This document shows positions 1-64,000 of a stretch of 64,000 nt of DNA, piece after piece. Both the position numbers and the translations under genes were made by a program. Source of the DNA: Peronospora farinosa (Eukaryota; Oomycota; Peronosporomycetes; Peronosporales; Peronosporaceae); assembly GCA_947646735.1 (NCBI GenBank), contig CANTFK010000966.1:248001-312000 (forward strand), written 5' to 3'. Each line of letters starts with the position of its first letter. The stretch's first letter is position 1. The notes below the pieces were generated by a model. It saw nothing but the letters and a program-made list of their open reading frames with translations, had not been told where the DNA came from and made no database searches.

Positions 1-1765
1 TTAGCATCTTCTCGGCAGCCTCCAGCAGCTGCCCCGCATGCTTGGTCGGGTTGTACCATTGGCGAATCAAGTTGTAAAACGCTTCCATCGGGCACTTGTC
101 GACGTCATGAACCTTGCCGAAACCGCGACACACAAACAGGCAGCGGTCGGCTGGGTGACCTTTCTTCCCACATCATTCGCAGATGAGTCGCTTTCAACAG
201 TCCAGGTCCCCATGCTTATTGGATCCACACTGGGTACACTTCATCAGCGGGGCCTCTGAGCTTGGTCTGTGTCCGGGGCCTTCCGACGCGCATCGGCCCC
301 GATCCGGATTCGGGTCCTGATGGTCTCGAGTTCCACTCACATCCCGAGTCCTACCAGTGTGGGCTTTGGTCACCACCGCATAAATTCGTCTCAGCCCTCC
401 CCCCCCCCTCGGATCCACTGGAGCTGGACTCTTGCTCACCTTCACTTCCCGATGTAGCTCGGATGGCTTGGACAGGACGTCTTGGTTGGTTTTGGTATAC
501 TCTCGGTCAGGGGGGGGGGTCGGGGCCTTTTGACGAAACTTGCTGGAACCGAACAGGACCTTTCCGTGACGCGCCTTCGCTCGTTGGCGCGCTAGCAGAA
601 CTTCTTCCAGGTTATCTACATCCGAAATTCTGAGCATGGTAAGCTGGTCCGCCAGTTCGCGATAGTCCAAAGTCTCCACGTAATGTTCTACATGTTCACG
701 TTTCACCTGAGGAGGGACAGTTTTAATTTTCAGCTTGGCCCTGAGCCCCGCCACATTCAAACGGTACAAGTATTCCAGTGGTGACTCGTCGGATCTCTTC
801 CTTGCATGATAATACTGCCGGGCCACAGAAACACCTAGGCCGCAGAAGTGGGCTTGAAATTTTTGCAAAAGTAGCTTCCAGTCGCCACGTACCGTCCGAC
901 CCAGTTGTCGGTACCAGTTCTAAGCCGGACTCGTGAGAAGGCCCCCAAAAATAAGACATTTCTCACTGTCTGGGGCCTGGTCTCGGATAAACGCAGTCTT
1001 CACTTTGGAACTCCAGCTTCGGGCACGGTCCTCATCATGGTCCCTCTTGTTGAATTCGTTTAAGTCCGATGAGGCTGACACCCGTATATGGAGAATAACC
1101 GTAGGGACTCCCCCTGCTGTAGCCGTGGCCACAGTCGCTCGTGCCGAGGCAGACGGAAACGTCAAATCATCCGGATCGTACTCTCCATTAGAAGACTCTG
1201 CTGATTCCATGTCCACATCCGGAAATTCACGTGGTGACCCCAGGTGATCGGCTCTCTGAAGGGCCCAGGGTAAAGTGGACCTCGGCCCCTCATGATCTGT
1301 CCCCTGTCCGATGCGTTTCGGGTGGGTCCCTGCTCTTCCAGGAACTTGGCCATCGCATTTTCGAAATATGACTGGAGCGCACCAGGGGACCCTGCCTAAG
1401 GCTTTACATTCTGATCTTTTTCTGTGCCCAGCGACCCTGGCTACACTTTGCACCGGGCTCCTCTCACATCTTCGCGTACTTGTGGCTGGGCCCTCGGTAT
1501 CGCTGCATCCATCTTTCCTGTTTCGCGAATTCGGGCTTCGAGCAACGCTGCACCGGATGACCCCCAGCTGCATCCGATCCACGGTATCCATTAGGGCCGA
1601 GACCATAGACGAAGTGGCCGACTCGTACTGGGACCTCGGTGATGATTCATCGTGGGACCCCGCTGAAGGGCCTAGGTCAGGAACAGCTACTGTGCCCACA
1701 TGACGGGGTACCTCCTTGTGGGGAATCTCACCCACTAACGCCTTGATATGACCATGCAAGTTCAC
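1..1765 (-). pseudogene. gag: A1 gag: capsid and nucleocapsid part, broken
   Basis: Retrotransposon Gag, the structural protein of virus-like particles. Sense runs right to left. The capsid region (about 1765-262) contains DEDRARSW, SEKCLIFGGLL and ARQYYHARKRSDESPLEYLY, all matching the A5 capsid. The nucleocapsid follows with knuckle CTQCGSNKHGDLDC (CX2CX4HX4C) near 210-195, then CGKKGHPADRC further left. Frames change near 900 and TGA stops interrupt the nucleocapsid, right after GDLDC and inside the second knuckle. About 1-1020 is an inverted copy of 4888-5911. No protease follows because the window begins here. A remnant; family A identity is secure. Confidence 0.85.
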
Positions 1766-1825
1766 TAGGGTCTTCTTTACGATCTCAAACCCGAAATCGA
1801 AGAGGGTATCGACAGTAAATTTCCC

Positions 1826-2330
1826 TTAAGCCATTCCAGCTTCGTGAATCAGGTTCATCAGGGCCTTGAGGACCTCCAGGTCTGTCGTTGCGATGGAAAG
1901 GGTCGTTATCGGGCCATGGACCTGGTCTAGCAGCTTGACCTTGAGCGTCTTCATCACCGGGTCTTTTCGCAAAAACGTCTTCAACTTACTCTGGTGATAT
2001 GCTTCTTCCATGTCCTCTTCCGTCCAGTCCCTACTAGCCACACCTTGGCTCTTTGCCGACTCGTCCGTCGTGTCCCCGCCTGTTCGTGCCTTCAACTTGG
2101 TAAGCTTTCTTTTCTTACCACTGGATCTTGAGTAGTAGTTTGGGAGACATGTTTTGGGGTCCACTATTTTTAGCTTTCGCTGTCAAACTTGGGACCCCTG
2201 GACCATACTATTTACTATGGCCCATGTTGTCTTCTTCAACGAAGACGTAAGGGGGAGGATTTTGTGGTTTCTCGTCATATTCCACCTTGACCTCAATAGC
2301 TATCCTATTTTCTTTGTGCTCTGATTTCCT
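1826..2330 (-). pseudogene. A1 gag N-terminal domain (ORF1), 5'-truncated
   Basis: The domain upstream of capsid in family A. A 112-residue open stretch (2164-1826) carries WTEEDMEEAYHQ, FLRKDPVMKTLKVKLL and LMNLIHEAGMA. The corresponding stretch in A5 (37732-36911) has DPVLKILKPKLI and LMELLQNAGFTAG, and A6 has FLERDPVAKTLDIRLL, so this domain is common to the family. It ends with a stop before the capsid frame, as in A5. The sense start is missing: similarity to A2 stops near 2335, where unrelated repeat sequence begins. Its role is unknown; the position suggests a matrix-like Gag domain. Confidence 0.7.
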
Positions 2331-2339
2331 TGGCACTTC

Positions 2340-2705
2340 TCCACAGTTGCCCTACAGTGCAGAGCCGGCACAAATACAAGAGCCCAAAGGTCCAGTGCCT
2401 CGAGGGTAGTCCAGGTTCCCAAGGTGGACCAGGACTCAAGATGGATCATGATTCAAGGTGGACCAGGCAGGACCCAATGTGATTCGGTGCCCCAGATCAT
2501 TAAGGTGATCCAAGGTGACCCGGTACCCAAGTGACCAGGATGACCCAAGGTGACCTGGCACCTCAGGTGACCAGGATAACCAAGGTAGACCCGGTGTGTC
2601 CAGGAACCAGGTGATAAAAGGTACAAGTCTTCCCTACAGTGCAGAACCGGTACAAGTCCCAAGTCCTAAAAGAGCCAGTTGTTCTTCTACAAGTTGACAC
2701 GTGCT
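2340..2705. repeat. Degenerate GGTGACC/GGTGGACC minisatellite patch
   Basis: Irregular copies of caggtgacc, aaggtggacc and similar words fill about 2400-2620. They are flanked by two copies of a ctacagtgcaga.ccgg.acaa motif (about 2353 and 2635). The right part (2600-2703) recurs at 24000-24080 with the same order of blocks (gtgcaga, tacaagtccc, agagccagttgttcttc). It is therefore a dispersed repeat of unknown class. No gene is seen in 2706-2857. Confidence 0.6.
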
Positions 2706-2857
2706 ACCATCCAGAGCGAAGGGTTGGGGTTAGGCAAGAAAAACATACAGAGAATAAGATAAATAGACACACTCGAATTTGCATTACATGTGGCAGGTCT
2801 AAGCGCCCCCTCCAAGCTTCTCCGTCGCCTCAACTATTCCGGACGGGATACCTTTTG

Positions 2858-4054
2858 TGTGGTGGAGTGGGTTCTTAAAATTGTATGATGAGATCTTACA
2901 CCACTCACTGTGGGACTGCCGACTGTCGGAGGGGGTACCTCGATGCCGGTATGGACCTTCTCTCGCCTTGTGTACCCGTCGGCTGGCGGGTTGCACACTT
3001 CGGAAAACTTGGTGAGGATGTAGGCGTCTGCCTTGAAGGAGGTAGACCTGGGAGGCCTCGATTGGATATGCTTCACTCGGTGAGCCGGTAGGTGGCCACT
3101 CGATCGACCTTGTCGAGAGTGAGCTTAGAGCCAAATTCTTCAGGGGCGCTTGTCGTCCCTGGCCTAGTCCTTCGTGTTTTAGTGGTATCAACCACCTGAC
3201 CTTTACTTTGCTCCCGGAACGTGAGGTGAGGGAGGCCGCCTCCGATAGCGGGTCTTGGGGGTGTTGCTACTCAAGCGAGCTCACAGGCCAAATATATCCT
3301 GGAGCTCTATTCGCACTTGAACTTTGCTACACAACTGTCTTCGACGGGGGGCCAAAATATATCCCTTCCCGGCACAGTTAGTAACTTAGAGCAAGTTCTT
3401 TTGGGGTGACGGAGTCGTGCCACGTGGGGTCAGCTCGCACTTGAGTCTAACCACACGCCTGTCTTCAACTGGGGAGGGGCAAATATATCCCTTCCCCGGA
3501 ACAGGCGTGTGGCCAGATTTGAGTTCCTTTACAGCGCGACGAAGACTTGCCAAGTAGATCGAAAATTGAGTAGTATTTAATATAGTCCTATCCTTTTAAC
3601 CCCTTTCCTTTATCCTTGACTGAATCTCTGATTCCTTGCGTCGACTGGTCTAAATCTTTTGTCAACTGGACCGGAGTGGCTGAACCCCGAGGGGCCGAGG
3701 TCGATCGCCGAGGGACCCAGGTCTACCAATGAGGGACCGGCTTGACCAATGAGGGACCGAATCCACCAATGAGGGACCGGGTTGACCAATGAGCGACCGG
3801 ATCCACCAATGAGGGATCGTAAGGGGGAAATGGTCGAATCCCTTCGGTACCGGTTAAACAGTACCCTGGTAATGACCTCTCTTTTGTTTGTCTTTCACAT
3901 TCTCAGCCAACGGTCGCTTCACTCCAAGGTTCTCTTTATCTCCGATCCCTTCTCTCTGGTCCGCGTGGTCATTTCTACCTAGTCCTCGGCCTCTTGTACC
4001 TTCAATCCAACTGGCCTCTGGGTTCTTCACAAATTAGGAAAGCACTTCACCACA
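2858..4054 (-). repeat. Family A LTR, minus sense
   Basis: On the plus strand it runs from TGTGGTGGAGTGGG to CACTTCACCACA, 1,197 bp. Sense is minus, because in A2, A5 and A6 the end CTCCACCACA abuts the primer-binding site. A G-run (complement of 4055-4067) lies just outside the sense start, as expected of a polypurine tract, so this is the 3' LTR of a minus element whose interior is lost. About 90% similar to the LTR at 7344-8636. Short ORFs inside it are not genes. I saw no target duplication. Confidence 0.8.
3683..3830. repeat. 20-bp minisatellite inside a family A LTR
   Basis: About seven copies of a unit close to gaccaatgagggaccgggtc. The same unit is expanded at 8210-8440 and, inverted, at 53340-53540, at the same place within the LTR. 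It also occurs outside LTRs at 40700-40800, 45215-45281 and 52879-52970. Confidence 0.85.
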
Positions 4055-4524
4055 GTCCCCCCCCCCCGACGTCAGGTGAGGTGACGGCTCAAGCAACGCA
4101 AGTTGAACCTCAGGATAGTTGGCCTGAGGTGTCAAGTATGTGTCAAGACTCTACGACCCGCTACAGGAAGCGGTTTCCATACGGGGAAGAACACAAAGGG
4201 TTCCAAGGACCAAGAACAGTCAGCCACCAAAGGGGTACATAGTACCAGGTGCATTGCTCTCGACTAAGTCGATTGAGCCCAAGAAACCCGGTCCCAAGTG
4301 AAGTATATCCACTCGGGGACCACCAAGTCCAAGTTCTAGACAAAGACCAAGTCTTTAAGTCTTCTACGTCAACCGAGGAGCAAGACCAGCCAAGCCGACG
4401 GGTACACAAGGTGAGACCCAAGTCCAACACGACACGGAATCGGGGTGCCCCTCCGTAAGTCGGCAGTCCGGCGCTGTGTGTGTTTGTGGTTCTCTCACGT
4501 TGTTTGAGAATCCACTCCACCACA
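4055..4524 (+). repeat. A2 5' LTR, 3' part, diverged
   Basis: The region ends TCCACTCCACCACA at 4524, directly before a primer-binding site, so it is the 3' part of a plus-sense LTR. The conserved block gggtacacaaggtgag lies at 4402-4417, and ctccgtaagtcggcagtccgg follows, as in the other family A LTRs. Upstream of about 4300 the sequence is too diverged to align by eye; its 5' boundary with the minus LTR at 4054 is therefore only a junction, not a proven LTR start. Confidence 0.6.
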
Positions 4525-4541
4525 ATGGTGCGCGTGCTCGG
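4525..4541 (+). other. A2 primer-binding site overlapping the gag start codon
   Basis: TGGTGCGCGTGC follows the LTR end after one base, as expected for a tRNA primer-binding site (tRNA 3' end ...GCACGCGCACCA). The spacer base plus TG forms the ATG of gag (MVRVLGSSGD). The same overlap is in A5 at 37732. The tRNA species is not assigned. Confidence 0.75.
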
Positions 4542-4860
4542 ATCTTCGGGAGACGCGGGATTTCACCGTGAGTCCCACGAAGAAGAAAAGACAACGGTCA
4601 AGATGGACCAAGGGACGACCAAGACACTGGAACCCGGATCGCCAGTGATTAAGAAGGAAGAAGGATCGAAGGACCTGCAGAGCCCGGGGAGGAGCTCTGC
4701 GATTGAGGTCAGGGTGGAATATGACGAGAAACACAAAATCCTCCCCCTTATGTCTTCGTTGAAGAAGACAACATGGGCCATAATAAATATGATGGTCCAG
4801 GGGTTCCAAGTTTGACAACGAAAGCTAAAAAACAAGGGACCTCGAAGCAAGTCTCCCAAC
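4525..4860 (+). pseudogene. A2 gag N-terminal domain, truncated by internal deletion
   Basis: It begins MVRVLGSSGDAGFHRES from the ATG in the primer-binding site; A5 begins MVRVPGSSGDSGFHRES. The frame runs to a stop at 4815. The DPV.KTL domain seen in A1 is missing because about 1.1 kb is deleted near 4860-4885 relative to A1, joining the N-terminus to the middle of capsid. The ATG sits in a good context (ACAATGG). Confidence 0.7.
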
Positions 4861-4884
4861 CTACTCATCAAGCGACAACGGCTG

Positions 4885-5911
4885 ACCGAAGCTGGAGTTC
4901 CAAGTGAAGACTGCGTTTATCCGAGACCAGGCCCCAGACAGTGAGAAATGTCTTATTTTTGGGGGCCTTCTCACGAGTCCGGCTTAGAACTGGTACCGAC
5001 AACTGGGTCGGACGGTACGTGGGACTGGAAGCTACTTTTGCAAAAATTTCAAGCCCACTTCTGCGGCCTAGGTGTTTCTGTGGCCCGGCAGTATTATCAT
5101 GCAAGGAAGAGATCCGACGAGTCACCACTGGAATACTTGTACCGTTTGAATGTGGCGGGGCTCAGGGCCAAGCTGAAAATTAAAACTGTCCCTCCTCAGG
5201 TGAAACGTGAACATGTAGAACATTACGTGGAGACTTTGGACTATCGCGAACTGGCGGACCAGCTTACCATGCTCAGAATTTCGGATGTAGATAACCTGGA
5301 AGAAGTTCTGCTAGCGCGCCAACGAGCAAAGGCGCGTCACGGAAAGGTCCTGTTCGGTTCCAGCAAGTTTCGTCAAAAGGCCCCGACCCCCCCCCCCCTG
5401 ACCGAGAGTATACCAAAACCAACCAAGACGTCCTGTCCAAGCCATCCGAGCTACATCGGGAAGTGAAGGTGAGCAAGTGTCCAGCTCCAGTGGATCCGAG
5501 GGGGGGGGAGGGCTGAGACGAATTTATGCGGTGGTGGCCAAAGCCCACACTGGTAGGACTCAGGATGTGAATGGAACTCGAGACCATCAGGACCCGAATC
5601 CGGATCGGGGCCGATGCGCGTCGGAAGGCCCCGGACACAGACCGAGCTCAGAGGCCCCGCTGATGAAGTGTACCCAGTGTGGATCCAATAAGCATGGGGA
5701 CCTGGACTGTTGAAAGCGACTCATCTGCGAATGATGTGGGAAGAAAGGTCACCCAGCCGACCGCTGCCTGTTTGTGTGTCGCGGTTTCGGCAAGGTTCAT
5801 GACGTCGACAAGTGCCCGATGGAAGCGTTTTACAACTTGATTCGCCAATGGTACAACCCGACCAAGCATGCGGGGCAGCTGCTGGAGGCTGCCGAGAAGA
5901 TGCTAAATTAG
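4885..5911 (+). pseudogene. gag: A2 gag capsid C-terminal half and nucleocapsid
   Basis: It starts inside capsid (FIRDQAPDSEKC). A frame change near 5030 leads to the long stretch with ARQYYHARKRSDESPLEYLY and LADQLTMLRISDVDNLEE. Another shift near 5400, at a C-run, leads to the nucleocapsid: CTQCGSNKHGDLDC, then CGKKGHPADRC, then MEAFYNLIRQWY and the end EKMLN followed by TAG at 5909. Two TGA stops interrupt the nucleocapsid at 5711-5713 and inside the second knuckle. The same two stops are in A1. It cannot make full Gag. Confidence 0.85.
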
Positions 5912-5950
5912 AACGCTCGCCAGGTTTGAATCGGGTACGAGCCGAGCGTT
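5902..5950 (+). promoter_or_regulatory. A2 gag-pol -1 frameshift signal
   Basis: In the gag frame the last codons are ATG CTA AAT TAG. The heptamer G_CTA_AAT (5902-5908) is followed at once by the stop and a stem-loop whose arms aacgctcg (5912-5919) and cgagcgtt (5943-5950) pair perfectly. The -1 frame is open through the stop (KLERSPGLNRVRAER) and lies in the protease frame. A5 has the same layout at 35398-35448 with related residues (VGRSPGCNLVRSER). An inference from comparison of two copies. Confidence 0.6.
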
Positions 5951-6870
5951 CTGATTGCTACATTTATGCATTTGTGGAAAAGCACCCCGTGGAGAAGGTC
6001 AGTAAGATGGATGAACTGATTAAAAATACATCGGGCTTTTGCATTAATTCTGTTGCTGATGTGGCCAATGCATGTATACCTCATGATTATTCCCGAGGAT
6101 AGACTATGATGACATTGGAGTTATTGCCGGGAGAGTCAAGAGGATACTGGAAACACCATGCCCCAGGAAAGTGTTTTAAGCAATCCAAGGCCTCTGGGAA
6201 AGTTAACAATATTCGTGCGAATCTACTGTTTGATTCTGGTGCCGAGGTATCTATTTTGGATACCGCCTTTGCTCGTAAGGTTGGCTGCCACATCGATACG
6301 AGCGAGAGACAAGAGTGTGTGAGTATTGGAGAAGTGGTATATACCACGGAAGGACGGACAAAGGTGAAGATTACGCTGAAAGGGGTACTGGTATATTTTT
6401 TCGATGTATGGGTTGGTTTCCTAATTGGTCAGGATGCACTTTTGGGGATGGATTTTATGGTGCCAGCCGGAATACGATTGTATATGGTAGATGGAACTAT
6501 TTGCTTACCAGATGAAGTGCGAATCCAGCTGGTAGATTGCAAGACCTTGTATAGCGGACATAATTCGGAAGTGAAATTAGGCCAGTATGTGAATCTGTCA
6601 GTGACTAAGTACGTGGAGGTTCCGTTGAAGAGGTTTGTATCAGATCAGTAAAAAAAGAATTACCCGTGGAGACCGATGGGTGATTACAATGGTACATGGG
6701 TATGGACAACGCCAGTGTTTAAGGGTCACCAACTTAGTGCCAAGAATTTAATTCTGCATGAAGACACTAAACTGGGTATTTGGCTGACTAAGGACCGGGT
6801 TCCTCAAACTCAAGGATTTGTGTCAGTAGGTTCCAGGAGGTATTCTGAGTGGAAGAGCCTTGCTTATTAA
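5905..6870 (+). pseudogene. pro: A2 aspartic protease and following linker
   Basis: Retroviral-type aspartic protease that would cut Gag-Pol. A leader in the -1 frame (5905-6102, with IYAFVEKHPVEKV) ends in a stop. The core is the open stretch 6106-6651: GESRGYWK, NLLFDSGAEVSILD (catalytic DSG), then LLGMDFMVPAGI. A stop at 6651 and a new frame at 6676-6870 (GFVSVGSRRYSEWKSLAY) match the A5 segment GYVSVGSRRYNEWQTLAF. The protease core itself looks intact. Confidence 0.85.
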
Positions 6871-7343
6871 GCTAACTGACGAAGAAGACTCCGAACCTTT
6901 TCAAGCAGAAGGATACCAAGACCCATGGTCGAAAAAACCCAGTATAAGACACCAGAAAAAATATTGTTACGAACAGGGGCCCAAGCCTCAGTGGTTACTA
7001 CAGTGCGGGGTGTTCATTAGAGGGGCCCCGAGTCATCACCGCCTGACTCGGAGGTAGAAGAAGACACTGTCGACGGGACCAGTCAGCCTGGGCAAAGAAG
7101 CCGCAAGAGATGACGAGCTCGGAATGGAGGAGGTCCAATAGCGGATGAGCCAACAAGATAATAGAGCCGGGACAAACACATCCGACGAATAGGTCTGTGT
7201 ACACGAGAGTGGAGATCTATGCGCAGAAGATATTGACAAAAGCGGTCGATTGTCCCTAATGTCGCTTCTTCTACGGACGAAGTCACGATGGAAGACATCC
7301 AGATGCCAGACCCTGGCGAAACTTCAAAGGAACAAGTGGACCG
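6860..7343 (+). pseudogene. A2 protease-RT linker, cut off before RT
   Basis: Degenerate coding sequence between protease and RT. The end encodes VTMEDIQMPDPGETSKEQVDRV, matching IELEDIQIPDPDENTPEEVDRL just before RT in A4 (near 24280). At 7343 a minus-sense LTR starts, so RT, RNase H and integrase of A2 are absent on this side. They do not reappear in recognisable continuity to the right. Confidence 0.7.
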
Positions 7344-8636
7344 TGTGGTGGAGTGGGTTCTTAAAATTGTATGATGAGACCCAAAACCACTCACTGTGCC
7401 GGACTACCAACTGTCGGAGGGGGTACCTCGATGCCGCGTATGGACCTTCTCTCGCCTTGTGTACCCGTCGGCTGGCGGGTTGCACTATTCGGAAAACTTG
7501 GTGAGGATGTAGGCGTCTGCCTTGAAGGAGGTAAACCTGGGGGCCTCAAGTGAAGGAGGTAGACCTGGGGGGCCTCGATTGGATATGCTTAACTCGGTGA
7601 GCCGGTAGGTGGCCACTCGATCGACCTTGTCGAGAGTGAGCTTAGAGCCAAATTCTTCAGGGGCGCTTGTCGTCCCTGGCCTAGTCCTTCGTGTTTTAGT
7701 GGTATCAACCACCTGACCTTTACTTTGCTCCCGGAACGTGAGGTGAGGGAGGCCGCCTCCGATAGCGGGTCTTGGGGGTGTTGCTACTCAAGCGAGCTCA
7801 CAGGCCAAATATATCCTGGAGCTCTATTCGCACTTGAACTTTGCTACACAACTGTCTTCGACGGGGGGCCAAAATATATCCCTTCCCGGCACAGTTAGTA
7901 ACTTAGAACAAGTTCATCTTGGGTGACGGAGTCGTTCCACGTGGGGTTCAGCTCGCACTTGAGTCTAACCACACGCCTGTCTTCAACTGGGGAGGGGCAA
8001 ATATATCCCTTCCCCGGAACAGGCGTGTGGCCAGATTTGAGCTCCTTTACAGCGCGACGAAGACTTGCCAAGTAGATCGAAAATTGAGTAGTATTTAATA
8101 TAGTCCTATCCTTTTAACCCCTTTCCTTTATCCTTGACTGAATCTCTGATTCCTTGCGTCGACTGGTCTGATTCTTTTGTCAACTGGAACGGAGTGGCTG
8201 AACCCCGAGGGGCCGAGGTCGACTGACGAGGGATCCAGGTCGGCCAATGAGGGACCTAGGTCTACCAGCGAGGGACCGGGTCGACCAACGAGGGATCCAG
8301 CCTATCAACGAGAGACCGGGTCGACCAATGAAGGACCCAGGTCTACCGTCGAGGGACCGGATCGACCAATGAGGGATCCAGGTCGACCGATGAGGGACCC
8401 GGGTCTACCAACGAGGGGCCAGGTCGATCAATGAAGGGCCATGATCAACTCCTATCGGTACCGGTCAACCGGTACCTCGATACTGAGTTTTCTTCTGTGG
8501 GTCCTGCAAATTGTTGTTCGCCAACGGTCAGGCCCCTTCGAGGCCCCTGTCTCTCTGGCCTCCTGACCCACGGTCTATACTCCGAATATAACTGGATTAT
8601 GGTGTCCCCACATCGCAAAAAAAGCACTTCACCACA
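7344..8636 (-). repeat. A3 3' LTR
   Basis: 1,293 bp from TGTGGTGGAGTGGG to GCACTTCACCACA. Sense is minus. It is close to 2858-4054 but has a longer minisatellite and a short duplication of the gtgaaggaggtagacctgggggcctc block near 7525-7580. Confidence 0.9.
8210..8440. repeat. 20-21-bp minisatellite in the A3 LTR
   Basis: About eleven imperfect copies of gaccaatgagggaccgggtc, reading as a spurious Arg/Glu/Gly/Pro-rich peptide in several frames. The copies vary by point changes (aacgag, aatgaa, gtcgag). Confidence 0.9.
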
Positions 8637-8650
8637 GCCGCCCCCTGCAC
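8637..8650 (-). other. A3 polypurine tract
   Basis: The complement reads GTGCAGGGGGCGGC directly before the LTR sense start TGTGGTGAAG. A6 has GTGCAAGGGGCGGC at 53123-53136 in the same place, and A4 has GCAGGGGACGGC at 42249-42260. Confidence 0.8.
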
Positions 8651-8682
8651 TTGCTCAGCCGTACAACGGATTGAGCACGCGC

Positions 8683-10727
8683 ATGTCTTCAATTCCTTCG
8701 TCACGTGAGTCCTTTACTGTGCCCTTTGTTTACCGTCCATCTCTAACTCGTGTCGTTACAGCAATGTCTTCCCCTGGTTCAGACCCACCGTCCGCTGACC
8801 CACCGTCTGAAGAGCCGACCTCGATCGTCGTCGCGCCTTCGGTTGAACCTCCATTCGAAGTGGCGTCCTTGGTCGACCTTCCCGGGCCGGTATCTTCACC
8901 GTTAAGTTCTACCGAAACTGTCGTCGTTGATAGCTCTCCCGTCTTCACCGCTTTGCCTCCTGCCAAGACGGCAGATTCTTCTGCCACGTCGGTCTCCATG
9001 GTTGACAACCCGTCTTCCGCGCCAGTCGACGTGCGTGTAGATCTGCAGGAACTGCAAGCTCTCGTAGACGCGCAATCTCGCCGCATAGAGGAGTGCGAGG
9101 GTCGGCTAAGTGTCGTTCCCCCTTCGGCCACCTTATTGGCCACCCGTTGTGAGCGTTTGGAAGAGACGTTACGCGACAATTCTCGACTGGTGGTCCAACT
9201 ACGCGAAGCTCTTCAGCGCGAGACGACACTGGTGGATCGCCTGCGATGTAAGGTCGACCACATTCGGAGCCGTTACTCGCTTCTTGCTGCAGATCTCGAT
9301 CACGTCGACTTCTCCAATGGGCCACCTCCAGGACCAGCTCCTCCTTCGGCAGCTTCGCCCCCGGCCGTTTGTTCACCTTCGAGGCCGGCCAAAGATCTTG
9401 GTAAACGGTCCAGGCGGCCGTCACCCCGTGTGCCTGCCAAATTTTCCAAGTCTCCGAGAGCCGACACATCCGCGATACCGCTTCGGAAGTCTCTGGTGAC
9501 CGCTCTCCTGTCATGCTGGAGTCTTCGGACGACGACTTCAGCGACGACAGCGAGACACTTCGGGCGGCCCTGTCCAAGTCTCGTTCTTCCGGTCGGCACC
9601 CCACCAGTGCAAAGTCTTTACGTCTTCCGCCGACGTCCACTCCCCCATTGAGGACCACCTCGGCTTCCGTCCTCTCGCTGAAACGGGCGATGTTCGGGAC
9701 GTCGGACTCGGAGACTGAGTCGTCTGCGGAGAAAGAAAAGAGCGCGCCCACTGTTGAGTACAACAATTAGCCCCTTTTGACCGACTCTTGCTTGCTCCAC
9801 AAGGATGCCATCATCCCATGTTACATGCAGCTGAAGACCTTCTCTGGCGCCTTGGCCGGTCGACCTGGTCAATTCTTGGTGCATTGTAACAATGTCTCCA
9901 AAAGTCTTGGTCGACCAGCTGGATCTACCTTGGGGTTGGTTCGGTCCTCCGGACGGAAACCTCGACCGCCATCCAAAATGGAAGAAGTCGTTGTTGAACC
10001 CTCCGATGATCCAGAGATTGCTGGCGGCGGAACCTTGGGTAGAAGCTCGTGTTCCCATTCAACCCATTTCCTTCCGACCTGTTGGCTGGTTCGCCCAGTT
10101 GGCAGCGGCCTACATCCAGTTTGACGAAGAGCATAGTCAAGCTCTTTGGGAGGCGACCCACTGCCTGTGGATCTCCAAGGACCAAGCACGCGCGAACTCT
10201 TTCCTCGCGTCCTACTACAACGCGAGCCTTGAAAATTCCATAGCTTCAACACGATCAGGTCCAGACAATTCGAGATCGAGATCGCATTCGCCCAGATCAA
10301 GATTCCCCCAATTTTTCTGGGTCACCAACCCCAGAACCTCCCCGAAACTCTCCTTCATCTTCTACAGATGCGAGTGAAGAAGATCTTTTTGGGTATGGTT
10401 CCGATCAGACGGACGACTCTCTGCTGGCTGCGTTATTCTCTTCTCGATCGACTTCTCGACGACGCACTGTGGATCGATCTCCAGTATTTCCACCTTCTTC
10501 ACCGATCGTGGTGGACTCACCTAGTCCAGTTACGTCTCCTCATAAAACTCCGACACGAGTGTCGATGACAGATTAATTTGGCGAACCCTCCAGTGAATCT
10601 GAGGATAGACTTAGTATCGACAGCGAACCTCTGGATTCCTTGTTATCAACTGATGACAGCGGAGGAATTCTTGGATCTCCCCGATACCACAATCTCTCGC
10701 GATCTTTGGATTCCAAGTTATCGTGAT
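8683..10727 (+). pseudogene. A3 antisense accessory gene: coiled coil and basic segment
   Basis: Lies between the (lost) pol and 3' LTR on the strand opposite the element. From the ATG at 8683, with or without the candidate intron, it reads MSSIPSS... and PGSDPPSADPPSEE. A Pro/Ser/Val-rich segment is followed by a coiled coil (about 9020-9300: ELQALVDAQSRRIEE, LEETLRDNSRLVVQLREAL). The basic stretch KRSRRPSPRVPAKFSK (about 9400-9450) looks like a nuclear localisation signal. After a shift near 9500 it continues MLESSDDDFSDDSETLRAAL to a stop at 9770. A further shift leads to FDEEHSQALWEATHCLW (near 10115-10170) and a Ser/Asp-rich tail with stops at 10573 and 10725. Function unknown; broken by at least three lesions. 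Counterparts exist in A4 and A5. Confidence 0.65.
8705..8761 (+). other. Candidate intron in the A3 antisense gene
   Basis: 57 bp: donor C|GTGAGT at 8705, branch-like CTAAC at about 8743-8747, pyrimidine-rich tail and acceptor TTACAG at 8761. Splicing joins MSSIPSS to PMSSPGSD in frame; because 57 is a multiple of three, an unspliced message also stays open. A6 has gtaggg at the matching place. Confidence 0.45.
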
Positions 10728-10919
10728 CGAGTCCCTCGATCGTCATCCGATACGCTTCCTTGGTCCGCTCGCAGAATCAGCTTGTTGTGCATTTCAAAAT
10801 TGGATCTGGATATATTCTTCCACCATTATTCGAAACCTAGAGGTTACATATTTCCTGCTCCCTCTGGAAAACTCCAGAAACCTAGTGATTCCGAGTGGTC
10901 ATCCGGGTTGATCACCTCT
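10728..10919 (+). other. Tail of A3 interior, no clear gene
   Basis: A short open stretch (SKPRGYIFPAPSGKL) may be a shifted continuation of the antisense gene. It is cut by the B1 LTR at 10920. Confidence 0.3.
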
Positions 10920-11248
10920 TGTAACGGGGCTAGAACGTACCGTCACTAGCTTACACGTGCGCTTGAGAAAGACTCAAGCCCAAGTATTAGGTATTAAGTA
11001 AATTTAACTCTGATTTTTATTTTGGTTTTAATTCGTACTAATTACGAAGATTTTAGTCGTAATAAATACGACAGTGTTCCCGCCTTTCGGGAACCACACA
11101 ATTTCAGGTTGATTTATCATTGGTCCATATTGGGGACTTTAGGCCCAATAATAAATTACCACACTGTGCCCGCTATTCGGGCCCAACCTGCCTACATATG
11201 TAATTGTTTATTTGTGTTAATGCTATATGTGTAATGTAGCCCATTACA
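10920..11248 (-). repeat. B1 3' LTR
   Basis: 329 bp, plus-strand ends TGTAACGGGG and CCCATTACA. Contains invertible blocks gttcccgcctttcgggaac and gcccgctattcgggc, likely stem-loops. Confidence 0.9.
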
Positions 11249-11261
11249 TCACCCCCTTCTC
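11249..11261 (-). other. B1 polypurine tract
   Basis: Complement reads AGAAGGGGGTGA next to the LTR sense start TGTAATGGGC, at the expected place for plus-strand priming. Confidence 0.8.
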
Positions 11262-11292
11262 ATGACAGCACTCACCAACCGTGAGTGCTCAA

Positions 11293-12744
11293 ATGTCGAA
11301 AACCCTTCGCCCACAAACGAACAAGCAATGTCCGGAGACCCAACACCCAATCCAGCAGCACGCCCAAGGATACGTCAGCGGGAGTGCATCGACCAGCATC
11401 ATGGCGCGGCAGCTCATACCTTGGTCGCTGTACGACTTGTCCGGAGCTCACGCTCCGGACTCACTGGACATGATGCGGGAATACTTCCGCCGATTTCAAA
11501 AACTGCGCGGGAAAGGTCTTGATGGAATCGAGCATGAAGCTCTACAACGTTCTTGGTGCGCCTTCATCCAACATTGGAATCGGATGCTCGAGGATGGTAG
11601 CAGCTTCCAGTTATGGCTCACCAATCGAGAGGAGCTTCGCGCCGATCACTCCATCGGCGCGCTACGCGAAAGAGTGTGTGAGGAAGCTTGGAATGAGGAC
11701 CGTCTCTGCTTCGTTCATGTCAATGAAGGATGCCAATCTTGTGACTCGACTCCACGCCCAACTCATGACGAATGGCGACGACACATCGCTGAGTGTCCAC
11801 TCAGTGATCGCGAACGAAATTGGATTGCAAAGTATGAGCGAAGTCTGAGCGAACGAAGAAGCGCAGTTATTCGTGGTGCGCCTCGCTGGCAGCACCACTC
11901 GCGACAGCGGAGTCGATCTCCGCGGGATCATCAGCGCAGGGCAGCGACACGTTCGCTTGCCCGTCCAGTTGCGCGATTCTCGCCTCGCAATCGTGATATG
12001 TATTCACCGCGACGTTCTCGTTCACGGCGTCGTTCTCATTCGCGACATCGTTCTCGTTCGCGACATCGTTTGCGTTCGCGACATCGTTCTTGTTAGCGTC
12101 ATCGTTCCCGTTCCCGACGACGTGAATCTCCTTACCGCTCTCGTTTGTCACGAGAGCGTTCGCGTGCTCGCCCGCCTTGAAATAGTCCGACTTCGTGGCT
12201 TCATACGACAGAACCACATCTGGAACGTCACGAAGGAGCGAGGAACGTGGTTCCCATGTATCCTGCTCGGGAGGGAATCCAAGCCAACGTACTCGGTACC
12301 TGCGCGCGGATGGAACCGCGCGCTTCTCATGAACCGGCTGCAGTGCTGGTTGTGGAGGGTCCTCGTGACCCACAATGCGGTCTACAATCCAGCGGACCTG
12401 TCCCTCCGTATCAACAAGCGGAGGAGGGCCCTCGCGATGGTAATGCTGGCGTCCTGGTTGCCCAGGACGATATTGATTAGGCCGTGAACATAGCTGCCGA
12501 TGCTCAGCTGGAGGCTGAGGCTACCAGTGAACGTGCTGCCCAGGCGGAGAAGACTGCGAGTGAGAACCGACAGTCGAAACGTGAACTGCTCGAACGGATA
12601 AGGGTTCTGGAGCGCCAGGTTCTTGGTCAGGTTCAGACGGGATCGAGACCCCGACCCATGTCATCGGCGCGTCGAGCGCGACGGGAAGGCCGTTCGACTA
12701 ACGGACCCCTGAAGCCGGCGTCGGAACCAAACCGTGAAGCGTAG
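11293..12744 (+). pseudogene. B1 antisense accessory gene: Arg-Ser protein with coiled coil
   Basis: On the plus strand, opposite the element. ATG at 11293 (MSKTLRPQTNKQ). An N-terminal domain of about 190 residues contains LQRSWCAFIQHWNR, SIGALRERVCEEAW, LCFVHVNEGCQSC (CX2HX4CX2C, a possible zinc site) and IAKYERSLSE; B4 has LQRSWCAFIRRWN, LCYVHIREGCPTC and IARYERSLSE, about 45% alike by eye. An Arg-Ser-rich segment follows (SRHRSRSRHRLRSRHRS), broken by TAG at 12094; the same frame stays RS-rich to 12180. After shifts, 12484-12744 has a coiled coil (KRELLERIRVLERQVL). About 12200-12350 lies opposite the pol chromodomain. No known family recognised. Confidence 0.7.
11867..12373 (-). pseudogene. 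pol: B1 pol C-terminus with chromodomain
   Basis: The chromodomain motif YRVRWLGFPPEQDTWEPRSS lies near 12305-12245. Chromodomains of this place in Ty3/Gypsy integrases are thought to direct integration to marked chromatin. An Asn/Asp-rich tail (VANENDVANENDA) is the reverse complement of the Arg-Ser repeat of the antisense gene, so the two low-complexity stretches impose each other. Stop at 11867. Confidence 0.8.
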
Positions 12745-13827
12745 CCAGACGATATTCCTTCAGCCGCCCGACATAGAATGTAGGGTGGAGTCGCAATGAA
12801 GAGGGGACGTCGAGTGTATAAGCGTCGCCGATTGCCTTCAGAACCTTGAATGGATCGATAAAGCGTGGCGTGAGTTTACTCGCGCCCAGGTTAGTGACCG
12901 CTAAATCCCTTAAACCTTCCGTCGATAATAATACACGGTCACCTTTCTCAAACTTGCTCATGTTCTTTCTTCCATGTTTGTCAGCGTTCTCCTTCTGTTG
13001 GTCTACAGCAGTTTGTAGTGCGTCGCGTACAAACCGGGTGATGGCTTGACGTTGGAGTATAAATTCCGACACAGTCATGTCATCGATTGGTCGCGCCGAC
13101 TCAATCGGCGCGTAGTTGGCAGTAGGTGAACGCTTACCCGAAGACGGGTCAATCAATGTCTGCGCAGTCCATCGAGCTAATGGGGACGCCACATCTGATG
13201 GCGTCAAAGTAGCCGTCTTTGCCTTGGATCGTGTTACTGCATTCGCGCTCAAAATACCGTGAGCTGCACTCGATCCTTGTTTATCACCTTTATCCCCCCC
13301 CAGAGTGGAGCCACTAGGTGTTGTGGGTCGCCCCACGGCCAGGACAGTAGGAACACGAGGGTGACGAGCCGAATTCACAAAAAATGGCGTCAACCCTGTT
13401 GACGCGTGTACGGCGTTGTTGAGTGCGAACTCAGCGAGTGGTAAAAATGCACTCCAACTTGTAAATGACGTAGCATAACTCCGAAGAACATCTTCGAGGA
13501 CTCGGTTCACGCGCTCGGTCTGCCCATCCGTTTCCGGATGGGCTGCCGTCGACATCAGCAGTTTTGTCCCGAGGAGCTCGAAAAGTGATGTCCAAAATGC
13601 GGACGTAAATCGCGGATCACGGTCCGAAACAATGTTTTCTGGAAGGCCATGATGACGGAACACCGCGTCGATGAAGTGCGCCGCGGTCTCTGCCGCGGTG
13701 ACCTTAGCGTGAACAGGCACGAGATGTGTCATCTTGCTGAATCTGTCAACAAAGACCAAGATGCCCGTTCGAGCTTGGCTATCGGGCGCAAGCCCGAAGA
13801 TAAAGTTATCGAAACTGATCTCCAGGC
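12698..13827 (-). pseudogene. pol: B1 integrase core and C-terminal domain
   Basis: Integrase catalytic core: VFVDRFSKMTHLVPV, SDRDPRFTSAFW and TDGQTERVNR, with Asp and Glu of the DD35E set in SDRD and QTERV. The C-terminal domain follows (KFEKGDRVLL, LHPTFYVGRLKEY). The first catalytic Asp region reads SFDNFIFGLAP with an apparent extra residue. The frame joins the upstream pol only through a shift near 13820, and a stop at 12698 separates it from the chromodomain frame. Confidence 0.85.
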
Positions 13828-14580
13828 CTCTGCTGCAATTGGCAACGATCGCAAGGGAGCCTGTGACGATGGAGATGGCTTCACACGCTGGCATATTTCG
13901 CACGTTCGGATCCAGTTGCGTACCCACTTATACATGTGGGGCCAGAAGAAGTCTCGAGACACAGCCGCGAAAGTCTTTTCGCGGCCTAAATGGCCGCCAG
14001 CAGGGGCATCGCGGTACTCATGGATGATTCTTGCACGCATATCTATGTCGTTGGCAATCACCGTGCGAGGGGCATCGAATTGGTCGATGCTATACAGAAG
14101 CAAATCGCCGTCTAAACTGTATCGATGAATATGGTCGCGCTTGGTACGGGATAATGCTCCCAGTGCAGCATCACTGGGAACACGCAGATACTCGATAATG
14201 TCTGCATAATCTGAGTCACCATTGTACGCTGCGACGATCTCATCAAATAAACACGGCTCGGGTGTAACCCGAGTTAAGTACATCGATACACACATTGCAC
14301 ATCGGTCATCATCGTCCTCGTCATCAGTAGCCTGGCGCCTCAGAGCAGTCCGAGGATCGTAGTCGGGACGTCGTGACAAGGCGTCAGCGAGAATATTGGT
14401 CTTGCCTGGCTTGTAATGCACGACGAAGTTGTACTCAGAGAAGAATGAGAGCCATCGTGCCATCCGTTGGGACAGGTGTGGGCTCTTCATCGCTGTGCGC
14501 AGCGATGCATGATCGGTGTACAAAGCAAACGTACTTTCACCAAGGAGATGCACGCGAAACTTGATGAGTGCATAGCGCAT
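13828..14580 (-). pseudogene. pol: B1 RNase H C-terminus and integrase zinc domain
   Basis: RNase H end: TDHASLRTAMKSPHLSQRMA and KPGKTNILADALSRRPDYDP. A variable acidic linker follows, then the integrase HHCC domain: HEYRDAPAGGHLGREKTF and RTCEICQRVKPSPSS. Confidence 0.85.
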
Positions 14581-14586
14581 CGCTAA

Positions 14587-15269
14587 TCAATCCTTGTCGT
14601 GAACCGGATAGTTCTTCTCAGCTGGCTTCATCTGTCGCGACTGATAACTCACGACTCGTTCACGGCCCTCATCATCAAATTGCATGAGGGCACAACCGAT
14701 TGCAAAATCGCTGGCGTCGCAAACCACGTGGAATGGCTTGGAATCGTCTGGTAGGACCAGGACTGGCGCTGAAGCCAGGCTCTTCTTCACTGCTTCGAAG
14801 GCTGCTTGGTGCTCGGGACGCCACAACCACGTGGCGTCTTTCTTCAAGAGTGACGACAAAGGCTGGATAGAACCAGCATATCCTTCGTATACTTGTGCAA
14901 ATAATTAGCCAAGCCGAGCCACTGGCGCAACTCCGTAGGGTTCTTGGGCGTGGACCAAGAACAGATGGACGACACCTTCTCTGGATCAGCTCGAACTCCC
15001 GATTTACTCACATAGAAACCTAACACCGGAATCTCCGGTGCACAAAAGACACACTTCTTGAGATTCGCGTACAACTTGTTGTCCCGCATAACTTGAAACA
15101 CTTGCTTCAGGTGTTGAAGGTGAACTTGGAAATCGTTGAGGTTGCCCTCGGCGCGACTATGGACGAAGATATCGTCAAAATAACTTGGGGCAAAGTTCCG
15201 AAGAGGTCTCAACACTTGAGACACCATGCGATTGAAAGTGGCCGGAGCGTTCTTCAACCCTTGTGGCAT
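14587..15269 (-). pseudogene. pol: B1 RT palm/thumb and RNase H N-terminus
   Basis: MPQGLKNAPATFNRM and the active-site motif YFDDIFVHS (both Asp present) in 15269-14844, then LGLANYLHKY. After a frame change near 14860 it continues LLKKDATWLWRPEHQAAFE and CDASDFAIGCALMQF, the RNase H start. A TGA at 14587 falls where B4 reads HDKELLAMRYAL. Confidence 0.85.
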
Positions 15270-15800
15270 AGTCAGCCATCCCCCTATAACATGCCACTCA
15301 GGGTGCTCACCGCGGTGACTGGGATATCGCTCGGGCGCGTCAAAATCTGGTAAAAGCCATCGGTCAAGTCGATGGCACTGAAGATGACACTTCCTGACAT
15401 GGAATTCAGCACCATGTCCTTCCTGGGAATTGGCGTTTGCGCAGAAATAGTGGCATCATTCAACTGATTGAACGCATGCCCTATCCGCCAGCCTCCCGTA
15501 GCCTTCTTCACGCAGAAGGTTGGACTCGAATGTGGTGAGATACTCTCCCGCACATGACCCGCTTTGCGGCGGCCTTCAAAGAATGCGTCAATAGCTTCGA
15601 CTTGATATCGAGGCAACGGCCACTGCCGTGTCACACAATACTTCGACCCTGGCACGAGATCAATCTCGTGCCGAACACCGCGGTCCGTAGGAAGTTCAGC
15701 CGGGATCTTGTCCGGGAACACGTCTGCATACTCACGAGCAATGTCGTAGACGGGGTTACCAGACTCTCGCAGGGCCTCCCATGACTGTGATGCAAACCTT
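15270..15800 (-). pseudogene. pol: B1 RT N-terminal half
   Basis: Fingers and palm of RT: ELPTDRGVRHEIDLVPGSKY, VTRQWPLPRYQVEAID, SSPTFCVKKATGGWRI and FSAIDLTDGFYQIL (first catalytic Asp in AIDLTDG). A frame change near 15280 leads into the palm. Confidence 0.85.
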
Positions 15801-16229
15801 TCTTCACGCGCAGACTTCGGCTCAGCGCTTTGAGGACGCGCCATATGCTCCTCGTTTGCCACGGTAACCACCTCGTTGGTGATTAGACACACTTGTTCCA
15901 CAGTGCCTCCCTTAAGGTCACGTAGGAAATGCTTCCAGGAAAGCCCTGGAAGACTTGTAATGGAAGACGCATTACGAGGAGGACTCTCGACCTCGATATA
16001 TTGGCGCCTTTGTGGACTCCCTTCCACGTACACGATAGCGTGGACACATTCCAACGCTATATTCTCGGTGCTGTTGTCCCCATCGTGCTTCGAGTCACTA
16101 CTCGACGCTGGCGAACCGCAGTCAGGTGATAAACCATCACTCCCCTCTAGGCACTGGATGTCGTCATCCAAGATGCCGGAAACACTGGACGGGAGTACCC
16201 CAAACTCGACCGTCGACACTTGATGCGGG

Positions 16230-16665
16230 AGCTCCTGCTCGGCCGCCGTAAACCCGTGTGGGAGTCCCTGCTCAACCACAGTATGCCCATGTGGGAACCT
16301 CGGTTCGACCACAGTGAGTGATGATGGAAACCCCGGTTCGACCATCATGCTCTCGTGTGGGGACTCCTGTCCGTCCACGTTGTACTCGTGTGGGAGCCCC
16401 TGCTCGACCACAATATGCCCATGTGGGAACCTCGGTTCGACCACAGTGGGTGATGATGGGAACCCCGGTTCGACCATCATGCTCTCGCGTGGGGACTCCT
16501 GTCCGTCCACGTCACACTCGCTGGCGAGCTCTTGCTCGTCGCCACAATGCCCTTGTGGGAGCCCCTGCTCGACCACAATAGGTGCAGATGGGAACCCCGG
16601 TTCAACACTGCATTCACGTGCGGGAACCCCTGTCCAACCGCGTTAATGACGCGCGGGAACCCCTG
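16230..16665 (-). repeat. B1 protease-RT linker with EQG(F/L)P repeats
   Basis: The coding strand repeats VVEQGLPHG, VVEPRFPHG and MMVEPGFPSS. At the DNA level a unit of about 128 bp is duplicated (16318-16445 and 16446-16570). B4 has EAVEQGLP and SDEQGLP repeats in the same place (50500-50880), so the peptide motif is kept while copy number changes. Confidence 0.8.
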
Positions 16666-17277
16666 TTCGACCGCGTCGTCCTCGTCGTCTTCTTCGCTCT
16701 GTAGCGAGGAGTCACTGTCACTTGTGTCTCGAAGAACAGCACAAGCAGTGCAGAGAGGGCCATCACTCGCTCTGTGCACCGCCAACGTCGTGGAATCACG
16801 ATCCACGACTGTGACGTTCGGCCAGTCACTTGGAGATACCAAGAGATGGGTAAACACTTCACTGACATCGAACTTGCGTCGACGTCTCACTGATCTGGCT
16901 AACCAGTCGATCTGGGGCTTATAACGTACCAACCATGGCATGCCCGATATGCAATCGAATGCATAATTCATCACGATCACCAAGAAATCATCATTACTGC
17001 GAAAGCCATCAAACGTATACGGCAACGACACTTCGCGCCGCGATACGCGGTGTGGTTTCCCGTCAGCCAACTTGACGACGACTTGGCCAGGTCCCTCACG
17101 GACCTGAATGCTGGGAGGCAGCATCGAGAAACAAGATTCACGAAAAAAATTATGTGTTGCTCCTGAGTCCAGGAGTGCTCGCAGAGGTCGCCGGACGCCG
17201 GCGACATGTAAACTGACAATAATCAGACGTGAATCACCACTCGTAGTGGTGACGGGGAACCCGGACCTCCGTTCCAA
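16640..17277 (-). pseudogene. pro: B1 aspartic protease
   Basis: LIIVSLHVAGVRRPLRALLD then DSGATHNFFRESC (catalytic DSG), VVVKLADGKPHRV, and NYAFDCISGMPWLVRY. Downstream is FDVSEVFTHLL and an acidic tail leading to the repeat linker. It lies in one open frame from 17346. Confidence 0.85.
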
Positions 17278-17318
17278 CCAGTAGGGCGCCCTGCACCTAC
17301 TGGTCCCGACCGTTTTTT
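17278..17318 (-). promoter_or_regulatory. B1 gag-pol -1 frameshift signal
   Basis: Sense: heptamer A_AAA_AAC (17318-17312), then a stem-loop from ccagtagg (17303-17296) to cctactgg (17285-17278). In the frame matching B4, gag ends RPKNGRDQ and TAG inside the stem. The -1 frame reads KKRSGPVGAGRPTG, similar to B4 (KKRPVPVGVGRPTG) and B6 (KRQLLVGAGRPTG). Confidence 0.65.
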
Positions 17319-18382
17319 GGACGTGCGGCCGGTACAGCACCCTCATGATGGCCGTCCACTACTTGCACCGATAGGGCGCTGGCGCACGGCACTCTGCCGC
17401 GCGATGTCCTGGCTTGCGACAACGAAAGCAAAATATTTGACGCCCGGTGCGAGCGTCACCTTTATGATGAAAGACACGTCGCCGGTCACCCGACGACTCA
17501 ATAACGTCGATCTCCATAGGTTCTGGACCAGAAGGCCGGGGACGCTGACGACCGAGGGTTTAGCATATGCCTTTGTGACCCTAAAGTCTTCACGGAGTGC
17601 GATGACAAATGCCTCCTCCAATGTGGCAGGCTCGTTGCGCTCCAGCGATAAGCGGGTCTGCCCCTCACGCATACCATCCACAAAGACATTCACCTGCGTG
17701 TACATGTCCATGGGGTGCGTGATAATACACGACGCCAGAGGGATGCCTAGCCATCTGTACGTAGTCGCGCATCGCCATTTTACCCTGTCGCATCGACAGG
17801 AATCTTGATCGCACCAGTTTCTCCTCTTGTGGTGGCTCGAAGGCAAGACGAAGATCGTCCTGGATGGTATCAAAGGTGGGGAATGCGTGCTCGTCCACAA
17901 CGAGCTTACCAAGGGCCCACTCCTTGGCCTTCCCGGTGAGGCGGGAAAGAAAGTTGACCTTCGCCTGGGGTGCTCAAGAAGTCTCGAGGCGATGGCGATA
18001 TAAACTTCTCGGAACCACCGATTCAGTTACAACCGGTCCTTACCTTCTCCAGAGTAGGAGGAGGTTTCCATCTTCACGGCCTCATTACGTGAAGGGCGAC
18101 GGAGTTAAGCCTCGCCGGTTGGATTCGGCGAGCTCGCGTGCCATAAACTCATGTATGGCGAGACGTGGCGAGCTCGCGTGCCATATACTCATGTATGGTG
18201 AGACGTTGCGCGTCAGGGGTCGCTGATCTCATCAGCGACGCGACGAATGCCTCTCCCGATATCGCCGCGAGGCGATTAAGGGCATCCCACTCAACACCAG
18301 TAAGATGGGGGAAGGTCGCGTGCTCCAGAAATAAATCTGGAGCGTCAAAGTACGACGATTCGCTCATCCCAAACTCGGGCAT
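17319..18382 (-). pseudogene. gag: B1 gag
   Basis: Starts MPEFGMSESSYFDAPD at 18382, with HLTGVEWDALNRLAA. B4 gag has [15 protein letters not shown]. Capsid pieces are in several frames: [20 protein letters not shown] (near 17880-17820), [16 protein letters not shown]. The nucleocapsid knuckle is CFRCRKPGHRAAEC near 17440-17400. A direct duplication of about 48 bp (gcgagctcgcgtgccata...) at 18125-18205 and several shifts break the gene. Confidence 0.8.
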
Positions 18383-18387
18383 AGGAA

Positions 18388-18406
18388 GGACTACAAAGTG
18401 CTACCA
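18388..18406 (-). other. B1 primer-binding site
   Basis: Sense TGGTAGCACTTTGTAGTCC, two bases after the LTR end. B4 (TGGTAGCACTTCGTAGTCC) and B6 (TGGTAGCACTTGTAGTC) match, so the same tRNA primes all three. Confidence 0.85.
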
Positions 18407-18408
18407 GG

Positions 18409-18750
18409 TGTAACGGGGCTAGAACGTACCGTCACTAGCTTACACGCGCGCTTGAGAAAGACTCAAGCCCAAGTATTAGGTATTAAGTAAATTTAACTCT
18501 GGTTTTTATTTTGGTTTTAATTCGTACTAATTACGAAGATTTTAGTCGTAATAAATACGACAGTGTTCCCGCCTTTCGGGAACCACACAAAATCAGGTTG
18601 ATTTATCATTGGTCCATATTGGGACTTTTAGGCCCAATAATAAACCAATAACAAATTACCACGCTGTGCCCGCTATTCGGGCCCAGCACCTGCCTACATA
18701 TGTAATTGTTTATTTGTGTTAATACTATGTGTGTAATGTAGCCCAATACA
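18409..18750 (-). repeat. B1 5' LTR
   Basis: 342 bp, plus-strand ends TGTAACGGGG and CCCAATACA. Differs from the left LTR by scattered changes and an added accaataacaaa block near 18645. Confidence 0.9.
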
Positions 18751-18771
18751 TCCTTCGCTTCTTCACAAGAG

Positions 18772-19408
18772 TGTAACGGGATTACACGACGGTTGGAACA
18801 TCATTCCGAAAGTTTACGGTTGAAGTTTTCCTTTATTGCATATAATGCACTATTATACTTCTCTTTAGAGAGGTATTAAGTATGAGCGTTAAGATACGGT
18901 ATTCGGTAATACCGTATCTTATCGATTGGGATTCGATAATCACTAACGCTGTATTAAGTACATCATACACAGATGTTTAGACGATACGTCGTCCAATATC
19001 AAAGTCTGCATATAATAATTACTATTATAGTAATTAATCTAGTGTAGTGTACTTAGAGTAGGACTATTCATAAAACCTTAAAGCATAAATAAAATCAGTT
19101 CTCCTTTTGAGTTTAAGATCGCAAGTCGTTCTGACTTGTTCTCTTGTGCACTTCGTGCGTTGGTTCTCTGAACCTCTAAGCTTCTGCTTGTTCTTGCACT
19201 CTGTGCGTTGGTTCTCTGAACCTTAAGCTTCTTGCTTGACTGACTAAAGTCTGTTTCCTAGTTCCTTAGAACGGGGTGAATTTCAGTCGTTTAATTAGTT
19301 CCTTAGAACTCAGTGGCTTTTAGCCTTAAATTTATTTAGTTCTCTAGAACTAAGAGGCTTCCAGCCGAAAGTCTTCCTCTGGATAAAGAGCTGTGCAGCT
19401 CTAATACA
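18772..19408 (+). repeat. B2: lone LTR of the B5/B6 type
   Basis: 637 bp from TGTAACGGGATTACAC to GCTCTAATACA, closely matching 55320-55960. It contains the perfect stem agatacggtatt/aataccgtatct. No interior follows on either side and the flanks (aagag, tgcca) do not match, so it is a remnant or a recombined solo LTR. The 21 bp between B1 and B2 (18751-18771) hold nothing. Confidence 0.8.
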
Positions 19409-19973
19409 TGCCACGTCCTACGATAGCACTCCTTCAAGCAGCGCGAGGTTGCAGTTAAACCGTCTTACCTCCGCGTGCGGTAGTGGTTGCGTTAGTCGGT
19501 CGCTTGAAGCGCCGAACCAAACTGTTTCCGGCCGCTTAGAGCAGTCCGCACAACGAACAACAAAGAGGTTCCTTACCTACGTCACGCAGAAGCTTATCAA
19601 GCTTCTCGTGCGCAGTGGGCGATAGTTAGTAAATTCAAGACTGACTTATATTTAATAAATTCTAACTAAATATAAGTTTAACTACTGATTGGATAATTAT
19701 GCAAAAATTGGATACGCGTCTCTTTAGAAGCGTCTCTTCACGTGCGAGCTTAAAATATACTTAAGCCCGCTGATAACGTCTGTTTGAAGCGTCACCATGA
19801 CGCCCAGTTCCAACTGGCGTTATCCTCGTTGAATGTGAATCCACCCATGGACGAGGGTGGGTCACATTGATATGCCGCACTCAAGTGGGAGGCCTAAGGT
19901 AACTCGTACCCTTATAGGGCTGCCCGTTCAGTATTCGATACTTAACGATTCGTGTAACTTTTAGCCCGTTACA
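19409..19973 (-). repeat. B3 3' LTR (outer end inferred)
   Basis: The sense start is firm: TGTAACGGGCTAAAAGTTAC at 19973 going left, next to a polypurine tract. The other end is taken as TGCCACGTCC at 19409 because B2 ends there. No second copy is in the window to confirm the length of 565 bp. Confidence 0.6.
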
Positions 19974-19992
19974 CTACCCCCCCCCCCCCTCT
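19974..19992 (-). other. B3 polypurine tract
   Basis: Complement is GAGAGGGG... with a G-run followed by TAG and the LTR start. Confidence 0.8.
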
Positions 19993-20037
19993 CTAAGACG
20001 ATTTTTTACATTTTGTAAAACATCGAATAAATTGACG

Positions 20038-21349
20038 ATGCCGCCAAAACGTGGAAAGGCTGTTGGGTCACCTGCAAAGGCGACCATGCAGACCAACACC
20101 AAGCACACGCGCCGCGATAAGTCTCAGCCGTCGCGAAGTGTCTCTGTGGCAATGCCGACATCTAATGTCAGCTTGCCAGAAGAGTACTAGTCCATCCCAC
20201 TAGGTGCGGGTGAAGACTTGTCTCTCATTGTTGACTACAATAAGAGCACGCCATTTTCATCACCCCAAAGTACAGTGCTCTGATGGGACATTTGTCCTTA
20301 TCATTAAAGACACTCAACCTTCAGGAAGCTTCTATGCTTTCTGACAGCGAGGGCCATGCCTCGTCGTCTGCGTCAACGAGCGCAGCGACCACAACTGAGC
20401 GCGCTGCTTCGAAAGAAACAGCCGCGAATCAACAGCAGGTCGGCGATTCTAAATTTTCCGCCTCTATTAACCCTACATCTGATGTCTTGACATAGCATAA
20501 TGGAGAGTCAGAATCAGGAGAGGGTGAGCAAATAGCCCCTTCGACTTCAGAGTCGGCCTCACTAGCACGCAGTCGCGAGGGCGGCTACGTGAGTGGCGGT
20601 TTGCCAGCAATGCCGTCGCCATCCGAGTGGTCACGCTGGCGTGTAAATAGTTCGACGCTTTTTAGGCGTGCGACTATTAACGCTGATAACTTTTTAGCGT
20701 CTTTCTATCATATAAAAGACAGTGCAAAGCACTTGGTCGTGCTTTCCCTATCTCCGTCGTACTTCGTTCGAACGACACAACCGACAAATACGAAGCAGAG
20801 CTCCTGCACCCGTGAAACACCGCATGTAGATGCAGTGAAACAGCGGTTGCAGCGAATCGGATTCATTATGACGCGTGCAAGTAAAATCTGGGGTGGTAAA
20901 TATACCCCCAGCTCCTCCTTGTCACGCTGCCCCTACTAGTTCATCAGGACCTAGCAGAGCAAGTTTAGCTGGTGCTTTTGCTCATAAGCATTTACCAGCC
21001 CAGGCACGTCGACACGCAACGCGTCAACCTGGTTTCTAAGAGTCAGAATTCTTCGAGCATCCTTTCCACTGGACAAGGATCTGAAGCTTTTGCTTCACAT
21101 GGTGGTGAACCAACAACTTTTAATAAAGGAAGCGTATGTTCCCACCCGCATTCACCAACACAGGTGGCGCCCAAAAGGAGCGGCGATTACGCCCAACTAC
21201 TCGCATCTGCTTATCCTGCTGCCATTCAGTCGCAGGTTAAGATCGCTGCGCTGACGAAAGAGGTGGCGGATCTTTCGAGTCAAGTCTCGCGACTGACTTT
21301 GGATCTGCGCGATGTGAGGGCGAGAGACCGTCAGGGGTTGACCGCCTGA
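20038..21349 (+). pseudogene. B3 antisense accessory gene, decayed
   Basis: Opposite strand to the element, starting MPPKRGKAVGSPAKATMQTN at 20038. Stops at 20188 and 20280, and shifts at about 20280, 20500 and 20950, break it. Recognisable parts: the Ser/Ala/Thr-rich stretch SSASTSAATTTERAASKETA, ATINADNFLASFYHIKDSAK, and the C-terminal coiled coil VKIAALTKEVADLSSQVSRL ending at 21349. The position and terminal coiled coil match the antisense genes of B1, B4 and B6. No known function. Confidence 0.55.
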
Positions 21350-22830
21350 AAGCCCATTTGGACATACACGAGCGACTGGTGATGAGGTACCCGCGTCCAA
21401 CGCGGATTCCTCTTCGATCATCGATTCCTCTGTCGTCGGTCTCGTATACGGGAAGTCGTTCACCTTCCTTGTCGCCTGATCGGCAATGACGCTCGACTTA
21501 CAGTTGACGTCATCATCGGTTTCGTTAGACTGATGCGGATATGTGATCTCTTGTGGATCCACATACCGTTTTAGACGACCCACGTGAAATACGTAGTGCG
21601 TCTTCATATACGGTGGGAGATTGAGCCTATGGTTTAGGTCTCTAATTTCCTCGACCACCGTAAATGGCCCAATGAATCGAGACAGTGGCTTAGTAGTACC
21701 ACCAGGTAGTACATAAATTGCATTTTTAGGTAGGGTAGCAGTACTTAATAGCACTTTGTCCCTCACACTAAACTGTTCATTGTTTTTGCGACCATGCTGG
21801 TCTTCGCTCACGCTTTTAGCATCCAGCTCGCCTATGACGCCTCCAAGAGGTCGTTCATGGATCGACGCTGTTGATAACACTATAGTGTCATCATCAAGGA
21901 GCACTGGCATTTCTTGCCGTGCCTTCTCTGTGACACCTATAGGCGTCGTGACCACTGCTAAATTAGCAGTGTCACTAGGGAAACCTTGGCCCTTTTTTGC
22001 ATTCGTACCGAGCGAAGTGAGGGGCCCTCCCCTACTAAGACTCGGGCTGCGTACAAACGAGACTGGCGTTCGAGGATGACGCAGTCCGTTAATGTGAAAC
22101 GTTGTTTCACCCGTACTGGCGTGAACACTGTTATAAATAGCGAACTCCACGAATGACAATTGCCTGCTCCATTCTTTCATATGTCCCAACAGTACGCAAC
22201 ACATCCGCCACGAATCGATTGGCACGTTCTGCTTAGCCATCGGTCTCAAGATGATCGGCTGTTGACATAATGGAGCTTGCTTCCCAGAAACTCATACACA
22301 TGACACCAAAAACCTGACGTAAAACGTGGGTTCCGATCCGATACTATGGACTCAGGCATCCCGTGTAATAGGTACACATGAGACATAAACAAGAGGGCAG
22401 CCTCTTTTCCTGAGATCTTGGTGCTACATGGTGCCAAATACACCATCTTGCTCAGTCTTTCTACAAAGACGACGAGCCACGTCCTGCCGTTATGGTCAGG
22501 CGGTAAGCCAAACGATGAAGTCCAAACTGAACGACTTCCAACAATTCGTTGGAATCGGCAGTGGCTTCAGTGGCGCACTGTTAGAAGGTGCAGGCTTTAT
22601 GCGCTGACACTCTTCACAAGAGAGAATATAGTTGGCCACCCACCGATATAGGTGGGGCCACCAAAATTCCTCTGACACTCGTAAGAATGTCTTTTCACGG
22701 CCCAGATGCCCACTAGATGGCGCATCATGGCACTCGTGAAGTATCATCAGCTTGAGATCTGTGTCATGAGGGACATAGATTCTCAAGGGATCACAGGGTG
22801 ACAGTTGATGCCATAACAAGCCATCACTGT
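21197..22830 (-). pseudogene. pol: B3 integrase
   Basis: Zinc domain HECHDAPSSGHLGREKTF and LSCEECQRIKPAPSN (22750-22590), core SLDFI, SDRNPRFTSGFW and a partly lost E region, then VRDKVLLSTATLPKNA and FHVGRLKRYVDP. Shifts near 22500 and 22250. No chromodomain motif is visible after the C-terminal domain; the tail instead lies opposite the antisense coiled coil (about 21200-21350). Confidence 0.8.
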
Positions 22831-23158
22831 AGCTAAAGAGATTTTATTTCGCTTTGAAGTGCGGCAGAAGGGTAAGCTTTCGTCCACCAAAATGATCAAA
22901 CAGCAGACGACAATGTTCGTACTGGCTGTAACTCTACTTTATATTAGAGGCTATTGAGCTCGTCACATGGTAGGCCTTCATGGCTACGACTCACCTTGTG
23001 CTTTCGCACGAGACACACTTTCCTGGTGTCTTGCCTCGAATTCTGGTCTGCGCGTTAACGCGTCAGCCAAGACATTCGACTTATTTGGCTCATATTCAAC
23101 TTTAAAATTAAATTCAGAGAAGAATGTTAACCAACTCGCCATCCTAGGCAAGAGGTGC
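22831..23158 (-). pseudogene. pol: B3 RNase H C-terminus
   Basis: RMASWLTFFSEFNFKVEYEP and NKSNVLADALTRRPEFEARH, the end of a Ty3/Gypsy RNase H. The upstream part is missing at the LTR junction. Confidence 0.75.
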
Positions 23159-23765
23159 TGTAGTGGAGTGTGCTTTTGAAATTGTATGATGAGATTCCAA
23201 ATCACTCAATGTGCCGGACTGCCGAATGTCGGAGGGGGTACCCCGATGCAGCGTATGGACCTTCTTCTCACCTTGTGTACCCGTCGGCTGGTGGGTTGCA
23301 CTCTTCGGAAGACTTGGTGGTGATGTAGACGTCTGTCTCGAGGGAGGTAAACCTGGGGGCCTCGAGTGGATATGCTTCACTTTGTGGGCCGGTAGGTGGC
23401 CACTCGATCGACCTTGTCGAGAGTGGGCTTAGAGCCAAATTCTTCAGGGAGCTTGTCGTCCCTGGCCTTTTCCTTCTTGTTTCAGGGGTATCAACCACCT
23501 GAACTTTACTTGCTCCCGGACCGTGAGGTGAGGGAGACCGCCTCCGATAGCGGGTCGTGGGGGGTGTTGCTACTCGAATGAGCTCACAGGCCAAATATAT
23601 CCTGGATCTCTATTCGCACTTGAACTTCGCTACACAACTGTCTTCGACGGGGGGCCAGAATATATCCCTTCCCGGAACAGGTGGTACCTTAGAGCAAGTT
23701 TTTGTTGAGTGACGGAGTCGTGCCACGTAGATCGCAAATTGAGTAGTATATGTGAAGAAGTGCCA
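23159..23765 (-). repeat. Partial family A LTR inserted in B3
   Basis: Plus strand starts TGTAGTGGAGTGTGC at 23159 and follows the family A LTR to about 23765, with a deletion near 23735 (gtgccacg joined to tagatcg). The minisatellite half is gone. It abuts B3 RNase H directly, with no primer-binding site, so it is a 3' or solo LTR. Confidence 0.75.
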
Positions 23766-24111
23766 GAGAAATGGAAGCCCTTCGTAGTTTTTATAATAAC
23801 TGGCGTGAAAGAACTCGGAAACTCTCTTAAATGAGTGACAGGGAGTGACCAGGGCCCCGAACTGGTCTAATTTCCGTGTTCTGAGAAGGCACCATGTAGC
23901 CTTACACTACAGCCCGAAGGACCGTGCTGCTAGGGCAGGTTAGGTTGACCCCAGGTGACCGGTGGACCCAGGTGACTGGTGGACCCAGGTGATAGAAGGT
24001 ACAAGGCTTCCTTAAAGTGCAGAGATGGTACAAGTCCCTCGTACTAGAAGAGCCAGTTGTTCTTCCACAAGTTGACACGTAGGGGGTCGCCCAGGAGCGG
24101 AGTGTAGCTAA
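23766..24111. repeat. Repeat patch shared with 2340-2705
   Basis: Contains ggtgaccggtggacccaggtg copies at 23945-23995, then tacaaggcttccttaaagtgcagag and agagccagttgttcttccac, in the order seen at 2500-2703. The first half (23766-23930) matches nothing I recognise. No gene. Confidence 0.5.
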
Positions 24112-25580
24112 AGAAGACCTACATCAGTGATCACCACCAATGAGAAGGAAGCCAAACTGGTAGCCTTGTTACAGGCAGATGACCAGGTGTGTTTTTTGAA
24201 AGTGGGGAACTTTGGGCCGAGGACATAAGACAAGGATGGGCGGTCATACCGGAAGTGGACCCCTCATCCGAAGGTATTGAGTTAGAAGATATACAGATTC
24301 CTGATCCAGATGAGAACACTCCCGAAGAGGTGGACCGGTTGCGACAAATAATATGGAAGAAACGACATCTGCTGATGGGCAAAGATAACGCCTTACCCCC
24401 GGCCGCCCGAGGAGCGATATGCGATATCGATGTAGGGAACGCAAGGCCGATCGCGCAACGCGTATGGAAGGTAGCCTCTCAATTCAGGGAGAAGTTGGCC
24501 GAACTGATCAAGGGAATGTTATCGGCAAAGATCATTCAGCTTTCCACCTCGCCATGGGCCAGCCCAATTGTAATTATCGTGAAGAAGAATGGGGTCGATA
24601 TTCGATTGTGTATCGACTATCGGTTGGTGAATGATCTTACCCAGCTCATGGTATACCCGATGCCGTTGATTAACGAACTAATGGAGGACCTGGACGGAGC
24701 TTTGTGGTACTGTTCTCTTGACATGGCGAGTGGTTTTTGGGTCGTCAGTATGACCGAAAGGGCGAGATTAATCTCAGCTTTCGTTACTCCACTGGGATTA
24801 TTTGAATGGCTTCGGATGCCTTTTGAGCTTAAGAATGCGCCTCAGATATATCAAAGGTTGTTGGACAATGCGTTATATGGATTCTTACGGATTTCGCCAG
24901 GAGCTGCCACAGAAGAAACAGAGGATTTGTTCGCAACAGGGGAACCAGATACAAATTCGGGTCCCTCGATATTGGGTCGACAATCATACATTGACGATAT
25001 ACTTGTTCCTGACGAATCGTGGGACTTATTATGCCAGAAAGTGGAGCGACTGCTAGACGTGTGCGACTATTGGAATTTGTCGGTCAGTGCCGTCAAGAGT
25101 ACGTGGGGATATCGGAAGGTCGAGTATCTTGGACATCGAGTTTCCAAAGGGGGACTAGAGGCCCACCCAAAAGATCTTCAGTCTTTGGTCGACCTACCTC
25201 TACCGACAACGCTGAAGGCTATGCAGTCCTTTCTAGAAAGCCTAAATTACTACAGCAGGTACATCGAAGATTATGCCGTATACGCGTCAATCCTTTATGA
25301 ACTGAGAGAGGTGGATTTTCACGCTTGGAGGTGCAAATTGAAGGCTAACGAGGAAGTGGCGGCCCAGGAAGACGACGAAGAAAAATGGTCGAAGGTACAA
25401 GTAGCGTTTGCCATGCTCAAGAACAAGATTGCTACGGTGCCCATCCTACGACATGTCGACCCGGCTAGAGAGGCGGTCATCATTGTCTACGCAAGTGATT
25501 GGGCTATCTCGGCGTCGTTGGTGCAAAATTACGACGGCCTGTACATGCCAGTAATGTTTACGAGCCGAACCCTCAAGTAA
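24112..25580 (+). pseudogene. pol: A4 reverse transcriptase
   Basis: Upstream linker NEKEAKLVALLQADDQVCF shifts frame at a T-run (24192-24197) into FFESGELWAEDI. RT follows: STSPWASPIVIIVKKNGVDI, CIDYRLVN, YCSLDMASGFWVV (first Asp), RMPFELKNAPQIYQR and YIDDILVP (catalytic DD intact, near 24985). Connection domain: YLGHRVSKGGLEAHPKDL. Stop TAA at 25578 where A5 reads RTLKPNEINY. Confidence 0.9.
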
Positions 25581-26552
25581 AACGAGTTGAATTATAGCAC
25601 AGTGGAAAAGTAAGTGCTGGCGTTGTTACGAATATTGGAGATTTGCTTCACGATGTTGGTCACCCGACCCCTCAAGTTCCTGACGAGACATTCTACAGTA
25701 GCCTGGCTAGTGAAGTCTTCGGGATTGCAAGGTCGATTAGAAAACTGGACCGCTCTGTTGTCCCAGTGGACTTTGGAGATTGTGAAATGCAAGAAAGGCG
25801 AAGACCAGGTACTGGGGGCGTTAGCTGCCAGTATTACGCCTAGAGAAAATGTAGACTCAATTCTGTCGTCAATTGCTCCCAAAAAGCAATCCAGGCAAGT
25901 GGTCGACCTAACTACGCCCACAGTGGAACCAAACGAAGAACTGTATGTGATGAGTTTCGATGGTTCGGCCCGGGTGAAGCAAGGAGGAGGCGCCTGCAGC
26001 GCTATTGTATGGAGACTTCCTGCATGGGCTATAGTCGAAGCTGCATCAAAATATCTCGACAAGTCTACGGTGAATGAAGCTGAATATGAGGGCATGTTAC
26101 TGGGCTTTAACCTGTTGGAGCCAATGGAACGACGGCGTTTGATTATCTGTGGAGACTCCAATCTGGTTATAAGACAGATGCGTGGAGATATTGAATGCAA
26201 AGCGTCAGGTTTATCCCCGTTGCGGGCCAAGGCGTTAAGTAAGCTCCAGTCGTGGCCCACCCACGCAGTCTTACATGTGAAACGAGACTGGAATCAGAGC
26301 GCAGACCAGTTGGCCAGTGCGGCTTTATATCATCAGCAAGGGGTCGAATCGATACCGAGAGGAGAGTGGCCAGGTCTAGAAGCAATCAATCGGCTGCCAG
26401 AGGTGTTGGTCCCTAGAGACCGGGGTCAGTCGGTCAAGGTATTCGCAGTGACGAGGTCACGGTTCCCCGTCAAAATATCGGGAGAGGTCATGCAAGAAGA
26501 TGTGGTACAACAACTCCGGATGGACAGGATCCGAGATGCGCAAGAAGAGTAG
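25581..26552 (+). pseudogene. pol: A4 tandem RNase H domains
   Basis: The Ty3-type RNase H remnant (ALLRILEICF, VLGALAASITPRE) is followed by a second RNase H of cellular type: VMSFDGSARVKQGGGACSAI, VNEAEYEGMLLGFNLLE, CGDSNLVIRQMRGDIE and KRDWNQSADQLASAAL. Its acidic residues D, E, D, D are all present. Stops at 25607 (VEK-stop) and 26550. Confidence 0.9.
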
Positions 26553-26695
26553 AGCTGGGTACGCGAGGTGAAGGCATATTTGAATGGAGACTGGAATGAA
26601 CTGTCGGTGGAATCGGCCAGAACCTGCAGCAAAATGTCGGGAGACTACGAGATAAGTGAAGAAGGGCTGCTAGTTTACTGCCCCGGCCAGAGAAA
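26553..26695 (+). pseudogene. pol: A4 integrase N-terminus, left piece
   Basis: EGLLVYCPGQR leads to the A5 insertion point. Removing A5 and one GAAA copy restores CPGQRNEGDDLV in frame with the right piece at 39235. Confidence 0.85.
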
Positions 26696-28155
26696 TGTGG
26701 TGGAGAGGGATTCGCAAAATTGCTGATGCGATCCCAACTCTCCACTGGCGCCCGGACGATCGACTAACGGAGGGGGTACCCCGATTTCGTGTGTATAGCC
26801 TTCCTCACCTTGTGTACCCGTCGGTAGGGCGGGTTGCTCTCTTCTCGGTAGACTTGAGTCGATGTTGAACTTGATTGTGTTAGGGATAGGTGGGGGGGCG
26901 ATCGCGTGGAATTCCTCACACGATCGCAGTTGTTCTTGGGGTGCTCTATTTGAGTCGCCCTGATCTCCCTTGAGATCGCCTTGTCCAAAATGTAGATACT
27001 TGATCCGCTTGCCTTCTGACCACTTGAGCCGTCTCGCGATCTTGTATCTGGACTTCTTAGTCCTCTGCGTCCAATCGCAGCTTGAGTTGTTTTGTTGAGA
27101 ATTCTTGCAATCCCTGGCCAAACAATCCAGGGATATCACTTGCGTAGTATGTAGACTTCCTTGAGACGTCGGGAGGCCAAAGAATCCAGCCCGGAAGAGA
27201 AGTCGACACGTGTATTTAGAAGCAAATTGAACTCTGTTAATGTTAACCAATCAAATACCAAAACCTATGATCTTGACTATCTGTAGCTCAGGATCTGTTG
27301 CCACGTATCGCCCTTTCGGAAAAATCAGATCTTGTAATGTGGTCCACTCCAATATCGCCGCGATCTGGATCGCTACCTCACTCGGATATAATACCATTTT
27401 AGTACCAGATCGCGGTACTAAATAATTAGTACCAGATCGCGGTACTAAATAATTAATATCGGATCGCGATACTAATAATTAATATCGGATCGCGATACTA
27501 ATAATTAGTACCGGATCGCGGTACTAATAATTAATATCGGATCGCGGTACTAAATAATTAATATCGGATCGCGATACTAAATAATTAATATCGGATCGCG
27601 ATACTAATAATTAATATCGGATCGCGATACTAAATAATTAATATCGGATCGCAGTACTAAATAATTAGCATCGGATCGCGGTACTAATAGTTAATATCGG
27701 ATCGCGATACTAATAATTAGCATCGGATCGCGATCCGCCGGATCACGACTTGTCCTCTTCACCGTTTCTCAGGGTCATGTGAGATAGTTCATCTATGTGA
27801 CATGTCATATCCACCATTCCAGTCCTCCATAGCGACGTGATCCACACCAGACCGTCCTCCACATGCTTGGATGTACCCATCTTCCTCCTTAGCGACCGCG
27901 TTCACGCGGATCGCCATCGGAAATACTGGAGATCGCAATAGCGTAGTTTCTAGGCCATATTTGACCCCACATAGAAGTGCAAACTACACCATTCACTGTT
28001 TTCCATCCTATTTGACATCGTCTTGAAACCTTTCTGCGAGATCGCGACTCATCAATATTGGCCACGAGATCGCGACTCATTAATATTGGCCATTTCGGAC
28101 TTAACCGAAAATATGCGATCACACTTTGCGAACTTCACTCCTTCACTTCGCCACA
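26696..28155 (-). repeat. A5 3' LTR
   Basis: 1,460 bp, plus-strand ends TGTGGTGGAGAGGG and CACTTCGCCACA. Contains the family block ctcaccttgtgtaccc and an AT/GATCGCG array. Small ORFs here and in the 5' LTR are not supported as genes. Confidence 0.95.
27397..27735. repeat. 26-27-bp GATCGCG array in the A5 3' LTR
   Basis: Twelve copies of a unit like taataattaatatcggatcg plus cgatac. The 5' LTR has thirteen and a partial copy. It occupies the position of the gaccaatgaggg array of other family A LTRs. Confidence 0.9.
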
Positions 28156-28172
28156 TTCGTCCCCCTGCACCG
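28156..28172 (-). other. A5 polypurine tract
   Basis: Complement GTGCAGGGGGACGAA before the LTR start TGTGGCGAAG. Confidence 0.75.
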
Positions 28173-28242
28173 TTAGCCCACATACAGTGCTGGCCTAATT
28201 GTGCACTGTCTCGCTTCACTTCTTCGCGTCACTTCGTCCCTT

Positions 28243-29715
28243 ATGGCCAGATCTACACCCGAAAACGATCGCCACCCCCAAACTGGTGTGCTCGTCACGC
28301 GCGATCCAACGATGAATTCTTCTGCCGGATCGCGTATCCTGCTCCCGTCTACCCGGATAATCCTTCCTCCCGTTACGGATCGTCAAAACGCGATCTCGTT
28401 GGTTTCTTCATTGTATGACCGCCTGGAAGCCCAGGATACCATCGTGGAAAGCTATCACTCCATGGAAAATGCCTTGCAGGAGCAGGAATTTCGTGGAAAT
28501 CAGCTGGAGACGGAACTCAACTCGTATCACGAGTTGGTGCCTCGACTGTGCACATTCGTCTTGCGTCGAGATGAAGAGTTGCGTCAACAACTTGATGCCG
28601 CTCTCCACATGGCTGAAGGTCTCGACGAAGAACTGAACCAGCTAACGGATCAGTCTCAGGAGATCGCCGATCTGAAGAATGCCTTGTTTCGAGCCAATGC
28701 AGAGAAATATCGCCTGCAGGATAAATTCCGCCGTGAGGCGGCCAATCTTCAGCGAACTCTGGAAGGAAAATTCCGGCAGCAGATCGCGTCCCTCCAACAG
28801 CAACTGGACTCCATCCTCGCACAGCGTAATACAGCAGACAGTGCTTTGGCCGCTGACTTTCGACGCATGAAAAGCAAGGCATCCAAGTACAAGAAAGCTC
28901 GTTCTCAGGCCCAGCAAGCCGCGAAACAACTGCAAGAGACACTGAGCGCGCTCGAGCTTGATCATGATCGCCTCCTGAGTACGAGTATTCGGAACGACGC
29001 AGCTTTGGATCGACTTCGTACCGAAGTTGCAGATCGAGAGGCAGAGCGCGATCTGGCCATCCAGGATCGAGATTTACTTCGTTCGCATCTGGCAGAATTG
29101 GCTACGGGCTTACTTCCTTCTCCGACTAGCCTTCTCGCGCTTTCCAATCCCTCGTCACCCAATCGCAAACGTGCGTCATCTTCACCGACTCTGGACGTCC
29201 CCTGTAAACGTCCCCGCAGCGCTTCCGGTACTTCTGCTCAATCTGCGACCTCGGAGGGATCTGGCATTCCAGCGCGATCTGGTACTCCGGCGCGATCTGA
29301 TACTTCGACGCGATCTGATACTTCAGCGCGATCTAGTACTTCGGCGCGATCTGGTACTCCGGCGCGATCTGGTACTCCACCGCGATCTGGTAATTTAACG
29401 CGATCTGGTACTTCGACGCGATCTGAAATTCCGGCGCAATCCGGTATTTCGGCACAGTCTAATACTTTGGCGCGATCTGGTACTCCGGCACAATCTGGTA
29501 CTTCAGCGCGATCTGATTTCATCTCCTCAGCATTCAATACAATTTCACTGTTTTCGTCTCATTCTTTTGGTCGTTCTTGCAATTGTCTTCTTGTTTTTTG
29601 GGCCTTTACAGCCGCGATCTGGTCTTTCAGACTTTCGATCGACACTCGAATTCACATATATCCTCGTCTCCCCAGCTATACAACCATCTTGTACAGCCAT
29701 TTCCACTCTCCGTAA
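28243..29715 (+). CDS. A5 antisense accessory gene: long coiled coil, NLS-like segment, repeats
   Basis: An uninterrupted frame of 490 codons on the strand opposite A5, ending 14 bp from the pol stop (tail to tail). ATG at 28243 (MARSTPENDRHPQTG). Residues about 60-300 are a near-continuous coiled coil (EELNQLTDQSQEIADLKNAL, ANLQRTLEGKFRQQIASLQQ). A bipartite nuclear-localisation-like segment follows: NRKRASSSPTLDVPCKRPR. Next come about fourteen SGTPAR/SDTSAR hexapeptide repeats from 18-bp DNA units (29265-29515). The end is hydrophobic (CNCLLVFWAFTAAIWSF) and may be out of frame. A4 has the same coiled coil plus NLS order. Not a known protein to me. Confidence 0.75.
   Translation: MARSTPENDRHPQTGVLVTRDPTMNSSAGSRILLPSTRIILPPVTDRQNAISLVSSLYDRLEAQDTIVESYHSMENALQEQEFRGNQLETELNSYHELVPRLCTFVLRRDEELRQQLDAALHMAEGLDEELNQLTDQSQEIADLKNALFRANAEKYRLQDKFRREAANLQRTLEGKFRQQIASLQQQLDSILAQRNTADSALAADFRRMKSKASKYKKARSQAQQAAKQLQETLSALELDHDRLLSTSIRNDAALDRLRTEVADREAERDLAIQDRDLLRSHLAELATGLLPSPTSLLALSNPSSPNRKRASSSPTLDVPCKRPRSASGTSAQSATSEGSGIPARSGTPARSDTSTRSDTSARSSTSARSGTPARSGTPPRSGNLTRSGTSTRSEIPAQSGISAQSNTLARSGTPAQSGTSARSDFISSAFNTISLFSSHSFGRSCNCLLVFWAFTAAIWSFRLSIDTRIHIYPRLPSYTTILYSHFHSP
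29265..29515. repeat. 18-bp repeats in the A5 antisense gene
   Basis: About fourteen copies of gcgatctggtacttcggc, encoding SGT(P/S)AR. The word cgcgatc links it to the LTR and linker arrays of the same element. Confidence 0.9.
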
Positions 29716-29729
29716 GCGAAATAACCAAT

Positions 29730-32402
29730 TCACAAATCTTCAGCCTTCTCCTCTTCATGAGACTGCATAGCTTCGAAGCGATTACGGCGAACTTGTTCGC
29801 GCTCAAATTCCTGCAACAATGCCCCACAATTTAGATCCGCTTCATCAACCCACGATGGATCGGTATAACTCTTCCAGTAAACCTTAAATTGACGATGCAC
29901 TCGTCCAAAACGAGTTTTTCTGCCGGATCGCATACCCGCAATCTTCTCCACTTCGAACTCGTTATCTCCCAGTTGCCGCTCCCAGCTATCTTCCGGCAGA
30001 AGTGCCTCGTCGAAATCAAAACGATCTTCTTCTTCCACCGTCAACAACTGCTTCGGGCGGTCGGGGAATACTTTTACACATTTCAGCTTGGATATATGCA
30101 CGATCGGGAATAATCGATACGGCGTGCCAGCGATCTCCAGGCGAACAGCGTGATCACCACATACTTCACTCACTCGAAAAGGTCCATGCCACATATGTGC
30201 TAATTTTCGAGCAAATCCTTCCTTCACTCGATCTAGGTATAACCAAACTTGGGTACCGGTCTCGATCTCGTGAGGTTGTAAATCTTCATTATGCTGATCC
30301 GCTCGAGTCTGGATAGCCATTTTAAGTCGCTCGTTGACTACATCTCGGGCTCGCTGATAGTGTTGTTGCACATGATATCGCCATCTGCGAGGTTCGCGAT
30401 CCCGACGCCTAGTACTCCCTAATGGTAATGTAGCTTCCAACGTAGATCTCGGGTCCCAACCATGAATCAAGAAAAATGGCGTTTCGCCGCGCACCCGATC
30501 TTGAGCGGTATTGATTGCGAAAGTTAGACGTTCGGCATACTCATCCCAGTCTTGTTGATTAACGTCAGAGACATACATCTTTAATGCACGAGTCAGAGTT
30601 TGCACCATACGTTCCGCAGTTCCATTCGCTTGAGGGCGATATGCCATCGTTGCCCTTTGCCTTTGCCCAATAAGTCGATTGAACGCACGAAAAAAATCCG
30701 ACATAAACCCGGGCTCTCGATCGTGCCGTATCGCTTCACTCGCACCGAATCGTCGAAAGATACACTCCTCGTAATTCTCGGCGATCGTCTGAGCTGTTCT
30801 AGATTTGCTCGCCTTGGCAACCACATAGCCCGAAAAGAGATCGACCCAGATCAATAATTCAGTGTTGCCTTTAACGGATTTGAGCAGAGATGGAATGTGA
30901 TCCATGGCAATAATCTGGAACGGATAAGTAGCTTGTAAATTTCCCGGAGACTCTCCATTAATAACCGGATGTCCTTTTCCAGTCTCGCAATCAGTGCATT
31001 CGCTCACATATCGTTGTACACTGCGATACAAGCCTCTCCAATGAAAACGAGATCGGATCCGTTGATACGTCCTACCGATTCCCTGGTGCCCTCCTTCCAA
31101 ACTGGCATGGTAGTGATGTAGAAAATCTTGCTGAAGAGTTTCTGGCACCACCAAACGAGCAATTCCATCGCGATCTTCCGAATTTTTCACAGCTCCCGGG
31201 CAAAAAAATAGGAGATCACTTTCATCCACTTCGTAATTACTTGCAATCTTGGCGCATGACTTCGCTTCTTCCATACTGATATTCGTTATATCACCAATCA
31301 GAAAACTCTTTAGGTTAGCGATCCAACATTCCTCATCTTGAGCTTGTCGTATACGTTCACTTCGCATTTGCTGCACAAATTCTTCTTGCAAGATCTCGGG
31401 TGGTTGACGTCTTCTCCGGGTTGATCTGGTAATCGCAGCAACTTTAACCACCGATTCGGTCTGTTTCGGCTTCAACAACTCATCCAGTCTATTAAGAGTA
31501 ATGAGATCTTGGCGATCTCCTTCCGAAGTGATGACCACACCTTGTTCCTTCTGTAAAGCAGTACTCGCCAGTCGATCTGCACTTTGGTTCCAGTCGCGCT
31601 TCATGTGTAAGAACTCATGGATCGGCCATGATCGAAGCTTCTCCATTGCTTTCTGTCGCAACAACTGCAGTCCAGGAGCCTTGCAATCGATTTCACCCCG
31701 CATCTGTCGAATCACTAGGTTGGAGTCGCCACAATTGATAACTCTTCCCCTAGTCTGATTCTCCAACAGATCAAAGCCTAATAGTAAACCCCGATATTCG
31801 GCTTCGTTCACTGTTAAGACCGTTGCATATTCCGATGCAGCAGCCACAATAGTCCACTCCGGAAGTTTCCATATTATCGCACTGTATGATCCACCCTTTC
31901 GCTTGGTTCGTGCCGATCCATCGAAACTGACGACCAAGAGACTTTCATCTTCTTCCACCGTAGGCGGTGGCATACTTAGAGTTTGCCTTGGCTGTTTCCG
32001 GGGAGCGATCGCGATCAACACTTCATCGACTTCTTCACGGGGAGTTACACTTGCAGCCAGGGCACCAAGTATTTCATCTTCGCCCTTTTCACATCTCTTG
32101 ATCTCCAAATTCCAGGTCGATAATAGTGCGGCCCACCTACCTAGCCTGCCATTGAGACCGGAGGATTGCACCAACCAGGCCATCGTCGAGAAACGCGTAA
32201 GAACTTTAATCTCTCGCGAGACTAGCATGCAATAACATATATCCAAAATCCGAAGTAATGCTAGTATCTCCTTCTCGACCATTCCGTAATTGATCTCATT
32301 CGGCTTCAGCGTTCGGCTTGTAAACGTAACTGGCAAGTATGATGCCATCATACTCCTGCAACAAAGCTGCTGAAACTGCCCATTTACTCGCATATACGAC
32401 AA
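29730..32402 (-). CDS. pol: A5 pol C-terminal part: two RNase H domains, integrase, chromodomain-like tail
   Basis: About 870 authentic residues in one open frame. RNase H 1: FTSRTLKPNEINYGMVEKEI. RNase H 2 (residues about 155-285): VVSFDGSARTKRKG (D161), VNEAEYRG (E200/E202), CGDSNLVIRQM (D226), RDWNQSADRLAS (D276). Integrase: HASLEGGHQGIGRTY with CTDCETGKG (HHCC), AMDHIPSL, RHDREPGFM and NGTAERM, with 35 residues between the second D and E. The tail FKVYWKSYTDPSWVDEADL resembles a chromodomain. Catalytic residues are all present. The frame is reached from RT only through indels near 32335, 32715 and 32935. Confidence 0.9.
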   Translation of the reverse strand: MSYMRVNGQFQQLCCRSMMASYLPVTFTSRTLKPNEINYGMVEKEILALLRILDICYCMLVSREIKVLTRFSTMAWLVQSSGLNGRLGRWAALLSTWNLEIKRCEKGEDEILGALAASVTPREEVDEVLIAIAPRKQPRQTLSMPPPTVEEDESLLVVSFDGSARTKRKGGSYSAIIWKLPEWTIVAAASEYATVLTVNEAEYRGLLLGFDLLENQTRGRVINCGDSNLVIRQMRGEIDCKAPGLQLLRQKAMEKLRSWPIHEFLHMKRDWNQSADRLASTALQKEQGVVITSEGDRQDLITLNRLDELLKPKQTESVVKVAAITRSTRRRRQPPEILQEEFVQQMRSERIRQAQDEECWIANLKSFLIGDITNISMEEAKSCAKIASNYEVDESDLLFFCPGAVKNSEDRDGIARLVVPETLQQDFLHHYHASLEGGHQGIGRTYQRIRSRFHWRGLYRSVQRYVSECTDCETGKGHPVINGESPGNLQATYPFQIIAMDHIPSLLKSVKGNTELLIWVDLFSGYVVAKASKSRTAQTIAENYEECIFRRFGASEAIRHDREPGFMSDFFRAFNRLIGQRQRATMAYRPQANGTAERMVQTLTRALKMYVSDVNQQDWDEYAERLTFAINTAQDRVRGETPFFLIHGWDPRSTLEATLPLGSTRRRDREPRRWRYHVQQHYQRARDVVNERLKMAIQTRADQHNEDLQPHEIETGTQVWLYLDRVKEGFARKLAHMWHGPFRVSEVCGDHAVRLEIAGTPYRLFPIVHISKLKCVKVFPDRPKQLLTVEEEDRFDFDEALLPEDSWERQLGDNEFEVEKIAGMRSGRKTRFGRVHRQFKVYWKSYTDPSWVDEADLNCGALLQEFEREQVRRNRFEAMQSHEEEKAEDL

Positions 32403-32932
32403 TTACCGGAGGCCGATCTGGATCGAAGTGTCTGAGGATCGGGGTATTAGCGATCTTGGCTTTCAACATGGTAAATGCGATCATCGCTTTTTCCCATCGA
32501 GTCCGTCCTTCTGGATCTGGATCGTCCCCAATATCGAACTTTTGATCTGAATCATTCCTGGTTGCGACAGTCGAATCCAATGCATTCATCTTATCAGAAC
32601 AGCGGATTTCATGGAAATCTGCTTCCCTTAATTCATATAGCACTGACGCATAAATCGCAAAGTCTTCGACAAATCGACTATAGTAATTCAAGCTTCCCAG
32701 AAACGATTGCATCGATCGCAACGTTTTTGGGAACGGAATATTTCACCAGCGATCCCAAATCCTTTGGATGAGCTTCGATTCCTGCAAGTGAGACTTGATG
32801 ACCCAGGTAATTCACTTTACGTCGTCCCCAGAAACGTTTAGCGAGACTGATCGACAAATTCCATTCATTGCATACTTCTAGCAATCGCTTTACCTTATCA
32901 TATAAGGAGGCCCACGAGGTTGCTGGAATCAA
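32296..32932 (-). pseudogene. pol: A5 RT thumb/connection, in two frames
   Basis: IPATSWASLYDKVKRLLEV and YLGHQVSLAGIEAHPKDL (32932-32678), then SMQSFLGSLNYYSRFVEDFA (32721-32296). A base is missing at about 32935, so the YIDDIL active-site codons (NYIDDILIPA) are present but out of frame with the upstream RT. Frame also changes near 32715 and 32335. Confidence 0.85.
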
Positions 32933-35376
32933 TATATCATCAATATAATTCGGCCGAGCACGGATGGCTTCTGGCTAGTATCCGGTTCGCCTTCAGTGAA
33001 TACATCCACCAGCTTTGGCAATTCCGTTAACGTATCAGTGGAGTCGAGTGATCCTGTGGTAATTGCTTCTGGATCCGTACCGATCTTGAGGTATCCATAC
33101 AGTGCATTATCAATTAGGCGTTGGTAAATCTGCGGAGCGTTTTTTAGCCCAAACGGCATTCGTAACCACTCGAACAGGCCTGACGGCGTGATAAAAGCAG
33201 AAATCATCCTCGCTCGCTCTGTCATTTCCACGACCCAAAATCCACTGGCCATATCCAACGAACAATACCACATAGATTTATCCATATCTTGCAATAACTC
33301 GCTAATCAGAGGCATAGGATACACCATCAGTCTCGTGAGCTGATTCACCCGCCGATAGTCAATGCATAACCGAATGTCGACACCATTCTTTTTTATGATT
33401 ACCACAATCGGCGAAGCCCATGGTGATGTCGACGGCTGGATAATCCTGGCTGATAGTAATCCTTTGATCAAGTCAGCTAACTTCTCGCGAAATTTGGGAG
33501 CGACCGGTCGTACTCGTTGTGCGATCGGGTGTGCTCCACCAACATCGATATCACATACTGCTCCTCGAGCTGCAGGAGGAAGCGCGTTTCCTTTGCCAAT
33601 GAGTAAGTGTCGGTTCGCCCAAATCAATTGCCGTAGAACTTCCTGGTCCTTGGTTAAAGGAACTCCCGGATCGCCCACTTGGATATCATCAATCGTAACT
33701 GCTTCGGTGGATGACACAATCTCAGGCAAGACAGCCATATGCTGATCCACATCTTCGGCATACAATTCACCACTCTCGTGATAATACATCGAGTCTTCAG
33801 GCTTCATCTTTACACTTCCTCCGGCTAGAATACATTCGTCGTTGATAGTAGTATCACTAGCTTGCTCCTGTTCTCGCAGATCGCGATCCCGATCAGCCAG
33901 ATCGCGGTCATTAACTACCGGATCGGCCAGATCGCGGTCATTGATTGCCAGATCAGCCAGATCGCGGTCATGGATTGCCAGATCAGCCAGATCGCGGTCA
34001 TTAACTACCGGATAGGCCAGATCGCAGTCCTCAATTGTCGGATCGGGGTCATCGCGATCCAGATCGGCCAGATCGCGGTCATTGATTGCCAGATCAGCCA
34101 GATCGCGGTCATTAATTGTCGGATCGCGCTCCATACATTTCGGTGTATAGTTATTGTGAGTGTAATTTTCTTCACCCCACGGCCCTTTCACGTGATCGAC
34201 ATTTGACATCCCTCTGATCGCATTGATTACCCATGGAGATTGCGCTACTTGCTCGCTTTCATCTTCGATCACCCGATCTTCTACATTGTTTCCACCGATT
34301 TCTCTTATCGCATCGCATTCATCATTGGATCGTGTCGTGGGTTTCACCGTTTCCGTAGTCCTTTCTTCTGCTTCCTCTTTTGAGCGTGTTAAGATCCTCT
34401 TCGGCGTAGGGTACGAAGGATGGTCCACTAGCGGTCCGGTATATTCCTCCAGTATTTCTTCTTCTCGATCCGTTGTCGCTTCGAACGCTAATGTCTGCCA
34501 TTCGTTATACCGACGCGATCCCACCGAGACATATCCTGGGGACCGAGGTATCATATCAGCGACCATCCACCAACCTAATGGCGATCCATGACTTAAAATC
34601 ACTTCTTGATCGCCGATATTAGTCAGCTGTAGATGCTTGATCTGACCTGGTCCCGTAGTTACTGTAGGTACCCACTTCGGATCGCGCCTCACCCAGATCT
34701 TGGCTTTAGGAGGACTAACTCCGATCTTCACTTCGGTCGATTTGCCCACGGGAATCACCACATATTGATCTGGAATTGTGATCGCTTGTATGGTCGCCCG
34801 ATAAGGAGGTCTTCGTCCATTCAGAAGGATCCTGACCTCATCAGGAAAACAAAGTGTTCCATCTGCTAAATCCAGGCGTATTCCAGCTGGGACCATGAAA
34901 TCCATTCCAAGGATCGCGTCTTGACCTACTTGATCTCCTACCCAAGCATCAAAATAATCGACTAGCGATCCATTTAGCGTGATCTTGATTCTTGTACGAC
35001 CGTCCGTCATGTATGTGTTCTCACCAATCCCAACACATTCTTGCCTCTGACTCTCGTCAATGACACATCCTACCTTACGAGCAAAGGTGGTGTCGACGAT
35101 TGAGACTTCGGCTCCAGAATCAAACAACATAGTCGCCTTTTCATTGTTGATCTTGCCCGTTGCCTTGGCTTGCTTGAACCACTTTCCTGGGGTATGATAT
35201 TTCCAATACCCCCGTGATTCACCTGGTGCTAAGTCGAGCTCCATTTTCGCAGGCGATCGGGCATATTCATCAACTCTTACGACGCTTGATATTGAACGCA
35301 GAAATTTTGAATCTTCACATGTATTATTCGGGTCGATCTGAGTGTTAACGCCCTGATCTGTCGATCTTCTTTCCAC
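32929..35376 (-). CDS. pol: A5 protease, repeat linker and RT fingers/palm
   Basis: One open frame of 815 residues. Protease: TMLFDSGAEVSIVD (D86-S-G) and ILGMDFMVPAGI. Then GYVSVGSRRYNEWQTLAF, an acidic linker with NDRDLADLAI repeats (33870-34135), and ESGELYAEDVDQH. RT from about residue 590: LPPAARGAVCDIDVGGAHPI, STSPWASPIVVIIKKNGVDI, CIDYRRVN, CSLDMASGFWVVEM and MPFGLKNAPQIYQRL. It ends LGRIILMIY by frameshift just before the YIDD motif. The frame is open upstream to the gag stop. Confidence 0.9.
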   Translation of the reverse strand: MERRSTDQGVNTQIDPNNTCEDSKFLRSISSVVRVDEYARSPAKMELDLAPGESRGYWKYHTPGKWFKQAKATGKINNEKATMLFDSGAEVSIVDTTFARKVGCVIDESQRQECVGIGENTYMTDGRTRIKITLNGSLVDYFDAWVGDQVGQDAILGMDFMVPAGIRLDLADGTLCFPDEVRILLNGRRPPYRATIQAITIPDQYVVIPVGKSTEVKIGVSPPKAKIWVRRDPKWVPTVTTGPGQIKHLQLTNIGDQEVILSHGSPLGWWMVADMIPRSPGYVSVGSRRYNEWQTLAFEATTDREEEILEEYTGPLVDHPSYPTPKRILTRSKEEAEERTTETVKPTTRSNDECDAIREIGGNNVEDRVIEDESEQVAQSPWVINAIRGMSNVDHVKGPWGEENYTHNNYTPKCMERDPTINDRDLADLAINDRDLADLDRDDPDPTIEDCDLAYPVVNDRDLADLAIHDRDLADLAINDRDLADPVVNDRDLADRDRDLREQEQASDTTINDECILAGGSVKMKPEDSMYYHESGELYAEDVDQHMAVLPEIVSSTEAVTIDDIQVGDPGVPLTKDQEVLRQLIWANRHLLIGKGNALPPAARGAVCDIDVGGAHPIAQRVRPVAPKFREKLADLIKGLLSARIIQPSTSPWASPIVVIIKKNGVDIRLCIDYRRVNQLTRLMVYPMPLISELLQDMDKSMWYCSLDMASGFWVVEMTERARMISAFITPSGLFEWLRMPFGLKNAPQIYQRLIDNALYGYLKIGTDPEAITTGSLDSTDTLTELPKLVDVFTEGEPDTSQKPSVLGRIILMIY
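33870..34135. repeat. A5 protease-RT linker repeats
   Basis: About nine units of 27-30 bp around gccagatcgcggtcattga encoding NDRDLADLA. Again built on GATCGCG. Confidence 0.9.
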
Positions 35377-35397
35377 AAATGCATAAATGCAGAGCCT

Positions 35398-35448
35398 ACA
35401 ACGCTCGGATCGTACCAGATTACAACCTGGCGAGCGTCCTACTTTAAC
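35398..35448 (-). promoter_or_regulatory. A5 gag-pol -1 frameshift signal
   Basis: Sense: G_TTA_AAG (35448-35442), then TAG (35441-35439), then a stem with arms acgctcg and cgagcgt. The -1 frame is open across the stop: VGRSPGCNLVRSERCRLC, then IYAFVERRSTDQ into protease. GUUAAAC, one base different, is a known -1 slippery site. Same layout in A2. Confidence 0.6.
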
Positions 35449-36901
35449 ATTTCTTCAGCCTTCGGCGGAAGCATTCCAGCATGCTTGGTTGGGACATACC
35501 ACTTGCGTATCATGTTGTAGAATTCTTCCATTCGACATTTTCCATGCTCATGGATATCTCCGCAGGCAGCACAGGTGTAAAAACACTTGTCCGAAGGATG
35601 TCCCTTACGACCACACTTATGACACGTTAGTCTCTTCCAGCATCCACGATCATTGTGTTTCCTCGACCCACAATGGGTACAAGCCTTCTGAGACCCCACG
35701 CGATCTGGACCGCGATCTTGATCCAAATGGTCTGATCCCGCACGTTGATCACTATATTTCTTCACGCGATCTGGTACTGTGGTCACACATAAGTTGCGTC
35801 GATCTGTTTCGGCGTCTGATCCACTAATATCCGAGTCTGACTCACTGCTACTGCCTTCCAGGCGGATTGCTCTCACAGCACGAGTTGGTTTCGAGGGTGC
35901 CGGAGTGGATGCCGACGCTGATCGCTGACGAAATTTGCTCGACCCCATTGCACTCGGATACTGTCTTCCTCCATGCGTTGATATGTTCGCAGAGTTTCTT
36001 CCATATCATCGGCGTCTCCAAGGCGTAGCAACGTCAACTGCTTAGCCAGATCGCGATCGTCAAGTGTACCAATAAAATGTTCCACATGCTCTCGGCGAAT
36101 TGAGGGCGATCCCTCCCGAATGGGAATTTTTGCTCGGATCGCGGCCACATTCAGTCGATACAAATATTCCAATGGCGTTTCATCGGATCGCTTCTTCGCA
36201 TGATAGTATTGTCTCCCGACAGACATACCATATCCACAATACTGGATCATGAAGGTTTCCAGCAACGGCTTCCATGAATTCCGGGTGGATCGGCTTAGCT
36301 GGCTATACCAATTTCGTGCCGGCCCCGTAAGTAAATCACCAAATACTAGACATTTTTCATCATCCGGGGCTTGGTCGCGTAAGAACGCCGACTTGGCCTT
36401 GTTGACCCAACTTCTCGCCCGATCTTCGTCCTTGTCCCGTCCTGTGAATTCTTTCAGGTCTGCGATCGCAGACATTCGAATCCGCTGCGTGACAAGTCCA
36501 CCATTAGGTACAGCGCCTGCACTTGCGACTTGTGGCCGTCTTAGATCCTCCAGACCCAAATCGTCTGGATCGTAATTATTGGATCGCGATTGACGCGATC
36601 CGGCCGATTCCATATCCACATTCGAAATGCAAACTTTTGGGGTGTTTGTAGGGATCGCGGATCGACTAGCGATCATGCGAGCTTGGTCCTGCTCGTACTT
36701 TCTCATGGCAGCTTCAAAATAGGATTGCAATTGACCTGATCCAGTCACATTCATGTCTTCAGCTGTGAGTGCCGTCGTCGATTGTTCTCTGGCCTTAATC
36801 GGTGCCAGTCGCTCGCGAATATGCGCTGTATCAGCCGGTCCAAGTGACATTCGCTGCATATTAATCGAGTCGTCCCACTCCCCTTCGGCTTCCGCTGACA
36901 T
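35439..36901 (-). pseudogene. gag: A5 gag capsid and nucleocapsid
   Basis: Capsid 36901-35873: MSAEAEGEWDDSINMQRMSL start, then KDEDRARSWVNKAKSAFLRD, GRQYYHAKKRSDETPLEYLY, LGDADDMEETLRTYQRME. One shift near 35900 leads to the nucleocapsid (to 35439): CTHCGSRKHNDRGC and CHKCGRKGHPSDKC are CX2CX4HX4C knuckles, and a third CAACGDIHEHGKC is a variant. Ends MLPPKAEEMLK and TAG. Apart from the single shift it is intact. Confidence 0.9.
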
Positions 36902-36910
36902 ATATTGTGA

Positions 36911-37732
36911 CTATCCAGTATGATATCCTTTTGGTATATCTGCAATCGGCTGGATCGTCTGATCCACCGGATCGCACTCTCCAGTTAGCGGAACTAGCTT
37001 CGAAAACAGAGATCGCCCTGCTTGGATCACCCGATCATGATCGCATTCCAACAGCACCTGCGCGTCAAAAGCTCCAGCGGTGAATCCAGCGTTCTGGAGC
37101 AACTCCATAAGCCGACGGATCGCTTCCAACTGGTTCGTTGTCGGAATGGGAGCTGAAATTGGTCCTCGTAGCGATCCAATCAGCTTCGGTTTCAAAATCT
37201 TTAGAACGGGATCGCTTGACAACAAATCTTTAAGCGCCTTCCAATGAAAACACCATTCCAGCTGATCCAGTTGCCATCCTTTCGCTTTGTCCTCCTCATG
37301 CGCCAGCTTCATGTCTGCATCATCATGATCCGACTCAGGCGCCTTCATCTTTATTCGAGATGGCTTCGAATTCTTCTTCTTCTTCTTCAAATTCGGAGTG
37401 GTTTTGGATAAATTTCCTTCGGTTTTAACCGTAGGATTTTTATCCAGCGGATCGCGTTGCAAAACGCGATCCGCAGGGGTCCTCGAAAGGACCTGGGAAG
37501 GGGGTAGAGGTTTTTCTTCCAGATCAATCTCTTGATCTTCCTCCTTGGTTTTCTTTTCATCTGCGCCCCTCCCAAAACGCTGATGATCCGGGGATCTTTT
37601 TTCTTCACAAGTCTGCGGTGATCCCTTTGCCGCTGACGCTTCAATCCCAGGTTCAATTTTGACCTTTACATCTTCTCTCAGGGACTCACGGTGAAATCCC
37701 GAGTCACCAGAAGATCCGGGCACGCGCACCAT
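36911..37732 (-). CDS. A5 ORF1: N-terminal Gag domain
   Basis: 273 residues from the ATG at 37732, which overlaps the primer-binding site, to TAG at 36911. MVRVPGSSGDSGFHRES, a Lys/Glu/Pro-rich stretch (NLKKKKKNSKPSRIKMKAPE), then the family domain WCFHWKALKDLLSSDPVLKI and LMELLQNAGFTAGAFDAQVL. The capsid ATG lies 9 bp after the stop in another frame, and A1 shows the same break, so ORF1 may be a separate protein or be joined by reinitiation. Confidence 0.75.
   Translation of the reverse strand: MVRVPGSSGDSGFHRESLREDVKVKIEPGIEASAAKGSPQTCEEKRSPDHQRFGRGADEKKTKEEDQEIDLEEKPLPPSQVLSRTPADRVLQRDPLDKNPTVKTEGNLSKTTPNLKKKKKNSKPSRIKMKAPESDHDDADMKLAHEEDKAKGWQLDQLEWCFHWKALKDLLSSDPVLKILKPKLIGSLRGPISAPIPTTNQLEAIRRLMELLQNAGFTAGAFDAQVLLECDHDRVIQAGRSLFSKLVPLTGECDPVDQTIQPIADIPKGYHTG
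37716..37731 (-). other. A5 primer-binding site
   Basis: Sense TGGTGCGCGTGCCCGG, one base after the LTR end CCACCACA. Confidence 0.8.
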
Positions 37733-39234
37733 TGTGGTGGAGTGGAATTCGCAAAATTGCTGATGCGATCCCAACTCTCCACTGGCGCCCGGACGACCGA
37801 CTAACGGAGGGGGTACCCCGATTCCGTGTGTATAGCCTTCCTCACCTTGTGTACCCGTCGGTAGGGCGATTTGCTCTCTTCTCGGTAGACTTGAGTCGAT
37901 GTTGAACTTGATTGTGTTAGGGATAGGTGGGGGGCGATCGCGTGGAATTCCTCACACGATCGCAGTTGTTCTTGGGGTGCTCTATTTGAGTCGCCCTGAT
38001 CTCCCTTGAGATCGCCTTGTCCAAAATGTAGATACTTGATCCGCTTGCCTTCTGACCACTTGAGCCGTCTCGCGATCTTGTATCTGGACTTCTTAGTCCT
38101 CTGCGTCCAATCGCAGCTTGAGTTGTTTTGTTGAGAATTCTTGCAATCCCTGGCCAAACAATCCAGGGATATCACTTGCGTAGTATGTAGACTTCCTTGA
38201 GACGTCGGGAGGCCAAAGAATCCAGCCCGGAAGAGAAGTCGACACGTGTATTTAGAAGCAAATTGAACTCTGTTAATGTTAACCAATCAAATACCAAAAC
38301 CTATGATCTTGACTATCTGTAGCTCAGGATCTGTTGCCACGTATCGCCCTTTCGGAAAAAATCAGATCTCGGAATGTGGTCCACTCCAATATCGCCGCGA
38401 TCTGGATCGCTACCTCGCTCGGATATAATACCATTTTAGTACCAGATCGCGGTACTAAATAATTAGTACCAGATCGCGGTACTAATAATTAATATCGGAT
38501 CGCGATACTAATAATTAATATCGGATCGCGATACTAATAATTAGTACCAGATCGCGGTACTAATAATTAATATCGGATCGCGGTACTAAATAATTGATAT
38601 CGGATCGCGATACTAAATAATTAATATCGGATCGCGATACTAAATAATTAATATCGGATCGCGATACTAAATAATTAATATCGGATCGCAGTACTAATAA
38701 TTAATATCGGATCGCGATACTAAATAATTAATATCGGATCGCGGTACTAATAATTAATATCGGATCGCGATACTAATAATTAGCATCGGATCGCGATAGC
38801 ATCGGATCGCGATCCGCCGGATCACGACTTGTCCTCTTCACCGTTTCTCAGGGTCATGTGAGATAGTTCATCTATGTGACATGTCATATCCACCATTCCA
38901 GTCCTCCATAGCGACGTGATCCACACCAGACCGTCCTCCACATGCTTGGATGTACCCATCTTCCTCCTTAGCGACCGCGTTCACGCGGATCGCCATCGGA
39001 AATACTGGAGATCGCAATAGCGTAGTTCCTAGGCCATATTTGACCCCACATAGAAGTGCAAACTACACCATTCACTGTTTTCCATCCCATTTGACATCGT
39101 CTTGAAACCTTTCTGCGAGATCGCGACTCATCAATATTGGCCACGAGATCGCGACTCATTAATATTGGCCATTTCGGACTTAACCGAAAATATGCGATCA
39201 CACTTGGCGAAATTCACTCCTTCACTTCGCCACA
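37733..39234 (-). repeat. A5 5' LTR
   Basis: 1,502 bp, plus-strand ends TGTGGTGGAGTGG and CACTTCGCCACA. Promoter of the element by position. Nearly identical to 26696-28155. Confidence 0.95.
38433..38808. repeat. 26-27-bp GATCGCG array in the A5 5' LTR
   Basis: Thirteen units plus a partial one, against twelve in the 3' LTR. The order of unit variants differs between the two arrays. Confidence 0.9.
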
Positions 39235-40675
39235 GAAACGAGGGAGACGACCTAGTCATAACTGCCAGATTGGTGATACCTTAGAGTCTCCAGGACGATG
39301 TCCTCCATCACTATCATACGAGTTTGGAAGGCGGCCATCAGGGAATCGGGCGTACTTATCATCGAATTCGACGATATTGTCATTGGAGAGGTCTATTCCG
39401 GAGCGTCCAGAAATATGTGGGTCAGTGCATGGATTGTGAGACTGGAAAAGGGAGGACCACTTTACAAGGGAAGTCTCCGGGGAATGTTAAAGCGACGTAC
39501 CCTTTCCAAATTATCGCGATGGACCACATACCATCTCTCTCCAAGTCGTATAAAGGAAATACGGAATTACTGATCTGGGCCGACCTGTTCACAGCTTATG
39601 TGATGGCTAAGGCTAGTGCGTCACGGAAAGCCTATACAGTAGCTAAGGGGTATGAAGAATGCGTTTCCGCAGTTTTGGCGCCAGTGAGACGATCTGTCAC
39701 GATCGGGAACCGGGGTTTATGGCGGACTTCTTCCGAGCGTTCAGTCGTATGGTGGGTCAACGTCAGAGAGCAACCATGGCCTACCGACCTCAAGTGAACG
39801 GCACTGCGGAGAGAATGGTCCAGACTCTAACAAGATCGCTCAAGATGTACGTAGCCGACGTGGGACAGCGAGACTGGGATGAATACGCGGAACGTTTAAC
39901 GTTCTCTTTAAACACGGCTCAAGACAGAGTGCGGGAGAAGACACCGTTTTATCTGGTCCATGGATGTGATGCTAGGACTACTCTTGAGACTATGTTACCG
40001 TTGGTGAACACTCGACGTCGAGAATCAGGACCTCGGAGATGAAGATATCGGATTCAAAGTCACTATCAGCGAGCAAGAGACCAAGTCAACGAGAATTTAC
40101 GGGCGGCTAGTCAGGCTCGGGTGCAAGCGCAACATGAAGGGGTAGTCGGCCACGAAATTCAGCCAGGGGCCCGGGTATGGCTATACTCGGACCGAGTGAA
40201 AGAGGGGTATGCCAAGAAATTGGCCCACCTATGGCACGGACCGTTCCGAGTCCAGGAGTTAGTTGGAGACCATGCCGTACGTTTGGAATTACGAGGTACA
40301 GAATACAGACTATTCCCAATCGTGCACATCTCCAAGCTCAAGCCCGTCAGAGAGTTCCCCGATCGACCGAACAGCGAGCTGAAAGTCGATGGAACAGATC
40401 GAGTTGACTTCGACGAATGTCTGCTACCAGAAGACAGCTGGGTGCGGGAATTGGAAGAGGGCGAGTATGAAGTCGAAGAAATTTTAGAGAGTCGTACAGG
40501 CAAGAAGACTCGGTATGGGAGGCAACAACGAGAATTCCTCGTGCAATGGAAGGGACACCCTGACCCCTCGTGGGTGGACGAAGTGGATCTGAATTGCGGA
40601 GCTTTACTCCGAGACTTTGAGCACAAGAAGACAAGCCATAACCGCTTCGAAGTAATGCAAAGCCATGAAAACTAG
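39235..40675 (+). pseudogene. pol: A4 integrase, right piece, and chromodomain-like tail
   Basis: Continues ARLVIPE, then HTSLEGGHQGIGRTYHRI with CMDCETGKG, AMDHIPSL, CHDREPGFM and NGTAERMV, all three catalytic residues present. A frame change lies near 39290 and another near 39680. TGA at 40040 replaces the Trp of PRRWRY in A5. The end has VWLYSDRVKEGYAKKLAHLW, FLVQWKGHPDPSWVDEVDL and the stop at 40673. Confidence 0.9.
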
Positions 40676-41190
40676 CAGACTGTAGCAAGATCCTTGGAAG
40701 GTAGACCGGTCCCTCATTGATAGACCTGGTCCCTCATTGGTCGGCCCGGCCCCTTCGTTGGTAGACCTGGGTCGCCTACGGGGAGACCTCGACCTTCCAC
40801 GAGTCAGGTGTATAGAAGAATGGATAACAAAGGAGGAAGATTGCCAAGATCACCTGGAACAGAGGAAAGTATGGCAGAGGAGATGGAAGATGGACAGACG
40901 CTAGAAATAGGATCGAAGTGAAAAGAAGATTCATGTTCAAGGGAAGACCTAAACGGGTGGCCCAAACTTGCCTTTGAGGCGTGGGAATAAAGCTTCAGGA
41001 TGGGGTACAGAAGACAACCGATATTTAGTAAGCCACAGCCACGCGGAATCCGACACCCGAAGGGCCTCAAGCAGGTCGACTGGGTCCGACCCCTCTTCAC
41101 GACCAGAGAACCAATAAACCACACGGCGGGTTCGAGGAAGATGACGGAAGAGGGGGTCCAGGAAAATGTCGAGATCGCAGTGGCCCTTGC
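40676..41190. repeat. A4 spacer with gaccaatgaggg-type minisatellite
   Basis: Four to five copies of ggtccctcattggtagacc at 40710-40800, inverted relative to the plus-strand LTR unit in A3. The rest (40800-41190) separates pol from the antisense gene stop and shows no gene. Confidence 0.7.
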
Positions 41191-42176
41191 TCATCCCAAT
41201 GAAGATAAGGTCGACCACCTCCCACCACGCTCGAGTCGCCCAACTCCGACGCTTCTTCTTGATCGGGCCGAGGTTGGGGAATGGTTGGGACTTGAATCAT
41301 GGAGACTTGGGGACGTAGATGTTTTTCGAATGCGCTTGAGCACGGGCTGATCCGAGTCAGAAATTTTTCGCTGGCGCTTGTTCCGTTGTGGAGATACTTC
41401 ACTAGAAGCAGCGGCTGGTGACGACGTTGAGGGCGGCGACCCGGTTGGTGTAATATGCTAGACAAACGAGAGAAGAGAGAACTCCGATCCTTAACTTCCT
41501 GCGCAAGTTGATCGCGCTCAATCCGGATCGCGTCAAGCTGAAGTCGGGTATCATGGAGTTGCTGTTTGAATTGGATGTAGCGAGACTTAAATTGGCTCTC
41601 GGAATCTTTGGCTTGAGCAGCCTGTTCATTGGCCGACTTGGCTGAATCAAGCGCAGCTGCCAGCTTGTTCTGGACGGCAGCCAGCTGGAATTGAAAACGC
41701 TCCTCGGCCTTGTGGCGAGCTGCTGTGGCGTCGAGTAGAGAGGAACGCAGATCCGCGATCTCCATCTCCAGCTGGCCGATCTGTTCCAGTTCTTGGCGAT
41801 ACTCCTCTGCCGATCGAGTCGCAATCTGCAATTCGCAGCACAAGGAATCATACTTGTATGACACGAATTTCGCGAAACTTCCAGCCAATTCACGATCAGC
41901 TTGAATCTCGCGTTCTAAACGAGCGCAGCGAGTTTCTTGGGTGTGCAATGCATCGTAAAGTGCTTCGTAATTGTCCAATACGTCCTTCTGGGTGTTAAGC
42001 AGTCGAAGAGTTGGTCAATTTGGGCCTTCAAAGCAGCCCGATCCGTGGTCGGAATGACCCTCGCCCGACCACCAGGATAAACTTGCAAGCGATCGTGGAG
42101 TGGGCGCGATCGACGGTTGGTGGGAATCCGCGATTCGGTTAGAGGGCCCAGAAGCTTGACGTGGGAATGTCGACAT
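41191..42176 (-). pseudogene. A4 antisense accessory gene
   Basis: Opposite to A4. ATG at 42176 (MSTFPRQASGPSNRIADS). A shift near 42020 leads to the coiled coil: LHTQETRCARLEREIQADRE, LEQIGQLEMEIADLRSSLL, KLAAALDSAKSANEQAAQAK, QLDAIRIERDQLAQEVKD (41960-41480). After shifts near 41470-41400 a bipartite nuclear-localisation-like segment reads KRQRKISDSDQPVLKRIRK (near 41370-41315), then Ser/Pro-rich to a stop at 41191. Same order as A5, whose sequence is diverged, so the architecture is kept. Confidence 0.7.
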
Positions 42177-42260
42177 GTTGAGAACGGATATTTGAGCGAA
42201 GGAGTAGAATATGCACGGATACACCAGCACTGTATGCCGGTGATCAGCGCAGGGGACGGC

Positions 42261-43476
42261 TGTGGTGAAGTCGATAAAGAAAAGTTTGATCAACAATATC
42301 GAAAGTGATCATAATGCGGACCACTTACACGGCGGAAGTCATATCCTATGGATTATACTTGGCTATTGTATTGGAATGACAGCTTATCTGGATCGATCAT
42401 GTGATGGACACGGTTGGCCAAGGATTACGCGGCTGTAATGACGATCAGGGTGGGAGATCGCTCGATCGCAATCGTCGATCATGATCAACAAGTGTGATCG
42501 TCGATCGTGATCAACAAGTGTGATCGACGATCGTGATCAGCAAGTGTGATCGTCGATCGTGATCAGCAAGTGTGATCGTCGATCGTGATCAGCAAGTGTG
42601 ATCGACGATCGTGATCAGCAAGTGTGATCGTCGGTCGTGATCAGCAAGTGTGATCGTCGATCGTGATCAACAAGTGTGATCTTCGATCATGATCAACAAG
42701 TGTGATCGTCGATCGTAAATTCGATCCAGAAAGCCGATCGCGAGATGTAACCGGTTACAAATCGATCGTAACCTCGATCGATGGATCAAGATAGCGATGG
42801 TATTCGAAGTGGACCACATACCGAGATCTGATTTTCCTGAAAGAGACGACACGCGGCAGTAGGTACTGTCATACAGATAGGCATAATCGTAGGATTTGGT
42901 ATTGGATTGGCTAACATTAAACAGAGTTTCTTTTTTTAAGCACGCACGCAGACTTCTCATTCGGGCGGATAACTTTGGCCCCCGACGATCAAGAGCTTCT
43001 GTTACGCTAAGACAAGTGATATCCCTGGATTGTTTGGCCAGGAATTGTTTAGAATTTTCAAAACAAGCAACTCCCCCTGCGATTGGACGTAGCATAACAA
43101 GAAAAGGACTAGGTACAAGATCGCGAGACGGCTCAAGTGGTCAGAAGATCAAGTGAAATCAAGTGGATCAAGTATCTACATTTGGATAAGGCGGTCTCAA
43201 GGCAGACCAGGGTGACTCATAGAGCACCCCCCATACAACTTTCGATCGCGTGAGGATTTTCCACGTGATCGACCCCCCGACCAATCCCCAACCCTGGTCA
43301 AGTTCAGCATCGACTCAAGTCCACCGAGAAGAGTGCAGCCCGCCCTACCGACGGGTACACAAGGTGAGGAAGGAAAGTTACACGGATACGGGGTACCCCC
43401 TCCGTTAGTCGGTCGTCTGGGCGCCAGTGGAGAGTCGGGATCACATCAGAAATTTTGTGATCGCCACTCCACCACA
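42261..43476 (+). repeat. A4 3' LTR
   Basis: 1,216 bp from TGTGGTGAAGTCGATAAAG to GCCACTCCACCACA, preceded by GCAGGGGACGGC. The block gggtacacaaggtgagg is at 43354-43370. It abuts A6 LTR sequence (gtgtggttagactcaagtg), the insertion site. Confidence 0.9.
42470..42717. repeat. 26-bp GATC array in the A4 LTR
   Basis: Nine to ten copies of gatcgtcgatcgtgatcaac plus aagtgt, at the array position of the other family A LTRs. Confidence 0.95.
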
Positions 43477-44083
43477 GTGTGGTTAGACTCAAGTGCGAGC
43501 TGAACCCCACGTGGCACGACTCCGTCACCCCAAGAAGAACTTGTTCTAAGTTAATAACTGTGCCGGGAAGGGATATATTTTGGCCCCCCGTCGAAGACAG
43601 TTGTGTAGCGAAGTGCAAGTGCGAATAGAGCTCCAGGATATATTTGGCCTGTGAGCTCATTCGAGTAGCAACACCCCCCCCCCACGACCCGCTATCGGAG
43701 GCGGTCTCCCTCACCTCACGGTCCGGGAGCAAGTAAAGTTCAGGTGGTTGATACCCCTGAAACAAGAAGGAAAAGGCCAGGGACGACAAGCTCCCGGAAG
43801 AATTTGGCTCTAAGCTCACTCTCGACAAGGTCGATCGAGTGGCCACCTACCGGCCCGCAAAGTGAAGCATATCCACTCGAGGCCCCCAGGTTTACCTCCC
43901 TCGAGACAGACGTCTACATCACCACCAAGTCTTCCGAAGAGTGCAACCCGCCAGCCGACGGGTACACAAGGTGAGAAGAATGTCCATACGCTGCATCGGG
44001 GTACCCCCTCCGACAGTCGGCAGTCCGGCACAGTGAGCGATTTGGGGTCTCATCATACAATTTTGAGAACCAACTCTACCACA
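43477..44083 (+). repeat. A6 5' LTR, 3' half
   Basis: Matches 53785-54411 and ends CAACTCTACCACA. The minisatellite half, upstream of the A4 insertion point, is not in the window next to A4. Confidence 0.85.
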
Positions 44084-44084
44084 A

Positions 44085-45059
44085 TAGTGCGCGTGCCCGG
44101 ATCTTCGGAAGGCGCGGGATTTCACCGCGAGTCCAAAGAAGATTAAGATGTTCAAGTCAAGAAGGAGCACAATACCGAAGAGCCACTGGAATACCGATCG
44201 CCAGTGACTCAAGAAGAAACAAACAAAGGATCGAAGGACCAACCGGACCTTGGGAGAGGCCCGGTCAACATGGTCGAGGTTGAATTTATTGAAGAAAAAC
44301 CTAAATACCCTCCCTATGTCCTCGTTGAGGACACCTTGGGTCATGACGCCTATCATGATCCAGAGGACCATCAGCCGACGGTGAAAACCGAGAGGCTAAG
44401 GTCCCCAAAAATCAACAAAACAAGATCGCGCAGTCCAAGCCGACAAAGTTTCGGATGAAGGCACCCGGAAACACCAAGTCGATAGGCCCCGAGAAGGCAG
44501 GACTGGCATCATGGTCGGACGCTGACGTCACAAAGGCTTACCACCAACGCAAGATGAACGCATTCCTGGAGAGAGACCCCGTCGCGAAGACCCTCGATAT
44601 CCGTCTGCTAGGTCAGCTTCCTGGACCGGTGTCGACCCTACCACGGCTGCAGACTTGCTTACCGGACTGGTGTCGACCCTACCATGGCTGCACTCCGTCA
44701 CGGACGCGATCACAGCGCTGGTCACCCTTCTTCGAGAAGCGAACATGGTCGCCGGACGGTTCGATCTGGACGACCTGCTGTCCCTGGGATTTGACAGAAT
44801 CACAAAGACGTTAGAAAATATACACAAGCGTCTGTCGATCCTAGTTGGTACCACGCCAGCAAAGGGACACCTACCTCTGACGACAAACACACGATCACGG
44901 TGCAGGGACATCCAGATGACGCTTCAGACATCGCGGTCTACCTTCAAATGTATGGAGCCGCCGTCCACCCAGGGGCGAATCAATGTCCATCGCATCACCC
45001 GCCGAGACAGCAGCAGCTCCGTGGTCACCAGGATCGTCATCGACTGGATCAGTCACTAG
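44085..45059 (+). pseudogene. A6 gag N-terminal domain
   Basis: The primer-binding site reads TAGTGCGCGTGCCC, so the usual ATG is ATA here and the start is lost. Frames include VVEVEFIEEKPKYPPYVLVE-like acidic sequence, SWSDADVTKAYHQRKMNAFL, ERDPVAKTLDIRLLGQLPGP and, after a 48-bp tandem duplication at 44625-44695, LREANMVAGRFDLDDLLSLG. Sequence after 44880 is not recognised. Confidence 0.7.
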
Positions 45060-45281
45060 GAGGCTACTGGGACCGACAGGGGCGGCGCTGCTTAATCCCG
45101 AGAGAGGGGCGCAAAGCAGGAACAGCGAGCTCACGAAACGGTGACGCGTGGACATTAACAAAAATCCAGGTTTCTGATTGGTTGAATTTTCAGTCAATAG
45201 AAAGCTCCTTGGATGGTTGGCCATGGTACCTCGTCGGTCGACCTCGGCTTCTCGTCGGTAGACCCGGTCCCTCATCGGTCG
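45060..45281 (+). other. A6 deletion junction and minisatellite
   Basis: 45060-45214 is unassigned. 45215-45281 has copies of ggtccctcatcggtcgacc, continued at 52879 after B4. Confidence 0.6.
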
Positions 45282-45600
45282 TGTAACGGGATAAGGACCC
45301 GTTACCGTCTTACACTAAAAGGGCGTTGAGGAAGCGCTCTTAATTAACTAGTAAATATAACTCTGTTTTATTTTTGTTTTAGTTTCAATTCGCAGTAAGT
45401 GCGAATATGTTCCCTAGCTCATGGGAACCACTCAATATGGAAGTCAATTTATTATTGGCTAATTATTGGGTCTGGCACCCCAATAATAAACCAATAATAA
45501 AATGACGCGCAGTATCCGCTATTCGGATACTGCCCTATGCCTACTTATGTAATTATGTATTAATCCTATAACTACTTATGTAATAGATAGACCCATTGCA
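45282..45600 (-). repeat. B4 3' LTR
   Basis: 319 bp, plus-strand ends TGTAACGGGATAAGG and ACCCATTGCA. Differs from the right LTR at about seven positions. The outer palindrome gtaacggg/cccgttac is at 45283-45306. Confidence 0.9.
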
Positions 45601-45636
45601 ACTCCGAACCTGCTCAGTTTGACTTAACTGAGCCGC

Positions 45637-47043
45637 ATGGACCCTAGGCGTCCACAAAACAATGTCTCTGACAGCCAGAACTGGGAACACCAAGCGACAA
45701 TCCGTAGAGAGAAGGCGCCGCAGGTCATGTATGGGGACTTGAAGCCGTGGCGCTTGTATGGTCTTGAAGGTGCTGTCGAACCCGAGCCACTGGAGGTCAT
45801 GAAGGACCTTTTCACGCGATACCGTACAGTGAGAGGCAAGGCGACGAACAACGCAAATACCGACGATGCGTTGCAGAGGTCTTGGTGTGCCTTCATCAGG
45901 CGCTGGAACGCGAGCCGACGTGAAGGAACGTCCTTCACGTCCTGGTTAGACGGTCGCGAGGGAACGCGTGATAGACACGCTATTGGCGACCTGCGCCGGC
46001 GCATCTGTCGTATGACTTGTGACGAATATCACCTTTGTTACGTCCACATTCGTGAGGGATGCCCAACGTGCAACGTGGGCAGGTCGCGACCGGTCCGGCA
46101 GGAATGGGACGACTTAGTGTGTGCGCGAGGCATGCCCGACCATATTCGTTCACGAATCGCCCGTTATGAGAGAAGCCTTTCGGAGCTCCAGGGGTCCGAG
46201 CTACGGCGAGTGAGAACGCGTCCTTACGATCGCCGACGGCATTCACGTAGCCGAGGTCGTCAACCGTATCATCCATATGCTCCCGAGCCTCGTAATAGGT
46301 CTCGGTCTCGGAGTCGCTTGGGAGGTCGTCGCGGTTTCGTTGCTCGCGAGCATTACGGCTCGCGAGATCGGGGATGGAACCGTCAGCGTCAGTCGCGATC
46401 ACCGACTTTCTACGGGACTCGTAGTCCTCGACCACGTCCGGGACATCTTGGGACAGCGTACTCGATGGCTCCCATGTATCGTCCGCCGGGGAATATCCCA
46501 ACCAGCGAACCCTGTAATGTTTCTCGACATGCTTCTTCATGGGCGCCGAGTTATTACTCGGCGCCTGGGGCTTGTGATCCTCGTGATCGACGATTCGGTC
46601 GACAATCCAGCGTTGCGCACCCGATGCATCGACTAAGGGAGGAGGAGCATCACGACGGAAGACCTCTGGCGATGAGCGCCGATTCTCGTAGTCGGGCGCC
46701 TGTACAGTCGAATGATGAGCTGCGCCTACTCCGCGCTGAAGCCGAGGAATCGAAGAATGCCCTACTTGATTCTCGCGAGATGGCTGAGAGAGCTCAAGAT
46801 CGTGCGGATGCTGCGACTGAGGCTGCTGAGCGGACCCGAAGTGAGCAGCTGGTACTGGTTGAGCGCCTACGTCAACTTGAGACGACTGCGTTCGGAGGGC
46901 CCCAGCAGATCGAGTCTGCACGCGTTCGGGCAGGACTTGGTCCCAGTCGTCGTCAACGTCGTCGTCAAGGGATGTCGGATTTCGAGCCGGCACAGAAGAG
47001 CGGGGAAGATTCGAAGGGAGATCCGCCGGCAGGTAAGCCTTGA
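45637..47043 (+). CDS. B4 antisense accessory gene, intact 468-codon frame
   Basis: On the strand opposite B4, from MDPRRPQNNVSDSQNWEH to the stop at 47041. N-terminal domain (residues about 30-190) with LQRSWCAFIRRWNASRREG, HAIGDLRRRICRMTCDEYHL, CYVHIREGCPTC (possible zinc site) and IARYERSLSELQGSE; close relative in B1. Residues about 195-260 are Arg-Ser/Arg-rich (RRRHSRSRGRQ, PRNRSRSRSRLGGRRG). A coiled coil occupies about 360-430 (ELRLLRAEAEESKNALLDSR, RTRSEQLVLVERLRQLE). A basic segment follows (GPSRRQRRRQG). The last two thirds overlap pol (45980-47043) on the other strand. It might bind RNA; that is inference. Confidence 0.75.
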   Translation: MDPRRPQNNVSDSQNWEHQATIRREKAPQVMYGDLKPWRLYGLEGAVEPEPLEVMKDLFTRYRTVRGKATNNANTDDALQRSWCAFIRRWNASRREGTSFTSWLDGREGTRDRHAIGDLRRRICRMTCDEYHLCYVHIREGCPTCNVGRSRPVRQEWDDLVCARGMPDHIRSRIARYERSLSELQGSELRRVRTRPYDRRRHSRSRGRQPYHPYAPEPRNRSRSRSRLGGRRGFVAREHYGSRDRGWNRQRQSRSPTFYGTRSPRPRPGHLGTAYSMAPMYRPPGNIPTSEPCNVSRHASSWAPSYYSAPGACDPRDRRFGRQSSVAHPMHRLREEEHHDGRPLAMSADSRSRAPVQSNDELRLLRAEAEESKNALLDSREMAERAQDRADAATEAAERTRSEQLVLVERLRQLETTAFGGPQQIESARVRAGLGPSRRQRRRQGMSDFEPAQKSGEDSKGDPPAGKP

Positions 47044-48010
47044 GGCGCCCGACGTAGAACGTCGGGTGCAAACGCATAGATGTAGGTATGTCTAGCGTGT
47101 AAGCGTCACCATGCACCTTAACAACCCCAAATGGGCCAATATATCTTGGCGCTAACTTATTAGCGCCCAAGTTTGTCACTGAGGTGTTTGGTAATCCACT
47201 TGTTGATAACAATACTCTGTCACCTTCTTGAAATGTCAACATATTCTTTCGACCTCTTCTGTCTGCATTCTCCTTTTGCTTGTCGACTGCCTCTTGTAAT
47301 GCATCACGCACAAAACGCGTGATTCCTTGTCGTAATAGTAGAAATTCGGTTACTGTAGCCGAACTTACAGGCGACGTATGCTCTTTTGGAGCAAAATTGG
47401 CAACGGGAGACGCGATGGAAAGCATCGCGTCAGGAGTCGATATGCCGTTGGCCACGAAATTACCAGCATTAGGTGCATCGGCAGCAACCTTATGCGCATC
47501 GTAATCGATCATCAATACTTTCGTCGCAATTCCATCCGTAGATACTCCCCCACCAAGCTTGGAGACAGGGTGTTCTGAAGCTGAGAGAGCAAGCAGCGCC
47601 GGAACGCGAGGATGCCTCGCGTTGTTAGCGAAAAAGGGCGTCAATCCGGTTGACGCATGGACTGCATTGTTGATTGCAAACTCTGCAAGTGGGAGAAATG
47701 AACTCCATGATGAGAACGATGTTGCATAACTGCGCAAGACATCTTCGAGCACTCTGTTCACACGCTCCGTTTGCCCATCCGTCTTTGGATGGTCCGCCGT
47801 AGACATAAGCAACCGCGTGCCTAATAGCTGGAATATTTCGGCCCAGAAAGCCGAAGTGAAACGCGGGTCACGGCCCGCAACAATAGATTCTGGCAAGCCG
47901 TGATGCCTAAAGATAAGATCAATGAAGATCTTCGCTGTCGTCTCCGCCGTAATGTTGGCGGAGACCGGAGCAAAATGCACCATTTTGCTGAATCGATCCA
48001 CTAGAACCAA
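45980..48010 (-). pseudogene. pol: B4 integrase and chromodomain
   Basis: Open frame of 676 residues. Integrase: LVDRFSKMVHFAPV, VAGRDPRFTSAFW where relatives have SDRDPRF (catalytic Asp replaced by Gly), TDGQTERVNR, then FQEGDRVLLSTSGLP, LHPTFYVGRLKAYLP. A low-complexity linker follows and then the chromodomain YRVRWLGYSPADDTWEPSST (about 46520-46430) with VPDVVEDYESRRK. The long tail to 45980 is unlike known domains and lies opposite the antisense N-terminal domain. Joined to upstream pol by a shift at 48010. Confidence 0.85.
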
Positions 48011-48939
48011 TACGCTTGTGCATCCGGTGGAAGGCCAAAGATAAATTCCATGCTGACCGAGCGCCAGGCTTCCGTAGCAATCGGAAGCGGACGCAATGGG
48101 GCTTGTGAGGATGGCGCAGGCTTCACACGCTGACAGGTTTCACAGGAGCGCACCCATTTCTGAATGTATTTATACATTCGCGGCCAGAAAAATACGCGAG
48201 AAATAGCTGCAAACGTCTTTTCGCGACCCAGGTGTCCGCCAGCTGGTCTGTCGTGAAATTCATGAACCAATCGGGCTCGAAGGTCGTCATCAGTAGGGAT
48301 GACGACACGCGGGGAATCAAAGACGTCCATCGTGTACGTCAGCAACGGACCGTCAAGCGCGTCACGCTTGATGTTGTCGCGTGTTGGTTTCGTCAACTTC
48401 GCGAGTAATTTTTCGCTCGGGTCCCTGAGATAGTTGATGATTCCTGCATAGAAGGAATCATTCGCGTAGGATTCAGCGATCTGAGTTCGGATCGAAAGCA
48501 CGGGGGTCGAAATCACCGCATGAAGTCCCAGTTCAATACAACACACACAGATATCTTCGTCGTCATCAACATACGTTTGATGACCCATATCACGCCGAGG
48601 ATCGTAATCAGGACGACGAGAAAGCGCATCAGCGAGAATGTCATTCTTGCCAGGCTTGTAATGCACCACAAAATTATACTCGGCGAAAAATGACAACCAC
48701 CGTGCCATACGCTGGGACAAGTGAGGACTCTTGACGGCGGTACGCAATGATGCGTGATCTGTGTAGATAGAAAACATCTTTTCACCGAGCAAATATACTC
48801 TAAACTTGATTAGCGCGTAACGCATAGCCAAAAGTTCCTTGTCGTGTACCGGATAATTTTTCTCGGCAGGTTTCATCTGTCGTGATTGAAAACTCACAAC
48901 GCGCTCTCGACCCTCGTCATAAATTGCATGAGGGCACAT
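48001..48939 (-). pseudogene. pol: B4 RNase H and integrase zinc domain
   Basis: KELLAMRYALIKFRVYLLGE, TDHASLRTAVKSPHLSQRMA, KPGKNDILADALSRRPDYDP, then HEFHDRPAGGHLGREKTF and RSCETCQRVKPAPSS. The end SVSMEFIFGLPPDAQ has Glu in place of the first integrase Asp (usually SMDF). Confidence 0.85.
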
Positions 48940-48960
48940 CCTATAGCGAAATTGCTCGCG

Positions 48961-49704
48961 TCACACACGACGTGAGAATGGCTTAGAGTCATCAGGTAAC
49001 ATCAGCACCGGTGCCTCGGACAAGCTCTTCTTTACGGAGTCGAAGGCAGATTGATGTTCTGCTGTCCATAACCATACTGCGTCTTTCTTGAGCAAAGTCG
49101 ATAATGGCTGAATTAGCTCAGCATAGTTCTTCTTATACTTATCCAAGTAATTCGCCAGACCGAGCCATTGACGTAATTCAGTTTGGTTCCTGGGCGTTGG
49201 CCAGGAACAGATCGATGAGATCTTCTCAGAATCAGCGCGGACACCTTCCTTGCTGACGTAGCAACCGAGTACTGGAATCTCGGGAGCGCAGAAGACACAT
49301 TTCTTCAAATTAGCATACAATTTATTCTCGCGCATAACTTGAAACACCTGCTTCAAGTGTCGAAGGTGTACCTCCGTAGCGCTGAGCTTTTGCTCAGCGC
49401 GGCTGTGAACGAAAATGTCGTTAAAGTAGCTCGGTGCAAAACCGCGAAGTGGACGAAGTACTTGTGTCACCATCCGATTGAACGTAGCTGGAGCGTTCTT
49501 AAGACCTTGTGGCATGACTAGCCACTCCCAAAGCATCCCGCTTGGGGTGCTGACCGCAGTGAACGGAATGTCACTATCCCTCATGAGGATCTGATAGAAA
49601 CCGTCTGTCAGATCTATGGCGCTGTAGATCTCGCTCCCGGACATGGTATTTATTACCATGTCTTTTCGAGGGATTAGGCGTTTGAGCCGGGATAGTGGCG
49701 TCAT
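48961..49704 (-). pseudogene. pol: B4 RT palm and thumb
   Basis: IPRKDMVINTMSGSEIYSAI, MPQGLKNAPATFNRM, then YFNDIFVHS: Asn replaces the first Asp of the YxDD active site. LRQWLGLANYLDKYKKN and LLKKDAVWLWTAEHQSAFD lead to RNase H; frame is lost at about 48955 by an extra A. Confidence 0.85.
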
Positions 49705-50300
49705 TCAGCTTGTTGAAGGCGTGCACAATGCGCCAACCGCCGGTGGCTTTCTTCACACAGAAAGTCGGACTCGAATGTGGCGAGATACTCTCGAGGACAT
49801 GGCCAGCCTTGCGGCGACCCTCGAAAAATTCATCAATAGCGAAGACTTGGTCGCGCGGTAACGGCCACTGCCGTGTCACGCAATATTTCGATCCTGGCAC
49901 GAGATCTATCTCGTGCCGCACACCACGATCCACCGGAAGCTCAGCTGGAATTTTCTCCGGGAAAAATGTCGGCGTACTCACGGGCGATATCGTATACAGG
50001 GTTGCCCGAAGCACGAAGAGCATCCCAAGACTGTGCCGCGAAGCGTTCTTCGCGCGCTGATTTAGGCTTGGTGCTCTTCGGGCGAGCCTCCAGAACTTCT
50101 TCACTGGCTGCGTCGGTGGCTGAAACAATGCACACTTGCTCGATGTCGCCGGCCTTGAGGTCATGAAGGAAGTCTTTCCATGTAAGGTCTGGCAGAGATG
50201 TGATATCTGCAGCAGTGCACGGTGGACTCGCTACCTCAATGTAGCGGCCACGATGTGGGGATCCCTCCACATATTCAAGCGCGCATACGGATTCCGTCAC
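49574..50300 (-). pseudogene. pol: B4 RT N-terminal part and linker end
   Basis: SLPDLTWKDFLHDLKAGDIE, then KIPAELPVDRGVRHEIDLVP, TRQWPLPRDQVFAIDEFFEG, SSPTFCVKKATGGWRIVHAF. Frame changes near 49960 and 49685. Confidence 0.85.
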
Positions 50301-50479
50301 TACGGAATCAAATGCATCAGCATCTTGACGTGAATTTCGTCATCTCGGTGATCGGCGTGCTCCTTTCTTGCGTTTTCTCTTGCGTCTCGAGCCCCTGCTC
50401 GAGACTGGCACGTCGCTATCACAAGAGGATGATGTACCCCCTCTAGACGTGGGAGCTCTGTCTCCACCACGTCGGTCTC

Positions 50480-50880
50480 ATGCGGATCCGTAGTCCGCCC
50501 ATTCTCGTCAATCAAAAGCGGGAGCTCGTCTTCGACCGCTTCACTTGTTTGCGGGAGCCCCTGCTCGACCGCCTCGATATTTATCGGGAGCCTCTGCTCG
50601 TCCGATGTACTTGTACGCGGGAGCCCCTGCTCGTCCGATGTGCTTGTATGCGGAAGCCCCTGCTCGACCGCCTCGAAATTGATCGGGAGCCTCTGCTCGT
50701 CCGATTTGCTTGTATGCGGGAGCCCCTGCTCGACCGCCTCGTTGAGAATCGGGAACCCCTGTTCGACCGATGTCTGTGTGTGCGGGAAACGCTGTTCGAC
50801 CGCCTCGTTGAGAATCGGGAACCCCTGTTCGACCGATGTCCGTGTGTGCGGGAACCGCTTTTCGACCGCTTCGTTCTATG
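50480..50880 (-). repeat. B4 protease-RT linker with EQG(L/F)P repeats
   Basis: Units of about 24 and 60 bp around gggagcccctgctcgaccgc. In the pol frame they encode EAVEQGLPHT and SDEQGLPRT, the same motif as in B1. Confidence 0.75.
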
Positions 50881-51475
50881 TCTCCGTCAGTGTAACGGAA
50901 CATACTGCGCACAGAGGGCCATCGCTCTCTCTGTGTTGACTACTAGTCGTGGCGTGTTCGTTCACGACCCTGACGTGAGGCCAATCGGATGAAGCGACCA
51001 ACAAATGAGTAAACACTTCACTGACGTCATAACCGCTTCGTCGTTTGACGGACCGAGAATAGCCAATCTGTCTTCGGCTGATACCTTGACAGCCACGGTA
51101 TCCCAAGTATGCAATCAAATGCATAGTTCATCTCGTACACCAAAAATTCGTCGTTGCTCTGGAAACCGCCGAAAGTGTACGGTAAAACCACTGTTTTACG
51201 CGGGACACGTTTTGGTTGTCCATCGGCAAGTTTGACAACGATGTCACCTGGACCTTCTCGAACCGTGACAGTCGACGGGAGAAGGGACAAACAGGATGCA
51301 CGAAAGAAGTTGTTGGAAGCGCCAGAATCCAACAACGATCGAAGTGGTCGCTTCACTCCAGCGACGATGAGACTGATAATAATCAGTCTCGAATCATCGC
51401 GCATGGTGGTGGCATTGAAGTGGGTATGAATCACTTTGGGGCTAGGAGCCCGAGCTACTCGGGGCTCCATTTCTA
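50876..51475 (-). pseudogene. pro: B4 aspartic protease
   Basis: MRDDSRLIIISLIVAGVKRP, LLDSGASNNFFRASC (DSG), VVKLADGQPKRV, NYAFDCILGIPWLSRY; after a shift near 51080, RSGYDVSEVFTHLLVASSDW. Its frame equals the gag frame at the TAG, although in B6 protease lies in the -1 frame; one indel near 51445 explains this. Confidence 0.85.
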
Positions 51476-51516
51476 CCAGTAGGGCGCCCCACGCCTACTG
51501 GAACCGGTCGTTTTTT
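51476..51516 (-). promoter_or_regulatory. B4 gag-pol -1 frameshift signal
   Basis: Sense CCA AAA AAC contains the canonical heptamer A_AAA_AAC (51516-51510). Eight bases later a stem-loop begins: arms ccagtagg and cctactgg (51501-51476) enclosing the gag TAG. The -1 frame reads KKRPVPVGVGRPTGRNG. Confidence 0.75.
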
Positions 51517-52534
51517 GGCGGGACCACCGACGACACAGCGTCTCCTCGTGAGATATCTGTGTTCATCGTCACCGGCGCAGGTGCACGACAGACAGCCGCA
51601 CGATGGCCTATTTTACCACAGCGAAAACACTTCATCATGTTAGGATTGCGAATGATGCGGCTTAATGATTTGCCTCGACCAAGAGAGGACTCAATTGCAT
51701 CAATTTCCATTGGCTCTGGGTCAGACGTCCGGGAATGTTGTGACGCTGTGTGTAGGTACGACGACGCGACAGTGTAATCCTCACGAAGCGCGAGGGCAGA
51801 TGCCTCCTCGAGGACTTTGGCTCAGCACGTGTGAGGCAGTAACGCGTCATGCCCTCTTGCATACCAAAAATAAAGACATGGACTTGTGAAGCCATGTCAA
51901 TTGGCTGCGTTGTAATGCACGAAGCAAGATGACGTGTCTTCTGCACGTAGTCACGCATCGACAGCTTGCCCTGTCGGAGTGAAAAGAAATCTGCACGCAA
52001 GCGAGATTCATCTTGAGGAGGCTCGAAAGCCAGTCGTAAGTCACGCTGGATATCGTCCAGCGTAGGAAACGACGACTCATCTACGACGAGCTTTCCGAGA
52101 GGCCATTCCTTGGCTTTGCCGGCAAGACGAGACAACAGGAAATTGACCTTGACCGTCGAAGCGTCAATTAATCTTGACGCTATTGCAATATCCACCTCGC
52201 GAAACCAGCGATTGAGGGGGAGACGATTCGGACCATCACCGGAGTACGTTGACGTCTCCATCTTGATAGCGTCATGGTGCGAAGTGCGCGAGGGAGTCAA
52301 TACTCGCTGATTCGCTTCGGCGAGCTCGCGCACCATAAAGTCTTGGATGGCGGCACGTTGATCATCGGACGTTGCTGTGCTCAGCAGCAACGTCACAATA
52401 GTTTCACCAGACACCGCCGCGAGGCGATGTAGTGCCTGCCACTCCACCGAGGTGAGATGTGAAAAATCAGAATGCTCCAGAGAGACCGCTGGAGCCACCG
52501 AAGACTCGCCCATGTTCATCTCGAATATGGTCAT
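51495..52534 (-). pseudogene. gag: B4 gag
   Basis: Starts [18 protein letters not shown]. Capsid: [81 protein letters not shown] shift near 51750 leads to [18 protein letters not shown] and the knuckle CFRCGKIGHRAAVC. Ends PPKNDRFQ and TAG. Confidence 0.9.
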
Positions 52535-52539
52535 TGGAA

Positions 52540-52558
52540 GGACTACGAAGTGCTACCA
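52540..52558 (-). other. B4 primer-binding site
   Basis: Sense TGGTAGCACTTCGTAGTCC, two bases after the LTR end. Confidence 0.85.
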
Positions 52559-52560
52559 GG

Positions 52561-52878
52561 TGTAACGGGCTAAGGACCCGTTACCGTCTTACACTAAAAG
52601 GGCGTTGAGGAAGCGCTCTTAATTAACTAGTAAATATAACTCTGTTTTATTTTTGTTTTAGTTTCAATTCGCAGTAAGTGCGAATATGTTCCCTAGCTCA
52701 TGGGAACCACTCAATATGGAAGTCAATTTATTATTGGCTAATTATTGGGTCTGGCACCCCAATAATAAACCAATAATAAAATGACGCGCAGTATCCGCTA
52801 ATCGAATACTGCCCTATGCCTACTTATGTGATTATGTATTAATCCTATAACTACTTATGTAATAGGTAGACCCATTCA
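52561..52878 (-). repeat. B4 5' LTR
   Basis: 318 bp, plus-strand ends TGTAACGGGCTAAGG and ACCCATTCA. Confidence 0.9.
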
Positions 52879-53136
52879 TTGGTCCCTCGTTGGTAGACCT
52901 GGGTCCCTCGTCGGTTGACCTCTGCCCCTCTTTGGTAGACCTCGGTCCCTCTTCAGTAGACCTGGTTCACTCAAGAATGCAGCTTAATGTATCGAAGATT
53001 GAGACCACAGCTGGAGTGACCCAGATTGGCCACGGACTACCGAAGAAAAAACAAGCAGAAAACCCTACGTGATTGACGAGGGAATACATGTGCGTGCTCA
53101 AGCCGCTGTACGGCTGAGCAAGTGCAAGGGGCGGCT
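52879..53136 (-). pseudogene. A6 minisatellite, antisense-gene 5' remnant and polypurine tract
   Basis: Copies of ggtccctcgttggtagacc to about 52965. 53060-53136 matches the start of the A3 antisense gene region (gagcacgcacatgtattcc on the minus strand, with an ATG at about 53086) and ends in the polypurine tract GTGCAAGGGGCGGC. No usable frame. Confidence 0.6.
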
Positions 53137-54411
53137 GTGGTGAAGTGCTTTCCTAAATTGTAAAGAACCCAAGGGTCAGTTGGATTGAAGGGATAAGGGG
53201 CCGTGGACTAGGTAGAAGGGACCGGAGATAAAGGGAACTTCGGAGTGAAGCGACCGTTGGCTGAGAATGTGAAAGACAAACAAAGGAGAGGTCATTACCA
53301 GGGTACTGTTTAACCGGTACCGAAGAGAGTCGACCATGGCCCCTTTTGGAAGGACCGGTCTCTCATTGGTCGATCCGGTTCCTCATTGGTCGACCCGGTC
53401 CCTCATCGGTCGACCCGGTCCCTAATCGGTCGACCTCGGATCCTCGTTGGTAGACCCGGTCTCTCATCGGTAGACCTGGTTCCCTCGTCTATAGACCCGG
53501 TCCCTCATTGGTAGACCTGGGTCCCTCGGCGATCGACCTCGACCCCTCGGGGTTCAGACACTCCTGACCAGTTGACACAAGGATCAGACCAGTCGACGCA
53601 AGGAATCAGAGCTTCAGTCAAGGATAGAGTAAAGGAGTTAAAAGGATAGGACTATATTCAACACTACTCAATTTTGGATCTACTTGGCAAGTCTTCGTCG
53701 CGCTGTAAAGGAACTCAAATCTGGCCACACGCCTGTTCCGGGGAAGAGATATATTTGCCCCCCCCCCTCCGTTGAAGACAGGCGTGTGGTTAGACTCAAG
53801 TGCGAGCTGAACCCCACGTGGAACGACTCCGTCACCCAAGAAGAACTTGTTCTAAGTTAATAACTGTGCCGGGAAGGGATATATTTTGGCCCCCCGTCGA
53901 AGACAGTTGTGTAGCGAAGTGCAAGTGCGAATAGAGCTCCAGGATATATTTGGCCTGTGAGCTCGTTTGAGTAGCAACACCCCCAAGACCCGCTATCGGA
54001 GGCGGTCTCCCTCACCTCACGGTCCGGGAGCAAGTAAAGTTCAGGTGGTTGATACCCCTGAAACAAGAAGGAAAAGGCCAGGGACGACAAGCTCCCTGAA
54101 TAATTTGGCTCTAAGCTCACTCTCGACAAGGTCGATCGAACGGCCACCTACCGGCTCACCGAGTGAAGCATATCCAATCGAGGCCCCCCAGGTCTACCTC
54201 CTTCACTCGAGGCCCCAGGTCTACCTCCTTCAAGGCAGACGTCTACATCCTCACCAAGTTTTCTGAAGTGTGCAACCCGCCAGCCGATGGGTACACAAGG
54301 TGAGAAGAATGTCCATACGCTGCATCGGGGTACCCCCTCCGACAGTCGGCAGTCCGGCACAGTGAGTGGTTGGGGTCTCATAATACAATTTTTAGAGCCC
54401 ACACCACCACA
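53137..54411 (+). repeat. A6 3' LTR
   Basis: 1,275 bp from TGTGGTGAAGTGCTTTCC to GCCCACACCACCACA. It carries the 20-bp minisatellite at 53340-53540 and the block gggtacacaaggtgag at 54289-54304. B5 gag begins at 54412. Confidence 0.9.
53340..53540. repeat. 20-bp minisatellite in the A6 LTR
   Basis: About ten copies of gacccggtccctcattggtc, the complement of the A3 LTR unit. Confidence 0.9.
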
Positions 54412-55309
54412 GATGCCTAGTGCTTACACACATGTAACATCTACGGATGTTACCTTGCTGCTCAGCAGCTTGAAGCTCAGCTTCTTTAGATGGCTGAGGT
54501 CCATGGGTTCCGCCCTGGTAGAGGCATTTGATTGATACCATGGCAGACCATATCGAGCAGATATGAAGCTAAATACAGCGTTAAACGCTATGCTCACTGC
54601 CTCTTCGAAAGTCAAAGGCTGGACACGAAAGACTTCTGTCCTGGCGACCCCAGCACGAATTCCTTCCATATAAATGGTTACTCGGACTTCCTCTGCCAGT
54701 GTGTCCTGCTGCATAGCAGCTATGAGAGTTCTCAATTCTTGGACATAGTCCGACAATTCTTTCTTACTCTTTTGGGTAGCTAAGAAGCGTGAGCGCACAC
54801 GATAAGCCTGATTAGGCGTTGCAAACACGCAAGTTTATTGCTTTTTAAGCATTTCCCATGTGGTAATGCGGCATTTACAGAGACATCGCTCGTTAGAGCC
54901 CACTCTCTAGCTCTTCCACTGAGCTTATAAATGAACAGGCCAACTCGTTGCTTATCTGATACAAGCATGGCGGCATCCATTGCCATTTCAACTGCTCGGA
55001 TCCAAGGAGAAGATTTTCTCCCTCCTTTCCCTCAAAGGTCCTTACGTTTAAAACGAGTGGGCGAGCTTTTGGCTCTTCATCGGGCACAGGTACCGGGATG
55101 TACTGTGTAGGCGCAGCTGACGATGCCTGGTCATGGACCTGAACGAGTAGCAATTCTTCATAACGCATAAAGTCATCAAGACGAGCATTTAGAACCTCGG
55201 GGCCTTGGGCCAAAAGGGCCTCGATTTGATCGGGCCCAACAAGCGCAAATAACTTATCTAGTGCGAGTCGTTGCGCCTCAGAGAGGTGATTTTGATTCTC
55301 CATCCTCAC
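54412..55309 (-). pseudogene. gag: B5 gag
   Basis: ATG at 55303 ([20 protein letters not shown]). Three frames: to [10 protein letters not shown]; then [34 protein letters not shown]; then FATPNQAYRVRSRFLATQKS, KELSDYVQELRTLIAAMQQD. The breaks fall at exactly the same places as in B6 gag. Cut at 54412, inside the nucleocapsid region, by A6. Confidence 0.85.
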
Positions 55310-55319
55310 AGAAGGTCAG

Positions 55320-55960
55320 TGTAACGGGGTTACACGATGGTTGTAGCGTCTTTCCGAGAGTTTACGGTTGAATTCCCCTTTGTATTGCATATAATGCACT
55401 ATTATACTTCTCTTTAGAGAGGTATTAAGTATGAGCGTTAAGATACGGTATTCGGTAATACCGTATCTTATCGATTGGGATTCGATAATCACTAACGCTG
55501 TATTAAGTACATCATACACAGATGTTTAGACGATACGTCGTCCAATAGCAAAGTCTGCATATAAAATAATTACTATTATAGTAATTAATCTAGTGTAGTG
55601 TACTTAGAGTAGGACTATTCATAAAACCTTAAAGCATAAATAAAATCAGTTCTCCTTTTGAGTTTAAGATCGCAAGTCGTTCTGACTTGTTCTCTTGTGC
55701 ACTTCGTGCGTTGGTTCTCTAAACCTCTAAGCTTCTAGCTTGTTCTTGCACTCTGTGCGTTGGTTCTCTGAACCTTAAGCTTCTTGCTTGACTGACTAAA
55801 GTCTGTTTCCTAGTTCCTTAGAACGGGGTGACTTTCAGTCGTTTAATTAGTTCCTTAGAACTCAGTGGCTTTTAGCCTTAAATTTATTTAGTTCTCTAGA
55901 ACTAAGAGGCTTCCAGCCGAAAGTCTTCCTTTGGCTAAAGAGCTGTGCAGCTCCGCTACA
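55320..55960 (+). repeat. B6 5' LTR
   Basis: 641 bp from TGTAACGGGGTTACACG to GCAGCTCCGCTACA. Has a strong stem (agatacggtatt/aataccgtatct). Confidence 0.95.
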
Positions 55961-55962
55961 CT

Positions 55963-55979
55963 TGGTAGCACTTGTAGTC
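55963..55979 (+). other. B6 primer-binding site
   Basis: TGGTAGCACTTGTAGTC, two bases after the LTR end. Confidence 0.85.
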
Positions 55980-56020
55980 AATTTTACACCCGAGTTTTTA
56001 AAGACTGACCCTCTGTGAGG

Positions 56021-57017
56021 ATGGAGAATCAAAATCACCTCTCTGAGACACAACGACTCGCACTAGATAAGTTATTTGCGTTCGTTGGGCCCGATCAAAT
56101 CGAGGCCCTTTTGGCCCAAGGCCCCGAGGTTCTAAATGCTCGTCTTGATGACTTTATGCGTTATGAAGCATTGCTACTCGTTCAGGTCCATGACCAGGCA
56201 TCGTCAGCTGCGCCTACACAGTACATCCCGGTACCTGCGCTCGATGAAGAGCCAAAAGCTCGCCCACTCGTTTTAAACGTAAAGACCTTTGAGGGAAAGG
56301 AGGGAGAAAATCTTCTCCTTGGATCCGAGCAGTTGAAATGGCAATGGATGCCGCCATGCTTGTATCAGATAAGCAACGAGTTGGCCTGTTCATTTATAAG
56401 CTCAGTGGAAGAGCTAGAGAGTGGGCTCTAACGAGCGATGTCTCTGTAAATGCCGCATTACCACATGGGAAATGCTTAAAAAGCAATAAACTTGCGTGTT
56501 TGCAACGCCTAATCAGGCTTATCGTGTGCGCTCACGCTTCTTAGCTACCCAAAAGAGTAAGAAAGAATTGTCGGACTATGTCCAAGAATTGAGAACTCTC
56601 ATTGCTGCTATGCAGCAGGACCCACTGGCAGAGGAAGTCCGAGTAACCATTTATATGGAAGGAATTCGTGCTGGGGTCGCCAGGACAGAAGTCTTTCGTG
56701 TCCAGCCTTTGACTTTCGAAGAGGCAGTGAGCATAGCGTTTAACGCTGTATTTAGCTTCATATCTGCTCGATATGGTCTGCCATGGTATCAATCAAATGC
56801 CTCTACCAGGGCGGAACCCATGGACCTCAGCCATGCTGAAGAAGCTGAGCTTCAAGCTGCTGAGCAGCAAGGTAACATCCGTAGATGTTACATGTGTGTA
56901 AGCACTAGGCATCTCCGCCCTAGCTGTCCGTTGCGAAAGCAACGCCCTAATCGGCAGAGCCGAAACCCTGCTCCTAGCCAAAAGGCGAGCACCGCAGGGG
57001 AAAACGTCAACTCCTAG
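56021..57017 (+). pseudogene. gag: B6 gag
   Basis: [20 protein letters not shown] to ENLLL (56021-56320), then shifted [20 protein letters not shown], then shifted FATPNQAYRVRSRFLATQKS to the stop TAG at 57015. Inserting one base after ENLLL would give an unbroken capsid in this frame order, so the first break is a 1-base loss. Knuckle CYMCVSTRHLRPSC near 56885-56930. The second break includes a TAA near 56490. Confidence 0.85.
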
Positions 57018-57040
57018 TAGGCGCGGGGCGCCCTACTGGG
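56999..57040 (+). promoter_or_regulatory. B6 gag-pol -1 frameshift signal
   Basis: Gag codons GAA AAC (heptamer G_GAA_AAC, 56999-57005), TAG at 57015 and a GC-rich stem with arms agtaggcgc and gcgccctact (57017-57037). The -1 frame runs without a stop KRQLLVGAGRPTGKELSYVE straight into protease. Confidence 0.7.
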
Positions 57041-57559
57041 AAAGAACTAAGTTATGTGGAATCTTTAGGAGGTAAAGGTAAACAGGGCTTAGCCCCAGGT
57101 GGTTCTGTGGATGCTTCCATAGAACAAGGTTACAAGCCAGGCTTGTTGGTTGTGTCGGCAACCGTTAAGGGTTTTGAGAAACCTTGGTCAATTTTAATTG
57201 ACTCAGGGGCGTCAGGTAATTATGTCCGACGTCGTTCCCCTGAAGGAAGTAAGCTGTATGCTGAGGCGCTAGAAGCACAAGAGGGTGACAGTATAACCGT
57301 GCGTCTCGCAACAGGTGTACGTGTCACCGTTCCTAAAGTTTCGTTGAACTTAGGTGTGGAGTTCTTAGACTTCAATAGCGTTGAACGCTGTCTTGTCCTA
57401 GATTTGGACTCGAGATATGATCTCATTCTCGGTATTGCCTGGCTGGAAAGCCATGAGCCGTGGATCGATTGGAGATCCAAAACTTTAGGCGCAACGCGCA
57501 ATGTTCCTAGCGAAGCTTTAAAGAGTCATGAACCCACCTTCGCTAGAAAACAGAAGTGA
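57018..57559 (+). CDS. pro: B6 aspartic protease
   Basis: Open from the -1 frame upstream. GYKPGLLVVSATVKGFEKPW, SILIDSGASGNYVRR (DSG), VRLATGVRVTVPKV, DLILGIAWLESHEPWIDW. Stop TGA at 57557. Appears catalytically intact. Confidence 0.85.
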
Positions 57560-57592
57560 TATTGGGAAAAGCCATTAACTGATTCAGTTAAT

Positions 57593-58234
57593 GTGCTGGA
57601 CATTGGAGTGTCTGAGTTGATAAACTCCGATGTCAACAATAATAGTGTCGAGCAGAACTCAATGACACTTAGTGGAACGGCACGTACTCCGTTAAGTGAT
57701 ACTCATAGTAATATTGGCTGTAAATGCGATTTACTGGATGTCGGTAATGACATCGGCTCTCGTATAGAGCAAGTTAAGGTCAATGACCTTGTTAGTGATA
57801 TTGGCTGTAAATGCGATTCACTGGATGTCGATAATGACATCGGCTCTTGTATAGAGCAAGTTAAGGTCGATGACCTTGTTAGTGAGGTCACTGGTACTAG
57901 TGACTCACTGGATGTCGGTAATGACATCGGCTCTCGTATAGAGCAAGTGAAGGTCGATGACCTTGTTAGTGAAGTCACTGGTACTAGTGACCCACTGGAT
58001 GTCGATAGTGACATCGGCCCTCGCATAGGGCAGGTTAATGTTAAGGGGTCTGTTGACCTTGGGGATGATGGTATCCCAAGTACTTTGAAGAGTACGGTCT
58101 CGCCAATGAGACGGCAGCGTCGCCAAATGGCGGCTGCGAGACGCAAAGCGTCTGTTTTATCGCGTAGTCATGTCAGTGACCAGCTATACACTCTGGTCAA
58201 CGGAGTGACAGGTGATGTAGATGGTAAAGGTTGA
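57593..58234 (+). repeat. B6 protease-RT linker repeats
   Basis: About four copies of a unit near 90-99 bp encoding LDVGNDIGSRIEQVKVDDLV (57735-58050). A basic end follows (MRRQRRQMAAARRKASVLSR). Unlike the linkers of B1 and B4. Confidence 0.85.
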
Positions 58235-59270
58235 CCTTGAGGCCCTCCCATCATTAAATGCTCTCTTAGAGCGAGACGAAATGTTTGTGGATGAATTTCA
58301 TCAAGCCTTAAAGGCTGGTGCTCTATCCGATATGGTGGTCATTTGACCTAACCTCGAGCTGAAATCATCCTCGCTTGTCGATGAGACAGTCCTCGAAGAT
58401 ACAAAGGCGTCACTAAGTGCACGTTGTGGGGCATCTATTCTAAAGGACCCTTCAGATCCCTACTATCCTTTAGTTAGGGAATTCCAGGACGTGATGTGTC
58501 ACGATCCACCGTCGGTTCTACCACCTGATAGGGGTGTACGTCATGAAATTGACTTGGTTCCTGGAACCAAATTCTGCGTAACACGGCAGTGGTCTTTACC
58601 CAAAGAACAGTGTACGAGTTCTTTCGTGCAAAGCACGCGGCGGGCATGGTGCGCGAGAGTAAATCTCCGCACTCGACACCCACTTTCTGTGTTAAGAAAC
58701 CGAATGGTAAATGGCGTATCGTTCATGCTTATAATAAGCTCAATGCAGCCACTTTACCTGCACAGATGCCAATACCTAGAAAGGATGTTCTTCAGAACAA
58801 TATGGTCGGTTGTACCATGTACAGTGCGCTCGACTTAGTCGATGGTTATTACCAATTGCTCATGCGAGCTAGCGATATTCCGCTTACTGATGTTAGTACT
58901 CCGAGCGGTATGCTCTGGGAGTAGTTGATGATGCCCCAGGGGCTATCTAATGCTCCGGCTACGTTTAACCGTTTGGTGACGCATTTGTTTCGACCCCATC
59001 GAAATTATGCACAGACGTACTTTAATGACATTTTTGTCCATAGTCGAGCTGAACATGGGCGGTCAGATATTTAGAATCATATTGTTCATTTACGAGCTGT
59101 GCTCGAGTGCATGCGCACTAATACACTATATGCTAATGCATCTAAGTGCATCTTCGGGGCCGAAGAAATTCCCTTTCTAGGGTGCTTCATTGGGAAGCGA
59201 GGCCTACGAGCGGATCCCGCCAAGGTCAAAGCCATAGTCGACTAGCCTGTTCCACAGTCTCAGAAGGACT
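58235..59270 (+). pseudogene. pol: B6 reverse transcriptase
   Basis: PPDRGVRHEIDLVPGTKFCV, SPHSTPTFCVKKPNGKWRIV, IPRKDVLQNNMVGCTMYSAL, ALDLVDGYYQLL. TAG at 58921 replaces a Trp codon (LWEWL). Then MPQGLSNAPATFNRL and YFNDIFVHS, with Asn for the first active-site Asp. More stops at 59074 and 59242. Confidence 0.9.
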
Positions 59271-59868
59271 TGCGTAAATGGCTTGGCCTTGCCAATTACT
59301 TACACAAGTACAGCGAAAATTACGCTGATATGGCTCGGCCATTATCCAATCTCCCTAAAAAAGATGTGGAATGTTGTTGGCATGCTGAACACGAGGATGC
59401 TTTTCAAGCGGTGAAGGCTAGCCTTCTTCATGCTCCTAATTTGGCTTTGCCAGACCCTGATCGACCGTTTAGCGTCGTCTGTGACGCATCGGATTTTGCC
59501 ATTGGCAGTGCTCTGTTACTAACAGATGATGAGGCCGTGAGCGTGTAATCGCTTTTGAATCTCGCCAGTTGAAAGCTGCAGAAAAGAACTATCCAGTTCA
59601 TGACAAAGAGCTACTTGCGATGAAGTATGCTCTAGTCAAATTCAGAGTTCATCTGCTGGGCTCAAAGCCTTTTGTGATCTATACCGATCATGCGTCGTTA
59701 CGCACTGCGACTCAGTCGCCGCATCTCTCGCAGAGAATGGCCAGATGGCTGTCATTCTTTGCCGAATATAACTTCGAGGTGAAATATAAGCCGGGCAAGC
59801 AAAATGCTTTGGCTGATGCGTTGCCACGCAGACCTGACTATGAGCTTGCTTATGTTACGACGTTGTAG
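59270..59868 (+). pseudogene. pol: B6 RNase H
   Basis: RKWLGLANYLHKYSENYADM, CDASDFAIGSALLL, one shift near 59540, then EKNYPVHDKELLAMKYALVK, TDHASLRTATQSPHLSQRMA, KPGKQNALADALPRRPDYEL. Stop at 59866. Confidence 0.85.
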
Positions 59869-59925
59869 TCTTCTATCAGTGATCTCATTCGATCGGCGTA
59901 TGCTAAAGTTGATCACTGTATAGCG

Positions 59926-60186
59926 TTGCTACATGCTCTTGGCAGTGAGGAGTTTAAAGACTCGGACATTACATTTTCGGCACGATTACGTGCGAGCCTT
60001 CATCGATATTCTATCGATCAGGGGCTGTTGTACTATCGTACAGATATGGCGGATCCTCCGCGTATTGTGGTTTCTCATGACGAGGAACTGAAGTATCGTA
60101 TCCTCTATGAGGTACATGACACCGCCATCGGTGATCATTTGGGCCGTGAAAAGACCTACGGGACAGTACGCCATCGTTATTGGTGG
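59926..60186 (+). pseudogene. pol: B6 integrase zinc domain, left piece
   Basis: VHDTAIGDHLGREKTYG and RHRYWW, interrupted by B7. Continues PKLYKWVSTYVRTCETCQRV at 60652. Confidence 0.85.
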
Positions 60187-60646
60187 TGTAACGGGGCTAG
60201 CCCGTTACATAATATTGACACTTATATGAAGTGTCAATAAAATGTTATTATAACTAATACTATTTTGACAATATTACCTTTTCTTATAATATTGTTCCTA
60301 GATCTCCTTGAAGTTGGAGATGCCCTCTTATTGGTTGATATGGGCCATCATATCAACCAACGCGCTTACCAATGACCGACGGACGCGCACAATGAGTGGA
60401 GGGCAAGTTGTCAACATACATAGTTGTAGTTTAATATAGTTAACATAGGTTATAACAGATTATTTTTATTAAGATAGTTAACTACATTAAATACAGTTCT
60501 TCTTTTCTCTACTTCTAAGCGTTTGTTTAGAAGTATAGCTTCCTCTGCCTCTTGTGTAAGAGAGGTAATTGAGGAACCTGCTTTCACTGTAATCAGTGAA
60601 AGTAGACAATACTGTAATCAGTATAGTCGGAGGGTGCCCCATCACA
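60187..60646 (+). mobile_element. B7: solo LTR
   Basis: 460 bp, TGTAACGGGGCTAGCCCG... to ...GCCCCATCACA, flanked by perfect 5-bp duplications GGTGG (60182-60186 and 60647-60651). Removing it restores RYWWPKLYKW. It starts with a near-perfect palindrome. No internal genes. The strand is arbitrary, as no partner is in the window. Confidence 0.92.
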
Positions 60647-61455
60647 GGTGGCCAAAGTTATATAAATGGGTTAGCACATATGTGCGTACGTGTGAAACGT
60701 GTCAACGGGTGAAACCCTCGCCCCATTCGGCAGCGCCGCTGGCTAGTTTGCCTATTTCCACTGGGTGCTGGGAGTCCATTAGTATGTATTTTGTGTTTGG
60801 CCTACCAAAAGATTCGCATGGCAACACAGGTATTGTGGTCTTTGTTGACCGTTTGAGCAAGATGGCTCACTTAGCGGCTGTGCCAGAATCGATCGATGGT
60901 ATGGGTACAGCGGAGCTGTTTATCGATCGATTATTTCGCCAACATGGCTTGCCAGTGGCAATTGTTTCCGATCGTGATCCTCGTTTTACGAGTAAATTTT
61001 GGAAGTCCGTCTTCCAGGTGCTGGGCACCCGTTTGGACATGTCCACAGCGGATCATCCGCAGACCGATGGTCAAACCGAGCGCGTAAATCGCGTTGTTGA
61101 AGATATCCTCCGCAGCGTTTGTGCTGAAACGCCTAAGCGATGGAGCTCTATGCTCCCTGTAGTTGAGTTTGCACTCAATTACTCCGTGCACGCCTCTACC
61201 GGCTACACTCAGTTCTATGTGAATGGCCTCACACACCCAAGCGTTCCGTTAACGCTACCACCGAGTGGTTCAGGGCTTGGTGGGGGAGAGGTTGCCGATC
61301 GGCTTGCTGATGTCAGCCCTAATACTGTTAAGAAACCGGTAAATGCGTTTCTCGCAACGCGACTAAATGTCTTACGACATATGCAAGATGAAATGGCTGA
61401 TAGTCAAGATAAACAAAAAGGAATATGCAGATGCGAAAGGCAGAGGTTGTATTAA
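60647..61455 (+). pseudogene. pol: B6 integrase core
   Basis: CETCQRVKPSPHSAAPLASL, then ISMYFVFGLPKDSHGN with Tyr where the first catalytic Asp belongs, VFVDRLSKMAHLAAV, SDRDPRFTSKFW, TDGQTERVNRVVED. Ends at 61455 after DSQDKQKG by a shift. Confidence 0.9.
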
Positions 61456-62110
61456 TGATTATGAGGTCGGAGACCAAGTATTACTAAATGCTAAAAATCT
61501 ACCTACCAATGTAGTATCCGCTGTCTTTAAGACGAAGTTGCGTCCGCGCTTTATCGGACCCTTTACGGTCATTGCCAAGAAAGGCACAGCGTATACGCTT
61601 AACTTGCCGCGCAAATTGAGTACACATCCTGTGTTCTATGTCGGCATGCTCAAAAAGTATCGGGATCCGTCCCAAGTAAATATTAAGGCGCTGGCGCCGA
61701 GACCATTGGCATTGTCGCGGGACGGAGCATCTGCACCAACAGGTCAAGCTGACCCTGCATTCGGGTTCGGCTCACTTCCTGGGACTCAAGACGGGAGTTC
61801 ATCGTCTGCCTTTTCTCACGAAGGGACCGCACCTCTTGGACAAGCTCGGCATGAGCTTGTACAGATACACCGGCCTCCTCCGGCTTTGCTCGATGCGCAG
61901 GGGAACCTTCAGTTTCATGTGGAGCGTGTACTGCAGAAGCGTCGCCGCCATGGTGAAAACCAGTATCTGGTAAAGTGGCGGGGTTATCCCAAGTCGTGGA
62001 ACTCATGGGAGTTTGAGATTCCCCTTCGGCAGGACTGCCCATACGCCGTGGACGTTTTTGAGCGTCGTGCGCAGGGTAAGCCTGTTGGCGCTGACGCTTC
62101 TCACCAGTAA
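61367..62110 (+). CDS. pol: B6 integrase C-terminal domain and chromodomain
   Basis: INDYEVGDQVLLNAKNLPTN, LRPRFIGPFTVIAKKGTAYT, HPVFYVGMLKKYRDPSQV, a Gly/Ser/Pro-rich linker (61700-61850), then the chromodomain NQYLVKWRGYPKSWNSWEFE (61960-62020). Stop at 62108. Authentic sequence starts near 61425. Confidence 0.85.
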   Translation: MSYDICKMKWLIVKINKKEYADAKGRGCINDYEVGDQVLLNAKNLPTNVVSAVFKTKLRPRFIGPFTVIAKKGTAYTLNLPRKLSTHPVFYVGMLKKYRDPSQVNIKALAPRPLALSRDGASAPTGQADPAFGFGSLPGTQDGSSSSAFSHEGTAPLGQARHELVQIHRPPPALLDAQGNLQFHVERVLQKRRRHGENQYLVKWRGYPKSWNSWEFEIPLRQDCPYAVDVFERRAQGKPVGADASHQ

Positions 62111-62986
62111 TGGTGGGTGTAGGCGGGTTAGCGGCCTTGGCCTGTCGTGGACTCGGCGGCTACAGGTGTAGCCGAAACATTGGAATGCTGGGTAGCAGAC
62201 GCATAATGCGTTCGTTGGGATTTCAATTTTCCCCGGGCCTTCAGTTTAGCGTAATCGTAACGCATCTTCCGCTCGAGTCGAACATCTGCCACATCGGCAC
62301 TTGACCGTAGGGCCCACATGCTGCATAAACGTCGCGCATAATGCGCCCAGCGGCTGAAAGCCGTGTCTTCTTCGTCCTCGGTTTTCCCCGCGAACAGAAG
62401 GATGGGAACACCCTTTATGGGAGGAACTGGTGCACCACGCACTTGCCTGTTAAGGCGTGCCAAGTATTGGCTTTGTGTAGTAATGTGGGGTTCCAGATAT
62501 CGTTGTCGAAGTGCCGTTCGCGTGGCACACATCCTCAGGTGAAATGGCCTCAGGCCCAATGGTCCAACCAGAAAGGGAATGCCCAGATGCCTCCTTTAGG
62601 CGTTCTTCCACCGTAGGTGGTTTGAACCTGTACTGTCGGTGGTCCTGAAGTCTCGCCATATTCTTCGTCCGGCTCTTGGCGCCTTCCTCTTGGTCGATGG
62701 TCTGCTGTTGCTGCTCGTCGAGTGGGTTGGTAACCGTTGCAGTTGACGATACGTCAGGCAGGTCACGTAACGCTGTTAGCGCATCTGCAGCACCACTTTC
62801 CGGGAACGGATTCTGTGCATGACTTGTGTCATCTTCACCCGTGAGGGTGGCTAAAGGGGACCCATCGGGTCCCACAAAGACGGTGTCACTTTCGTAATCA
62901 ACCGCTTCGTCGAGGTTGTCGTCAACGAGGTCCCGAAGAGTCTGTGACTCACTGCCAGGAGGCGTCATGTTAGGTGCCGTAAACAA
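61683..62986 (-). pseudogene. B6 antisense accessory gene
   Basis: Opposite to B6. Starts MFTAPNMTPPGSESQTLRDL (62986), acidic, with YRFKPPTVEERLKEASGHSL. After a shift near 62540: TALRQRYLEPHITTQSQYLA, EDEEDTAFSRWAHYARRLCS, RLERKMRYDYAKLKARGKLK. After a shift near 62150: the basic GEKRQRQQAYPAHDAQKRPR, and finally the coiled coil LVQEVRSLREKRQTMNSRLE to a stop at 61683. About 61870-62060 lies opposite the chromodomain and the coiled coil lies opposite the low-complexity linker. Two shifts break it. Function unknown. Confidence 0.65.
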
Positions 62987-63066
62987 ACCGTGAGGTTTTA
63001 AACGTTCGCTAAAGCACTACCTCAAAGAGGTAAGATGTCGAGTGACATTCTATGGGAACGTCGGTC

Positions 63067-63079
63067 TGATGGGGGAGGG
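63067..63079 (+). other. B6 polypurine tract
   Basis: GATGGGGGAGGG before TGTAACGGGG. The stretch 62987-63066 has no other feature. Confidence 0.85.
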
Positions 63080-63721
63080 TGTAACGGGGTTACACGATGG
63101 TTGTAGCGTCTTTCCGAGAGTTTACGGTTGAATTCCCCTTTGTATTGCATATAATGCACTATTATACTTCTCTTTAGAGAGGTATTAAGTATGAGCGCTA
63201 AGATACGGTATTCGGTAATACCGTATCTTATCGATTGGGATTCGATAAATCACTAACGCTGTATTAAGTACATCATACACAGATGTTTAGACGATACGTC
63301 GTCCAATAGCAAAGTCTGCATATAAAATAATTACTATTATAGTAATTAATCTAGTGTAGTGTACTTAGAGTAGGACTATTCATAAAACCTTAAAGCATAA
63401 ATAAAATCAGTTCTCCTTTTGAGTTTAAGATCGCAAGTCGTTCTGACTTGTTCTCTTGTGCACTTCGTGCGTTGGTTCTCTAAACCTCTAAGCTTCTAGC
63501 TTGTTCTTGCACTCTGTGCGTTGGTTCTCTGAACCTTAAGCTTCTTGCTTGACTGACTAAAGTCTGTTTCCTAGTTCCTTAGAACGGGGTGACTTTCAGT
63601 CGTTTAATTAGTTCCTTAGAACTCAGTGGCTTTTAGCCTTAAATTTATTTAGTTCTCTAGAACTAAGAGGCTTCCAGCCGAAAGTCTTCCTCTGGCTAAA
63701 GAGCTGTGCAGCTCCGCTACA
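63080..63721 (+). repeat. B6 3' LTR
   Basis: 642 bp, almost identical to 55320-55960. Confidence 0.95.
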
Positions 63722-63779
63722 CTCAGTCTTAGACACTTAGGTAGCCAGGATCCTGACTACCTAAGTCTACTAAGACTGA
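63722..63779 (-). other. B5 leader: 58-bp near-perfect palindrome in place of the primer-binding site
   Basis: Arms tcagtcttag and ctaagactga, and acttaggtag and ctacctaagt, surround ccaggatcctg. It joins the B5 LTR to the leader sequence AAGACTGACC upstream of B5 gag, where B6 has the primer-binding site. Confidence 0.7.
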
Positions 63780-64000
63780 CTGTAGCGGAGCTGCACAGCT
63801 CTTTAGCCAGAGGAAGACTTTCGGCTGGAAGCCTCTTAGTTCTAGAGAACTAAATAAATTTAAGGCTAAAAGCCACTGAGTTCTAAGGAACTAATTAAAC
63901 GACTGAAAGTCACCCCGTTCTAAGGAACTAGGAAACAGACTTTAGTCAGTCAAGCAAGAAGCTTAAGGTTCAGAGAACCAACGCACAGAGTGCAAGAACA
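63780..64000 (-). repeat. B5 5' LTR, cut by the window end
   Basis: Starts TGTAGCGGAGCTGCACAGC, the complement of the B6 LTR end, and follows the same sequence to the window edge. With 63080-63721 it forms a large inverted repeat. Confidence 0.9.

What the first reader, a model, noticed from the sequence alone, without database searches (positions are those of the whole stretch)
8683..62986. Antisense coiled-coil gene between pol and 3' LTR in every element where the region survives
Seven elements from two Ty3/Gypsy families (A3 8683-10727, A4 42176-41191, A5 28243-29715, B1 11293-12744, B3 20038-21349, B4 45637-47043, B6 62986-61683) carry a gene opposite to pol at the same place. Sequences are hardly alignable between families, but each includes a coiled coil. 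This points to an old or repeatedly gained accessory gene. Antisense ORFs are known in some plant elements and in HTLV-1 and HIV-1; whether it is described for oomycete elements I do not know.
Basis: partly seen in the sequence, partly recalled or inferred. Interest (0 to 1): 0.9.

Follow-up and report, generated by a model that had tools for sequence, protein, structure and literature searches.

The report
Antisense genes in oomycete Gypsy retrotransposons
Several lineages of jumping elements in a water-mould genome carry an extra gene written backwards between the polymerase gene and the element's end, and its protein is kept by natural selection, so these elements probably depend on an undescribed helper protein, as some plant elements and leukaemia viruses are thought to.

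Summary
Each of the seven window regions matches antisense genes with open copies elsewhere in the same 46.9 Mb genome, though only two window copies (A5, B4) are open in one frame. There are four protein families, not two. A (A3, A4, A5) sits in elements with two RNase H domains and a chromodomain, as in the published Chronos group; B1/B4, B3 and B6 sit in chromodomain Gypsy elements, where the gene overlaps the pol tail. Purifying selection is direct: in the A C-terminal domain, variants shared by 2-4 copies are 17 nonsynonymous of 56 (39.9 expected), while singletons are neutral. Diverged pairs of B1-type and B6-type copies give dN/dS 0.17-0.24 outside the overlap. The A gene stands beside at least 94 of 122 A-lineage pol ends. 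Homologues exist in Peronospora and Phytophthora. No known domain was found. Best reading: real accessory proteins, probably nuclear regulators like plant antisense ORFs or HTLV HBZ. The kind is known in plants and Botrytis; I found no report for oomycetes. Transcription and function were not tested.

The parts
28243..29715 (+). A5 antisense gene, 490 aa: N-terminal coiled coil plus 18-nt-unit Ser/Arg/Gly repeat; shortened variant that lacks the C-terminal domain of full-length relatives (837-898 aa)
   Evidence: open frame; repeat; 125 genome matches; full-length relatives
26696..28155 (.). 3' LTR of element A5 (element reads on the - strand); antisense ATG lies about 90 bp inside its inner edge
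   Evidence: pair with 37733-39234 at 96%
37733..39234 (.). 5' LTR of element A5
29730..32402 (-). A5 pol, later part: RNase H (RT_RNaseH), second RNase H (RVT_3), integrase, SH3-like, chromodomain; its stop is about 15 nt from the antisense stop (tail to tail)
   Evidence: Pfam
32929..35454 (-). A5 pol, earlier part: aspartic protease and reverse transcriptase
   Evidence: Pfam
35600..36910 (-). A5 gag region with two CCHC motifs at 35624 and 35681
8353..10257 (+). A3 antisense gene, broken into three frames; 70-87% to the open 761-aa gene in L074; ends inside the C-terminal domain
10499..10946 (+). piece of the A-type C-terminal domain from another A copy (39-51% to L036)
40952..42176 (-). 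A4 antisense gene remains: coiled coil (41511-41999) and end of the C-terminal domain (40952-41260)
11266..12741 (+). B1 antisense gene (B1/B4 type), broken in the window; 89% to the open 480-aa frame in L066
12698..13927 (-). B1 pol, integrase and SH3-like part
45637..47043 (+). B4 antisense gene, 468 aa: N-terminal helical domain with a C-x2-H-x4-C-x2-C motif (read by eye), Arg/Ser-rich middle, Ala-rich helix, basic tail
45980..48139 (-). B4 pol end (integrase, SH3-like, chromodomain); overlaps the antisense frame by about 1060 nt
45281..45597 (.). 3' LTR of B4; antisense ATG about 40 bp inside
   Evidence: 98% to 52560-52876
52560..52876 (.). 5' LTR of B4
19987..21525 (+). B3-type antisense gene, broken in the window; 47-67% to the open 521-aa frame in L065
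61686..63016 (-). B6-type antisense gene, broken into three frames; 86-92% to the open 443-aa frame in L064
61367..62107 (+). B6 pol end with chromodomain, overlapping the antisense C-terminal coiled coil
   Evidence: chromodomain by Pfam in the relative L064
63079..63723 (.). 3' LTR of B6
   Evidence: 99.5% to 55319-55962

Best explanation
These are real protein-coding accessory genes of Ty3/Gypsy elements, read from the opposite strand, starting just inside the 3' LTR and ending at (A) or inside (B1/B4, B3, B6) the end of pol. Shown here: position, open frames, conservation across species (A, B1/B4), purifying selection on the amino-acid sequence. Inferred: transcription starts in or beside the 3' LTR, since the A5 and B4 ATGs lie about 90 and 40 bp from it; the proteins form oligomers through the helices, enter the nucleus through basic clusters, bind nucleic acid or chromatin through the basic parts, and regulate the element's own transcription, RNA fate or silencing, much as HTLV HBZ/APH do and as is proposed for plant antisense ORFs.
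For: Gene status: the A C-terminal domain in 23 copies against L036 has 17 nonsynonymous of 56 variants shared by 2-4 copies (39.9 expected, z -7.1, ratio 0.18), while 107 singletons are neutral (0.97); the A coil has 0.41 for variants shared by 2-4 of 29 copies. B1-type N-terminal domain dN/dS 0.18-0.24 in the three pairs with L068; B6-type non-overlap part 0.17-0.22 in the two pairs with L071. 15 of the 30 best-scoring A copies keep 837-898 aa. A gene found beside 94 of 122 A-lineage pol ends; my density estimate for chance is about 2. Cross-species homologues. Next to a pol frame open for at least 1872 aa in the same element. Regulator reading: basic nuclear-signal-like clusters in A, B6 and B3 types, Arg/Ser-rich stretch in B1/B4; heptads in A, B6, B3; gag regions of A5, B1 and B4 have CCHC knuckles of their own. 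Analogy from papers: passages of PMC7264820 and PMC10186651 seen.
Against: No transcript, protein or localisation data were available. No Pfam, NCBIfam or PDB sequence match names a function. No nuclear-signal-like cluster was found by the pattern in B4 or the B1 type. In the overlap with pol, the B1-type tail shows weak antisense constraint (0.65-0.84 in the pairs with L068) against 0.34-0.42 for pol, and the B6-type tail shows about none (1.08, 0.90 in the diverged pairs), so those tails may be by-products of pol. Three closer B1-type pairs give 0.51, 0.61 and 1.18 for the N-terminal domain. The B4 family alone gives a mild signal (0.62 for variants in 4 or more of 27 copies). In the A coil a minus-strand frame is as low (0.38) as the antisense frame (0.41), and its singletons are not neutral (0.67).
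Confidence: 0.5

Rival explanations
1. Chance open frames or mirror frames of GC-rich pol, not genes.
For: Long spurious frames do occur opposite these genes, and the B tails overlap pol.
Against: The A gene does not overlap pol, reaches 898 aa, and its C-terminal domain is under purifying selection in its own frame; B1-type and B6-type parts outside the overlap are also selected; homologous proteins in other species.
Confidence: 0.03
2. The antisense RNA, not the protein, is the functional product: it pairs with the sense transcript and sets the level of RNA silencing.
For: Convergent or overlapping genes would make double-stranded RNA; PMC7264820 raises this for plant elements (passages). 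In Phytophthora infestans, small RNAs of both senses map along Gypsy Pi-1a and Albatross elements (passages of PMC3522703).
Against: An RNA function does not explain selection against amino-acid changes. It could act in addition.
Confidence: 0.07
3. Structural or replication helper: an RNA- or capsid-binding protein packaged in the particle, or a factor carrying the pre-integration complex to chromatin, rather than a transcription regulator.
For: Coiled coils and basic stretches fit nucleoprotein packing; the B1/B4 domain has a Cys/His motif.
Against: Gag already has CCHC knuckles; a gene on the other strand needs its own transcript, which suits a separately timed product (inference).
Confidence: 0.25
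4. Counter-defence: a suppressor of host silencing or of DNA or histone marking of the element.
For: Four proteins without clear homology at one place look like fast turnover under an arms race.
Against: The A C-terminal domain is conserved and strongly constrained (ratio 0.18), unlike a typical arms-race protein.
Confidence: 0.15

Closest known systems
Plant antisense aORF-3R (Grande gene23, RIRE2, Retand TRP28, PvRetro13)
   Different: PF04195 (TRP28) was not found in this genome, but that search rang in no control genome either, so absence is not shown. The proteins scanned here hit no known domain above its cut-off. Overlap with a chromodomain pol tail in the B types.
Boty/BcGypsy1 brtn of Botrytis cinerea
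   Same: Antisense gene in a fungal LTR element (named in PMC7264820 and PMC8365987, passages seen; Zhao 2011 itself not read).
   Different: Fungus, not oomycete; sequence could not be compared.
HTLV-1 HBZ and APH-2/3/4
   Same: Antisense gene expressed from the 3' LTR; HBZ is a nuclear bZIP protein (passages of PMC10186651).
   Different: No bZIP family among the Pfam matches here; retrovirus, not retrotransposon.
Chronos group of oomycete Ty3/Gypsy elements (PMC5348765)
   Same: A-lineage pol has Gypsy RNase H, a second RNase H and a chromodomain.
   Different: The words antisense and additional ORF do not occur in the held text of that paper, so the extra gene appears undescribed there.
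Extra ORF3 types of bdelloid rotifer LTR elements, one with a coiled coil (PMC5408684)
   Same: Accessory ORF downstream of pol, some with coiled coils (passages seen).
   Different: Antisense orientation of the ORF is not stated in the passages seen; animal elements.

Membership tests
Chronos (oomycete Ty3/Gypsy with archaeal-type RNase H) | Ty3/Gypsy-type reverse transcriptase with native RNase H | tested here: met
   RVT_1 and RT_RNaseH in A5 pol
Chronos (oomycete Ty3/Gypsy with archaeal-type RNase H) | second RNase H next to the native one | tested here: met
   RVT_3 in A5 (E 2.2e-10) and L061 (8.9e-12)
Chronos (oomycete Ty3/Gypsy with archaeal-type RNase H) | that RNase H belongs to the archaeal-type clade; RT groups with Chronos | not tested
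   no tree was made
Chronos (oomycete Ty3/Gypsy with archaeal-type RNase H) | chromodomain at the pol end | tested here: met
   PF00385 25.4 bits in the A5 tail (cut-off 25.1), 24.9 in L061 (just below); not reported when the whole 890-aa A5 piece was scanned
antisense aORF-3R of LTR retrotransposons | ORF antisense to gag-pol between pol and 3' LTR | tested here: met
   A5, B4 and relatives; the B types partly overlap pol
antisense aORF-3R of LTR retrotransposons | present in most copies of the family | tested here: met
   A lineage 94 of 122 pol ends; not counted for B
antisense aORF-3R of LTR retrotransposons | antisense transcription | not testable with these tools
   no RNA data
Retand TRP28 (PF04195) protein | PF04195 domain | tested here: inconclusive
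   no match in the genome, but controls silent too; not among the Pfam matches (E up to 1) of the antisense proteins scanned
HBZ-like bZIP protein | bZIP domain | tested here: not met
   no bZIP family among Pfam matches with E up to 1 for the A, B1/B4, B3 and B6 proteins scanned

The most novel reading that the evidence does not exclude
Ty3/Gypsy elements of Peronosporales as a rule carry an antisense accessory gene, gained at least four times from unknown sources. The A type is a new protein family whose C-terminal domain has His, Cys, Asp, Glu and Arg residues invariant in the 10 proteins of alignment A6 and may bind metal or be an enzyme. Together with the second RNase H, this makes oomycete Chronos and plant Tat/Retand elements convergent twice over, pointing to a shared requirement for an antisense-coded nuclear factor.
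Probability: 0.3. Interest if true: 0.8.

Novelty: new variant of a known kind. Interest (0 to 1): 0.62.

Why it matters
It extends antisense accessory genes from plant cases and a fungus to abundant elements of an oomycete genome, with direct evidence that the protein is kept by selection. Four families at one place in one genome make a natural experiment on what a retrotransposon needs beyond gag and pol. A number of 'hypothetical proteins' in Phytophthora and Peronospora annotations are members.

Tried and rejected
Rejected: chance frames (selection); RNA-only function as the whole story; substitute nucleocapsid (gag has CCHC knuckles); one common family for A and B (HHalign, thin alignments for B3 and B6). 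A first reading that the long A copies lack pol (one search listed no frame in L061) was wrong: the frame ran off the piece.
Full report
What was checked. The window is G000:C254:248001-312000 of a 46.85 Mb genome in 274 contigs. The nearest named relatives of its antisense proteins are from Peronospora and Phytophthora, so I infer an oomycete of that family; the species is not known to me.

Anatomy of A. Element A5 reads on the - strand: 5' LTR 37733-39234, gag region with two CCHC motifs, protease, RT, RNase H, a second RNase H (RVT_3), integrase, SH3-like and chromodomain, then the antisense gene 28243-29715, then the 3' LTR 26696-28155. The two stops lie about 15 nt apart in A5, which is a shortened variant. 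Full-length relatives (L036: 873 aa; 15 of the 30 best-scoring copies 837-898 aa) have a coiled coil, a Ser/Arg/Gly repeat of variable length and a C-terminal domain of about 270 aa. In the same element as L036, pol is open for at least 1872 aa. L074 (761 aa, stop to stop) and L075 (715 aa) are diverged open versions with the same C-terminal domain and a coil before it. A3 and A4 in the window are broken copies; A4 is a mosaic.

How general in the A lineage. A pol-tail query gave 131 matches, a capped list. I used the 122 that reach residue 294 or more and dropped 9. They were compared with most, not all, listed rows (small fragment rows left out). A convergent A-type gene on the other strand stands beside 94 of 122: 44 of 50 at 80% pol identity or more, 12 of 19 at 71-79%, 38 of 53 at 65-70%; chance would give about 2 by density. 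The 28 without one were not read; one earlier 'miss' that I did read (L075) had the gene, so 94 is a lower bound. The median distance from the antisense domain match to the pol match is 202, 288 and 198 nt in the three groups, and 17 of the 26 added lie at 253-261 nt.

Anatomy of B. B1/B4: 468-480 aa, N-terminal helical domain with C-x2-H-x4-C-x2-C (my reading), an Arg/Ser-rich middle, an Ala-rich helix and a basic tail; 106 and 147 genome matches for B4 and B1. B6 type: 443 aa, 151 matches, 30 listed with a 443-aa frame and no stop. B3 type: frames up to 537 aa, 150 matches at 46-65% to the broken window copy besides itself. Lists are capped, so these are lower bounds. The three representatives read (L064, L065, L066) overlap the pol tail with its chromodomain, and by their coordinates a sense codon covers antisense positions 2, 3 and 1 of the next codon in each. 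The B4 pol piece scanned has one RNase H region and no RVT_3.

Selection. Copies should decay neutrally after insertion, so I split variants by how many copies share them. A C-terminal domain: singletons 77 nonsynonymous of 107 (77.7 expected, ratio 0.97); shared by 2-4 copies 17 of 56 (39.9 expected, ratio 0.18, z -7.1); shared by 5 or more 2 of 8. A coil: 0.67, 0.41, 0.37 for the same classes (29 copies for the coil, 23 of 29 with over 90% coverage for the domain). One minus-strand frame is also low, because its wobble falls on many of the same sites: 0.37 in the domain, where the antisense frame is lowest (0.18), but 0.38 against 0.41 in the coil, so the coil alone does not tell the frame. 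B4 family, 27 of 30 loci (one is the window copy): 0.95 singletons, 0.83 for 2-3, 0.62 for 4 or more. Pairwise dN/dS: B1-type N-terminal domain 0.24, 0.20, 0.18 with L068 and 0.51, 0.61, 1.18 in the three close pairs; B6-type non-overlap 0.17, 0.22 with L071 and 0.68 in the close pair; B3 type 0.65, 0.54, 0.57. In the overlap, three pairs with L068: antisense 0.65-0.84, pol 0.34-0.42; B6 type antisense 1.08, 0.90 and pol 0.51, 0.63 in the diverged pairs (0.66 and 0.68 in the close one); B3 type antisense 0.62, 0.52, 0.45 and pol 1.33, 0.76, 0.97. So the genes are real, but the B1 and B6 tails may owe their pattern to pol. Shared variants of related copies are not independent, so z-values are optimistic.

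Families. A homologues: 12 proteins for the C-terminal part. B1/B4 homologues: 14. Profile comparisons found no homology of A with any B and one marginal link of B1/B4 with B3 in the C-terminal helix. No Pfam match of the antisense proteins reached its curated cut-off; PDB matches for A are coiled-coil proteins.

Mechanism. Established here: place, frame, conservation, selection. Inferred: antisense transcription from the 3' LTR region; oligomerisation; nuclear entry (basic clusters in A, B6, B3, none by the pattern in B1/B4); regulation of the element. The comparison with HBZ and plant aORFs rests on passages of PMC10186651, PMC7264820 and PMC11963269 and one section of PMC7264820. In P. infestans, small RNAs of both senses map along Gypsy elements (PMC3522703, passages), so an RNA-level effect may run beside the protein.

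Known or new. The kind is known in plants and Botrytis. In the library searched I found no report for oomycetes; the Chronos paper has no occurrence of 'antisense'. Chronos and plant Tat elements are described as convergent for the second RNase H (PMC5348765, PMC10508981, passages seen); the antisense gene would be a further parallel with Retand, which PMC11963269 describes. The B4 element lacks RVT_3 in the piece scanned and still has the gene, so the two traits are not tied.

Noticed in passing
window 28243-29715, L032: A5 and L032 share the same shortened antisense gene without the C-terminal domain (95% identical), so a deletion variant seems to have been copied.
   Followed up: partly
window 54490-56834: 831-nt inverted repeat at 99% (54490-55320 / 56004-56834) flanks a B6-type LTR (55319-55962).
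   Followed up: no
window 63502-64000: Part of the B6 LTR (63502-63732) is repeated inverted at 100% after only 37 nt (63770-64000).
   Followed up: no
window 1-5906: Large inverted repeat 1-1025 / 4883-5906 at 99%.
   Followed up: no
protein P0022: RT and RNase H joined to the A C-terminal domain in one frame on a 1.9-kb contig: rearranged element, chimeric assembly or something new.
   Followed up: no
protein P0023: Phytophthora fragariaefolia protein joins PF06839 (GRF zinc finger, name recalled) to the A C-terminal domain; gene-model chimera or a captured domain.
   Followed up: no
genome matches: Most A-lineage pol tails at 65-70% identity show one TAG inside the match, also in near-identical copies; perhaps only an earlier pol stop.
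   Followed up: no
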